A DNA stretch of 64,000 nt from Ilex aquifolium (lineage: Eukaryota; Streptophyta; Magnoliopsida; Aquifoliales; Aquifoliaceae). Every line of letters begins with the position of its first letter. The first letter of the stretch is position 1. The stretch covers positions 14,066,501-14,130,500 of the forward strand of contig OX637399.1 of assembly GCA_951799425.1 (NCBI GenBank), in the 5' to 3' direction. The notes beneath the pieces are model-generated. The model was not told the origin of the DNA. It saw only the letters and a program-made list of their open reading frames with translations, and ran no database searches. Position numbers and translations under genes: made by a program. Positions 1 through 64,000 of this stretch are shown one piece after another.

Positions 1-40
1 TTCTTCCCCCCTTAAAAGAATTTCGTCCCCGAAATTTACA
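1..40 (-). other. Polypurine tract of element A1
   Basis: On the minus strand the sequence runs from a GGGGACGAAAT motif into AAGGGGGGAAGAA, the usual plus-strand primer site directly before a chromovirus 3' LTR. The LTR start itself would fall just outside the window, to the left. Confidence 0.75.
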
Positions 41-1138
41 CCCTCTTGCACATTCGACCATATGCATAAGTTACAACAATACTGTCTAAACTGTCCCACA
101 TGTATCCGTCTCTCTCCCGGACTAGGTTCTAGACGCAACCAAGTCCGTCCGTAAAAGCACCACATATCCCGTGTACCTCTGTCCCATTTCCGGGACGACT
201 AGAATGGGGGTAAAGTAACCTTCTTTGTAATTTGACAATAGTACCGAAGCATCCCAAGGCGAAGCATTCGGTAGTGAAGTCCTTATTCAACCTAGAGTTC
301 TCACAACTCTACCAGTGTCCTTCTATGAGGAGCCATAGAGTAGACAACATACCGGGGTGTAACTCAACACTGAAGTCTACATCCCTGCGTGGAGGCAAAC
401 ATTCGTAAGCTCATAAACATCTGAGGTGGACGAAATTCATGTCTCACTTCGTTCTCTAAGGTAAAGCTTGCTAGCTAACCCATTAACTACCCGTTCCAAC
501 GGAACTCATATTTTACTTTAGGTAAACGTCATGCGTTTTCCCTAAAACTTAAAACATACACACTCCAAGGTGTAAACAGTGACCCGCTGATGATCACAAT
601 CACCGACGACTCAGTGTGCCGTCAATCCGTCCATCCCAAGGATGACATCAAATTCTAACTTGTCCGTGGAGTAGAATCCCCAAGAATCCTAGCTCACATT
701 CCCGACATACCCATTTAGTACACACTCTAGATCCTAGGGGAGAACTCACCCACAATGGTTTTTCCAAGGTGTCAACCTCTAAGCCCAATTCCTTTATGCA
801 ATTTAAATTGTCATAAAACAATAACTAGTATCCCAATGTAGGGACTCAGTTCAAAACATTGTGAATTTCCTCACCGTCTCACTAGTAGACCATGTATCAC
901 ACACTAGTAGACATTTAACCCATGAACTATCCCGTTCATCCCTTTTCGAACCTCCAAGATTATGTTTTCCAACCCCAGTGTTCCTTTTTTTTTTTTCCAT
1001 ATACATTTTACCATGTATACAATTTACACATAACACATAATCATGTAGCACATAATCATGTAACAAATAAAACACATAACATGAATGCACATGGTGTAAA
1101 CCCATTTCCCTCAAGCCCTAGGTATATCGTAAACCTAG

Positions 1139-1151
1139 GCTCTGATACCAT
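1139..1151 (-). other. Primer binding site of element A1 (tRNA-iMet)
   Basis: On the minus strand the LTR ends in CA and is followed at once by TGGTATCAGAGC, complementary to the 3' end of initiator methionine tRNA. The same site sits beside the A2 and B2 LTRs. Confidence 0.85.
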
Positions 1152-1338
1152 CTGTGACGCCCCAAAATCCGGGGGTCCCTTATTAACCGTTGACCACCCG
1201 TCAACCCGCGGAAATACCCGTGGATGTCACTCAACCTGACATCATGGTAGTAGCATCCCCTTAACCGGGATCTTAACTCACAATTGTTAACCGGATTCGG
1301 TTATTCATTTGGGTTCAATCAATATTCAATATACCATG

Positions 1339-1345
1339 ATTTATA
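1339..1345 (-). promoter_or_regulatory. TATA box in A1 LTR
   Basis: Minus strand TATAAAT lies about 93 bp downstream of the palindrome cluster and before the leader and primer site. It is a candidate core promoter of the element. Confidence 0.45.
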
Positions 1346-1438
1346 CTCCATTATAGTTCATTTACATCATTGGAGGGAAGGAAAACGTAGATTGAAAATA
1401 GGGCGAAGCAGTGTAAAAATCTGAAAATTTTGAAGAGA

Positions 1439-1652
1439 GTACCGGTACCATTCAGTACCGGTACCCGGTACCGGTACTATCAACCCACTGGAAAGGGGGT
1501 ACCGGTATCCAGTACCGGTACCATTCAGTACCGGTACCCGGTACCGGTACTGTCAACCCACTGGAAAGAGGGTACCGGTGTCCAGTACCGGTACCATTCC
1601 GTACCGGTACCCAGTACCGGTACCATTCAGTACCGGTACCCAGTACCGGTAC
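1439..1652. repeat. CCGG palindrome cluster, TACCGGTA type (A1 LTR)
   Basis: Thirteen ACCGGT cores occur in about 214 bp, nearly all inside GTACCGGTAC palindromes. A larger unit of about 73 bp, with CAACCCACTGGAAAG as spacer, is repeated. The word TCCAGT, seen on one strand or the other, separates the palindromes. Confidence 0.9.
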
Positions 1653-4609
1653 TCTCTGCCCAGTTTTGCCATTTTCAACCATTTTTCATTTCCAATCCAT
1701 TTCAAACCTTTCCAAGGTCACCCAAACATATATATTCATGTTTTCTACATTATAAAAAGTCCATGGAAGTCCATTTAATACAATTCCATATATTTACACA
1801 TTAAAATGGAATTTATACGAAAACTTTACAAGTTAAACCATAAAAGCCATAAGTCGGCTTTTCTTCATTCTTGGGGTCCCGCATGAGGGTCTCCCACCGG
1901 CGTATAGTCCGCACCTGAAATGTGTCCCACGAAGGGTGAGCCACGCTCAATAGGATATCCTCCTACAGAGGCTACTCCTCAACCTATATGCATATGGAAT
2001 GTTCACATGCAACATTTAACAATTCATAACCATTCCAATCAAGGGCATGCAATTTAATGATTGAATGCAATCATGCTGTGCCATGAGATGGGATGAATTC
2101 CATTCATGTGCATCCACCCGAGCCCACACCGACTCACTTTACATGCAAATGCCATGTATGATGAACCAAGCTACCTGAGCCCCATGAATGAGATGATACT
2201 CACTCTTATAACTCACCCGAGCCCTTCCCGGCTCCTCAACACAATGCTAATGCCATGAGTATAAAACCGGGCTTCCCCAAGCCCCCGCCCTTGGTAGTTT
2301 GCACCCAATGACTCTTCCTTTAAAAATTTCTGGGTCTTTCTTTGGGGTGGGTATTTATGGACTTACACCAACGGTCACCCAACCGACACGGAATTTATGG
2401 ACTTCCACCAACAGTTCCGCGTACACCGACACACTTTATGGACTATTATACCAACGGAAGTGCGTATCCGAAACACCGGGTCTCACACCCGAGGGCGAGT
2501 CTAGCCCTTCTTGCTAACCCCGACCCAATTCTTTTTCATGTAACCATGAGACTCAACCGGATGTTCAATCCAGCCTTCCCGAGCCCACCTATCATCCACC
2601 TACATGGTGTTTGATATCAACCATGCACCCACACCCATAATGCGATGTTTCCGTGCATATGCAATATAATGTACCATTGCCACTTTTATGCCATGTTCAT
2701 ATGTAATGAATGACATAGGGATATTCCCTACTCACCCACACTCATGCCTAAGCCCATGAATGTGACACAAATGTCATGCTTAATATGCAATAATGCACCA
2801 TGAGCCATTCAATCACATGTTCGATATGTATGAGTGTCATACGAACAATTTAACATAAACCAACTCATCCATGGTAATTTATATCATGAGCATATAAATA
2901 CCGTAATCTTTCACAATGTCAACATATATCACAAGCATGTATATATGAACATTTCCTCAACACAATATCCAAGCATGTTGTACATAACTCATGCAAAACA
3001 TACTTCATTCTATAATGGCATTTAAACAAACACCTTAAAGACATACAATTAAATACTCAATTTCGTACAAGCTTTGCTTAGCACCTTTGGTACCCAATTC
3101 CCACACATGATATACATTAGTGGTAATCACATAATTCAAATATGTTATTTCAATTTAATTAAAATAACATATTTCACCCATTCTAGGGAACAAATTATGC
3201 AAACACATAACATGCCCAACATTTCACAAGAGATTACTTTAAGTAATTTCTACCATTCCAAACTTGAGATAGAATTTATTCTACCATTTCAATACCCATT
3301 TCACCGAATCACAACAAAAGGCAAGTGTTAAGGTTTCTAACAACCTACCCATTTTCTCCCAATTAACAACAATAGGTAATTGAGATAAACCTCTATCAAT
3401 CTACCCATTTCATAAAAACATGCTAGGTTAGGAATACACCAAGAGAGGAGGGAACCCTACCTCTTGTAGCGTGAGGAATCCCCGTAGGAAACTCCAAGAA
3501 GCCAACCCAAGCCCATTCCAAGCTTCTCCAAAATTTCGGTTTCCATACCTTCGGTGAAAACCGTCGTTCTTGGTGTCCACGCGTAGCCCTCGACGCGTAG
3601 AACATCTTTTGTTCTTGGCCTGAGACGATTTGAGCACTCCACGGCCGTAGATCGTAGAGAGAAGTCGGATTTTCTCTCATTTTCCCTCTCTTCTTTTCTC
3701 TCGGCTGAAACCAGCTGAAATGGTGTGTAGAAGTCTGATTTTTCAGACTTAGGCCCCTATTTATATTTTTTGAATACTTGGCCCTCATTGCGCCACACGT
3801 CCCTCTTAATTCCGGGTCCGTTTCAACCCCGAAACGATTAATTTTTGTCCCGGTTCAAGTTCAAAATATTTAATTTGAAAATAATTTAAATTATTTTCAA
3901 ATTCTCCATATTTTAACAAAATTTTCGTTTTTGGGGTCACCCGAGACTCGACCGCCTCGTAAAACGCGAAAAATCCGACTGTCTCGGAATTCGATGAAAT
4001 TTTATAGGGTAACTAGATTTCGCGAGACGAATCCAACGGTGAAATCCGTTTCGTCATCCGAGATCTAGAAAAATTCAGTTTTTCAACTAGTACCGAAGTG
4101 GCAATTCACCTATTGCCCTTGTTCGTCAAAGTTTAAATTTTTCCGGGGTTTCACAGCAATTACATCCCAAAAGCATTAAACGTAACTTACCAGCGGAATA
4201 ACAAAAGAAAACTAACTTTACATGATTTCAAAATAAATTCTCAAGTCTATTACAAATGAAGCTTTGTCTCTATATGTCCACCTCGGGAACTAGATTTCCC
4301 TCGAATGGGGCCTCCCACTACCCCTGCTCGTCAACTCCGAGGTTCTCCTCTAGCACCGTATCTGAAAAATGTTAGCGGTAGGGGGTGAGCACAAAGCTCT
4401 GTAGAAAAATTCTCTCAAACCCATACAAGGTTTAGAAACGCATTTAAAACGGTCGGTCTCATTTTTACAAATAGCATACATAATCTTTGAAGTAAAACAG
4501 GGACATTTAAAAAGGATCTCAAGTTTATGTATAAACATTATTTAAGGAATAAACGAGCACCACATAAAGATAATCATTAATGGCCATAAACAATCCCAAA
4601 CAATTCTTT

Positions 4610-5034
4610 AGGTAGGTGGCATACTTTAAGGTAACCTCCACCCCCCTTTAGATCATCTCGGATTCTCAAGCATCCTTAAAAGGAACCTCTTGAGAACCCG
4701 TTCTTTCGGTAGGTGGCATACTTTAGGGCAACCTCCACCCCCATTCTTCCGGTAGGTGGCATACTTAAGAGCAACCTCCACCCCCGTTTATTCCGGTAGG
4801 TGGCATACTTAAGAGCAACCTCCGGTAGGTGGCATACTTAAGAGCAACCTCCACCCCCATTTATTTCGGTAGGTGGCATACTTAAGAGCAACCTCCACCC
4901 CCATTTATTTCGGTAGGTGGCATACTTAAGAGCAACCTCCACCCCCATTTATTCCGGTAGGTGGCATACTTAAGAGCAACCTCCACCCCCATTTATTTCG
5001 GTAGGTGGCATACTTAAGAGCAACCTCCACCTCC
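4610..5034. repeat. 44-bp minisatellite in B1 LTR
   Basis: About nine copies of a unit beginning GGTAGGTGGCATACTTAAG and continuing with AGCAACCTCCACCCCC are arranged head to tail. Most are spaced 44 bp, one is shortened to 27 bp, and one is separated by ~97 bp. The homologous region of B2 and B3 has no such array. Confidence 0.92.
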
Positions 5035-5892
5035 ATTCATTTATTCTCAAGCATCCTTACAAGGAACCTCTTGGGAATGGGTGAGCATTCTTACAAGAAA
5101 CCTCCCACCATTTGCATCACAAACAACCCAACCAAGCATACAAGTCCAACATTTATTTCAAGTTACAATCATATATCCAAAATCCCCAAAATATAACATA
5201 TAACAATTCCACAACCAACTAAGAAAAATACATGAGATCACAATAGCATCATTTTTCTACCCAACACAAAGCACTAAGGTTTCGAAAATCCATAATAAAG
5301 AAAGCATTTAAGAAGGAAATACATCACTCTCCAAAATGAGGGTTTTAAAACTAGAGAAGAGATTTCATGGGTGTTAAACCCTAACTTTGTTCAAAACATG
5401 TAATCTTTGCCAAAAAGCATAAGAGAGGATGATTCCATAGCATATATATACCATTGATAGTCAAAACATACATATATAAATACCCTAACCTCAATGTAAG
5501 AGAGTGAGAGAAAACCCCTACCTTGATGTTCTTGAAGATCTAGGGTTTGATCTTGAATCACTCTTAAATCCTTTGTTTTCCCCTTTTGATCTTGTGTTTT
5601 CTCCTTCTTTATTCTTTTCTAAGACTCTCTCTAGGATTCCAAGAGGTGTGGGTAAGGGTGTAGTGAAAGTGTAGAAGAAGAGAGTAGAAGAATGGTGTTG
5701 TTGAGGAAATTTCGGTTTTGATCTCTATAAGGTGTAACTCTCTCAAGATCTTTGTGTTTTTCTCTCATTTTCTCTTCTCTTAGGGCTCTAAGATGTTTGG
5801 GGTGAGAGTGGGATGAAAGAATAGGCCAAATGAGGCTTAAAAGTGTGTTTTAAAACACCAAAATCCCGACTTTTTCGGTGCCAAGCTTCGGG

Positions 5893-5948
5893 CGTACCGG
5901 TACGCATACCGGTACGGTTTGGCTACTGGAGTTTGGCGTACCGGTACG
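5893..5948. repeat. CCGG palindrome cluster, CGTACCGGTACG type (B1 LTR)
   Basis: Three palindromes occur, two full CGTACCGGTACG and one with ATACCGGTACG. A CTACTGGA word lies between them. It is followed by a flank (GAGGTCGAATTGGAAAATT) that is nearly identical in B2, where the palindromes are of another type. Confidence 0.88.
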
Positions 5949-6444
5949 GTTGGACTGCCAGATTTTTGTTCCAACTTCCAGTGCGATTTTGACCCATTTA
6001 GAGGTCGAATTGGAAAATTTTCATGAGATACACTTTTGTAACCCTAGATGTCTACTATCTACTGTCAAAATTTCAGATCAATTGGATATAAGGATAAAAA
6101 GTTATGACCAAAATACTAGAAGGTGTCCCAACTCCTTTTTGCCCAAATTTTCTCTAAGTGTGTTTTCACTCCGAAATACTTCCTAGCTTCCAATACACCC
6201 CATATTACCTCTCCCAAGGTTGTTCGACCTTCCGGATTCAATGGACTCATTATTTTGACCTAAAAATGTTTAGAAACTTCCATAATCCCTCTTCTCAAGT
6301 TTGCACCCTTTCGAAACTCAAACTTCCCAATCCATTTGTCTCCCTAGTATTTATTCCTACTATTAATACACATATCCACATTTTTACCTCAATTATCTAC
6401 TATATATCTATATACATATATGAAAAGAAATGCGGGGTGTTACA

Positions 6445-6575
6445 AAATTGGCGCTTGCCTGTGCTAGGTTAGCAGCCATCGTACTCATAGCCTCCATATA
6501 GGCTTGTTGGTCCAAAGCCGGTAGTGGTTGGTTGTTTCGTCCACCGCCTAGACGTCCCCTCCCTCTATATGCCAT
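6445..6575 (-). pseudogene. gag N-terminus of element A2 (chromovirus-like), interrupted by B1
   Basis: Reading leftwards from an ATG at 6575, the frame starts MAYRGRGRLGGGRNNQPLP and continues for about 44 residues until the B1 LTR. An Arg/Gly-rich start followed by a short helical stretch is common in Tekay/Del gag proteins. It lies about 370 bp after the primer site of A2, as expected. The rest of the coding region lies left of the window, beyond B1 and A1. The element is broken by insertion. Confidence 0.6.
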
Positions 6576-6929
6576 CTACACACATGTCAAATAGCAATAG
6601 AGTACTAACTTAATATCCCAAGGTAGGGATCAAGTTCAAAACATTGAGAATTCTCTCATCGTGTCCCTAGTAGAGCGAGTGTCTCACACTAGTAGACATT
6701 TAACCCATGAACTATCCCGTTCATCCTTTTCCGAACCCCCAAGGTTATGTTTTCTAAACCTAGTGTTCCTCTTTTCCATATACATTTTACCATGTATATA
6801 ATTTACACATAACACATAATCATGTAGCACATAATCATGTAACAAATAAAACACATAATATGAATGCACATGGAATGCAATGGTCTAGACCCATGCCCCA
6901 TCAAGCCCTAGGTAAATCGCATACCTATG

Positions 6930-6942
6930 CTCTGATACCAAG
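6930..6942 (-). other. Primer binding site of element A2 (tRNA-iMet)
   Basis: Minus strand TTGGTATCAGAGC lies one or two bases after the end of the A2 LTR. Confidence 0.85.
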
Positions 6943-7148
6943 CTGTGACACCCCAAAATCCGGGGGTCCGTTGATCATCCATCAACCCGCGGAAATACCC
7001 ATGAATGTCGCTTAACCCGACACCACGTCACCACATTCCCTTTACCGAGATTTATAATTATATATAAAAGAATTTCAAGTCCAACTTCTTTTGGTTGGTT
7101 AACCTATCCGAGATCCAATATACCACCATTGGCATCCAATTATTGTCC

Positions 7149-7155
7149 ATTTATA
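7149..7155 (-). promoter_or_regulatory. TATA box in A2 LTR
   Basis: Minus strand TATAAATGG lies about 83 bp downstream of the palindrome cluster, the same layout as in A1. Confidence 0.45.
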
Positions 7156-7238
7156 ACCTTTAAAGGAAGGAAACAATAGGCCCGGAAATTGGCAAACAAA
7201 AACAAAAAAAAATAAAATTTCAGAAAAATTTGGAGGGT

Positions 7239-7349
7239 GTACCGGTACGCGTACCGGTACGCTGTACCCACTGGACCTCGACGTACCGGTACGCGTACCG
7301 GTACGCTCTGCCTTCTGTCTGTCTCCGTACCGGTACGCGTACCGGTACG
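7239..7349. repeat. CCGG palindrome cluster, doubled CGTACCGGTACG (A2 LTR)
   Basis: Three blocks start near 7238, 7282 and 7326, that is 44 bp apart. Each is CGTACCGGTACG written twice in a row (the first lacks one base), so the 24-bp block is itself a perfect palindrome made of two palindromes. A CCCACTGGACC word lies between the first two. Confidence 0.92.
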
Positions 7350-10300
7350 ATTTTGGCCGTTTTGCCTTTTTCCTTTGTTTTTCATTTCCAATCCATTTCA
7401 AACCACTTCAAAATCATCCAAAACTTATACAATGAAGTTTCTAACATAAAACATTGTTTGTACAAGTTCTATTACAACCCAATAAATATATATATCAAGA
7501 TGGAATTTTGATTACAAAAGCTTTACAAAGTGACCATAAAAAGCCACAAGTCGGCTTTCTTCGTCCTTGAAGCCCGTATGAGGGTCTTCCACCCATGCAT
7601 ATCCCACACCTGAAAATGTTGTCCCACGAAGGGTGAGCCACGCTCAATAGGATATCCTCCTACAGAGGCTACTCCCCAACCTAAGTGCATATGAAATGCG
7701 CACATGCAACAATCAACAAGCATCAACCAATCCAACTAGAGTATACACTTCAATGTTAGAAAGCTACCATGCTATGCTATGTCATGCCATGATATGAGAT
7801 GGAACTCACTCACGCACCTTATCCCGAGTCTTCCCCGACTCACACAACACAATGCAAAAGCCAATGCGTATGAACCCGTCTATTGACGGAAAAACCCTCC
7901 CAATGATCGTTTGAATTAAAAGTTATGTCTTTAAAAAAAAATCAAATCATTGTTGGAGGCTACCCATTGAATAGGTGTTTTTATACAACAAAATCTTGTG
8001 TCTTCCTGGGCAACGGATTTTGGAATCACACCCCGGCTCCGTGGGCATGCCACTTTTCTGGAATTTCACCCTGGACAAGCGACTGAACCAAGTGGTTCCG
8101 GGTTTTTCACCCGAGGGAGTGTCTAGCCCTACTTGCTTTACCCGACACAAGCTTTTCTTATGCAATGCAACCGTGCAACTCAGTCGGATCTTAGATCCCG
8201 ACTTTCCCGAGCTCACATACCAATCACCAAGATTTGGTGTTTGATCCACAACACATGCACCCACCCACACCCATGTGTATTACCCATGAATGTGATGCCA
8301 ACTCACACGCACACTCATGTCTTATGACCATGAATGTGATGTACCCATGAGAATGCAATGTAATGTACCAATTGCACTCTAACCACATGTTCGATATGTA
8401 TGAGTGTCATATGAACAATGTCAAGATAAATCTACATATTCATGGTACTTCATATCATAAGCATATAAATACCATAATTTAACACATTGTCAATATATAG
8501 CAAGCATGCATATATCAACATTTCATCCAATAACCATTTTCAAACATGTTATCACATAAGCATGCAATTAACATAGCAAACTAATCAATACATCATTCTA
8601 GGCATTTAATCAAGGAAGTGATCTAAGTCCTTTCCCTAATTATTTTGTAAGTGTTAAGGCTCTAACACCCTTCTTTTCCATACAAACGTCTCATATAAGC
8701 AACTAAGGTGAGGAATAATCCCAAATAGGAAGAATCCTACACGTCATCATGTAACACAAGAAATTATTCTAAGTAATTTCTACACCACCATTTCAAGATA
8801 GAATATATTGTATCCACTTTCAACATCCATTTAATCATGTCACCAACAATGGGTAAAATCCCCATTTAATCAAGTCACCAACCATAGGTAAGAGTTCTAT
8901 ACAGAGTCTCCTACATCAACCCCTTTCACACAAACATCATAGCATGACATAAGTCCAAAACAGCCCATAAGTTTAACCCAAAACAGTCCGCAATTTCAGC
9001 CTCAAGGCAACCACAATTTCAGTCCCCAAACAACCATAAAAACAGTCCACTAATTAGCCACAAAACATTCCACTATTTCATTCACTTCCACAAAGATATA
9101 CAAGGAACTTCCATATATCAATTGTAAGCTAGAATTTAGCTTAAGTTATTCCTATAATCAATTCTTCATTTCCTTAAAAAAAACATACAATTCCAATTGT
9201 GAATCACACCACCCAAACATGTCATTCCACTTTCCTCCAAATAACAACTTTAATCCTTTAAGGCATTTCATCAAACGCCATATGAGCATAATGTCATGTA
9301 ACCACAAGGTATAGCCCACACACATCAATTATCATCATCAAACTCAAGAAATCATATCTAGTGATTTCTACATAATTATACCAAGATAGAATTTATTCTA
9401 TCCTTTTCTTAATATCCACATATCATAATCTCACAAGAGAATTATAAAGCAACCACCTCTAAATGTCTATTCCATTTAGAATTTCACTTTACCAACTTTC
9501 CCATATCCATTCTCTACACTTCAAGTTCCTTTATGAAATTTACCCAACAAGTAAATATATATACACCCATTTCATACCAACCTTGCTTAACACATTTGGT
9601 ACCCATTTCCCACACATGAAATACATTGGTGGTACATTAAACTAGAGAATGTGATTTAAATCATACCACCCATTCTCAATACCCATTTCACCCAATTAAC
9701 CACAATAGGCAAGTGATACATATATATATACACCTACCCATTCCATATAACCTTCCTAGGTTGGAAATAAACCTAAGTAGGAAGAAAACCCTACCTCTTG
9801 TAGCGTGTAGAATCGCCGTGGGAAGCTCCTAGAACTCAAAGCAAGCTTGAATCCTTCACTTCCAAATTTTCGGCCTCCCAACGTTCGGTGAAAGCCGTCG
9901 TTTTTGGTACCCACGCGTAGCCCTCGACGCGTAGAGCAACTCTCTCTTCTATCTCGACGGAATCCGAGTGACGGAACTCCGGGAAATCGAAAGAGAAACT
10001 TGAAGAACTCCCTTTTCTCTCTTCTCTCTCTTGGGCGGCTGAACAAGGCTGAAGAATGGGATATTTCTGCTGAAATATCCCATTTAAGGCCCTATTTATA
10101 TTTTTATAAGACTTGGCTCACAATTGGCCACACGTCCCTTTTAATTCCGGGTTCGTTTTAATCCCGAAACAATTAAATTTCGCTCCGGTTCGAGTTCAAA
10201 ATATTTTTATTTTAACTTGCCTCTAATATTTCCCCAAACTTTAAAATTTTATAAAAATTTCGTGTACGGGGTCACCCGAGGCCCGTTCGTCTCGTAAAAC

Positions 10301-10491
10301 GCAAAAAAATCCGACTATCTCGGAATTCAACGAAATTTGACGTGGTAACTAGATTTCACGAGACGAATCCAACGGTGAAATCCGTTTCGTCATCCGGGAT
10401 CTAGAAAAATTCAGTTTTTCAACTAGTACCGAAGTGGCAATTCACCTATTGCCCTTGGTCGTCAAAATTTAAATTTTTTCGGGGTTTCACA

Positions 10492-11667
10492 ATTTTAGTC
10501 ATCATAGGGTTACTCATTATTCATAATCCCCAAGGTAATTAATAATTTGCAAATTCATAGCCTAACCTAAGTCGTTTATCCCCAAAAACTATAGAGAGTT
10601 CCTGCATTCATATCAAAGTCAATATTCATAGATATCATCATTGAGTCTTTAAATTTACATCTTCACAATTATCACCATCAAATCATAGTTGCCTTTTATA
10701 TTGTTATCCATCAAAATCACTTCAATCAAGGTGGGGGTGTCTCTCAATCAAAGCCTAAATCATGGGGAAGTTCACTTAAGGATAGGTCCTTTAGAATCTA
10801 AGAAGAAAGTACAACACTTTATTGTCCAAAGAACACCACGGTGCAGATTTTTAACCAACTTTGAAGAATAAACTGATTTGACTCAAGTATTTTGAGCATG
10901 CGTGACCTATATGGTTGGAAAGATATACGAGTTAGGGTTCTAACAAAAATAACGGTGCACAATTTGGACTTTCTAATGAAGAGTTATGAACAAATTGGTG
11001 CGAAGTGGTCTGCCGGACTGTTTGGTTCCTTTATACTTGTCTAACTCAAGTTTGAGTGTCTTTGTCACACATCCTATCTCATACCCATCTCCAATATAAA
11101 TAATATGACTCGCAATCAAGATCCATGCCTAATCTCATTTACAAACCAAAAACTAAATTATCATCCGTTTCCTAGAGTAGTCTAAACCACATGATACAAA
11201 CTAGCGTATCCATTCATGTCTAATGCAACTATGTCAATAATCCATTCCTACTCACCACTTCTAAGCACACACACCTCTACACATCCTTTTAGTATCCAAC
11301 CGTTCTCCCGTGGGCATGTCTATACTCAATACATGTTCTAGATTCTCAAATTAACTATATATATGGTACGTGGGAAGGAATGAATAGCGCTAAGGTCAAA
11401 TAAAATACGTGTCCAAGAATTAGAAGGGAGAACGATACATTCCACCACTGTATTGAAAACGTCTTCCTTGATGTACAAGACATAGTTAGGATGTCTCGAT
11501 CTAAACGAGAGGTTTGTATAAGATTTAAATCAACACTTATTCTCTACACCTATAACTTCAAACGAATTCAAGTTTAGAGTTCCTTCAACCCAACCTAATA
11601 CTCCAGTGATAATCCATAACCTACAGCTCCCATGTAAGACCTAAAGCCTATGCTCTGATACCAACTT
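10492..11667 (-). mobile_element. Internal leader region of element B2
   Basis: This is the stretch of B2 between its primer site and the point where A2 inserted. The part at about 11130-11240 is the reverse complement of the start of B3 internal DNA at 14118-14220, showing that B2 and B3 are one family. I recognise no gag or pol here. Confidence 0.65.
11652..11664 (-). other. Primer binding site of element B2 (tRNA-iMet)
   Basis: Minus strand TTGGTATCAGAGC follows the LTR end (GGGGCGTTACA) by three bases. Confidence 0.85.
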
Positions 11668-13442
11668 TGTAACGCCCCAAATACCACCCTGGACGACATT
11701 ACCCTATGAAACCATTCATGTCATGAGAGCAACTAAATATATATCCATCAACTAAGAAACATTCTTAATTTTAACAAAATTTGGGCAGAGTCTCCTTTGT
11801 ACAGGAAGCTCCACCCAAAAATCACAACCTGTACGTTTATAATGCATTGACCACACCGGGTCTATCTAACCATCAAATCCAAAACATTTTATTCACCATA
11901 TATACTATCCTTAACATTATCCCAAAAGAATAAGCCAAACCATGGCCATTTACATCCCAAAAGAATTATATGTAACTTCGCAGCGGAATAACAAAAGCAT
12001 AAACCATACATAGTCTCAAAATACATTCTCTAGTCTAAAACGTAAGGAAATATAATCCTACACAACCGTCTCGGGATCTATGTTCCCATCCATCGAAGCC
12101 TCCCAATGCTCTGGCTCGTCAGCTCTGAACTCCTCTCCTAGCACATAATCTGAAAAATATTGTTTGTAGGGGGGTGAGCACTAGGCTCCGTAGCAACATT
12201 CCTCCCAAACTCAAACAAGGTTTAGAAAAGTGTATAAAACGGCCGGTCTTGTTTCGCAATTAACATATATAACATTTGAAGTAAAACAGTGACATTTAAC
12301 CATGATCTCAAGTTTAAATAGCAAGAATAAATTGAAGGGATGAATAACCACAATACACCATTTCAAATCCATTCTACCATTAATCATTTCAACAAGTTCT
12401 CCAAGGAATCCCATACTTCCCGAGAATCTTATCGAAATCATTTCTGGTATAATGCACGATAACCCACACTGTATGTCCGATACAACCCACGTTACTAATC
12501 CGTTACCATTAGTGATAGGAAAAGTTCGTATCCACACGGCGTACAAAGGCGTCTACCCACTCTAAGTGGTAGGAAAAGTTCATACCCGTGTGGCATCCGA
12601 AGACGTCCACCAGCTACATGATACCCGGCCAATAGTAAACCATGTTTGTATCGTACAATCACACAAGAGGTAAAATACCAACCAATAATCCCCATAATCA
12701 AAAATAGCATAAAACCCCCAATTTCCTTTCAAGCAATTTCCATAAAATCCACAATTTCATCATGAGGCAATTTCAAAGAAATCATGAAGAAAAAACCAAG
12801 AGATCATGTATAATAGCCTTTCAATACTCAACACAAGCACTATAGTTTCTAAATTGAGAATAAAAGAAGAGTTCAAGAGGAAAACCCAACACTCTTGAAA
12901 ACTAGGGTTTTTCAAGCAAAAGAGGGATTTCATGGTATACAACCCTAAACTTGTGTACAACATGTGAATAATTGCAAGAGAATCAAGAAACAACATACCC
13001 ATAGCAAATACACATCATTAAGAGTCCAAAACATACATATATCATAACCCTAATCTCAATGTAAGTGAATGGAAGGAAAACCCCTACCTCTCCCTTAGTT
13101 TGGTGTGAAGACCTTGAGGATTTGATCTACTTTGAGGTGAGAATCCCCTTCCTTCTAAGCCAAGCTATAAATCCAAGACCCAACCTTCAAAACCTTCTTG
13201 TTCTCCTTCCTTTTCCTCTTAATTTCCTCCTCCTAGGGTTTCAAGAGATTTGGGTGAGATTGGGTGAAGAAGGGAAGAAAAGGAAATGGGTATAGAAGTG
13301 GAATCTTGAGAAATCTAGGGTTTTGATCTTCAAGAATGGTGTAAATCTCCCTCTATATTTGTGTTTTTCTCTCCCTTTCTCTCTTTCTAAGGCTACCTAG
13401 GGTTTAGAGTGGTGAAATGGAGCTTAGAGAGAAGACATTATG

Positions 13443-13450
13443 TATTTATA
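13443..13450 (-). promoter_or_regulatory. TATA box in B2 LTR
   Basis: Minus strand TATAAATA lies 53 bp downstream of the palindrome cluster, a good match to the plant TATA consensus. Confidence 0.5.
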
Positions 13451-13502
13451 GTGGAGGAAGAGCCGGCATTCGCGAAACAGAAATTTTTGGATTTTTACAC
13501 TA

Positions 13503-13621
13503 ACCTTCCGGAAGGTTTGTGTCTTTCTTCCGGAAGGTTTTGCTCACTGGAAGGTTTTTTTCATCGACCTTCCGGAAGGTTTTATCGTCCTTCCGGAAGG
13601 TTTTGCTCACTGGAACTTCTA
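13503..13621. repeat. CCGG palindrome cluster, CCTTCCGGAAGG type (B2 LTR)
   Basis: Four palindromes centred on TTCCGGAA occur. Two are followed by GGTTTTGCTCACTGGAA, and the first by GGTTTGTGTC. The same words accompany the same palindrome type in the Athila-like element D1. The position in the LTR matches the TACCGGTA cluster of B1. Confidence 0.92.
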
Positions 13622-14113
13622 GCGCATTTTTGACCTATTTAGAGGTCGAATTGGAAAATTTTCATGAGATACACTTTTGTAGCCCTAGATGTCTACTATC
13701 TACTGTAAAAATTTCAGATCAATTGGACTTAAGGATAAAAAGTTATGGCCAAAGTACTAAGAAGTGTCCAAAATCCTAAATTCCCAAATTTTCTCAAAAA
13801 TGTGTTTTAACTCCAAAATACTTCCTAACTTCTAATACACCTCATATTACCTCTCCCAAGGTTTTTCGACCTTCCGGACTCAATGGAAACCTTATTTTGA
13901 CCTAAAAAAATTTAGAAACTTATCTAATCACTCTTCTTAAACTTTAACATCTCCAAAAACTCAATTCACCCCGAAAGTCAATATGCTTGGAACTCAACTT
14001 CAAAAAATCAATATTCTAACAATGATTCTAAGTTTCTATGATCACTTTATCTATCTTAGGAGAACTCTTAAGATAGTGTTAGTCTTTATTTAATTTTAAT
14101 ACGAGGTGTTACA

Positions 14114-16269
14114 GGTACGCTAGTTTGTATCATGTGGTTTAGACTAGTCTAGGAAAAGGATGATAATTTGGCTTTTGGGTTGTAAATGAGATTAGGCATG
14201 GATCTCGATTGCGAGTCATATTAGTTATATTGATGATGGGTATGAAATTGGGATGTGTGGAGATAAGATTAACTTATAGGTTTTCTAAGATGAATTAAGT
14301 TCCTAATGATAAGGGTATGGAAGGTTACGTGTGTTACTTAAAACACATAGAAATTAAGGAATGAATGTAGTTTTGGTTCTATAATAGAAACCCTGGGAAG
14401 GAAATGGTGAGTGCGATGTATGAGGTTGAATAATTCTTAAAGATGACCAATTGATGGAATGTGGAAAAGTTACCTCGAAGGAGAACCTATTTTGGATTAA
14501 CGATAGAAATGGTGATTATGGTTCTTAAATGGATCGGAGTGTGTTTTCATAACCGCAAACTTGAGATTACCCATGTTGTTTTGAAATATTATAGAGAGTT
14601 GATTAAATTTACTTGGAAGTATAAATAATTTAGAAGAGTTATACCTAAGATGCTTATGGAGGATGTTATACTTCGGTAATCTTAATTCGTTGAGGACTTA
14701 GTTGACTACATTTAGAGTATCTAAGGCATTAACTATCAAGAACCTCTCAGTAAAATGTGGAATCAATCGTTGATTTGTATTCACAAACTTGATTGGAAAC
14801 CTAAGAAGCATGACTAAGTTGTAGTAATTACCTTTGACCCTTGGTATTGTAGGATTAAAGATTATAGATGTTAAAAGCTTGATGTTGTATATAGTAGACA
14901 ATTATGAAAAGAGGATGATATTCCAAATTTGAGGTGAACCTCTATTGTTCTAGGAAACCTTTTAATGTCATTGGATTTGTGTTGGGGGAATAGGACGTTA
15001 TTCTTCTTGCCTCTTTTAGTACCTTGTTAAGATCGGAATGATTAGTTATATTTGAGGAATGTTAGTATGAGTATAGAAGATTCGAACTTATGGTTGATGG
15101 TGATAATGGTAAAGAAGTAAATTGAAGAATCAAGGATGATACCTATGAAGATTGCTTTGACCTGGGATGAATCATCGAGAGTCTTATGTTAGTTTAGATT
15201 ATTTTAGTTTTGGGATCCTTGACAATCTATCCTCCCATTTTGATATGTTACAAGAGGTATATTGTAATGAATGGTATTAGAAGGATTAGAAGGTATAGAT
15301 ATCATGAAAAGGGTTGTGAGGTGAATGAAAGCCACTAAGAATTGATTAGATGGTTATTAGTTCTAGCTCAAGATTGTAGATCGAGAGAAAATACCTTGGA
15401 GATATACTTTGATCTTTAGCTTAAGTATTATAGCTGGTTAATTACCCAAAATTCCCTTTGAAGGAATTTGATGGATCGTTAGTGTACACATTTTGGAAGC
15501 TATAATTGGAAAACAAGTGCGGTTAGGTTTTACTTGTACACTTTGGTGGAATCTAAGATACTCTCTCAGAACTTTCAAATCTGTGCGAAGTTCTTATCTT
15601 GTAGCATATTTTGACTTGCAAATCGGTGGATTATAATTTATATCAGAGTGCGCAGCGAGCTATTGGATTAATGACTATAATGGTGACAATAAGGAGTCTT
15701 ATGAGAAAGTACAAATCGAGCTGAAATCTAAGAGTTGATCTTAGAACCTTGACTGGTGTGGAGTGTGTAGTTATGAATTGAAATTATGGTAGATTGCAAG
15801 ATTGTGAATTCCTCTTGGGTTGTGACAGACGAAATCTTGAAGAACGTTGTATCTATTTTCAGGACTTGAGATAAATCTTACCGTGATGCCATTAACAAAT
15901 TTTGTGTTACACCATGATGTTAGTATAGGAAAGATAAGTAATCCTAATGGTGGAACTGCATTTGAGTTATTTGATATGCTTATGAAGAAGATACATGTAA
16001 GAAGCAAATATGAGTTTGATTGAATTGATTGGTGAAATTCAAAAGAGAAGTGATATTTGATGAGTACACAATTAAGTATTATGATCTAGTAGTTAGGCAT
16101 GAAAAGAAATTAGTTGGAACAATCGTATACAGGTATTAAGAATAGAGGTGATAAATGAATTCAAGTGAAGGAATGTATTTTGATTCTAGTCCCGCGAATT
16201 ATTGAGAATTTGAGAGACTAACTCGACGATTAAGTTTCGAGGACGAAACTTTCTTTAAGGGGGGTGGAT
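14114..16269 (+). mobile_element. Internal region of element B3 with polypurine tract
   Basis: This is the plus-strand interior of the oldest nested element, starting about 440 bp after where its primer site would be. It ends in the chromovirus-type motif TTTCGAGGACGAAAC and the tract AAGGGGGGTGGA at 16233-16268, directly before the LTR. The interior is only ~2.2 kb, and I recognise no gag or pol domain, so it appears to be a deleted or non-autonomous copy. Confidence 0.65.
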
Positions 16270-16588
16270 TGTAACACCCCGCATTTTTTCTTTTATATAT
16301 ATGTATATAGATATATAGCAAATAATGGTTGTAAAGATGTGGATAGGGGTATTGAAGTGTGTTTGAACTTTGTAAATTTGAAAAAGTAAATATTTAAAAA
16401 AAAATGTTAATGAAAATCATAGTTGAAATTTAGTTTTAGTGAGTGAAAATATAAAATGTTAGGTCCTATAACTTGTATTAGATAGGTTTGGTGTATAAAT
16501 ATGTGTTGGAGAGGTTTGTGGTGGATTTGGTTAGTTTTGGAATGGATTGGAAAAGGAAAACAAAAGAAATAGGCAAAACTGGGTAATT

Positions 16589-16686
16589 GGTACTGGTACT
16601 GGGTACCGGTACTGAATAGTACCGGTACTGAGTACCGGTACCCCGATTCCAGAAGGTTTCTTGTACCGGTACTGGGTACCGGTACC
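16589..16686. repeat. CCGG palindrome cluster, GTACCGGTAC type (B3 LTR)
   Basis: Five TACCGGTA cores occur, with near-copies such as GGTACTGGTACTGGG at the left. A degenerate AGAAGGTTT piece in the middle resembles the B2 type. Confidence 0.88.
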
Positions 16687-16732
16687 ATTTGTCTGACGCC
16701 CGCTAAACAGTTAAAAGTCGGGATTTTTGTGT

Positions 16733-16739
16733 TATAAAA
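16733..16739 (+). promoter_or_regulatory. TATA box in B3 LTR
   Basis: TATAAAA lies 47 bp downstream of the palindrome cluster, with a CT-rich leader after it. Confidence 0.5.
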
Positions 16740-18297
16740 CCCATCCCACATCCCATTTGCCCCATTTCTTCATCTCCCTCTTACCCTAACCCTCCTAGAA
16801 ACCCTTAGAGAGAAAGAGAGAGAGAGAAAACTCAAGATGAAAAGGAAAGACAAAGGGCTCACAAGTGATTCAAGACTCAAACCCTAGGTTTCTTCAAGAG
16901 CATAAGGTAGGGGATTTCTTCCCATTCTCTTACATTGAGGCTAGGATTAAATTATATGTATTCTTTTGGTTCAAAATCATATATACTTGCTATTATTGAC
17001 TTGATTCTTGATCCTCTTGCATTTATTGCCATGTTTTAAACATTGTGGTAGTTGGGTAACCATTGAAGGTCCCTTTTTCATTCTCAAACCCTAGTTTTAA
17101 GAAAAATGAATATTTCCTCTTTACATTTTCTTTGTTCTCACCATCACAACCTTAGTGCTTGATATTGTATAACAAAATGATGTTTATGGTGATCTCTTGC
17201 TCTTTTTCTTCCATTTTGCTATGGTACAAATTGTGAAGTTTGGGGAATTGTGGAGTTATTTGTTAATTAAGGAAATTGTGGATATCGTATGTCTTGTTTG
17301 GTTGTTTGGAGGAACAAGAGTGAGAGGTTCCTTGTAAGGATGCTTGAGAAGTAAGGCTTTGAGGGTGAATTGGGGGACTTGTGTAATTGTTGGTTATGTG
17401 AGATAGTTATTGGTATTTTACTTCTTATGTGGTTGTATGATACGAACATGGATTACTATGGACCGGGTATCATGTAGTGGGTATACGTCTTTATATGCCA
17501 CGCGGGTATGAACTTTTCCTACCACATGGAGTGGGTAAACGCCTTTGTACGCCGTGTGGGTATAAACTTTTCATATCGCTAATGATCACGGGTTAGTAAC
17601 GTGGGTTGTATCGGGCACACAGTGTGGGTCATCGTGCATTGTACCATAAATTGTTTTGACAAGAGTTTCGGGAAGTATGGGATTCTGCGAGAACTTGTTG
17701 AAAACGGTTCATGGTAGAATGAATTACCAATGGTATATGGTGTTTATTTATCCATTTCGATTACTATTGCTACTTAAACTTGAGATCTATTTAAAATGTC
17801 CTGTTTTTCCTTCAAAATGTTATATATGCTATTTGTGAAAATGAGACCAACCGTTTTATATGCTTTCCTAAACCTTGTTTGAGTTTGGGAAGATTTTGCT
17901 ACAGAGCTTCGTGCTCATCCCCTATAATTAACATTTTTCAGATCATGCTATAGAGGAGGAGCTCGGTGTGAATGAGTCGGGCCTTGGGGAAGCCTCATTA
18001 GAGGGGTACCTGGATCCCGAGTGGGACATGTAGAGATGCCCCTTTTATTTTTGGTACTAGACTAGGAACCAATATGTACAAACATTGTAAAGTATAGTTT
18101 CTTTTGCTATTCCGCTGTGCTACTTTAATTAATTTTTGAGATGTAAATGCCATGGTTGGGCATATTCTTTTGGAAATGATGTAAATATTTTATGGATGAT
18201 GAATGAAGTTTAATTTATTTATGGATGATATTAGTGCTCTCATGATGTGAATGTTTTAGAATGTAATGCCGTCCAGGGTGGTATTTGGGGCGTTACA

Positions 18298-20583
18298 TTT
18301 TCTCTTTCTTTTAATGCTTTGGTTGTGGCTATACATATCCCAACAATTAATTTGTATTATAAAAAAGACTGTTGAACTTCTTCGAAATCCTATTTACAAT
18401 CGCCCTTCTCTGACGCAAATATCATTGTACTACTTCATCAGGTAATTAGCTTCAATCTTTTCTTTTACTGGGGATTAGGCTTCACCTTGTCACCATGCCT
18501 AATTTTCCATGTGCACTGCTTGAAAACAAAAGTATGTGTTATTCCTATATATAACACAAAAAAAATGAATTCTTTTCTAAACTTGGATACAAAGTCACTA
18601 CTTCAGTCTCATTCGGCTTTCATTACCTTACATGTGAATTAGCTTTACTAGGTTATAGGGAGAAATACTTTATATACACAACAAACATTTCAATAGTAGT
18701 CAATTGTGGTTCCTGCAAAAAAAAAAATTAGCAAAGTTTAACATCAGCCAGGCATTGACCACATAGTTCATAAAGTTTGCTACTGGAAAAACATCTTTTT
18801 TTTTGTTATTCTTAAGAGGCTAATATAGAGGAAACTTAATATTCAGCATACAACTGATTATACAGTGAATGTGTATAGCTTTTAGGTCATAAAACTGGCC
18901 ACTTTATTCAGTCAATCAGAAACAGTTCCAGAAGAAATGGGATTTTTTGAAAGGATACCAATGATTACTGCATAGATATAATGAGTGCAAATTGTGAATA
19001 CCATGGTAACATGATACAAGCAATTTTCTTGTCTTATGTGGTATGCATCTGTGAATCCACACATCGATCATCTCTATACATTGGATGTGTTTTTTAGGCC
19101 TCATTCATTCCTCCATTTTCTCCATGCAGTTTCACATTGGCTTCTGCGTCTTTGCTACACTTGCTCCACCAATTATTTTTAGGGGAAATCACTAACGTAA
19201 GTTTTCTTTGTCACATTTGCATTAGGAGAGATGTGCCCTCCCAATTCATTGGAGGGAAAGACAAAGTCATAGTCTATATAGTGACAACTTCTATTTGAAT
19301 ACTGTTTTCCTTTATAGTGGGCTACTGATGCTTGGTTTTTGTATTCATCTGTAACAGAGGAATCTTGCCAACAATTGATGTTTTGAGTAATCATGCTTTA
19401 GTTGGAGGAAGTTTTTAGTGTAGTGATTGCGATTAAGTAGTGTTGATGCACAAATACAAACGCAAACATTGACCACCATTAGAATTTGATATCTATTATG
19501 ATCACCGGACCTTCGTAATTCTTAGTAATTATTTATTTGCTTTTTTTGAATTGAGGGTTTGTTTATTTTAGTTTATGATCTTTGAGCACATGTAGCTTAT
19601 TGACATATGTTTTTATAAATGGCATTCCTTCATAGAAAACAATATATCAAATTGTGACCATTTTATGGTAATTTACATTTTTATTTGTAGATCTTCTATC
19701 TCATTGGCTTCGGATTTTTTTGCCTCGAATCAATGATCAGCATTTGGGTTATCCAACTTCAATAATATGGCTTATTTTGTCGCTATATTTTTTTTTTTGG
19801 GGTAGGGGGGGGGGGGGGGGGGGAGTACATTATTTCCTTTTCATTTGGTTTTGGTCTCCCTGAGCCTTTTTCTTTATCCCTATATGCAACAAGTATATAT
19901 GTATCCCTAAGCCAGTTTACTACCACAAGGGTTGAAAAGGTTAAAGAACCCTAACCATATGCCCCTGATAATACTCAAATCATGAAATCAGCAATCATCC
20001 ACACCCAAATCTCAACTCTGTTTGCCTAAAACTTGAATATTCAACTGACATTTCCATCATTACATCTTCTTTGATGAAAGTCACTAATTGATAATTTCTC
20101 CTAATTATGTGCAAGCACCATTTCCATTGTTGTATGTTTCTTAAAGCAATAAGGAAGTTGCCTTTGTCTAATAGAAATTTCAGTGACACAAGTTACAAAC
20201 AGGGCATTATATGGAGAGCACTTCAAGATGCAAACTCCATAATTCTTTATTATAAAGAAATTAAGAGGAAATTATTTCCACTAGGGCCATGATATTGGTA
20301 CATAATCTAGCATGACATACCCTTCAGATTTCAAAAAGAAAAAATTTGTTTCAAGAACCACTACTAAAATAAAAATAACAATTCTACTTGCACCAAATTC
20401 ATTGACCAAATTTGTTGATTGAATCTCCTGCTGTATTTAGACAACCAATGAGTTTTAATACTGTATCAAATTCATTGTTAATCCAACATTAGCAATGGAT
20501 TTGACAGCTAAATTTGGTGCAAATAACATTATTGAAGTACAAAGGTTTAAACACATAGAAAAATCAAATTTTTACAAACTCCA
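18298..20583. other. Intergenic stretch, no gene recognised
   Basis: AT-rich single-copy-looking DNA lies between the B3 LTR and the receptor-kinase relic. Small open frames exist on both strands but none resembles a known family. A short exon-like stretch at about 18383-18440 before a GTAATT was considered and not called. Confidence 0.5.
19805..19823 (+). repeat. Poly-G run of 19
   Basis: Nineteen consecutive G follow a T-rich run and GGTA. On the plus strand it could fold as a G-quadruplex. The length in the assembly may be unreliable. Confidence 0.9.
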
Positions 20584-20826
20584 CTACCTTGCCCAGAGAC
20601 CAAATCTATTCTCCATATTCATTGGTATCACCCCAATTGAATCCTTTGATTCTTTGTCATTGTCAACTGACTCTATATCCAAGCACTCTTTCAATTCTTT
20701 CACCACATAATTCATGGTTGGCCTTTTGTTGGAAGAACGAGAGACACAAGTCATTGCTAACTCTACAACTTTCCAAACAAAATTAACATAAAACCTCCAC
20801 CAAACCTTGGATCAACAATTATTTTC
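20584..20826 (-). pseudogene. LRR receptor-like kinase, C-terminal fragment (broken)
   Basis: Reading leftwards, the minus strand gives IVDPRFGG, then [34 protein letters not shown] and [10 protein letters not shown] before a TAG at 20584-20586. These are the last kinase subdomain and tail of plant LRR receptor-like Ser/Thr kinases (the RPTM..VV.ELKECL signature). The IVDPRFGG part is in a different frame from the rest, so there is a one-base frameshift in the GGAGG stretch near 20795. No upstream kinase core, transmembrane segment or LRRs are present in the following kilobase. It is a gene fragment, probably left by transposition or deletion, and lies about 1 kb before a Helitron 3' end. Confidence 0.72.
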
Positions 20827-21856
20827 ATCATATGAAACAGTAAATATTTTAAAGCATATGATAATTTTTTTATGGAATTAGAGAGATAATTAGAGTATAT
20901 GGACCTTCTTGTCATTGTGTGGGAGGTTGAAACACATCTCGCACAATGTCTTGCTTGTCTCCCCAAAGAAAGAAGACTTAACAATTCCCCAAATAGTCAT
21001 CACAAAGAATGTGTAAGAACTGCATGGCCTAATAGGAAAACTATGTTTTCTCAGCACCCTTTTGAACACATCCCTTTTTCCTCTACCTCTCTTCCTCGAA
21101 ACCCCTTCGTTCCTTGCATGTAAATTCTCACGTACCATACTGCCATTGTAGGGATATATCTATAAGTGTTAGCAAATGTTTCAGAAAGATAAGTAGCTAC
21201 CTGATAAAATTATAATTCGCACAATCTAAACAACAAACATTTAAGATATATCTATATTCATGTTTCTGATTAGGAAAAAAACCCTTTTAAATTATCTTTT
21301 ATGTAAAGGGATGCCTTGTTAAAAGATGAACAACAAAATCTAGACATCCATTAGTAGTATTGGATAAATATCTCATTATCCTTGAAGAAGAAACTATATT
21401 TTACCTTAAACATCATTCCCCATGTTTAAGTTAATTAAAAGTGTACAACAAATAATAACTCTCTGCATGCTAAGTGAATATTGATATATACCTTATCAAA
21501 AATAGTATAGTAACCTGTTAGGATATGCACCCATCAGCATATCCTTATAAGTAGTAATACCCTGCCATACAGTTCTTTTCTTTTGATGGTGCACCATCAT
21601 GTGTCATATAAAAATAAGTTGAAGGAGGTTTCCAATGGGGGTAAAACATCCAAAAAATTACCTTCACGGAGTGTATATTTGGAGTGTACTTATCTTTTTC
21701 CCAATGAAGGATGGTGATCGCTTAGCTAGATTAGTAATAACATGTCCAAACCATCCAATAGTTACAAATTTACAATAATATTTGAGTTGGTACCAAGACA
21801 TGTTAGAGGTAGAGTCCACAACACATTAAACCAAAGATTTTAACTTGAAAATGGTT
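20827..21856. other. Stretch between kinase relic and Helitron end, no gene seen
   Basis: AT-rich DNA with only short frames. If the Helitron end at 21885 belongs to an element spanning this stretch, it would be Helitron interior. The 5' TC end was not found. Confidence 0.4.
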
Positions 21857-21886
21857 CACGTGCAACGCACGTGTGCACCAACTAGT
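21857..21886 (+). mobile_element. Helitron 3' terminus
   Basis: A GC-rich hairpin (CACGTGCAACGCACGTG) is followed eight bases later by CTAG and then T. A hairpin 8-12 bases before CTRR at an A/T target is the classic plant Helitron 3' end. The element would extend leftwards and may include the LRR kinase fragment. The start could not be located. Confidence 0.65.
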
Positions 21887-21989
21887 ATTAATGTATATAT
21901 CTCTTATCTAATAATACACTACTACAAAGCAAATTAAATATAAAACAATTAATCAAACATATATTTTCATTAAAAGAGAGAAATTATAT

Positions 21990-22897
21990 CTCATGTTGAC
22001 AATACTAAATAGTTGGCTTTTGGCACCCAAATCATCTCAGACCCTTTAGAATCCCCATTGTTCCTTGAACTCTCATGTAATCTTCTAATTGGGGAATTAT
22101 ATGAACAATGTCCAACCCTGTGACAATAATGACAAGAATTTGAAGCATTGAATTTGGACTCTCTCACAAATAAGTTTTTATACACTTTATGTTTTTTATC
22201 ATGGTTATGTTCATGTCCCAAATTAGTTTTATCAAAAACACACTTTGTACTAGAAAATTGATTTTTCTAGTTTTTCACTACCTTGAATAAATTTTGAGAC
22301 AATTGAATTGAAATCACAAATTTTCTTTCCCAAATCATCATTCTCATTTGTCAATTTTTCAATAAGTGATGTGTCATGAGATTTGTTCTTGAAAGTTTCA
22401 TTTTCCATTTTCAAGATATCATTTTCATTTGATAAGAAAGTCAATTTCTTTTTGATATCTTTGTATTTCTTATTGAGAACAAGCATATCATCATAAAGTT
22501 CACTCATGGCATCACACATTTCATCATATGATAAATTATTATTTTCATTGGAAGAAAGGTGTACCTCATTTTTGTCCTCCAAGGCCATGAAGCATATGTT
22601 GGGAGTATCCTTCTTGTCCTCTTTTGCTTCATGTCTTTGCAAATTTGTCACAATTGCCTTGAGAGATCCAAAAAGTTCGTTCAATGGCATGGTTTTGAAA
22701 TCTTTGGCCATTTGAATAGCTGTCACTTTAGCCTCACAAGCCTTTGGTAAGAATCTAAGCACTTTTCTCACAAGATATTCATTAGAAAATGATTTATCAA
22801 GAGATTTCAACCAATTTATAATATTGATAAATCTAGTGAACACCTCAATAATTGATATAATGGACATAAACCGGTTTGTCGATTCCCCATCTGGCAT
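21990..22897 (-). mobile_element. Ty1/copia gag remnant
   Basis: Reading leftwards there is a gag-like segment (FINIINWLKSLDKSFSN, LVRKVLRFLPKACEAKVTAI, MPLNELFGSLKA), then a Lys/Glu-rich coiled region, then a CCHC knuckle (CHYCHRVGHCSYN) and WVPK. This order is the copia gag of the UBN2 type up to the start of the protease region. Nothing of integrase or reverse transcriptase follows on the left, and no LTR is evident. It is an old fragment with at least one break. Confidence 0.75.
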
Positions 22898-24639
22898 ATT
22901 GGATCAACATATGTTGTGCGTTCAAATCCCTGCCGCTTCATCATCCGACATTCTGGTTCACTTTGCAAGGCAAAATACTGGGAGCATGAGTTTCTACCAC
23001 TTCAACCCATCCATCATGCTACTTCATGAATTGACATGCCAGTTCCTCATCTAGTATACCTTTTTATCCAACCAGTATACCAGATCTGTGCACTATCACC
23101 TTTTTCCAATGTGATTTTGACCTTGAAAACGTTAGAATTTGAAGAAAGCTGTTTCATACAAATTTTTAGCTCTTGATGTCTAATTTCTAACTCCATTGGA
23201 ATAAGGTCATTTGGATATTTGGGTAGTAAGTTATGTCCATAATACCGAGACATGTCTGAAACTCTCCACTGTTAGCCTTTAATGCATTAGCTCCAAAATT
23301 CATGCCCTTTTTCACCTAGAAGACATCCAAATCTCAAACTTATTACACACAACTTGTAAATCTTGAAGTCTTCTTTCCATCCACACTTGAACCAAGTCAA
23401 TTGCACTTCTTTGTCAAAAGATATTCCCATATTACACAGACTATGTCAAATTAACCAATTTTAGCATTCTTCATTCTTGGCTTGTTTCTTTCACTTCTCT
23501 TCCTTGATATTCCAACTCTTCTTCTTAACCACTATAATCACATTCCTAAATTCAATAATGATCATATAACACTTTAACCTCTTTACTCATATACACATTA
23601 AACTGACAAAGTTGTTGAATAAGCTTCTCATGCCATACTCTTCTCATTCAATCAAATCAACTACTTTAATCCATATATATCCATGATGCTCATTCTTCTT
23701 CCTTTTGGTTCTTCATACATAGTGTAACACATTGAACATTCAACCTTTTTCATCTTGTGTCAAACCTATGAAACACTTTTAGCCAAACTCACAAGAAGAT
23801 AATTAGTAATATAATAATGTTTATTATCATCAAAACCTTACTTAACCAAGCATAGGGTCAACAGACAGAACATGGCTTCCAAATGCACTAGAATCCAGAT
23901 GTAGTATCTTTTTCCAACTTCAACAAGTGCATGTTGTCAACCCATGTTGCCTTACCCCCAAGACAAGGATCTACAAAATGACTCAAGGATAGAGGCGAAA
24001 AGAGGTATTCATCTAAAGGAAGAACATGAAGTAAGTTGGAAAAGAAACTATGGATATGAAGGAAAAAATACAGAGTAAAGGCTTTGGTTAAGACCAAATG
24101 AGGAAAGCGGTTAGAGACTAACAAAGTCATCTTCCAGTCTTCCCTCTTCTAGGTCAGGAGGTTCATAAAGAATAGTGGCGTTGCACAAGGAAGAAGGCAT
24201 CTTTAAAGAGTTCGTCTTACTTTGAAAAAACTAAGTGCTTCACGAGTATTTATAGGTCATAGAAGAATTGAATACTTTAATTGTCTTGCCTTGTAAATAG
24301 TCAACATTTATGGCAATTTAATGAGGAGAATGAAGCGTCAATCTAAACGACAATCAAAGTGCCTAAATGCATGATCAAACGAAGAAAATGTGATGTATAT
24401 GGCAATTACTATCATTTAGTTCGTAGTCATGTCAACTGTTACAAAGGAAATAAAAAGACATGTATAAGTGAAGAAATAAGGGGCAAAAAATTCCATATCT
24501 ATTTTTTCATTTATTATCTCTCTTGGAACTGTAAAAGATTTGAAAAATGGACTTCTAATTGGTACAGTGATCTATTTACGCCCTGTAATTTGACCAAAGT
24601 TGATTCGGTAGGGGTCGAGCCCGCATCCACAAAGTCGTG
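22898..24639. other. Intergenic stretch, no gene recognised
   Basis: AT-rich sequence with scattered short frames and no recognisable domain, RNA gene or strong repeat. Confidence 0.45.
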
Positions 24640-26672
24640 ACATTCATCATAGTGGCCTTAAGTTCTTCCAGACGCTCTTGATAGGACACGAATTCCTCCA
24701 AGAGCACTGCACGCTGGCCCTCTAGCTTAGCAATTTGGTGGTCTATCTAGACCAGCCTCTAAGGAAGAGAGTCAAAGTAGCTCAAATGATTGGAGCAGGT
24801 TTGGATATGCCAATTCAGGTTGACTAACCACTCTCGTTGCCCATGGATGATGGCGATGCAATCTTCGCACTTCTGATACAACGGTTCCGCCTCTTGAAGG
24901 AGGGCCTGAAGTTCATTAGCTAGATGAACCAATGCTTGACGATTTTATTCAATGAGGAAGGGAGAAATGGTGAGGGCCCTGACCGAGTGAAGTCTCTCCT
25001 CAAGATGGTTTATCTCGTCTACCAAAATAACGAGGTGGCTAGTGAGGACTATCATTGTTATCCCACGATGGTCTTTGAACTCATGATCCGAAATTAGTCT
25101 TGATTGTTGAAAGGATATGGGACCAGAGGAGAGGCGAGCCTTTAAAGAAGCTAGGATGGAATGCAAGTCGACATCATGAAAGGGGAGAGTAATCAAGGAT
25201 GGGGCAGCAGCCTGAGTTGGGGCCGCGACCTGGACAGTCTCAGCGACCTCAAGGGTATTTTGGCCTGCTGGGGAGTCAGGAAGCTCTTGCCTAGGGGTAG
25301 ACCTTCTTCATTCTCAAGGTCCACTACTTCGACAATATTGGCTACATTAGTGGCCACATCATTGCAAGAAGGACCGACTGAACTAAACCAGCTATGGCCA
25401 GAGAAGATGTCGTAGTATTGGGAATGGTTGCTGGGCCGAGGGGCACAAGGCTTCTAAAGATGACATCTTGAAAGGGCCCCACACCGACCAAGAGGGTCGC
25501 AGAAGGAGGAGTGCCATCACGCTAATGAATAGGGACATTAAGGGGAGCATCATATTGGAGAAATGGGAATAGTCGTGAAAAAAATGTGGAGGGAGTTGTA
25601 GAAGAACGATGCTGCTTGTCCTTGCGGTGAGGCTGTGTTAGAGAAATGGGAATAGTCGAAGAGGTAAGATCCGTAGAGGCTGCGAGATTAGGGTCAATTT
25701 CCCAAGGAGGAATACAAGTAGAAGGGGAAATCTTGATTGGGTCGGGCCTAGGAGATGATTAAACTCGTAATGGAAAGTTCATGTGGTTAAGAACAGTGGT
25801 TGTGTCACGATCAAACTGTGAAAAAACATATTTTTTCCACCAAGCCCTGGCAATCTTCAAAACATCAAATGACTCGGTGAAAAAGGTCATTCAAAAGGAG
25901 TGAAGAGTGACAGAGTAGTGACAGCTGACTTCTCAAACATTTACATTGGTCAGATTAGGCCGATTGATGTAATAAATATGGAAAGTGCAGGCAAAAGGAT
26001 AAGGAATTTGCTACACTAGACCAAATTGGTGAGCTAATTGTTCAGGCATGTAAACCTCGACACCACAATGAGCATTAGCACCATGAGATGGCCCTAGGCC
26101 GTAATACAGGTCTCGAGGGTGAAGATTGGAGAACCAGACATCCTCGTGAGAAGTAGCGGCATCAACTGGGGCTTCCCCAGGCTTGTACAAGAACCATTTT
26201 GGACCTTGATTTGGGGCAAATGACATCCAAACGGGCTATGGGCCGTTCAAGTTGTACAAATAAGAAAAATAGTCAGTGAATAACTTTTCTCTAGAAGGGC
26301 CCGTGGCAAATAGACGGCCATAAGCAAAAGACGTGTTATCAATGGGCGGGATAGAGAGCTCTAGGAAATAGGCACGAAGCCATAGCTGAAGCACCCAGAG
26401 GGGACCCGAACCTTTTTGCATCTTTGACGCCATTGTCTCTCACATCCAGCTATAGAGGTGGACAAGCATGACAGGGGCAAGAGCATAGGAAGCTCCTGTG
26501 GCCAAGTAGATGGCCAACATAATATACTCCTTGGTCATTTTGTAGAGGCTATCATGAGCTGCCAGTTAAGACGATTCATCACTCATCCACGCATCTCGAG
26601 GGACAAAGCCATGATCATAATAACGATTGAAAAAGATGGGTCGACGGTTAAAGGCCATCTCTATAAATAGTA
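24640..26672 (-). pseudogene. Plant mobile domain (PMD, aminotransferase-like) protein remnant
   Basis: Reading leftwards from about 26672 the frames give MAFNRRPIFFNRYYDHGFVP, LAIYLATGASYALAPVML, GSGPLWVLQLWLRAYFLELS and then WFLYKPGEAPVDAATSHEDV. Farther on is a low-complexity, coiled-coil-like tail (LVDEINHLEERLHSVRAL). The LAP..L and GP.W.LQLWL..YF signatures are those of the PMD family, found both in transposons (gypsy and MULE types) and in host genes such as MAIN. The frame is interrupted several times, including a stop near 26580 and another just before 26433, so no whole protein is made. It is more likely transposon-derived than a host MAIN-like gene, because the neighbourhood is repeat-rich. 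Confidence 0.62.
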
Positions 26673-27170
26673 GAAACTAGGCTACTGAAAATGGATCCAC
26701 AACACACAAACTCTTCACATAACCATCCTACCTTATACTTATTTCTTGTTCTCAAGCAATTTTTTTTTTGTAATCATCACTTTTGTGATCTTTTACTTTT
26801 TTTGTTTAATGTTAAGTTTAGTACTTGTTTCGTCTCAAGGTTTAGCTTACTTGTTAATTTTCATTTTCACTATTCTCTTTACGGAGTAGTCCCTTGCACT
26901 TTTATTTGAGAAATTATTTAAAGTTCTTGAATCATAAGACATAGAAAAGAACTCAGAGATAGTTTTATGCCTTGCTACAATTACCTGAACAATCATGATT
27001 TTAGAACCTCATGCCAGTTTAAGTAGGTAAAATCATACGTATATGAATCTTAAGTCTGTTCAAACTTTGGCACGTCCATAATTTGTGTATTTGATTTGGA
27101 ACCGTTGGAGGTAGATAGGGTTGGTGTGGTGTGGTGGGGTGGGGTGCGAGTGGGTAGGTGAGAATGAGAC
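26673..27170. other. Upstream intergenic region of CBR1
   Basis: No gene is seen. A GT/GGGGT-rich stretch at 27110-27155 precedes the promoter. Confidence 0.5.
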
Positions 27171-27540
27171 CTTTTATAGTTCGAAGAATTTCACCCACTA
27201 CTGCCACTCACAGTCATCTCCTAATTTTTTTTAATCTAGCATATCTCCTAATTGGTTACCATTTTTCTTCTCTTTCCTTTCTTCGAAGAGTCCGTTGAGA
27301 GAGAGAGAGAGGGAGAGGGAGAGGGAGAGGGAGAGGCAGTGACAGAGTCAAGAGCAGTACCTAGATTCCTTTTTTTGGTCCTAAACTGCAAGACATCCTA
27401 TAAGCAATTTCCATTTGCTCTCCTTACTCCAAACCCAATTATTCCATCCAAGATTCAATTCTCTAAAGCATAACAATAAATACATTAGCTGTTGTCAATT
27501 AGAACTCTTCAGTTTGTCCTTCAGGATCGTTATTTTGGCA
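27171..27540 (+). promoter_or_regulatory. CBR1 promoter and 5' leader with GA-rich tract
   Basis: TTTTATAG at about 27172 is a weak TATA candidate. A GA/GGGAGA microsatellite at 27298-27336 lies in the probable 5' UTR, a location common for GA repeats in plant leaders, where they can bind BPC-type factors (family knowledge, not shown here). The ATG at 27541 is the first one giving the conserved N-terminus. Confidence 0.45.
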
Positions 27541-27643
27541 ATGGATTTTTTGGAAACACCTGAAATACAGATTCTGGGTGTTGCTGTTGCTCTTGTTGCC
27601 GTTGCTGCTGCTGTATACTTCTTTTCCTCCAAGAAACCCAAAG
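27541..27643 (+). CDS. CBR1: CBR1 exon 1 (membrane anchor)
   Basis: Residues 1-34 plus the first base of codon 35: start codon, short acidic N-terminus, then an Ala/Val-rich helix ([18 protein letters not shown]) and a KKPK stop-transfer. The donor is AAAG|GTCCAAG. Confidence 0.95.
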
Positions 27644-30600
27644 GTCCAAGTCTGACCACCCATAATTATCTACACCAGCACGAGCGCGCGCGCTCGCGCA
27701 CACACACACACACACCCCTTGTATATACGTAAAGCGCGCACTTCCATTCAATAATTACTGTTGCTATGTTTGATTCCTTCTGTCTGTTGATTTCTATGGT
27801 CTATTTGAGATTTTTGGCACTTACCTCATCTGGGTTGCATTTATCATCTGCAATTGGAAATGGAGACCTCTCTAAATCTTTTTCCTTACTAATTTTTTTT
27901 GGCGTAGTAAACGTATCTTTGCATTTTTGTGAATTATCATTTAGACCAGGTTTTGGATCTGAACTATCTGTAACTGAGTCACAGAAGTGATGTGTGCTTA
28001 ATAGGCTGCTTAGATCCTGAGAATTTCAAGGATTTCAAACTCGTGAAGCGCACCCTACTGAGCCACAATGTTGCAAAGTTCAGATTTGAACTTCCTACAC
28101 CTACATCAGTGTTGGGTCTCCCTATTGGACAGCACATAAGTTGCAGGTTCAGTGGACTGGTTTCATCTATCCTAAGTTTTGGATTGTATAACAAATATAT
28201 TATTGATTTTGCTTGTTGTAAATGCTTAATCATCTGAAAAATGGGTGGTGTTGACTTGTGCTGTTGTAATTTTATTCAACATCGAGCAGGGGTAAGGATG
28301 TTCAAGGTGAAGATGTTATAAAACCATACACTCCAACTACTCTGGACTCTGATCGTGGATATTTTGAGTTAGTTATTAAGGTAGATATCTGAAATATTCT
28401 GTTTACTGACTTGGTGTTATTGGTTAGATTATTATCTTGTTTAAGTGTTATTGCACTTTTGTCTGATTTGCACGGGACTGTGGTATGAATTTTTTTGCAT
28501 AAATAGATGTATCCGCAAGGTAGAATGTCCCACCATTTCCGGGAGATGCGTGTTGGTGACTACATGGCTGTGAAAGGACCAAAGGTAGATGCTTTCTTCT
28601 ATATGTTATCGCCATGATCTATGTTTGCCATTGCTTCTAGATTTGTCTTTCCTTCTAAACTAGTTATGTCATGTCCTCTTTGATGGACTTCGGTCATGTA
28701 TCTATTGCACATATCACACATATTATGAGAAGCTCTTGGGTTGATGTTTTAGGAGGTAGAAGAAAGCATGTAGGAAATGTAGATGGAATTAGGTTAGAGT
28801 TGATTTGGTTTTAGGAGTGGGTGGTGAGAATTCAGCAAAACTGTGCTGGGGTTTTGTAGACAGCAATTATTTTAAGGATTTGAATGTTATATTAATTACT
28901 GAAGGATATGGAATGATTTGCGGTTGATAAGGGCTTGTTAGGGTGGGATTTGGGCCAAGAAGGAGGGTTCTACTCGGGACGGTGGATGGTAGCAAAAATA
29001 AAAAAAATAAGACAGAAAATAAAGAGGAGAAATAGAAAGAAAATGAATTTTTGGTACAAAAAATGGATATGCAGGCCACTCCACATATCCGCCAGCTTGG
29101 GAGCATTGCCTTCAAAAAGAAGAATGTACTTACTTCATTGAGAAAGAAGTATGTTATTCACTCATCACCTTTGCAGGGGATAGTTAACATTGCCCAACCA
29201 GATCTCAACATCTTACTACTCTACTAGTCTATTAATCCAGTTCATGCATCATGACAATCTGGATTCTATTATAAGTTTCGCATTTTTATTGGTTTTTGGG
29301 AGTCATTATTGTATCATGATAAAACTATGAAAAAGGTCAAAACAATTTCTGTGCTATTTGGAAGGTCCAATAGTCACATTACAAATTATTCCACAATTCT
29401 GGACACAAAACGCGGGACTGTAACTCTTATAGTTATATTAAAATGTGTAGCTATATGAATCAAATCCTCATCTTTATCACTCCCTCTCAAAGATTTATGC
29501 TCGGGAAGCCTAATACCTCTTGCATCTTCATTATTTTTGGCCAAATAAACTTTTGCCCTATGGAAAAAAAATACTAAAGTAATCTCCCTCCAAGTGGACC
29601 ATGCGAGAAAATATTGACTTTGTTTCCATTGAACCACTGTAAGTACTTGATGACAACACCAGGGCATCTTCCAGTGAGCAACTTAGCCAAGCAGTGCATA
29701 ATAATATAGATTTTGTTCTGTATCAGAACTAAAAGTACAAATTGTTATTATTTGATTGTAGCTTAAGAAGCACGGACACAGTTATGAGACATGGATACGA
29801 CACGATACGGACACGCAGATACGACACGATACGATACGGACACGCATACACGACATTTCTTAAAAAAGTAGGACACATACACATTAGGGATACGCTATAA
29901 AAAATTATATTTTATATAACATTTTATAATTCATCGCAAATATAGTGATAATGATATGCAATTCATAAAAGATTCAGTATTTTATGATAAGTAAATCTTA
30001 CGTGTAGTCATCTGTGTAAATTTTTAGACTAAAACATCATCATAATAGTCAATAATCATCAATTTTTTTTGTAGACAATGTGTACCTAATATATAATTTA
30101 AATAATTGTTTTCATTTTCTCAATTTATTTATTTTTTTTAAAATTTTTATGCATCTTTTATTTTTATTATTATATTTGGAGTACAATTTTAATATGTCTA
30201 GTATTATAGTAATTATATGTTTTTAAAATTTTAAACTTTGTTAATCACATTTCAACACATGTTTATTGTTTAGTAGTAAACACGTTCTAAAGAAGTTTTG
30301 GACATGTCACTAAAGAAGTGTTCGGACACATGTCTGAAATTAAAATTTTTTCATTTAATTATTGATGCATCTTCAATTTTTACACTACACGATATTTGTG
30401 AACTTAAGATACTAAAAGATCTGAATATGCAATTTGTCCTGAAAAGTTATAATATTCATAAAGAATCATTTAACATGAACCTTTTATAGAGAAGCTGCTC
30501 CTTGGAGGATAGTTTTAATGCTGGTTGAGTGTCAGAACCATGAATATAACACTTGAATCTTGATTTCACAGTATTTCAGTTAGTAATGCAGGGCAACTTG

Positions 30601-33600
30601 ATTCTAAGGTGTACAAGTTCTTCTTTTCATGATTATATCTTGTTTCTGAAAAAGCAAACACCCTACCACATATAGCATGACAATAGTTGGTGGCTTATGC
30701 CACCGATAGAAAACTGGTGCCTAAGTCAATTTCTATTTGGCTTTGTCGAGTGCTTTCCAAATTAATTGTTTAACTTTTAATCTAGCTGGTCTTAAATCCA
30801 TGTGAAATATGTTGCATGGGAATGCTTAATCGATACTAATTTTTTCCTTCTGTGCTATTATCTGATCATTTTGTTGTACCAGGGCCGTTTCAAGTACCAG
30901 CCTGGACAAGTGAGAGCATTTGGAATGCTTGCTGGAGGGTCTGGTATAACTCCTATGTTCCAGGTATGTAAGTGACATCGGTCAGATGTATTTGAAATAA
31001 TTCTGGAGATCTCTGCTTCTGTGATTTTATAGTCTTCTATAATGTTACACATTGCATTTTTTATTTTCTGTTGTTACAGGTTGCTAGAGCTATATTAGAA
31101 AACCCACAAGACAGAACGAAAGTGCATCTCATCTATGCCAACGTCACGTATGAGGACATTCTTTTAAAGGTGATTCATGCTATCAACTTTCTTAATATGT
31201 GCCATTTGAACGTCTGCACTTTTGAGGGGTTTTCACTTTATAGGGAAAACCAAATCGTTAAACTCGAAGCAGGCTGATTTCATTTTAAGGGGCCAAAGAA
31301 ATTACTCTGATTGAGGACTGATGTCACTTGTGACCATCCTAGATGGGAATATCAGTATGTAACTATCATGTGATTTGTTAGAGTTCTTATTGTATATTAT
31401 TAGTAGTGTAGGGTACTATTGTAAGTACCCATAATATCAGTCTATTATAAGTAAGAGGGTGTAGGGGCTAGCGAACATAGCCTATACAGCTGATTGTTCT
31501 TTTTTCCTTGTCTCGTCTTCTCTCTTTTTTTCTTTCTCGCTCTCGCTCTCGCTGACCCTAATACTGCTTTGACGGTCTCAACTTGGTTCTTAGATTTTCA
31601 GCCACAATTTTTTTGCAGCATTAAATCTGTGATTTCAGGTAGCTAATGGTTGCCTTTGTGACGTGGCCTCCATTGTGAATTCAGGTCCTGGCGATGCCTT
31701 GTGAAAAAATTAGATAGTTAAACTAATACATTAAAGGAAAAAAAATTAATACCTAAGAGAGAAATTCATCATCACTTCTGGACTATAATAAACAGATGGG
31801 AGAAGTTCTAAAACATGGGGTGCTTGTGTTACCTCTTCAACTTGTGTACCCGGCGAAGGAAAATATGAGATTTAAAATGCAACATGAAAATGGGAAATTC
31901 AATTGGTCAACATTAGAGAGCGTATTTGTTGTTCCGTGAAGGGGAGATGTGTGGATCTTCTTTCACGATTATACACGTCGATTCAAGGTTTTTAAAATCG
32001 GGATCCTACCTTGGATCGGTGGGGTGACTGTAGGATCGGAATCATAGGATCGAATTGAGAATCGTAAGATCCTACTTGTTAAAGAAAAAAGAGTAAAAAA
32101 TAGTAAAATACAGACTACCTTTTTTAATTGATAACCGTGAAGAAAAAAAAATAGCAGCAAAAAAAACGGAGTCACCGACTCTATTCGTTGATCATTAGCT
32201 AAAGAGTATACCACAGTGGAACAATAGATGAATATAATAGCTAAAGAGTATTCCATAAGTGAGAATAGATAAGACATACTTTTTAGAATGAGAAATATCT
32301 GAGAGAGAGACGAAGTGGAGTACAAGTTGCTGCCTCTGGGCCTGGAAGGACGTCTACGTCCATGAGAGAGACGAAGTGGAACAGTCAAATAGACTTCTAC
32401 GTCGTCGTTTACGAAGAGGAACAGGAAGACACATGCCCTAAATATTTTATTCTTCTATGGGGTATAGGCTTATGAGCCATATAGTGGGCTGCCAACAAAA
32501 AAATTGAAAAAAGCTCAAGATGCCCAAGTCAGCCCCCTATCATTTTAGGCTGAAAATAGAATCGCAAAAAATCGTTGTGGATCGAGATCCTACGATTCTA
32601 ACCGATCCAACTCTCGATCCCACTCAATCCTACTAATATATGATTTTTAATACGATGCAAATCGATTTATCAATTTTGGATCGTAGGATCGTACTGGTAG
32701 GATCGCGATTTTAATAACCTTGCATGGATTGCATGGTACTAACTAGAGGGGGTAAATAGATTTTTAAATTTTATGGTTAGGCAAACACTAAATTAAACCC
32801 ATTATTATCATAATTGTCTTTTCTCACAAAGATTAATCGATTATTAGTGAGAACATGGTTCAAAATCTCGTTATCGACCATCGACTCGGAGGGCATTGAT
32901 ACATATCGGTTGAGGTGTGGTATCGGCTGATACGCTCAAAATGCTAAAAAAATTTGAAAAAATTATAGAAAATTCTAAGATCTAAACATCATCATTCATG
33001 CATCATATGTCCACAATACATCCACAAACACATTAAATTATATTAAAATGAAACATAAGGACGCTACCGACAATAATTATCATTATCAAAGTTCAGCATA
33101 GGCATTTATGAACGTACGAAGCCATAATAATTGCCACATTGAATGACGATGAGGTTCAAAATCTTTGTTATTGTTTTCAAGATAATACAAATTAGGATAA
33201 TGTCCACCATAAAGATAAGAAACAAGTGTGAATACGGGCCTGATTGGGTTGGTTGAGTTGACTAGATGACCCATAATCAAAGTAGTATAACTGTGGAGGT
33301 TGTATTGGCTGGTTCCCATGTTGATAGTACCCAAAACCACGATTTTCACGGCCATTACTAACAGAAGACTGATCATATCCATAAAAGTTGACACTATCCG
33401 ATGTCGTGTTAGAAGATCCATCATGATGTATCCTTGTAACACGATCATAGTAGCCATCAGTACTAGTACTAGTACTAGTACTAGTAGATCCTCAAGATGC
33501 GTAGGGCGATGACCATAATGCCCATCACTATTAGTATTAGTAGACCTCTCAAGCTGTGAAGAGATACCATATCCATATGATCCATGTGCACAACTAAATT

Positions 33601-36600
33601 TTATACCACTACTTTGATGATGTCCATAAGGCATGTATCCTTCATGTGATGCCAATCCCTAACTCTGCATATGATCATTAATACCTTGTAGACCAAGTGA
33701 ATGATGATGACATCTATTGGAATAATCATCACTACTAGAAGAGTTTAAATTCCTTCGTTGTTTCATTGCCCTTGGTTGATATCCTGGTTTGTATCCTATG
33801 TGACATAATAATTGTTTTGCCCCAGTGTCTATGACATACCACCAGCTAGTTAAGTATCACCACCATCTCTAATAGTCCTTCCACCACCATTCTTGTTGCC
33901 CTCATCATCATCTCCACTATGATTACTAGCATCATCATCATCATTACCACCACCACCACCACCACCATAAGTATCATCAACATTATCATCATCAGAAGAA
34001 GAAGAATCACTAGAACTGACAAATTCTCATAGGCTTTTTACCCTTATTGGTTGGCCTCGTATCTTTTCCAGGTCTTCTGGTAGTAGCATAGTTGCTAGAT
34101 GTTGGAGCTGTGTTTGTGTCATTTTTATCAACTGCATCTCGTCCACTTCCAGCTTCTTCAATGTCACGAATGCCTTTATCTAACCAATCTAAGTTATTAG
34201 GTGGTAAAATTGGTTCCTTTCCCTCTCTTATCCGCTCATCTAATATGTCATAATCATTAAAAATGTAGTTCAAATCAATTGAATTATAAAAATCATCATT
34301 TTCACGCTGATACGTCAAATTTCTGAGTCGTAACCGCATATTGTAGTGCACAAAACCTAGCTTATGTAGCTTCTTCATTGCTAATCAGTTGCAAAGTTTT
34401 GTATGGATCAGCAATCATGTAGTCTAATTTCTTTCATACCCCGATGAAGAACATGTTTGGCTTAAGACCTTGACTGCAATTTTTTGTAGATGGGGAACTT
34501 CTTCACCATAATTGATCCGGCATTCAACTACACAAAAAAAAAAACAAAAAACAAAATGTACAATATTAGTATATTTGTGATTGTGATTAACAAATGATAC
34601 TTTAATAAATACATATAGTTTAAATAATAAACCTGGAAAGGAAGCATGCATAACTTTCTTAGTGAGTGCATTCCCAAACTCGCCATGTTAGTATATAATT
34701 TGATCTGCAATTTATTGTGTAATGTATTACGTATGCGACCAATATATATACATGTTATAATAAAAATTATCAAAAATCGTTATACCTCATTCATTGCCCT
34801 TGCTTTCAAATTTGGTTTCAATATTTTAATAACCTCTTTCAGTCTAGATCTTACCTTAGAATGGTCGGAAAATTGATTAGAATACTGAAAAACTGCATTT
34901 AAGAAATAAGCTGCAAAGTTTTTGACAATTTAATATAAGTGAGTTGATTACTATAATATTTTGCAAGCTAATACGCAATGAAAAATTTATAGTTTTAAAT
35001 ACTTTTACCTGCTGCATGCACGTGTCTGTGTAGTTGTGTCTCCCATCTTTTGTCAATCACAGCCTAATATTTTCTCCAATTTTTGACTGAATGTTGTATG
35101 ACTAGTTTAGCCCTATCCATTGCCTCGTAGACAATTGATAAAGTCAGTTTTTGGTCTTGATCCGCTATCTTTAAGGCCCTAATAAGAGGCTTCATGACGG
35201 ATTGAACTTTTTTAGCCTTCTTCCAAAATTGGTCAGTCAAAATAAGGTTTGAGACCTTATCTCTTGTTTTTCTCCTTTTATTGTATTTGTTGAACTCATG
35301 CCATTCATCAGTTTAGTGGTCACATTCTTATACCTGGCCTCAATAAATCTTTATCTCTTGTATGTTGTTTCATTAAGTTCACCACTTTGAGACTATTGTA
35401 GATAAATGATGTGATCATCTTAGCATCATCTATAGTCTCCTTGATTGCTTTCATATGATCAATATCTTCTAGCATCAAATCGATACAATGGGCTGCCCAA
35501 GGAGATCAAAATAGATGTTTCTTTTTATCCATCAACATCTTACCGACTGCTTTAAAGCTTGCCTCATTGTCGGTTACTATATGTACTACATTTTCTTTCC
35601 CAACTTCATGAACAATTTTATCCATAAGAAAGAAAATATAGTCAGCAGTTTTTGAAATGTTGGTAGTATCAATTGAAGTATGGTAAAATCATACTATGAT
35701 CACAATAAATCATGATTGTGCGACTATACTGAGGTCATTTTATCTTCATCGAGGATATATACACTTCAAGCTCTTGAACCTCCTCCTCCAAATAAGAACT
35801 ACCAATTTGATATCCTATGGGGCCCTTTATTCCTAGGCCTGCATCTGCAATAGTGTCAATCATTGACTGATAGTAAGGCCCATTATCATTATGGTATTGT
35901 ATTGGAGAGAAAGAACTTCGAAATAATCTTTCCTATTTTTTTCAGATTATCACATGAGAATATGCATTTTATTGACTTGGACGAGAATATGTACGGATCA
36001 ATGCCACTTATAGGCATGTTGGCACCTTCTTTTATACTATAGCTACGTGGTGGTCCGCGCTTGATTCTTGAGCTAGATGATTGTAATGGTTCGGCACTAA
36101 AAAAATAACCCTTAGTAGAACGACTAGTGCATTTGATAAAGAGTGCCTACGACCCTCTTCCTCCATCTAAGTCATTTGACGACTTTCCTTTATTGCCTGT
36201 TTTAACTGTCTTCTTTCAAAATCACCCTCTTCAATTTGATTTTCACCATCATTCAGGTTGTAAAGATCTTCATCTCATAATGATTGTATAATTCGTTTTT
36301 TTTTCCTTCTTTACATCATCCCTTTCCTTACTATAATCACTGAGATGTTGTCTCAAAAGTTGTGACACTTCTTTTGGTGCACGCGGACATCCTTCCACAT
36401 GGTCGGATACATGTGCAATATGCTGCTTCATTCGAGTAATACCACAATGTACTATTTTTTCACAATAATTGTACTTTGTAATTTTTCGATCACCACCAAC
36501 AGGTATTGCGTGTTCCCAACGGATGTCGTGTTGTTTATGAGCTATTCTACAATGTAAAAATTCAAAATAATTAAATAAGTAACATATTTTGATTGATTTA

Positions 36601-39241
36601 AAAATTTCAAAAATATATAGTTCTATTTTTCTTTCTTCTATTTTAATTTTTCACTTATAAAAGACAATCCTTGAAATATTTATTCAATAAATAATTAATT
36701 TCAATATAAAACTAATGTAATTGTAACATTTAATTTTAAATAATCTGAAATAGAACATATATTCACTCATTATATTAAATTAATAAAATACTGATTTTTT
36801 TAATTATTATTATAAAATATTAATGTATCTAATATTACATTAAATATTTTAATAATTTATGAAAGAGTAAATTTAATCCAAGTAAATTTTGGTAAAAACT
36901 AAACTCAAAAATTAATTACCCATAAAAAATAAATTAACCACACTACAACATAATCAATTATCCATATTTGTTCATTGAGACTTTTTTTACCAAAAAAAAA
37001 AAAGCCTTTTAGTAAAAATATTAGTGATTTATAAAACTGTTAAAGGTCTAAAGGGGTCGAACCTATGACTTTCTAGTTAATAAGTTGACTCACTGAGCTA
37101 CTACTTTTATATGGCTTTAAAGACTAATATAAGTCTTTAAAGACTCTGTCACAAAAAAAAGATCTTAAAAGATATAAAAAAATGTTTTACCTTTATATAG
37201 AAAGAGAAAAAAAAGGGTAATTCCTTTTGTTAAATGGTTTTTAACCTACTATGCTCCACTTACCATGGATCAATTAAATGTAATTGAAAAATTTCAGCAT
37301 AAATAGGAAACATTGGATGGTAAAGATATCAATAGTTTTTATCCTCCAACAAATGAAGCCGTAAAGCTAACTTCAAATTCAAATGAGTTAGGTCAAAAAA
37401 TAATGAATGCTTGTTATTCTCTAAAAGATAATAATGATATAGGGAGAAATATCTCTATCAAACAAAATAACTACATCATTGTTTGTCTACAAATGGTAGG
37501 ACAACACTTGAGTAGTGATGTGGAAACCACCAAAATAACGAGATCTGACAACGAAAAGGAATCAAGGATCATTCTACGATCAGAATTGAATGATAGACCT
37601 CGACCCGTTGTTTACGACAAACAAGAATTTTGGTATATATGACCTCAACCCGTTGTTTATTGTGAAAACAAGAACCTCGGTATAAGAGAGACGCCACAAA
37701 CGGTGATGGAAATCCGTTTGATAAGTCGCTGGTGAACGCCATGGGAAATCCCGATAAGTTCGAATAGTTCTTCAAAGAACCGCAGAGAAAATACTCTCCA
37801 ATTTGCTGAATAATGATCTGCCTCATTTAATTGATTAGACGCCTATTTAAAAGGCTGGCCATTACAAGAAAACTTCCAAAGTAAGACTTTCCTTGTCTAT
37901 TTTAGGCATGTGATCAGCCAATTAAAGGGCTGATTGTCTTTTTTTCTTTTAGGAAAGTAAGAGTTTTAGGCAAGTAAGAGTTATTTCTTTACCAGATTTT
38001 AGCCTTAATTAGGATTGCTATTTTAGGAAGTTTCCTTGTAATGGCCAGCCTTTTAAATAGGCGCCTAATCAATGCAATGAGGCAAATCATTATTCAGCAA
38101 ATTAGAGAGTATTTTCTCTGCGGTTCTTTGAAGAACTATTCGAACTTATCGGGATTTAATTTAGATGGCTCTGATACCAAATGATGTGGAAACCGCCAAA
38201 ATAACGAGATCCGACAACGAAAAGGAATCCAAGATCGTTCTACGATCAGAATTGAATGATAGACCTTGACCCGTTGTTTACGACAAAAAAGAACCTTGGT
38301 ATATATGACCTTAACCCGTTGTTTATTGCGAAAACAAGAACCTCGGTATAAGGGAGACGCCACAAACGGTGATGGAAATCCATTTGATAAGTCGCTGGTG
38401 AATGCCACGGAAAATCCCGATAAGTTCGAATAATTCTTCAAAGAACTACAGAGAAAATACTCTCCAATTTGCTAAATAATGATCTACCACCTTTAGATGG
38501 CAAAAAGAAAGCTGATTTTGTCAAGCAGATTCATCAGAAAGCAAGACTCAACATTGAGCGAAGAACGAAGCAGTATGCAAAACAAGCCACAACAAGGGGC
38601 GTCACAAGCTAATTTTTGAACCCGGAGATTAGGGATCTAGTTCAAGTCCGAATTGGGCCGGTTACGAGAGCACGAGCAAGGAAGTTTAAAGATGTATTCA
38701 ATGGATTGATTTAAGAGGCATGGACTCAAGCAAGTTCGTGGAGGCCCATTGAGCATGATCAACTTGGGCAACAAAGATTCATCAACATGATTCAAGTTCT
38801 AGAAGAATCTGGCTAAGGCTAAGCTTAAATTGGCATGTTTTAAAACAAAAAATAAAAAAATTATTAAATGTTTTAAATGCGGAAAAATCGGATACTATGC
38901 TAGTAAGTGTTTAACTAAACAAAAGAAAATGAGTTAATTCGGATGAAGATCTTAAAGATAAAATATTAAAATTAGTAATTAATTTAGAATCTAAAGAAGA
39001 ATTAGAAAGTTCACCTTCTTCTGAAGAATTATGTAATATAGATGATATAAGTGAATCATCTGACGATGATGTATTAGAAAAGGATAAAGCATGCTCATCA
39101 CAATGTCAAGCACAAACTAATTATTATAAGGCTATATTAGACATGAATGCATTAAGTATAAACACTTCAACTAAATCACAATCATTAATCTTTGATCTTA
39201 TAGATCAAATTCAAGATATTATATCTAAAAGGAAAGCGCTT

Positions 39242-39283
<42 letters not shown>

Positions 39284-42200
39284 CTCGTATTATCTTGAAT
39301 TGGGATTGTTACTTCAATTTTTGGAAGTTTAAACCTCATTACTCTAGATCATTGAAGACATGATGTTCCTTTTGGTGAATTCACTAGACTAGTGAACGTA
39401 GCCAGTATGATATTTTTTTAGTTTTTCTATCTGCAAAAAGAATGTGGCATGTCCTATTGAAACTGGGGCAAAATCATTGAAATACCTTTTTGCTTCATTT
39501 TTAATCTACGTGACCTGATAACCTTTAATTCAATAACAGCCTGATTTTAAGACGGAATCATGTGGTCCTAGGGTCATGTGGTCCATTTTGGATCCAGGTT
39601 TGTGTCCTAGTAGGACACGTTTTCAATTTTTGTGACGCACGTCTTGATTCTGAAGAAAGTATTGTGTAGATATAGATGATTTACTTTTCCATGGTTTTAC
39701 TGTGATGTTGGACCACCTCAGAAGTGTGATACTCTTCACTAGCTCTTGTTTTATTATTCTCTTTCTTACTCGATAAGAATATATTTAATCTCTGACTTTA
39801 TCAAATCAAACCAAACCAAGCCTTATTTCCCAATCATTTGTGGTCGGCAGTATGAGTCCGTATTCCCCATTCATTTCGATCATGCGCTATACACTCATTT
39901 AAGTTAAATATTTTCATATATTTTCTTATTATTTCGTTCAATCCCCTACTTCTAGTACCATTAAGAGAAATTCTATCACTTTTTCGAACCGGTGTATTTA
40001 TCGGCCTTCGTTGAACATGATCAAACCATTTTAATCTATTCTCTCTTAACGTACCCTTAATTGGAGCTATTCTTACCATTTCTCTCATTTCGTATTCTAT
40101 TCTGTCTAGTTTTTTCACATATTCACCTTAGCATTCTCATTTCTGCTACACTCATTTTGTCACTATTTGTTTCCTAGTTGCCCAACATTTTGTCCCATAC
40201 AACATTATTGTCCTTATAGTTGTTCGGTAAAACTTACCTTTCAATTTTGTTGGTATCATTCTATCACATAATATACTAGAGGCGTTCCTCCACTTAAACC
40301 AATCAGTGTTGATTCTATGAGTTATATTATCTCCAATCTCTCCATCACTTTTAATGATCGATCCTAGATATCTGAATCGTTTACTCGTTAGTATTTTTTG
40401 ATTTTCAATCTTAACTTTTTCACTATGTCTATTGTTTTTATTACTAAAATTGCATTGCGTATATTCAGTCTTACTCTTACTTTTTTTAAATCCTTTCGAC
40501 TCGAGTGTCTCTTTCCAATTTTTTTGTTTATTGTTAATCCCCTTTCGAGTTTCATCTATTAATACAATATTATCTGCAAATATCATACACCGTGGGACAT
40601 CGTCTTGAATGTGCTTAGCGAGTTCATACATAATCGGGGCGAATAGGTATGGACTTAGGGTCGATCCTTGGTGTAATCCCACTGTAGTTGGAAATTCTTT
40701 ACTTTCTACTACAGAAAACTTAATTGTAGTTATAGCCCTGTTATACATGTCCTTTATCACCTCAATATACTTATTCGTCACTCCTTTTTTCTCAAGCACC
40801 CTCCATATTATATTTCTAGGCATTTTTATCATATGCTTTTTCTAGATTTATAAATACCATATGAAGATTTTTCTTATTATTCTCTATACTTTTCTATGAG
40901 TGTCCTCATTAAATATATAGCCTTCATAGTTGATCTACTCGGCATAAACCCAAACTGATTTTCCGACACTGTAGTTTCAACTCTTAGGTGACGTTCAATG
41001 ACCCTTTTCCATAGTTTCATTATATGACTCATCAATTTTATCCCTCTCTAATTATTACAATTTTTAATATTTTCTTTATTTTTATAGATAGGTACTAAAA
41101 TACTCTTTCTCCATTAATTGGGCATTTTCCTAGTAGCAATAATTCTATTGAATAATTTTGTTAGCCACGATACCTCCTGCCTAAGCACTTCCAAACCTCA
41201 ATTAAAATCTCATCCAGTTCTAAAGGTTTGCTAATTTCGTTTTCTTCAATACAAACTCTACTTCCGAATTCTTTATTCTACGAAAGAACGTTTTATGAAT
41301 GCTACCATTTTCTATCTCTTCTAAGTTTCTTAAGTGAGTTTCATTTAATAGTTTTTCAAAATAGTCTATCCACCGATCATTTACTTTCCTCATCTTTAAC
41401 TAAAATCTTTGAGTCATCACCCTTAATGTACTTAACTTGGTTAAAATCTCTTATTTCTTTTTCTCTAATTTTAGCTAGTTTGTAAATGTATTTTTCTCCC
41501 TTTTTACTATTTAGTTTTTTACTATTTAGTTTGTAATTTTAGCTAGTTTTTTTGTACAACGCGTCGTAGGCTTTTCACTTAGTGTCTCTAACTATCTTTT
41601 TAACTCCTTGTTAGCTAATTTATATATTTGGAAGTTCTCGTTATTTCAGTCATTTTGCCATCTCTTAAAGGATTTTTTCTTTCCTTTGACTACATCTTGT
41701 ATGTCGTTATTCTACCATCAAGTTTCTTTTCCCACAAACCCTCTAACCTTTGACTCTCCAAGAACCTCTTTCGAAATTTTCCTAATGTCTTCCGTCATCC
41801 TACTCCAAATAATGTTAAATCTCATCCTCTAGGTTCCATAAGGTCTCCTTAAGCATTCTACTCCTAAATAGTATTAGTTTCTCATCTTTTAGATTCCATC
41901 ATCTCGTTCTTCTTTTTCTAATGCTTCTCCTTACTCTATGTTGCCCTTTAATATATAAATCTAGGATTATTAGCCTATGTTGAGATGTTAACCTCTCCTC
42001 CGAGATAACTTTACAATCTTTATATGCTAATTGGTCCGTTCTTCTACTTAAGAAGTAGTTGACTTGATTTTTGTTTGGTCCGCTCTGCTCTTAAAGGTTA
42101 TTAGATGTTCTTCTCGTTTTCTAAGTAAGGTGTTTGCCACTAGAAAGTCATATGCCATTGCAAACTTTAAAATACTCTCTCCGGTTTCATTTTGATCACC

Positions 42201-45200
42201 ATATCCATAACCACCATGCACCCACTCATATTGTGTCCTATCTTTTCCTACATGTCCATTGAAATCTCCACCTATGATTATCTACTCTCTTATAGGTATA
42301 TGTTGAACTAATTAATCTATTTGCTCCTAAAATTACTTTTTAATATGTTCCTCTAACCCTACTTGGGGTGCACAAGTATTAATCACATTAATTATATTAT
42401 CTCCGACTACAAGTTTAATAGATATAATCCTATTTCCTTTTCTTGTAATTGTTATTACGCTATCTTTTAGGCCTTTATCTACAATTATTCCCACTCCATT
42501 TCTTCGTTTATCCTTTCCTATTTGGTAAATATTAAATCTTGTATTTTCTATCTCCTTTGCTTTCTCACCTACTCACTTAGTTTCTTGTAAGCATGCTATA
42601 CTAATTTTTCTCTTGCTCATAGTGTCTACTAATTCCATAGTTTTGTCAGTGAGTGTACCTATGTTCCATCTTGCTAATCTAAATCTATAATTGTAGACTA
42701 GCTTCCTTACCCAAACCACGTCTGTCCATGGCGTAGAGACTCTTGCCTATTTATCACCACATCGGCGCCCCCAACTTATTTGTAAAAACGCCCCAAGGCA
42801 GGCGCAATGCTCCTAATTGATTTTTCGAAACTCCCCGAGGCAAGCGCAATGCGTCGTTGATGGGGAACGACCTAGCATTAATGCATATATCATTGTTTGG
42901 ACTCATCAATTGGATCCAATAAAATTTTACGCTGATTGTCGGCTACTTAACGCAACCCTCCTCCTTTATCTTGACTTGGGACAGGCAGTGTTGAATACAA
43001 CATTGGCGGAGTTATTTTATCTCTGACTTTCATATGTTATATTTAGGGTTTTAAGGTGATCTCGTAGTTCCCTTTTGACTTGTGAGGCCATTGGCACATG
43101 GATTGGCATGTAATCTGCCTGTTGCAGCAATGCATGTCCAAACATAACATTTTGCCATTGTATCATGAAAAGCGCCAGTGATCCTCATAGCCTTATCCCC
43201 ATCTATGCCCACGACAGTACCTGTGAAGCATTCTCTTATAAAGCAGGTGGTCTCATAGATAGGTTCAACCATATAATTAGGCATGAGAATGGCTAGCAGC
43301 TTACTTTAGAATCCTAGGGTCTACTAATGTGGAAATGACAACTAATATCGTGTTGAAGTGTCTTATGTCTAATTTTTGAGGATGTAAAGGTACATAGGGA
43401 AGGATTATTTGGTATATTTAGGGCCTACATGATGCTCTGTTGCTTAGCCATAGAAGTGGTCACAAGTTTTTTATAAATTCTAGATCTTTTGCTCTACAAA
43501 AGGAGATATTGAATAATGGAATGGGTATAAATTAGCAGTCCAATTTTTGCAAACTTGACCTCACGTTATGGATTGTCCCACGGTCTTATACCTATTTTCT
43601 GTTCCATATAGTTGAATCCAGTTCTTACTATTTTGTTTTGCAGAAACAAAAGATGATATATGTTTTTCCATTTTTATTAACCCTTCTAGAGCAAAACATG
43701 GCCCTGCTGTCATCCTGCATAATGTTGGAATATGTGTTCCAATCACCTGCCTGCCATCTCCTTTTCATTTATGGGAGTCATTTGTTCAATTTTATTCAAA
43801 ATTTACATTACTCTTGTCAACATCCTTCATGCGGCTGTCATAGGAAGGATTTACCTGTGTCAAAAGTATGAAAATTTGTAGAAAGGAAAAACTAACAATG
43901 AAAGAGTCAATTGTAACCCCGACCACTAATCTCTAGCAGGAATGCAGCGCCTAAAGTTACTTGTGGTTGATGTAAAATGGGATTAATAAATTCATATTGT
44001 ATATTTGTAGGAAGAACTGGATGGCCTTGCGATGAACTACATTGAGCGCTTCAAAATTTACTATGTACTCAATCAGGTCAGTTTTTCTTTCTTATGGTGT
44101 TTATCTACTATATTTAATTTCCACTCCTCAATCCTTTTATAGGTGTTTCGATGTATTGTTTTGGCTATCTTGGAAATGAAAACATTTCGAAAACAAAATA
44201 GAAAAAAATAAAAAATTTGAAAATTTATTTTCAAAATATTCCTCATCAAAATATATCGAAATATGTTGAAACACTTCGAAACATTGGTGGAAATATGTCG
44301 AAACATCTTAAAACAACTCGAAACATCCCAAAACACCTTGAAGTATTGAAATTTCGATTCAATCATTGATCATTTTAGTCTCTTTTCAAACGAAGACGTT
44401 TCAACCGTTTCTACCGTTTCGGAACCATATATTGATCTATTTTTAATCTTTTCTCAAGGTGCGGGTGCCTCCCTTTTTTCCTTTCTAGATGCCTTGACTT
44501 GGAACAGAAAAATATTAGAGGCCCCTACAGGAGCTCTTGCCCTACTCCCAACCTCCCCCCACTCCCCAAAAAAAATCAAAAAAAGGAAAAAGAAAAAAGT
44601 GGAGCTCTTGGAAGTTATTGATGACCACAAATAGTTTTAGTTTAGTATGACTACTCATCTTTGTCAGCTAATCATTCAACTTAGTCGGTGAAACAAAGTT
44701 GTGTGATGCGCTCAAAACTGCCTGTCTGGCTTTTGATAGTTCATTTGATGGTTGCTATTGGCACACTAAGCAATCACCATTCGTTTGAGGGGTGCGAAAC
44801 TATAGCGGGGGATGAGTAAACTTACAAGTACATCAGAGCTGACGTGCTTGTGTGCCTTCCCGCAGTTTTATATAAGTATGAAAAAAGGAAACACCATTTA
44901 TGTAGCTGAACCTAAACAGTTGAGACAAGATTTTGGTGAATTGAGTTTGAAAAAAAAAAATGAGGACATGTAAGATGGGTCCCACTTTTATAGGCATCAG
45001 GTTGATGCCCTTAAAAGCTTGTGTGTAGGTAGACCTACTTAGGCGTTGTGTGTGAAGATGCACTAATTGGTCGCTTAAACACTTCTGCAGCCACCTGAAG
45101 TATGGGATGAAGGTGTTGGATTTGTATCCAAGGAAATGATCCAAACCCATTGCCCAGCACCTGCCTCTGATATTCAGGTATTTTTTGAACTCTTCACATT

Positions 45201-45419
45201 TGCTTTATGTGAATACTTTAAACCTCGTACCTGATTTTACAGCAGTCATCACATTTACAAGTCATGATCAAAATTAATAAGGAAATGGTAATGATGAAGC
45301 ACTGATTATTAAGGTGGAACCTGCAGATTCTGCGGTGTGGTCCACCACCGATGAACAAAGCGATGGCTGCCCACCTTGATGCTCTTGGATATGCACCAGA
45401 GATGCAGTTTCAGTTCTGA
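27541..45419 (+). CDS. CBR1: NADH-cytochrome b5 reductase 1 (nine exons)
   Basis: Joining exons 27541-27643, 28005-28146, 28290-28380, 28507-28584, 30883-30963, 31080-31169, 44011-44076, 45091-45177 and 45327-45419 gives an uninterrupted 276-residue protein, with GT-AG at every intron. It matches plant CBR1 (Arabidopsis ~281 aa) almost throughout. There is an N-terminal membrane anchor at residues ~10-28. FAD motifs are KPYTPT (93-98) and GRMS (117-120). NADH-binding motifs are GGSGITP (156-162) and CGPPPM (250-255). The usual QFQF-type C-terminus is present. The family passes electrons from NADH through FAD to cytochrome b5 at the ER face, feeding fatty-acid desaturation and related reactions. 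Intron 6 is 12,841 bp and full of transposons, yet the exons are intact, so the gene is probably functional. Confidence 0.97.
27684..27715 (+). repeat. GC/AC alternating tract in CBR1 intron 1
   Basis: Alternating purine-pyrimidine DNA, (GC)n then (CA)n, runs for about 32 bp with one register slip at CTCG. Such tracts are prone to Z-DNA. It lies about 40 bp after the first donor site. Confidence 0.9.
28005..28146 (+). CDS. CBR1: CBR1 exon 2
   Basis: Residues 35-81 and two bases of codon 82, starting [16 protein letters not shown]. It is the first strand region of the FAD domain, with [11 protein letters not shown] and GLPIGQHIS. The acceptor is TTAATAG and the donor AG|GTTCAG. Confidence 0.97.
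28290..28380 (+). CDS. CBR1: CBR1 exon 3 (FAD-binding motif)
   Basis: Completes Arg82 and runs to Lys112. It carries KPYTPTTLD, the RxYTPxS/T-type flavin-binding motif. Confidence 0.97.
28507..28584 (+). CDS. CBR1: CBR1 exon 4
   Basis: Residues 113-138, [20 protein letters not shown] and onwards. GRMS contacts the FAD pyrophosphate in the family. Confidence 0.97.
29766..29862. repeat. Tandem GATACG/GACACG motifs in CBR1 intron 4
   Basis: ACACGATACGGACACGC-like words are repeated about five times. It looks like the subterminal repeat region of a transposon end, and a related GTTCGGACACATGTC word occurs near 30320. No clear matching terminus was found, so the element boundaries are open. Confidence 0.5.
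30883..30963 (+). CDS. CBR1: CBR1 exon 5 (NADH-binding GGSGITP)
   Basis: Residues 139-165, [20 protein letters not shown] and onwards, which completes the FAD domain and opens the NADH domain with [10 protein letters not shown]. Confidence 0.97.
31080..31169 (+). CDS. CBR1: CBR1 exon 6
   Basis: Residues 166-195, [20 protein letters not shown] and onwards, part of the Rossmann-like NADH domain. The donor is AAG|GTGATT at the start of the 12.8 kb intron. Confidence 0.97.
31984..32722. mobile_element. Non-autonomous hAT-like MITE in CBR1 intron 6 (739 bp)
   Basis: Both ends are inverted copies. The left end reads CAAGGTTTTTAAAATCGGGA and the complement of the right end reads CAAGGTTATTAAAATCGCGA, followed in both by TCCTACC. 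Inside each end, ATCGTAGGATC words recur in both orientations as subterminal repeats. The flanking eight bases, CGTCGATT (left) and CATGGATT (right), match at six positions, fitting a decayed hAT-type 8-bp target duplication. No transposase is present. Confidence 0.75.
32860..36545 (-). pseudogene. hAT transposon with BED-finger transposase relic
   Basis: Reading leftwards from ~36545 there is a BED zinc finger ([20 protein letters not shown], then [16 protein letters not shown]). A DUF659/RNase H-like core follows near 35700-35450 ([32 protein letters not shown]). The hAT C-terminal block is at 34380-34150 ([16 protein letters not shown], then LDYIF-like LNYIFNDYD). A disordered Asp/Gly/Tyr-rich tail runs to ~33086. 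Several stops and frameshifts break the frame, so it is inactive. The left side (32860-32940) has TATCGGNTGATACG-type subterminal words, but the right terminus was not found. It is on the opposite strand to CBR1. Confidence 0.82.
33459..33486. repeat. (AGTACT)n microsatellite in hAT tail
   Basis: Four to five copies of the self-complementary hexamer AGTACT/ACTAGT. A second trinucleotide tract, CAT then CAC, at 33930-33968 corresponds to Asp and Gly runs in the transposase tail. Confidence 0.9.
36600..37000. other. Very AT-rich intron segment, no gene
   Basis: Low-complexity A/T sequence with no recognised element. Confidence 0.5.
37053..37101 (-). repeat. tRNA-derived SINE-like fragment (A and B boxes)
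   Basis: On the minus strand TAGCTCAGTGAG (A box) is followed after ~25 bases by AGGTTCGACCCC (B box), the internal RNA polymerase III promoter of tRNAs. The intervening bases do not fold into a full tRNA, and no 3' CCA-acceptor pairing is obvious. A degenerate SINE head fits better than a tRNA gene. Confidence 0.45.
37300..39245 (+). mobile_element. Endogenous pararetrovirus fragment (Caulimoviridae), interrupted
   Basis: Two plus-strand pieces resemble the coat-protein/zinc-knuckle region of endogenous plant pararetroviruses (Petuvirus/Florendovirus type). 37313-37515 is rich in the [15 protein letters not shown] and [11 protein letters not shown] kind of motif. 38830-39245 has a CCHC-like knuckle ([14 protein letters not shown]), then acidic Ser/Asp/Glu-rich sequence ([16 protein letters not shown]) and a hydrophobic DLIDQIQDI segment. 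LTR-retrotransposon material at 37517-38815 separates them. Only part of one viral gene region is present. It is a broken fossil with several breaks, inside CBR1 intron 6. Confidence 0.65.
37517..38815. mobile_element. Rearranged LTR-retrotransposon debris within the pararetrovirus
   Basis: Two direct copies (37517-37800 and 38181-38470), both starting TGATGTGGAAACC, look like the end of one LTR family on the minus strand. The second has TTGGTATCAGAGCC beside it (38162-38178), an initiator-Met tRNA primer site. A third, inverted partial copy lies at 38030-38157. The stretch 38490-38815 resembles the C-terminal end of a Ty3/gypsy polyprotein on the plus strand ([19 protein letters not shown]). 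The mixture of orientations implies more than one event. Broken fossil. Confidence 0.6.
39242..39283. repeat. (CT)n(AT)n compound microsatellite
   Basis: About nine CT units are followed by about eleven AT units, directly after the pararetrovirus fragment. Confidence 0.95.
39800..43014 (-). mobile_element. RTE-clade LINE, full length but with decayed ORF
   Basis: The element is flanked by a near-perfect target duplication, TTTAATCTCTGACTTT at 39784-39799 and TTTTATCTCTGACTTT at 43015-43030. Its length of ~3.2 kb is normal for plant RTE elements. Reading leftwards there is a GC-richer 5' leader (CACTGCCTGTCCCAAGTC). An APE-type endonuclease follows from ~42700 ([26 protein letters not shown]). 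Then come reverse transcriptase blocks at 40830-40150 ([45 protein letters not shown]) and the tail WFDHVQRRP and [13 protein letters not shown]. The catalytic FADD is FADN here, and several stops and frameshifts interrupt the endonuclease half, so it is dead. The 3' end has short TTGGT/TTGAT repeats, as in other RTEs. Confidence 0.88.
43031..44010. other. End of CBR1 intron 6, no gene seen
   Basis: Single-copy-looking intron sequence with only spurious short frames. It ends in a TTTGTAG acceptor. Confidence 0.5.
44011..44076 (+). CDS. CBR1: CBR1 exon 7
   Basis: Residues 196-217, [20 protein letters not shown] and onwards. The acceptor is at the end of the 12.8 kb intron and the donor is CAG|GTCAGT. 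Confidence 0.97.
44149..44420. repeat. CGAAACAT-type repeat patch in CBR1 intron 7
   Basis: About eight variants of TCGAAACAT or TTGAAACAC occur at roughly 15-25 bp spacing, with GTTTCTACCGTTTCGGAACC at the right. It looks like transposon subterminal repeats. Termini were not settled. Confidence 0.5.
45091..45177 (+). CDS. CBR1: CBR1 exon 8
   Basis: Residues 218-246, [20 protein letters not shown] and onwards, highly conserved in plant CBR1. Confidence 0.97.
45327..45419 (+). CDS. CBR1: CBR1 exon 9 (CGPPPM and C-terminus)
   Basis: Residues 247-276 and [23 protein letters not shown] carries the CGPPPM motif that sets NADH preference in the family. It ends YAPEMQFQF. Confidence 0.98.
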   Translation: MLRCGPPPMNKAMAAHLDALGYAPEMQFQF

Positions 45420-45573
45420 TCCTCGTGGATTATTAGCCTTAATGGAAAACCACAATTAGGCCCTCCATCGTTTGAGCGAAAAACATTTTTGCTCGGTTTG
45501 TAGTATAAGCAGGTATCTGATGGGAACTCTAGAAGCATTGGAAGAACTATGAACTTCATTGCTTTGAATCTTT

Positions 45574-45579
45574 AATAAA
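45574..45579 (+). terminator. Poly(A) signal of CBR1
   Basis: AATAAA lies 155 bp after the stop codon, in a T-rich 3' UTR. Confidence 0.6.
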
Positions 45580-45894
45580 GGATTTCTCCCCGAATTTGAT
45601 TACAAGACGGATGTTATGTGGAATAGTAATTTGGTTTTTAGTATACTCTCCACTTATGTCTCGACTTTCCAACGCAAGGATGGGAAACACTTATGTTTGC
45701 TACCAACAATTTAAGTACTTGAGTAATGTTATTTAGATATAATTTATTGACATAATTTACTATGATCTTTGGATTAACTGTAGGCTCTATTAAACATTGG
45801 AATTTAGTTGTTGATTCAATGGTTTTAATATAGTTATATTATTTTGTTAGTAAATTATGTCAGATTTTTAGGTGATAATAGTATTATTCTTTTC

Positions 45895-47252
45895 GGAAAA
45901 ATTTCATCCACATCTCCTAAAGTTAGGTCTAAATACAATGACATCCTTTCTTGATTCTGAAATTTCATTGGTACTCCCGGTTAGTTGTCTGTTTATGGGG
46001 CTGATGGTGAACATTGTTTTATAGAAATACCTTTTAGTATTTTATAGGATAAATTTCATTCACACCCCTTGTAAATAGATTTAATTTTAATAACACCTCC
46101 TCTCAATTTTGAAATTTCATTGCACTCTTTTTTAGTTATATTATATTAGTTTTCAAGTTTATAAATTTAATATTTAATTTTATGAAATTAATGTCTTTTA
46201 TTTAATTTAAACTAAACTAACATTCATCTCATTTTTTTTTGTTCGCAACATTCATCTCATTAAATAAACACAAAAATTTAACTTTATTAAATTAATATTC
46301 AGTTATGTTAATTTAATATTTTATTTCATCAAATTAATATTATTTCTTTAATTTAACATTAAATTATTATTTAATTTCATCAAATTAATACAAAATTGAT
46401 ATTCAATTTTATTAAATTAAAATTTAATATATTAAATAGAATATTAAATTTCATTAATTTAATATTTAACCTTATCAAATTAATGTTATTTTTTTATTTA
46501 GCACTAAATCAACATTCAATTTATTCACATTTATTCAATAAACAATTAAATTTTATCAAATTAACACTAAATTAATATTTAAATTTATCAAATTAAGACC
46601 AAATTTATTCAATTAATATTAAATTTTATCAAATAATATTTAAATTTTATATGTGAAGGGTGATATGTGAAGAGTGGTCAGGTAACGTTGTGGAGGACAG
46701 ACGATAACTGAGACGTTAGAAATAAAGGAGATTTTGACATTAACTTTATAGATTGTAATTTTTATTGTAGAGAAATTATATTTAACTATAAAAATTATAA
46801 AAACTTGATTATGTAACTAAATGAGTGATAATATGATGACTAATACTACAACAAAATTATCATGTGGCGCTTTAAAATGATAAAAATTCCTTGGGATCAG
46901 TTGAAAATAAATATAATTAATCTTATTTTTTGGTAAAATGTTAAAATTAATTTTTTTGTTTGTATATATTTTTGACCTTATTATGTTGAATGATATTTTG
47001 TGTCAAAAATAATTTCAATAGATATAAATATATTAGGGAAAAAATTGGTAGTATAGAAGGGTATTATAGGTATTTTAGGAAAAAGAATTGCATAACATTA
47101 GCATTTTTGATTTGTCAGTAACGTAGATTCATGATAAGGGGTGTGATTAAAGTGAACAAATGAACAAGAAGAGAATGTATTGAAATTTCAGAATTAGGAG
47201 GGGTGTCATTACATTTAGACCTAACTATAGGGGGTGTGGATGAAATTTTTTC
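45895..47252. mobile_element. TIR element, MULE-like MITE (1.36 kb)
   Basis: The left end GAAAAATTTCATCCACAT and the complement of the right end AAAAAATTTCATCCACAC continue as inverted copies for about 75 bp, through AGTTAGGTCTAAAT and TCTGAAATTTCA. The flanks TATTATTCTTTT and TACTATTTTTTA are alike, as a decayed 9-10 bp target duplication would be. The interior is AT-rich and non-coding. A second left-type terminus (ATAAATTTCATTCACACCCC) starts at about 46047, suggesting a related copy nested or duplicated inside. Confidence 0.7.
46130..46640. repeat. A/T low-complexity array
   Basis: Irregular repeats of AAATTAATATTTAAATTTATC-type words inside the TIR element. The period is not constant. 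Confidence 0.7.
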
Positions 47253-47410
47253 TACTATTTTTTATAAAGTTTGTTTTGTGTTCAGTTTTTAATTATTTTT
47301 TGTTTTGAGTTTGTTTCAATTGTTTAAACAAAAACATGTTTCAGAATGATTTTGTCCCTATCCAAATAGGGTGAAATGCTGAAACGCTTGGTTGGCCAAG
47401 ACTATTTATA

Positions 47411-47440
47411 TCTATATCTATACTACTAATAAAAATGACT
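47411..47440 (+). mobile_element. Probable Helitron 5' terminus
   Basis: TCTATATCTATACTACTAAT followed by AAAAATGACTTA resembles the 5' ends of plant Helitrons, which begin TC in this kind of AT-rich context. The Athila-like element D0 begins 110 bp later, so the body would lie beyond the window. Confidence 0.4.
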
Positions 47441-47548
47441 TAGGTGAAATTTTTTTGATTTTCTTATTTATCCTTCAGTAATTCTATAATGTCTATTTTA
47501 TCCTTATAAAAGTGGCTTAAAGGAAAAACTTTTGATTTTTTTATTTAT

Positions 47549-49224
47549 TGCTTGAATCGTTTTCCCTAATCTCCAAACATGAGCCCGAATTGTGTGTATA
47601 TGGCTTATACGAGTTGGTGAGTGTCACTATCCCTTGAGTTCAAATGCAAGAAATGGAAAAAATCATGCGTGTGAACAAAAACGTGTGTGTATACAAAAAT
47701 GCTTCCCAAGCGTAAAAAGACTTGCAATGTCATGTTTTATTTGGAATGATTATTCCAAGGTCGTCTCCTCAGGAAAGGAAATGTCAAATGCTTTTGAGGG
47801 TGATTTGTAAAGAAATGAAAATTGGAAAATCTTGTGAATTTTGTTTTGGTGAGTTGTGTTTTGAGAAGTATGCAAGAAAGCAAGGTTAGATAATCCATAG
47901 AGGTCATTCCAATGGGAATGCCAAATCGACTCAATCATTCAACCAATGGTGTCTCGGTGTTTGATTGATTCGTACGAAGTGAGAGACTAATGTGGTTGTG
48001 TTGGACAAAAGTATACCTTGTGAAAAGTCTACAGTGTATCAAGAGCCCACAACCACGTCCGCACTCAACCTAGTCAAACCAAACACTTTACACTACGAGG
48101 AAGAATGTACCCAAGAGGAAATTCATCTTGGATTAGCCAACTAAAAGTTTAGCTACTCATAATAAAGGCAAGAACCAACATAAAGTAAAGAGACATGGTA
48201 GTGAAATGAAGCATGAAACTTGTATTAATGCTAGAAAAGGTTTAAACTACAAGAGCAAAGTCATTCATACCCAAAATATAAAGCTTGAAGAGAAAATACC
48301 CAATTGTAGAAATGGAAATGCAAGAACACTTAACTAAGCTTGATTACAACTTAAATAAAAGTGTTTAGAGGGAAAGATTACAAGTAAAATAAAGCTTACT
48401 ACAATGAAAATGGTGAAGGAAATGTAAAAACCCAACTTTCTCTCTCTAAAACTTCATCTTCAACCTTGGAGCTTCTATCTCTAAAAGCATGTAAAATCTG
48501 AATAATGGTGTAAGACTCTCCAATTTTCATCAATCATCTCTCCCTTAGCATGTGTGAACTGAATTGGAATGATTGGAGAGAGGTTGGACACTTGAACAAG
48601 CAAAATCAGTCCAAACATGCTCCTCCCATGGTTTCCCAACCACCCCTCTTATCTCTCTTGCTTCTCCTCTCTCTCTTACTTCAAATTTGACTTTAGGGGT
48701 TAGGAGAGCATCATGGGGTTTCAAACATGTGAGGGTATGGTTTGGAGGTCAAGAGGTGGCCCCCGGAGTAAATGGAGTCGTGTGAGCAGGTGTCTGGCAG
48801 ATCTGGGCAAAACCTACCGGTAGGTTTTTTCTTGTAAGATTTTCTACCTGTAGGTTTTTGCCTGATAGAGGTAGAAGATTTCCAGTAGCATTTTCTACCT
48901 ATAGGTTTTGAATCTTCTACCGGTAGGTTTTGAATGACTTTTACTGGTAGGTTTTGGTTGCCTTCTACCGGTAAGTTTTGTCTTGCTTTGGGATTTTCTT
49001 GGTTCCTTGAGGTCCCTAGTCATCCGTTAAGCGGTCCTTTCTGTCCCATTGACTTTGAGCACTTGGTGGGAGGCTTTATAGACAACCTTACTTGCTCTTT
49101 ACATACAATCACATGAATCTCCATTAATTGTGAATTTGAAAGCATTTCCCCCAATTTTCACCACAAAACAAGTAAAATTGGTGCAATAGAGATGCATGAA
49201 GCGCAATATTCTATACTCATCACA
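47549..49224 (-). repeat. 3' LTR of Athila-like element D0
   Basis: The right end, TGTGATGAG on the minus strand, abuts a GGGGGG polypurine tract. The body aligns over its whole length with the 1,661-bp LTRs of D1 and D2. The left end is placed at TGCTTGAATC by that alignment. It carries a TACCGGTA cluster. It is more divergent than the other two, in line with being the oldest of the nest. Confidence 0.8.
48811..48980. repeat. CCGG palindrome cluster, CTACCGGTAGG type (D0 LTR)
   Basis: Three exact or near-exact CTACCGGTAG palindromes plus decayed copies (CTACCTGTAGG, CTACCTATAGG, TTACTGGTAGG) occur, with TTCCAGTAGC between them. The cluster begins CTGGGCAAAACCT, as in D1 and D2. Confidence 0.88.
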
Positions 49225-50011
49225 CCCCCCAACTTGAGTTTTGCTAGTCCCTAGCAAACTTTATTTTGAAACTACACTACATAAAAACAACAATTCCATT
49301 CATATTAAACAATTCACATATCAACAAAATACTCAAATCATAATGCAATTATGTAAATGAACTTGGGGCAAAATGAAACAAACAAAATGTGGTTCTTTCA
49401 TTCAGAATTGCACGAGGTTCAGTACAAATGTTTTGAGACAGAAACGACCTGTGATCCTAGAGACTCTTCTATTAGGCCTACTACCACTAAACCACTATGT
49501 ACAATCTACCAAAAACAACAAAACAAGAGTGGTCTCTCTCTATCTCTACTCCTCCGCGTCGTCACCCGACACATTATCATCCCCTTCATCATCGTCATCG
49601 GTCTCCTCATCATCAGACTCCTCCACCTCTCAGACAGTCGAGCCCCTGTGGGCAGAAGTGGATGGCCTGGAGGTGGAAGGTGGTGGCACTTCGGGGAGAG
49701 GCTCTCTTGGGAAAGTCCTCTCGAAGATCCTAGTGACCATCAGCGTCAGCAGCTGCATAGTCCCACTGAAATTGTCCAGCCTCCTCTTGATTGCATCTAG
49801 GCGCTGAGGGACCGTGCGGGGTAGGGCAGTAGTGGATGGCCCAGAAATGGAAGGTCCCGCTGTAGTTGGCTCGGCTCTCGGTGGCCTTGCTCCTTCTTCC
49901 CTCTGGGCGGACCCTCCTGTCATGGCCGACCTCTTCATACTGCTGGACTTGCCTGTAGCTCCAAACTCTGGCGAAAGGGTCACATCAGTGGGGCTGCCCT
50001 TTACTTTGTTA
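49225..50011 (-). mobile_element. 3' internal end of D0: polypurine tract and env-position ORF fragment
   Basis: The minus strand reads from a coding fragment (LSPEFGATGKSSSMKRSAM, then PQRLDAIKRRLDNF) into ~400 bp of non-coding DNA and a polypurine tract (CAAGTTGGGGGG) at 49225-49240. The fragment is the C-terminal third of the same ORF seen in D1 and D2. The rest is cut off by insertion of D1 at 50012. Broken fossil. Confidence 0.7.
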
Positions 50012-51672
50012 TGTGCTTGATGTTTTTCGTTGTATTCCCTAATCTCCGGTAATCTTCCCTCAATTTGCGTATGGCTTATAGGGGTAGGGGAATGTCACTC
50101 TCCCTTGGAATGATGCAAGAAATGGGGAAACAGAATAATGATGGGATGTGAATGAAATGTGTGTGTGTGAACAAAAGTGCTCCCCAAGCGCAGGGAGACT
50201 TTCGAGTGTCGTGTTTTACTTGGAAATCGTATTCCAAGGTCGTCTCCTCAGAGAAGGAGGTGAATCGCATTGAAGGTGATTTTGGTGATGAAAAAGAAAA
50301 GAGCAAAAATCTTTTGATGTTTGAGTTTGGTTTGTGATTGTGTTTTGATGAAATTGAAATGGGAACAAGTGTTGGCTAATCCGAAAGGGTCATTCCACTG
50401 GGAATGCCAACTCAACTCGAGACCTTCCCCTAATGGTGTCTAGATGTTCGATTGATTCGTGGGAAGTGAGAGACTAGGATGGAGGTGAGGATCTAAGCAT
50501 ACCCCGTGACAAGTCTACGGGATATCAAAGACTCACAACCATGTCCACACTCAACCCAATCAAACCGAATCAACATACACTACGAGGAGGAAAAAAAATG
50601 AGTTGAAATGGCATACCCAAGAGGAGTTCTCCCTTGGACTAGCCAACTTAAAGTTTAGCTATTCATATTTAAAGCAAGAACATACATGTAATGAAGAGAC
50701 ATTGTAAAGAAATGAAGATTGAAATTTAGTTTAATGCAAGAAAACTTAAACTAAGACTATAAACATTCAATACCCATTTTAAAACTTGAAATGAAGAAAA
50801 CTACCTGCAACAATGGTGAAAACCAAAATGGAGAACTAAACTTGCAATGTGCTTGTAATAAATGACATTAAAGGCATTAAATGAAACTTACAGGAGTCTT
50901 ACAGAGGATTACAAGTGAAATGGATGAAAGAAATGCAAGAAATCTAAGCTGTCTCTCTCTAACTATGTCTTCTACCTAGAGCTTCTCTCTCTATAATGCA
51001 ATACAGCTGAATAATCCATAATGAATGATACATTTTCGTCCATAGAGAGCTCCATAGGTGTGTTACAGGCTTTACACCAGAAGGGGGCTGATTGGATGCA
51101 TTTGGCAGGCTAGGACAGGCCTAGCCTGCATCTCCCCTGCATTGCCTCTTCTCTCTCCTCCACATTAATGTCAATGCCTTTAAAGTCCAAGCTAAGGTGA
51201 GGGGAGGCCTGTAGATGTGTAAGGGATGTCAGGGGACAAGTGGGAGAAGTGTAGGTGGGACCCCCAAATGGCAGAGCTTGAGTTGCAGGCTGTCTGGGCA
51301 AAACCTTCCGGAAGGTCGACACAAACCTTTCAGAAGGTTTGTGCAGGAACAGTTAAAATGGAAAACCATAAAGCAAAACCTTCCGGAAGGTTCATTCTAG
51401 TAGACAAAACCTTCCGGAAGGTTTTCACCCAAACTGCATTTTTCTTGGTTTTTTCACTCTCCAAGCCTTCCTTTAAGCTATCCCCTCATCTTCATTGACT
51501 TCAAACACTTCAATGGGGGCTTAACTTGAATCATTTACATCTTTTTACCTGCATTTACACAAAACTCCATCAAAGAGAAGATTAAACGCATTTCTCCCCA
51601 ATTTCACGACAGAAGCAAGTATAAAAGGGCATATTAGCATATAATATATGTAACATTTTTGTGCTAATCACA
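50012..51672 (-). repeat. 3' LTR of D1 (1,661 bp)
   Basis: It begins TGTGATTAGCAC on the minus strand, directly after the polypurine tract, and ends CATCAAGCACA. It has the same length as the D2 LTR. The left edge interrupts the D0 ORF. Confidence 0.85.
51301..51426. repeat. CCGG palindrome cluster, CCTTCCGGAAGG type (D1 LTR)
   Basis: Three perfect CCTTCCGGAAGG palindromes and one decayed (CCTTTCAGAAGG) occur. The words GACACAAACCTT and TCTAGTAGAC lie between. The start is CTGGGCAAAACCT. Confidence 0.92.
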
Positions 51673-51690
51673 CCCCCCAACTTGAGCTTT
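51673..51690 (-). other. Polypurine tract of D1
   Basis: Minus strand CTCAAGTTGGGGGG is immediately before the LTR start. The same motif precedes the D0 and D2 LTRs. Confidence 0.8.
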
Positions 51691-51988
51691 GCTAGTCCCT
51701 AGCAAACATTTAATTTAAACCACTAGCTATGAATTAAAATAAAATCCATACATACATACAAGCAAACATCCAAACACTTAAAATGCATAAATCATATTGC
51801 AATTAAATAAATGACTTTAGACAATAATAAACAAGACAAATGTGGTATTTCATTGATCATTTCCAAAAGTTCTTTACAATGGGTTCTAGTTCCAAACAAA
51901 ACGGCCAAAACCTAAAGATGCTTCTACTAGCCGACACAAGAAACCCTAGCTATGTACAACCAAAATTCAAAACAAAATACAAAAGTCC

Positions 51989-53284
51989 TCAGTCATCCTC
52001 CTCATCAAAAGCATCATCGTCCTCGGTCTCGGACTCAGACTCTGACTCTAACTCCTCCTCGTCGTCCACCTCGACAGTCATGGAAGGCACAAGAGCAGTG
52101 GTCGAGGGTCTAGCAGGCTGCGGCGGAGGTCCTCCGAGGATAGGCTCACCCGGAAATGTGTGCTGGAACAGTCGTGTCACCATGACCGACAGTCCATGCA
52201 TGGTGGACTCCAGCACGTCCATACGCTGCGCCATAGTGCGGGCTGGGGTAGTGGCAGGTGCGGGAGTAGGAGCAGCTGATGAAGATGGTCCGGCTGCTGA
52301 CGGCTCTGGCCTCTGAGCTCTAGGTCTCTCTCCCCTAGTCCTGGCAGCCCATTTGCTGTTGCTAGACTTCCCTATGGCTCCAGTCTCTTGGGGGATAAGA
52401 ACATCGTGTGCTTAGTGCTTTACCTTGGCGTGATGGCACAATCTGGTGACGAGGCTGCCAAAGGGGAGATTTGCCTTTGGCATTGCGGCCTTGGCAAACT
52501 ACCGTATCTCCTCCCAAATCCAATAAGCCACATCTATGGCTACCCCTATCATAAATGCATGGAGGAGAGCCAACTTCTCAGTGTTCGGGTTCTTCTTCGA
52601 ACCCTGGGGCATAAGGTTGTAATGGAGTACCTTATTCATTACCCCGTACGAGTGCTTGAGGCCCCCGACCAACGTTGTTCCTTTGAATGTGGTTGGGTCC
52701 TCATAGGTGAGGGCCACATAGTCCGCGAGAGTCCTACCCCCATCCACATTGTGTGGGTAGACTGGGGTAGTCGGGGGAGGCCTCTCGTATCATATCGCCA
52801 TAGCAATAGTGGGGGTCACCTCAAAAGTTTTTCCCCTTACATTAGTCCTCAACCTACTCCCATTATCACCAAAAATAGACAACTTCTGGTAAAATTCACG
52901 ACACATCCCCAGGTTGTATCCCTTAACCTCCTCAAACCACACATTTAATCCATGAGCCTCGATTACTCTCACAACCTCATCCCTAGGTTCAAGAGAAGCC
53001 CTATCCACATATCTCTCACATGTGACACCCTTCTCCTCTATTCTCTATCTCCGGGTGTCATGCTTAGCATTGGTTTGCCTCTCCTCTCTCTCTTGACCAC
53101 TTGGGCCCTCTCCACTCCTCTTTCGGGAGCTAGAGCCCGTAGGTGGAGGAGATTCGGAGCCCATCCTTTTCGTGCGGGCCATGAGTATCAACAGTGCCCC
53201 TAAACCCACAATTGTCAACAACCACACCAAGAAGCTCTCCATAGGCTCAAACACCTCCATAGACATCACATTTCCATGAGCCAT
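51989..53284 (-). pseudogene. Env-position ORF of D1 (membrane segment plus plant-transposon-protein domain)
   Basis: The N-terminus (from 53284) has a hydrophobic helix, ESFLVWLLTIVGLGALLIL, then a basic Ser/Pro-rich stretch. A domain with EVVRVIEAHGLNVWFEEVKG, CREFYQKL and VRGKTFEVTP follows, then GGLKHSYGVMNKVLHYNLMP. It ends in a Pro-rich and acidic tail. The middle resembles the putative plant transposon protein domain found in Athila and Tat-type elements. The function is unknown, and an envelope-like role has been proposed for ORFs at this place because of the membrane segment. Several breaks; fossil. Confidence 0.7.
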
Positions 53285-53573
53285 AGCAAAAGAGTTGAAG
53301 GGTTTGCAAAAGGATCAAAATGGTCTTGGGGAAATTGGGAAAAAGTGAGGACTTAGGGTTTGTGGAGAACACTAGAATTTTCGGCTAAAATACTTCAAAA
53401 TCAACTTGAATCAAGGAAAGAAATGAGAAATTTGAGCTTTGGTGGAGTGTTTTGAAGATTGGAAGAGGTTTGAGGGAGAGGAGAGAGCTTGGGAGCTTGA
53501 GATGGATGGAAAATGTGAAGGGTTTTTCAAAAATTTCGAACTTAAAACCCTAGTTTTTAGGTTTTTGGGCAAA

Positions 53574-53672
53574 ACCTTCCGGAAAGTTTTGCTTACTGCC
53601 TGAGGCAAAAATTCCAGTAGATTGGACAGAACCTTTCGGAAGGTTTATACACAAACCTTCCGAAAAGTTTTG
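53574..53672. repeat. CCGG palindrome cluster, CTTCCGGAAG type (D1 internal)
   Basis: Three decayed copies (CCTTCCGGAAAG, CCTTTCGGAAGG, CCTTCCGAAAAG) occur, with ATTCCAGTAGAT between and GTTTTGCTTACTGCC after the first. It starts 290 bp upstream of the env-position ORF and begins GGGCAAAACCT like the LTR cluster. The palindrome type agrees with the D1 LTR. Confidence 0.85.
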
Positions 53673-53689
53673 CCTTGCTGCAAAACCAT

Positions 53690-55530
53690 TCCTTATTTCA
53701 AAAATTCACATCCACTCCATCTTTCCTCAACTCCAAAACATCTTACACCCTATCTATGAAAACTAACCTACCAAAAACTCGAACCACACTTATGAACCAC
53801 AATTGGTTGATCATGTCCAAAGTCATTTCCGAAATTGCAACATGATTTAAGATTTTGATGTTTTCAAAGTATAAGACATGGATTTCTAATTTAAACTACC
53901 AAAATGAATACCCAAAATGAAAAACATGAGTTCAAATAATAAGGGCATTCCTAAATCTTATCAAATATCGAAAGTTGAGCAATATTCCCCTATCCTTTAA
54001 GCATAGAGCTACCTAACACGTCGTTCAACTGCCCGAACCAAGCATATATGAGCAACACCATAGCTTTAAATGCTAGTCTAGAGTATGCACGTACACACTC
54101 ATTTTCAAACTCGTGTGTGTGTGCAAATGGACATGCAATTTAAGTAGTTACACAATGAAATTCACATTCACTTTGGCTATCCAAATTAAGCTTCGATGCA
54201 ACCTCACCAAGGGTGTCTCTCAACAATGAATCACACTATAGTTATCCTAGCATGCACTCCATGTGTACATGTGAGATAGAATCTTGTGCACCAAACGAAG
54301 TATGCTCACATATAATCAAAAAATGAAGTTCATGCATGAAAATGAGACAACCTTGGCATAATCTCCTGAAAGGAATGCTAGGGCATTAGATAACAAAATC
54401 AATCTTTCTTTTTCTTTCAAAGTATGCTATCCCCCATGCTTCTCTAGATCAATTAGGACTTCCAAGGGTCATAATGGGGCCTTGGGGTGATATTTAGGCA
54501 AATGAAATGAAGGATATAGGATAACAAAGAGGGTTGTTCTGAGTGAATGACTTTTATTTCCAAAACATCTCCCTTTTTATGGGATTTTTCAGTCCAACAC
54601 CATCACCACACTCTTTGTCTCTTTTCTTTCTTTTCCATAACATTTTCCTTTTCGTTTGATCATTCTTTCTTCTTCTCACCCCTTTTTCTCCTTTACTTGG
54701 ATTTTCATTCTTTTCTCTTCAGCTCTTTGAGTTTCAACATCATTCATCCCTTTTGTTTGAGTTTCCACACCATACTTCCTTCTTTTTTATGATCACTCAT
54801 ATTCAACTCTAGGAACAACCAAGGTGAGGTAGATTTTTATCATTTTGCTCTGGCTTGGTCAATTGTGTGGTATGGAAACGAATTTACACTTAGGGCTCAA
54901 TCACGGCACTAGGGATAAACTTTCACAAGAAAAAGGGCTAAGGCTCAAAATAAATCAATGATGGCCTAAGATCACCTCTAGATAAGCATGGTGGAGCATT
55001 ATGCATTTCAAGACAAGTCAATCAACTACACAAATGTACCTAACCGAAACAAGCATAATGAGATTATTGAACAAAATTTGAAATTTGAAGAATTGTTCCT
55101 TGAGTAAATATAAGTCCCCTCCAACAAGGATTGACACTAAAGCTCTTATGGGTTCTTACTCATCTCTACTATTCATGTCAAGCACTAAAATGTGAGCTCA
55201 ATCCGTAAACTGTCAAAATTACACATTCAAGGTGTACATATTGGTGACTTCAAAAACAAACACATACGTGATACCCAAGCATATGATGAACTTCTATAAT
55301 GTGCTCATATATTCACAATTCAACACAAAGATCAACATGTCAACAACCCATAGCAATCTTAATAAGGGAATACAGATCAACATTCAGATATTTTCTCAAA
55401 AATTTTCACATAATTTGCAACTATTGTGAACAAAAATCTGTATGATATGTGAAAGGTGAATTTTTCACCACAAAAATTTGTATTATCAACAAAAATTTCC
55501 ACAAACATTGGTGTATCATACAAATGGTGC
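53690..55530 (-). other. Non-coding spacer of D1 between pol and env-position ORF
   Basis: About 1.8 kb without a recognisable ORF, matched along much of its length by D2 at 62690-64000 (for example GAGCAATATTCCCCTAT and CATGTGTACATGTGAGATA). It includes a CT-rich stretch at 54600-54790. Confidence 0.7.
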
Positions 55531-55534
55531 ACCT

Positions 55535-55549
55535 CACCCCCCAACTTGA
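55535..55549 (-). other. Second (internal) polypurine tract of D1
   Basis: Minus strand TCAAGTTGGGGGGTG is identical over 15 bases to the 3' polypurine tract and first LTR bases, but lies just after pol, ~3.9 kb from the LTR. It may act as a central plus-strand start or be a leftover of rearrangement. Confidence 0.6.
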
Positions 55550-55747
55550 TTCATGCATTGTCCTTAATGCAACAAAAAAGATATGATATTCAATGAAGGA
55601 CTGTAAAAAGATGATTAGGGTTAGAAAACACCTCGCAATTGAGTTTTTGACAAAAACACCAATATCTGCAACTAAGAAAACAACACTATACAAGAATTTA
55701 AAGTAAGTAAACATAAACAGCTACAGTAAGTAAAAAGTAACTGTACA

Positions 55748-58700
55748 CTAAAGATCATAAGAAAAGTCAATCCTCCAACAAGTCCGGGTAAACCGGATCC
55801 ACCAAATCCTCCTCCACTCCTTGTCCTTCAAAACCCTCGAAGAATGGCTTGAGTCTTTGGCCATTGACCTTAAATGTCCTGCCATTCTCGGGGTTTGTGA
55901 CTTCCACGGCTCCATTGGGATAGGCCACCTTGACAAGATAGGGGCCATCCTAACGGGATCAAAGTTTACCTTGAAAGATTGAGATACGAGAGTTGTATAA
56001 GAGCACTTTTTGGCCGGCCTCAAATGACTTCCTCACAATGGATTTGTCATGAAAGATCTTAGCCTTCTCTTTTGAAATTTTGGAGCTCTCATAGGCATCT
56101 CTTCGAATTTCTTCCAATTCATTCATTTTTAGTTTGTTATTCTCTCTGTCCATTCTCATGTTGAAGTTCAAAGTCTTTACGGCCCAATAGGCCTTGTGTT
56201 CCATTTCAACTGGCAAATGGCAAGCCTTGCCATAGACGAGCCGGTAGGGAGACATACCTAAGACAGTCTTATAGGCAGTGCGGTAAGCCCATAGGGCATC
56301 GATCAGTCTACATGACCAATCTTTCCTATTCGGGTTCACCATTTTCTCTAAGATATTTTTAATCTCCCTATTGGCCAACTCGGCTTGGCCATTGGTCTGT
56401 GGGTGATACGCGGTGGACACCTTGTGTGTGACACCATACTTATGCATTAAGGATGCAAATGACCTATTACAGAAATGAGACCCACCATCGCTTATCATAG
56501 CACGAGGCATCCCGAACCTCAAAAAAATGTTCTCCTAGAGAAACTTGACCACGACCCAGTGGTCATTGGTCTTGGTTGGGATAGCCTCCACCCATTTGGA
56601 CACGTAGTCCACTGTCAGCAGAATGATAGGTAGCCAAACGACCCAGGAAAGGGACCCATGACGTCGATGCCCCAACAATCAAATATCTCGATAACAAGTA
56701 CAGGGGAGAGGGGCATCATGTTCCTTCGGGTCACGCTACCCAAACGTTGGCACCTATCGCATTCTTTACAGAAAGAGATACAATCTTTTATCAGAGAGGG
56801 CCAATAAAAACCTGATTGTAGAATTTTTGCTGAAGTCTTCTTGGAAGAGAAGTGACCACCGCATGCTTCCGAGTGGCAAAATGCAAGGACATTCCGCTGC
56901 TCATTTTCCGATACGCATCTCCGCATGACTTGGTCAGGCCAGTACTTGAATAGGTACGGATTGTCGAAGTAAAAGTACTTCACATCCGCCATAAATCTTA
57001 TTCGATCCTCCGGGATCCAGTGCGGTGGTATTTGTTCTGTTGCAAGATAATTACATATGTCAGCATACCAGGGACAAACTGAATGAATTGAAAGTAATTG
57101 CTCATTAGGGAAAAAATCAGGGATATGAATGTGCTCATCGGCCTCTTGCACCACCAATCGGGATAAATGATTTGCCACCACGTTCTCCACTCCCTTCTTA
57201 TCTTTGATTGTCAAATTGAACTCTTGGAGTAGGAGGATCCACCTGATGAGTCTCGGTTTGGCATCTTGCTTAGACAACAAATACTTCAAAGCAGAGTGAT
57301 CAGTATAGACTACTATCGGTGAACCAATGATGTAGGACCGAAATTTATCCAATGCAAATACTACCGCTAGCAACTCCTTTTCTGTGGTGGTATAGTTCAT
57401 TTGAGCTTGATTAAGTGTTTTGCTAGTGTAATATATTACATAAGGTCTCTTATCCTCCCTTTGACTGAGCACTGCGCCTACCGCGTAATCACTTGCGTCG
57501 CACATAAGCTCAAAAGGTAAATCCCACTTAGGTGGTCGCATAATCAGAGGTGTAGTAAGCATGCTTTTGAGTTTTGTAAAATATGCCTCACAATTATCCG
57601 ACCACTCGAATGGGACATCCTTAGACAGTAAATTATTCAAAGGTCGGGCCAATGCACTAAAGTCTTTAATAAAACGACGATAAAAGCCGGCATGGCCCAT
57701 AAACGACCTGATATCCTTTATGACCTTCGGTGTAGGGAGGTTGGAAATGGCCTCAACCTTTGATTTGTCCACTTCGATCCCCTTCGCCGAGACGATATGC
57801 CCAAGAACAATTCCTTGTGTCACCATGAAGTGACATTTCTCCCAATTCAAGACTAAGTTCTTCTCCTCACATCTCTCGAGAACTCTCTCCAAATTCTCCA
57901 AACATCCACTGAAGGAATCCCCAAACACCGAGAAGTCATCCATAAACACCTCTACAATCTTCTCCACCATATCACTGAAAATCCCCATCATGCAACGTTG
58001 AAAATTTTCAGGGGCATTGCACAACCCAAAGGGCATGCGACGGTAGGCAAAGGTACCGTAGGGACAAGTGAAGGTGGTCTTCTCTTGATCTTCCAATGCA
58101 ATCTCGATTTGATTGTAGCCGGAGTATCCATCCAAGAAACAATAGAATAAGTGTCCGGCTACTCTTTACAACACTTGGTCGAGGAATGGCAATAGGAAGG
58201 GGTCTTTTCTTGTGCATAAGTTGAGCTTTCGGTAGTCAATGCATACTCTCCATCCGGGTATCACCTTAGTCGGAATCAACTCATTATCTTCATTTGCTAC
58301 CACAGTGACCCTCGATTTCTTCGGTACCACTTGAGTGGGACTCACCCATTTACTGTCGAAAATCGGGAAGATGATGCCCACATCAAGTAGTTTAAGTACC
58401 TAGTCCCTCACCACATCCTTCATAATTGGATTCAATCTTCTTTGTGGTTGTCGGGAAGGCTTGGAGTCATCCTCAAGGTAGGTGCGGTGTGTGCAAATGA
58501 GGGGGCTTATCCCTTTGATGTCGGCAATTGTCCAACTAATCGCTCCTTTATGCCTCCTCAACACTTCCAAGAGATCCTCTTCTTGCTTCTCCTCCAGTGT
58601 TGAGCTAATCACAACCGAAAATGTCTTTTCATCCCTAAGTTATGCATACTTAAGATGGGATGGTAATGGCTTCAATTCCAATATGGGTTTTTGCTCATTT

Positions 58701-58950
58701 GATGGAAAAATCTTCTTATCTTGGTGCGGAAGCTTCTCAAATGTAGGGGTCCACTTTTCTACCCCTTTCAAGCTCTCTGGCTCCTCTTGCTCATCAACAT
58801 CCTCAATATCAACAATCTCCTCCTCTACTTTCAACATGCACAACGGCCCCATGTGTTCCTCCACCAAGGTGTCAATCCTATTGACTTCATGCACCTCTTC
58901 ATCATCCCCAAGTTGCATGGACAAGTTGAAAACATTGAGATCCATGGTCA
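55748..58950 (-). pseudogene. pol region of D1 (RT, RNase H, integrase), Athila-like
   Basis: In element order (right to left): an acidic linker, then reverse transcriptase with KWVSPTQVVPKKSRVTVV, WRVCIDYRKLN, DGYSGYNQI, RMPFGLCNAP and the catalytic FMDD. RNase H has LMCDASDYAVGAVLSQ and KELLAVVFALDKFRSYI. Integrase has the HHCC finger (CGGHFSSKKT, CKECDRCQR), then [19 protein letters not shown] and [18 protein letters not shown]. The ADIKGISP and PLPIAIP-like words are typical of Athila RT. The gag and protease side is absent here. About five breaks; fossil. Confidence 0.9.
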
Positions 58951-60611
58951 TGTGCTTGATGTTATTTCCTTGTTGTTCCTAACCTTCTAACATTATTCCT
59001 CAAATGTATGTATGGTGTGTGTGTGAAGGGGAGTGTCACTCTCCCTTAGAATGATGTCAAAAGAAAGGGTAAGGGGATGGTGAAATATGAAGTGTGTGTG
59101 TGAGTAAAAATGATTCCCAAGTGTGTGTGTGTGAGCAAAAAAAGACTTTTGCGTATCGTGTTTTACTTGGAGGTATTCCAAGGTCGTTTCCTCGGGGAAG
59201 GATGTGAATCGTGTAGAAGGTGATTTTGGTGAAAACGAAGTGTAAAGTCTTTTGTTGTTAAAGTTTGGTTTGTGAGTTGTATTTTGATGAAAATGAAATG
59301 GGAAATAAGTGTTGGCTAATCCAAGGGGTTCACTCCAATGGCAAAGCCAAGTCAACTCAAGACCTTCCTCCAATGGTGCATAAATGAACGATTGATTCGT
59401 GGGAAGCTCAGGACAAGATGGAAGTGAGGATCCAAGCATAACCCGTGACCAGGCCTACGGGCTATCAAAGACTCACAACCATGTCCACACTTCAGTCAGA
59501 CCGAACCATCGTACACCGAGGGGAGGAAAGAAAAAGAGTTGAAATGGCATACCCAAGAGGAGGTCTCCCTTGGATTAGCCAACGTAAAGGCTTAGCTACT
59601 CATGCTTAAGGTAAAGACAATAATGAAATGAGAAGACATTATCAAGAATTGAAGATTGTAGCTAAGCTAATGCAAGAAAACATAAACTAAAAGAGAATGC
59701 ATTTAATACCCATTTCAAGCTAAGAAATTGAAGAACATAGAAACATTAATGGTGAAAGCTTTAATGGAAGGCTAAACTTGAAAACAACTTGAGATAAATG
59801 GCATTAAAGGCATTAGAGGAAGCTTAGAAAGATCTTACTTGAAATTACAATGCAATGTATGGAAGGAAAATGGAAAAACATTAACTTCTCTCTCTAACAC
59901 TATTCATCTTCTTCCTTGACTCCCTCTCTCTATATTACAATGTATATTCTCTAATGCAGAATAATGAGTCTTTTCCCTCTAACAACATCCATGGAGTCAT
60001 GCCATAGCTGTGTGATGTGATCTCCTTCCCTAGGGCTGCAAAAGAGTGGGCTGGACAGGGTAGGTGCAGACCTTGTCTGCACACCCAACATCTCTTCTCT
60101 TCTCTCTCCTCATTGATCACCAAGGCTCCAAAAGTCTAAGAAGAGGTGCAAGAGGGATGTCCATGGTGTTGGGAGTGTCAGAGGCAGGTAGGAGAATGTC
60201 TGGTGGGACCCCCAAGGTGGCAGAGCTTGACATGCAGAATCTGGGCTGTATCAGTACAACCTACCGGTAGGTTTCACTCCAGTAGGCTTAAAATACCGGT
60301 ATGTCTGGCGGTAGGTTGAGGTCCAGTAGCTAAGACCTACCGGTATGGCCTACCGGTAGGTTTTCCCTTGTTTCTGCTAATTTCTTGATTTCTTCACCTC
60401 CTGAGCTATCTTCAAGCCATCATTTCATCATCATTCACCTCAACCAATATGGGAAGGCTTGAAGAAGCACAATTTATCACCTTTTATGTGCAACTATACC
60501 GAAATTCCATAATTAGCGCAAACAATGCATATCAACTCATGTTAACCTCAAAAGCCAGCACAAAAGGGATGCAATAGCACTTTAAATATGCAATATTTTG
60601 TGCTAATCACA
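58951..60611 (-). repeat. 3' LTR of D2 (1,661 bp)
   Basis: It runs from TGTGATTAGCAC to CATCAAGCACA on the minus strand, closely matching the D1 LTR outside the palindrome cluster. Confidence 0.87.
60260..60364. repeat. CCGG palindrome cluster, CCTACCGGTAGG type (D2 LTR)
   Basis: Two perfect CCTACCGGTAGG copies plus ATACCGGTAT, CTACCGGTATGG and GGCGGTAGG variants occur. CTCCAGTAGG and GTCCAGTAGC lie between. Confidence 0.92.
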
Positions 60612-60630
60612 CCCCCCCCCCCAACTTGAG
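60612..60630 (-). other. Polypurine tract of D2
   Basis: Minus strand CAAGTTGGGGGGGGGG, longer in G than in D0 and D1. Confidence 0.8.
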
Positions 60631-60938
60631 TTTTGCTAGTCCCTAGCAAAATTTATTTTCAAAACAAGATAACCAATATAATACTAAAACCATCCATTTA
60701 ACTAAGCAATTTACCCAACAATCAAAATACAAAAACCATAATGCAATTATCAAAATAAACTTAGACAAGATGGAACAAAAACTGTGGTATTTCATTAATA
60801 TGTTTCAAAGTTGGAGTACATGGAGTCAAACATCAAAAAGAGACAAAATATGGCCTACGACCTAAGGATTCTTCTACTAGGCCAACGACTCCATCCTAAC
60901 TACGTACAATCCAACACAAAAGCAAAAATAGTGAGACT

Positions 60939-62321
60939 CTAATCGTCGTCCTCATCACCATCTTCATCGTCACCCCTATCAAAATCACTCTCACCCTCCA
61001 CCTCCTCATCATCATCATCATCATCCTCCTCCGAATCCCCCACCTCAACTACTGTGGAGGCAGAAGGAACAGAGGCAGGAGGTGGAGGTCCATAAGCTGG
61101 AGGTGGTGGTCCACTGGGGAGGGGTCTTCCTGGAAATGTGTGCATGAACAACTCCTTCATTATCGCAGAAATACCTTGCACCGACACCTCCAACCCATGC
61201 ACTGTCATCTCTAAAGTGTCCAGACGCTGAGGTATTGAGCGTTCTGGTGTAGCTGTGGATGGCCTAGCAGATGAGGGTCTCGGGATGGCAGGCTCCACAG
61301 CTGGTGTAGATGAAGATGGTTCGGGAGCTTCAGACTCTTGCCCCGAAGCCCTAGCTCGCTCCCTCCAGCTCATCGCCGTCCTCTTCAAACTACTGGCCTT
61401 GCCAATAGCCCCTGTCTCGGGAGGAGTAAGCTTGTCAAAGGCATAGGCCTTCACCTTGAAGTGCTGGCACATCCGGGTCACCAAACTCCCGATTGGCAAA
61501 TTAGTCTTGGGCTTCTGTGTCTCAGCAAAGTCTTTCATTACCTCCCAAATGACAAGAGCGAAGTCAACCGTCATCCCAGACATGACAGCGTCCAAAAGAC
61601 CTAGCTTTTCAAGATTCGGTGTCTTTTCTGCGCCTCTCGGTAGAAGATTGTAATGGAGAAGTTTATTCAAAAGCCCGTACGAGTGCTTTAGCCCTCCAAC
61701 GTGAACAGTTCCCTTGAATTGAGTACGATCATCATACATCAAAGCCACAAGCTCAGCAATGGTTTTGGATCGGGTGACATTGTGAGGATAAACTAGCGGG
61801 AATGAGGGTGATCTCTTATACTTTCCAAAGAGAGTGGCAATAACCTCTGGGGTCACCTCAAACATATTTCCCCGTACATTCGATCGCAAACTCTCGACCC
61901 CATCCACCTCCACCACCTTGAGTGTTTGGTAGAATTCCCGGACCAACGAAAAATTGTACCCATCAACAGGCTCAAACCAAAACTTCATCCCATGGGCATC
62001 AATGAGACGGACCACCTCGTTCCTCAGGCCAAGTGAGATGTGGTCAAGGTGCCGCTCACATGTTACATTCTTCTCCTGGATCAGTTGATTCCTAGCCTCA
62101 TGTCTGGCCTTTTTCCTTTGCTCATTTCTATCCCCACTCAACCCTTCACCGCCTCTCTTGTGATTGGAAGGCTCCTCGGGTTGAGAGGAGTCGGGTCCGA
62201 CTCTCTTGGTTCAGGCCATGCAAAGCAACAGTGCCCCCATAGTCAGGATTGTGAAAAAGAACAAGAAAAGACCCTCAATAGGATCCATAGCCTCATGGAC
62301 GATCTCCACATGACGAGCCAT
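60939..62321 (-). pseudogene. Env-position ORF of D2, nearly whole
   Basis: Starting at the ATG at 62321 there is a membrane helix (GLFLFFFTILTMGALLLCM) and a hydrophilic linker. A ~200-residue domain follows (LRNEVVRLIDAHGMKFWFEP, SLVREFYQTL, SNVRGNMFEVTPEVIATLFG, HVGGLKHSYGLLNKLLHYNL). Then come a Ser/Pro-rich region, a short helix (RLDTLEMTVHGLEVSVQG) and an Asp/Glu-rich tail. It matches the D1 and D0 copies. The long stretch from 62141 to 60939 is open for 400 residues, with about one break in the whole ORF. The domain resembles the putative plant transposon protein family. Fossil element; function unknown. Confidence 0.75.
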
Positions 62322-62341
62322 TGAGAGTGTTTTTGGGGAAT

Positions 62342-64000
62342 TTGAGAAATAAGGGGAGAATTAGGCTTGAAGAATTTTCGGCACTTCTAGGGTTTCAAGG
62401 TTAGGATCCACAAAATCTCAGCACAAATGATGGAGATTTGAGAGATTGAAGGAAGGGGAGAGTGATTTGGAAGCCTAAGAAGGTTTTGAGTGAGAGAGGA
62501 GTGTTATAGGGCTCGAGATTAAGGAGGAAAGTGAAAGGTTTTACCGAAAAACATTGATAAAAAGCCCTAATTTTAGCTTTCTGGGCAAGACCTACCGGTA
62601 GGTCGATGGAAACCTACCGGTAGGTTGCACACCAGTAGGCAAAACCTATAGGTAGGTTTTGCCTTAGTTGCAACATCTCCTGCTAAGCAACACACCTCCA
62701 CTCCTCTTCATTTCAGGACCTCCCCTATACATTCTAACACTCTCTTTATGACCTCTACTCCACACTAATCATGTACTCCACTTGTAAATCACAATTTGAA
62801 CCATCATGCCCAATTCATAACCGAAATTGCAATGTGATTTAAAATTTTGATGCATTCAACGCACAAGGCATGGATTTCAATATTTAACCATCAAAATGAA
62901 TACCCAAAAAGCATTTTATATATTCAACAACACGGATATTCCTCAATCATTCAAATATCAAAAACTTGAGCAATATTCCCCTATTCTACAAGCATGGAGC
63001 TAACTAACACATTGTTTAATTGGCCGAACTAAGCACACATGAGCATCACTATAGCCTCCAATACTAGTCTAAAGTATGCACCTACACATTCATTCTCGAA
63101 CTCGTGTGTGTGTGAATTGAAGAAGTAATTTGAGCATTTACGCAACATAATTCACATTTGAATGGCTAGCCAAGTTCAGTTTCGCTGCAAAAACTCACCA
63201 AAGGTTGCTCTTAATAATGAAATACACTCTAGTTATCCTGGCATGCCCTCCATGTGTACATGTGAGATAAAATCTTGTGCACAAAACAAAGTATACTCAC
63301 ATGTAATCCAAAAATGAAGTTCATGTATGAAAATGAAGCGAATTTGGCATAATCTCATGAAAAGAATGCTAGGGCATTGGGTAGTAAGACTAACTCATCC
63401 TTTTTATTTAAAATTATGCATCTCCCATGCTTCTCTAGATCACTTAGGATTTTAAAGGTTGTAATGGGGCCTTGGGGCGATATTGAGGCAAAAGAAATGA
63501 AGGACATAGGATACAAAGAGGGTTGTTCTGAGTGAAAGACTTTTTATTTCAACAACACCTCCCTTTTCACGGGATTTTCATTCCATTCTTATACCTTCAC
63601 CACACACTTTGTATCTTTTCTCTATTTTCCTTAACATTTTCTTTTTATTTTGATAATTCTTTCTTCTTCTCACCCCTTTTCTTCCTTTTCTTGAATTTTC
63701 ATTCTTCCTCTTTTTTTTTTTTCAACTCTTTGAGTTTCAACAACAATTATCCCTTTCTTGAATTCCCACACCACACTTCCTTCACTTTTGCAATCACTTA
63801 TTTCCAGCTTTAGGAACAACCAAGGTAAGGTAGATATTTCTCATTTTCATCGGCTTGGTCAAATGTGTGGCATAGAAACGAATTTCCATTAGGCTCAATC
63901 ACGGCACTAGGGATAATATTTTCACAAGAGTAAGGCAAATGCTCGAGATATTCAAAGATGGCCTAGGATCACTTCCAGATACGCATGGGAGGGCATTGGA
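62342..64000 (-). other. Non-coding spacer of D2
   Basis: Upstream of the env-position ORF, homologous to D1 53300-54960. It contains the palindrome cluster and a CT-rich tract near 63600-63790. No ORF is recognised. Confidence 0.7.
62590..62660. repeat. CCGG palindrome cluster, CCTACCGGTAGG type (D2 internal)
   Basis: Two perfect CCTACCGGTAGG copies and one CCTATAGGTAGG occur, with CACCAGTAGGC between. It is about 270 bp upstream of the env-position ORF and agrees in type with the D2 LTR, not with D1. Confidence 0.9.

Follow-up and report, generated by a model that had tools for sequence, protein, structure and literature searches.

The closest known system to the one described here is, as far as the available part of the paper goes, the palindromic repeated motif (RM) of the Sireviruses (Bousios et al. 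2010, PMC2829016), which has a similar architecture in Ty1/copia elements. The text at hand describes the RM as a CGG-CCG dyad, mostly with a short spacer, clustered in the LTR shortly upstream of the TATA box, with an extra cluster before the env-like ORF and with CpG islands; by comparison with other Ty1/copia elements, the motif was there termed Sirevirus-specific. In maize, one palindrome is common to Copia and Helitron elements (Martin et al. 2023, PMC10760457), and the accessible sections of this report also give an excess of small RNAs at palindrome-rich regions of Sirevirus LTRs and relate a proposal, made for maize Sireviruses, that hairpins feed small-RNA silencing. The VANDAL/VANC system is represented, in the sections available, by arrays of anti-silencing motifs (Hosaka et al. 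2017, PMC5735166). No paper on cassettes of such kind in Ty3/gypsy LTRs was found among the matches listed, and the available portions of PMC11963269 and PMC7264820 held nothing on such palindromes.

We analysed a stretch of 64 kb (the window, at its full length) for which ten clusters of palindromes with a CCGG core had been predicted, and all ten were confirmed at their positions. We refer to the clusters as cassettes and to the flank types of their palindromes as dialects. The features of the window are the following.

Position 1139: PBS-like GCTCTGATACCA, beside the family B LTR at about 1153-4155
1338..1345, minus strand: TATAAATC, 93 bp sense-downstream of cassette 1439..1652; TATA-like words also on the other side of this cassette
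1439..1652, minus strand: GTACCGGTAC-type cassette within the family B LTR at about 1153-4155 (minus-strand reading)
5893..5948, minus strand: GTA-type cassette within the family A LTR at about 4157-6445 (minus strand); downstream TTTAAA only
Position 6929: PBS-like site, beside the family B LTR at about 6944-10491
7148..7155, minus strand: TATAAATG, 83 bp sense-downstream of cassette 7239..7349
7239..7349, minus strand: GTA-type cassette within the family B LTR at about 6944-10491 (minus strand)
13443..13450, minus strand: TATAAATA, 54 bp sense-downstream of cassette 13503..13621
13503..13621, minus strand: CTTCCGGAAG-type cassette of the mosaic copy W13503, within a family A LTR
16589..16686, plus strand: GTA-type cassette within the family A LTR at about 16269-18297 (plus strand)
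16733..16740, plus strand: TATAAAAC, 47 bp sense-downstream of cassette 16589..16686
48811..48980, minus strand: cassette of the CTACCGGTAG type, partly decayed, in an Athila-like LTR
51301..51426, minus strand: cassette of the CTT type, in an Athila-like LTR (CTT unit)
53574..53672, minus strand: internal cassette of the CTT type, decayed, with a single exact 8-bp palindrome left, upstream of a broken third-ORF region (about 51992-52945)
55962..58165, minus strand: two open segments from the Ty3/gypsy pol of the CTT unit, with pieces of RT, RNase H and integrase
60260..60364, minus strand: cassette of the CTA type, in an Athila-like LTR (CTA unit)
60942..62210, minus strand: PF20167 (Transposase_32) ORF, 423 aa with an acidic tail (E 1.5e-24), third ORF of the CTA unit
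62590..62660, minus strand: internal CTA-type cassette, preceding the PF20167 open frame by about 380 bp

The pol of the CTA unit is expected past the window edge. The original prediction divided the eight LTRs into five chromovirus-like and three Athila-like ones. The three Athila-like LTRs stood, but the remaining five comprise three of family A and two of family B, and for the latter the chromovirus-like label was not sustained: in L013, the only complete family B element found, PBS and PPT lie 1.24 kb apart, too little to accommodate a gag-pol from which the lineage of family B could be read. In family A, RT, RNase H and the integrase zinc finger are clear in the pol fragment (L070), and the profile matches to rve (E 1.6e-6, 28.7 of 32.6 bits) and Chromo (E 6.1e-5, 23.3 of 25.1 bits) lie under the curated cut-offs.

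In the whole genome (800 Mb), the three palindromes originally proposed occur in 51,910, 23,874 and 22,728 copies, against 907, 931 and 353 for the reversed controls, and two further dialects, CGTCCGGACG and CGTTCGAACG, in 8,992 and 32,359 copies (reversed controls: 134 and 278); because copies share descent, these counts, like the 42 family A copies below, overstate the number of independent events. The claim of only three flank types thus holds inside the window, where we found three symmetric types, and fails genome-wide, where there are at least five. Likewise CCGG, which had been taken as the invariant core, had to be replaced by the central CG, CGTTCGAACG being a high-copy type. For the local symmetry we considered the 3-nt flanks of every CCGG. 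They were exactly symmetric at 39 of 107 sites in the window (reshuffled right flanks: mean 9.0, sd 2.5, maximum 16 in 500 shuffles) and at 43 of 305 sites in a sample of 25 stretches of 10 kb picked by coordinate alone (6.7 by shuffling, sd 2.5, maximum 15). Among 15 other four-base palindromic cores a strong excess was present in the sample only for ATAT and TATA (simple repeats; z about 10), and the remaining ones peaked at z 2.9 (CGCG, window) and 2.6 (TCGA, sample). Shuffles and reversed controls together rule out chance or base composition as the source of the palindromes.

It had also been claimed that symmetry is kept when the flank changes, and in fact half-sites agree far above independence. 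GTA/CTA hybrid sites number 938 in the genome, against about 32,000 expected under independent halves; this is less than the reversed control (1,250) and near the matched one-base variant (686), so that an abundant intermediate is absent. Symmetry is nevertheless not an absolute need, because CTT/CTA hybrids reach 4,189, i.e. 2.7 times the reversed control (1,546) and 14 times the matched variant (289), and in one array (L071) hybrid sites are fixed at 3 of 12 positions. The predicted CCAGT word between palindromes was borne out: with clusters defined by two or more sites and a 30 bp margin, it was found 35 times in 3,948 bp at clusters and 321 times in 310,052 bp elsewhere (8.6-fold), and it lies in nine of the ten window clusters (in cluster 53574 by eye), cluster 51301 being without it.

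For family A, whose anchor word is found at 4,142 places, the study set was represented by 40 copies plus two from the window; the 40 are exact anchor-word matches, all on contig C1, therefore more diverged copies are unrepresented. A cassette was present in 41 of the 42 copies, 25 of them GTA, 13 CTA and three CTT, with no mixed copy. We then considered the position of TATA[AT]A in copies whose sense side extended for 60 bp or more, a threshold by which 9 of the 39 fetched cassette copies (both CTT and seven CTA) were dropped, as were the two window copies. Of the 30 copies, 22 had the box on the sense side (20 at 51-54 bp, the others at 64 and 85 bp), i.e. in 6/6 CTA and 16/24 GTA copies, and on the opposite side in none of the 30; the other eight copies lacked TATA[AT]A over the length available. 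The cassette-to-TATA distance is equal in GTA and CTA copies, and W13503, of the CTT dialect, has the box at 54 bp.

The history of the cassette differs from that of its flank in two family A copies, W13503 and L065. In W13503 the flank is 98.8% identical to a GTA copy, whereas the cassette is 91% identical to CTT copies, the flanks of which reach 84%. These mosaics show cassette exchange between subfamilies. A tree of family A flanks carries at least six changes of dialect label, but most forks are weak and only 6 of its 38 inner branches are well supported; these branches force two changes for GTA and two for CTA.

Cassettes are found in the LTRs of the chromovirus-like family, of the non-autonomous family, of Athila-like elements and of a Ty1/copia element (L014, 4.9 kb, with 445-bp LTRs). 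The proposed sharing by two Ty3/gypsy lineages is therefore correct and too narrow, since it reaches Ty1/copia. The CTA dialect occurs in family A, family B and Athila-like LTRs, and the CGT dialect is common to family A (L029) and L014. When window LTRs were compared between lineages, significant similarity did not extend beyond the cassette and its margins, save that two A/B pairs also share 53-75 bp of flanking sequence; cassette 16589..16686, for instance, aligns with family B LTRs together with up to 75 bp on its 5′ side. With the mosaics, this upholds the original view of a transferable module. In a second TATA test, on 13 A, B and copia cassettes from window and sample plus eight Athila-like ones (L019:7990, of unsettled orientation, and L023:3437 being left out), the strict TATA[AT]A lay downstream in 9/13 of the former and on the opposite side in 3/13; of the latter, 0/8 had one in the first 130 bp of the sense side. 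The ninth Athila-like cassette, L023:3437, has it at 94 bp.

Elements of the Athila lineage have a gypsy pol, a third ORF after pol and a tRNA-Asp PBS. Here, the order of pol then PF20167 ORF is intact in L026 and broken in L023; L026 has a recognisable TGGCGCC-type PBS near 9520, and in the window none was found by a scan allowing up to 3 mismatches. Cassettes also lie upstream of the PF20167 third ORF, in all four regions examined (W62590, W53574, L023:4661 and L026:2284), which belong to three kinds of element, W53574 and L023 being one family; the W53574 region has no Pfam match of its own and was assigned to PF20167 by homology to L023. The LTR and the internal cassette are of one dialect in W51301/W53574, W60260/W62590 and L023:6961/4661, and by homology in L026/L023:3437. 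For the PF20167 protein three relatives were found, of no help with the lineage.

The cassette architecture thus has a precedent in the Sirevirus RM (PMC2829016). In both, on the part of that paper available, a cluster stands a short way upstream of TATA (here in family A and in A, B and copia LTRs, while Athila-like cassettes have no box except in the ninth) and an extra cluster precedes an ORF, which is env-like there and is here the third (PF20167) ORF, known from Pfam match or homology. The hosts are different: besides one short Ty1/copia element and an LTR family that is non-autonomous, they are Ty3/gypsy elements, chromovirus-like (RVT_1, integrase and a sub-threshold chromodomain in family A) and Athila-like (gypsy pol). 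Here the axis of the dyad lies inside CCGG or TCGA with no spacer, and the dialects are discrete, common to several lineages and swapped as blocks. Our results would extend to Ty3/gypsy an architecture formerly termed Sirevirus-specific in the 2010 text. The maize case (PMC10760457) is alike in that one palindrome with strong predicted RNA structure occurs in two unrelated superfamilies, but the available text makes no mention of dialects or cassette swapping. As far as PMC5735166 is available, VANDAL/VANC offers family-specific short non-coding motif arrays in several variants, with concerted change by tandem duplication and a motif common to an unrelated element; it differs in that the hosts are DNA transposons, the motifs are non-palindromic and in a single orientation, and the binding protein is element-encoded with binding shown there.

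From the position of the cassettes we infer a regulatory function, and the block-wise swapping and sharing of dialects by cassettes that often stand before transcription start signals points to sites where a paired control protein would dock. We consider it probable that the cassettes serve a dimeric DNA-binding protein as arrays in the proximal promoter and are swapped by recombination. Each array would consist of 2 to about 12 palindromic sites of at least 10 bp with a central CG and CCAGT words between them, and each site would be recognised as a whole by a homodimer, whose symmetry is likewise two-fold. The LTR array would drive the genomic RNA, and a second array, of matching dialect, would drive or co-regulate the third ORF of Athila-like elements, a point at which the promoter reading is weakest because these cassettes are mostly without a TATA box. 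The dialects may reflect the binding preferences of a few such proteins, which are likelier to be transcription factors of the host than products of the elements. LOB-domain factors, whose CCGGA motifs the palindromes resemble, were considered as binders and set aside, with no literature lead for them among the matches listed. A change of dialect would come about by a swap of the whole cassette between LTRs, probably through template switching during reverse transcription, and by re-amplification of one unit, so that each copy would stay dialect-pure.

A broader reading, which we put forward tentatively, is that elements of different superfamilies with the same palindromic "password" form regulatory guilds, answer to the same dimeric factor and change guild by importing a cassette, even from unrelated elements. 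If true, retrotransposon promoter specificity is a modular, exchangeable trait common to superfamilies; this would go some way to account for bursts that several families in a single genome undergo jointly or separately, and one dimeric factor per dialect is predicted.

The palindromes could instead be kept since neighbouring sites pair as transcript hairpins, in packaging, in dimerisation or as a by-product feeding small-RNA silencing. All 12 segments of 110 nt that were folded did better than the shuffle mean (z -2.3 to -7.9), 11 beat all 200 shuffles and 10 were below -40 kcal/mol, and the maize small-RNA excess (PMC10760457, available part) points the same way. Pairing, however, requires two complementary sites and not self-symmetric ones, yet most sites are symmetric alone; neither the usual place of the cassette on the promoter side of TATA in A, B and copia LTRs nor its near-fixed distance from TATA in family A is required by RNA folding, and we judge this explanation unlikely. 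We give rather little credence to an element protein, in Athila-like elements perhaps that of the PF20167 ORF, which binds its own dialect and counters silencing or activates transcription while other families exploit it. It would account for the common dialect of LTR and internal cassette and for the cassette before every third-ORF region examined, and the VANC arrays, which co-change by tandem duplication and of which one is shared with an unrelated element, are a precedent (PMC5735166, available part). Against it, the PF20167 ORF is absent from the elements read here outside the Athila-like ones (L013, L014 and the family A pol fragment), and the model of its protein (mean pLDDT 49) is too poor for a fold search and uninformative on DNA binding. 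Mutational self-correction, by which hairpin-templated repair keeps symmetry and slippage spreads palindromes with no function, fits the purity within copies and the tandem units (e.g. in L039) as homogenisation; it is very improbable, as few discrete dialects recur across unrelated lineages, only CCGG cores are clearly in excess besides AT simple repeats (TCGA weakly), GTA and CTA copies do not differ in how far the cassette lies from TATA, and one-base deviations survive inside copies (27 against 156 perfect sites).

A coding origin (VPVP/TGTG-like open frames across the arrays) was dismissed as a by-product of the repeat. Palindromes as insertion targets, reportedly the topic of one earlier paper, were set aside, as the sites sit within LTRs and away from their ends. 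Distinct CTA and CTT spacings group near a period of 10.5-11.5 (R 0.71-0.79) and GTA spacings do not (0.38 at 10.5); helical phasing yields no inference, because the copies are related. Among the deviant sites, which were partly sorted, we counted 24 "double symmetric" ones, a kind to which the GTACGCGTAC junctions of neighbouring sites belong.

The cassettes were considered as clusters of palindromic sites, each assigned to a dialect named by its 3-nt flank (GTA, CTA, CTT or CGT, plus a TCGA type). The window has 107 CCGG sites, and the ten clusters of the original prediction do contain all its CCGG palindromes of at least 8 bp, except stray sites at 22871 and 56014. Symmetric 3-nt flanks were present at 39 of these 107 sites, with 9.0 expected when the right flanks were re-dealt, and at 43 of 305 CCGG (6.7 expected) in a genome sample of 25 stretches of 10 kb picked by coordinate only. 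Words were then counted over the plant's own genome (800 Mb, 103 contigs), with the reversed word as control. The palindrome excess held genome-wide for the three words reported from the window: GTACCGGTAC had 51,910 sites (907 for the reversed word), CTTCCGGAAG 23,874 (931) and CTACCGGTAG 22,728 (353).

The most frequent non-AT-rich 10-bp palindromes in the first 20 sample stretches (200 kb) were CTACCGGTAG (17), CGTCCGGACG (8), GTACCGGTAC (7), CGTTCGAACG (5) and CTTCCGGAAG (4). Genome-wide, CGTCCGGACG occurred at 8,992 sites and CGTTCGAACG at 32,359, against 134 and 278 for the reversed words. The claim of only three flank types is true within the window, but at least two further dialects exist in the genome. 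CCGG had been taken as the constant core, and this had to be revised: the feature common to all five dialects is a CG at the centre, framed symmetrically. The association of the CCAGT word with the clusters was borne out, the density of CCAGT/ACTGG being 8.6 times that elsewhere.

It had also been proposed that the two half-sites change together. GTA/CTA hybrid sites numbered 938 (1,250 for the reversed word; 686 sites for the matched non-hybrid change), where independence would give a calculated value of about 32,000, and CTT/CTA hybrids numbered 4,189 (1,546 for the reversed word), with about 25,400 under independence, although these counts are not independent events because copies share descent. 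Both hybrids are far below independence; on the other side, the CTT/CTA hybrids are 14 times the matched change (289), and in locus L071, which represents a family close to one end of contig C1, they make up 3 of 12 sites, the other 9 being CTT. Half-site coupling is therefore strong, with one visible intermediate. Near this contig end (C1:60573-192121) there are repeated CTT palindrome arrays, several pairs of which are 7,643 bp apart.

The carrier features of the window are as follows (LTR limits are approximate, from alignments and end sequences).

About 1153-4155: family B LTR
About 4157-6445: family A (chromovirus-like) LTR, starting with TGTAACACC
About 6944-10491: family B LTR
About 11586-14000: family A LTR, same start
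About 16269-18297: family A LTR, same start
55962-58165: pol of an Athila-like element, joined by alignment with locus L023 to a CTT unit made up of cassette 53574, a broken ORF region and LTR cassette 51301
60942-62210: intact PF20167 ORF, part of an Athila-like CTA unit; the pol of that unit would be located past the window end

In locus L070, two family A LTRs flank a pol fragment in which RT, RNase H and an integrase zinc finger are clear, while the integrase rve and chromodomain matches both score under their curated cut-offs; at its end, this fragment is similar to window 16231-16300, where the PPT and the LTR start are located. In the family B copy L013, the two LTRs measure about 3.0 kb and are 97.9% identical; the element is non-autonomous, because only 1.24 kb separate its PBS and PPT. 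A Ty1/copia element, L014, carries four CGTCCGGACG in each of its 445-bp LTRs (99.55% identical).

Among window LTRs of different lineages, little more than the cassette is shared. Similarity of window A and B LTRs was confined to it, two pairs adding 53 and 75 bp of 5′ flank; alignments of A with Athila-like LTRs stayed inside cassettes or ran at most 26 bases past them (best match CTT with CTT, 49 bp, 86%, E 9e-11), and B gave a single cassette match with Athila-like LTRs.

Family A itself has several dialects. The 30-base word adjoining its cassette has 4,142 genome places at ≤2 mismatches, from which 40 copies were sampled among 100 exact-match places, all on contig C1 and with most tandem-array copies left out. 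Adding the two from the window gives 42 copies, of which 41 had a cassette and one was without (GTA 25, CTA 13, CTT 3, mixed 0); a CGT copy, L029, is also known. On the tree of the 250-bp flank at least six dialect changes are required, and the 6 of 38 branches that are well supported force by themselves two GTA and two CTA changes. Family B likewise has more than one dialect, its window copies being GTA and L013 being CTA. Two family A copies are, from their sequences, clear mosaics. Precisely, the flank of the window copy at 13503 is 98.8% identical to that of L035 (GTA), yet the cassettes are only 48% identical, and its cassette is 91.2% identical to those of L039 and L047 (CTT), with flanks about 84% identical. 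The flank of L065 is 94.4% identical to that of L038 (GTA), yet the cassettes are 58% identical; its cassette matches L059 (CTA) at 98.8%, the flank at 85.9%. Family A LTRs also stand in long rows (C1:28180266-28262099, spacing about 5.1 kb, and C20:6357096-6394813, about 5.4 kb), a pattern that head-to-tail amplification of units within the LTR would produce.

For position relative to TATA, we considered the 30 fetched family A copies whose sense side spans at least 60 bp (9 were too short, including both CTT copies). TATA[AT]A lay sense-downstream of the cassette in 22 (at 51-54 bp in 20, at 64 and 85 in two; GTA 16/24, CTA 6/6) and on the other side in none of the 30. The CTT cassette at 13503 has it at 54 bp. 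Among 13 A, B and copia LTR cassettes from window and sample, 9 have the strict word downstream and 3 have it on the opposite side; in the 4 that lack it downstream, TTTAAA is the sole TATA-like word there. TATA[AT]A was absent from the 130 bp sense-downstream of all 8 Athila-like cassettes tested, and a ninth (L023:3437) has one 94 bp away.

Athila-like elements carry a second, internal cassette upstream of the PF20167 ORF in all four regions examined (window 62590 and 53574, L023:4661, L026:2284), two of which represent one family, 53574 being assigned by homology to L023. The internal cassette agrees in dialect with that of the LTR: CTT at 51301/53574 and L023:6961/4661, CTA at 60260/62590, and the TCGA type in L026, where the LTR dialect follows from homology of its LTR to the one inside L023. 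The PF20167 ORF of L026 comes after gypsy pol, and CGTTCGAACG sites lie at the 5′ end of its frame and above it. An LTR of the L026 kind with CGTTCGAACG sites (L023:2047-3988) is nested in the Athila-like element of L023, directly before the internal CTT cassette, and this nesting puts two dialects a few kilobases apart.

The simplest explanation would be that a putative dimeric DNA-binding protein recognises every site as a whole, ahead of the promoter, and that recombination moves cassettes between elements. RNA hairpins, which by folding prediction the cassettes form readily, may be a consequence that also draws silencing, by analogy with the link argued for maize Sireviruses in PMC10760457. 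The protein could possibly be element-encoded, if the VANC/VANDAL case described in PMC5735166 is a guide; a structure model of the PF20167 protein was uninformative on this point. Sireviruses are already known carriers of this kind of palindrome cluster. In the open-licence literature, the matches listed included no report of Ty3/gypsy and short Ty1/copia carriers within a single genome, of discrete dialects common to several lineages or of cassettes exchanged as blocks.

Other features were observed in the window: the remnant of a copia-type gag at 22253-22903 on the minus strand (Retrotran_gag_2, E 7.6e-6, slightly below cut-off), an extra reverse-transcriptase fragment at 40155-40841 on the minus strand, distant from cassettes (RVT_1, E 1.7e-13), and a 314-bp direct repeat at 37516-38495 (93% identical, 666 bp apart), which inverted matches adjoin.
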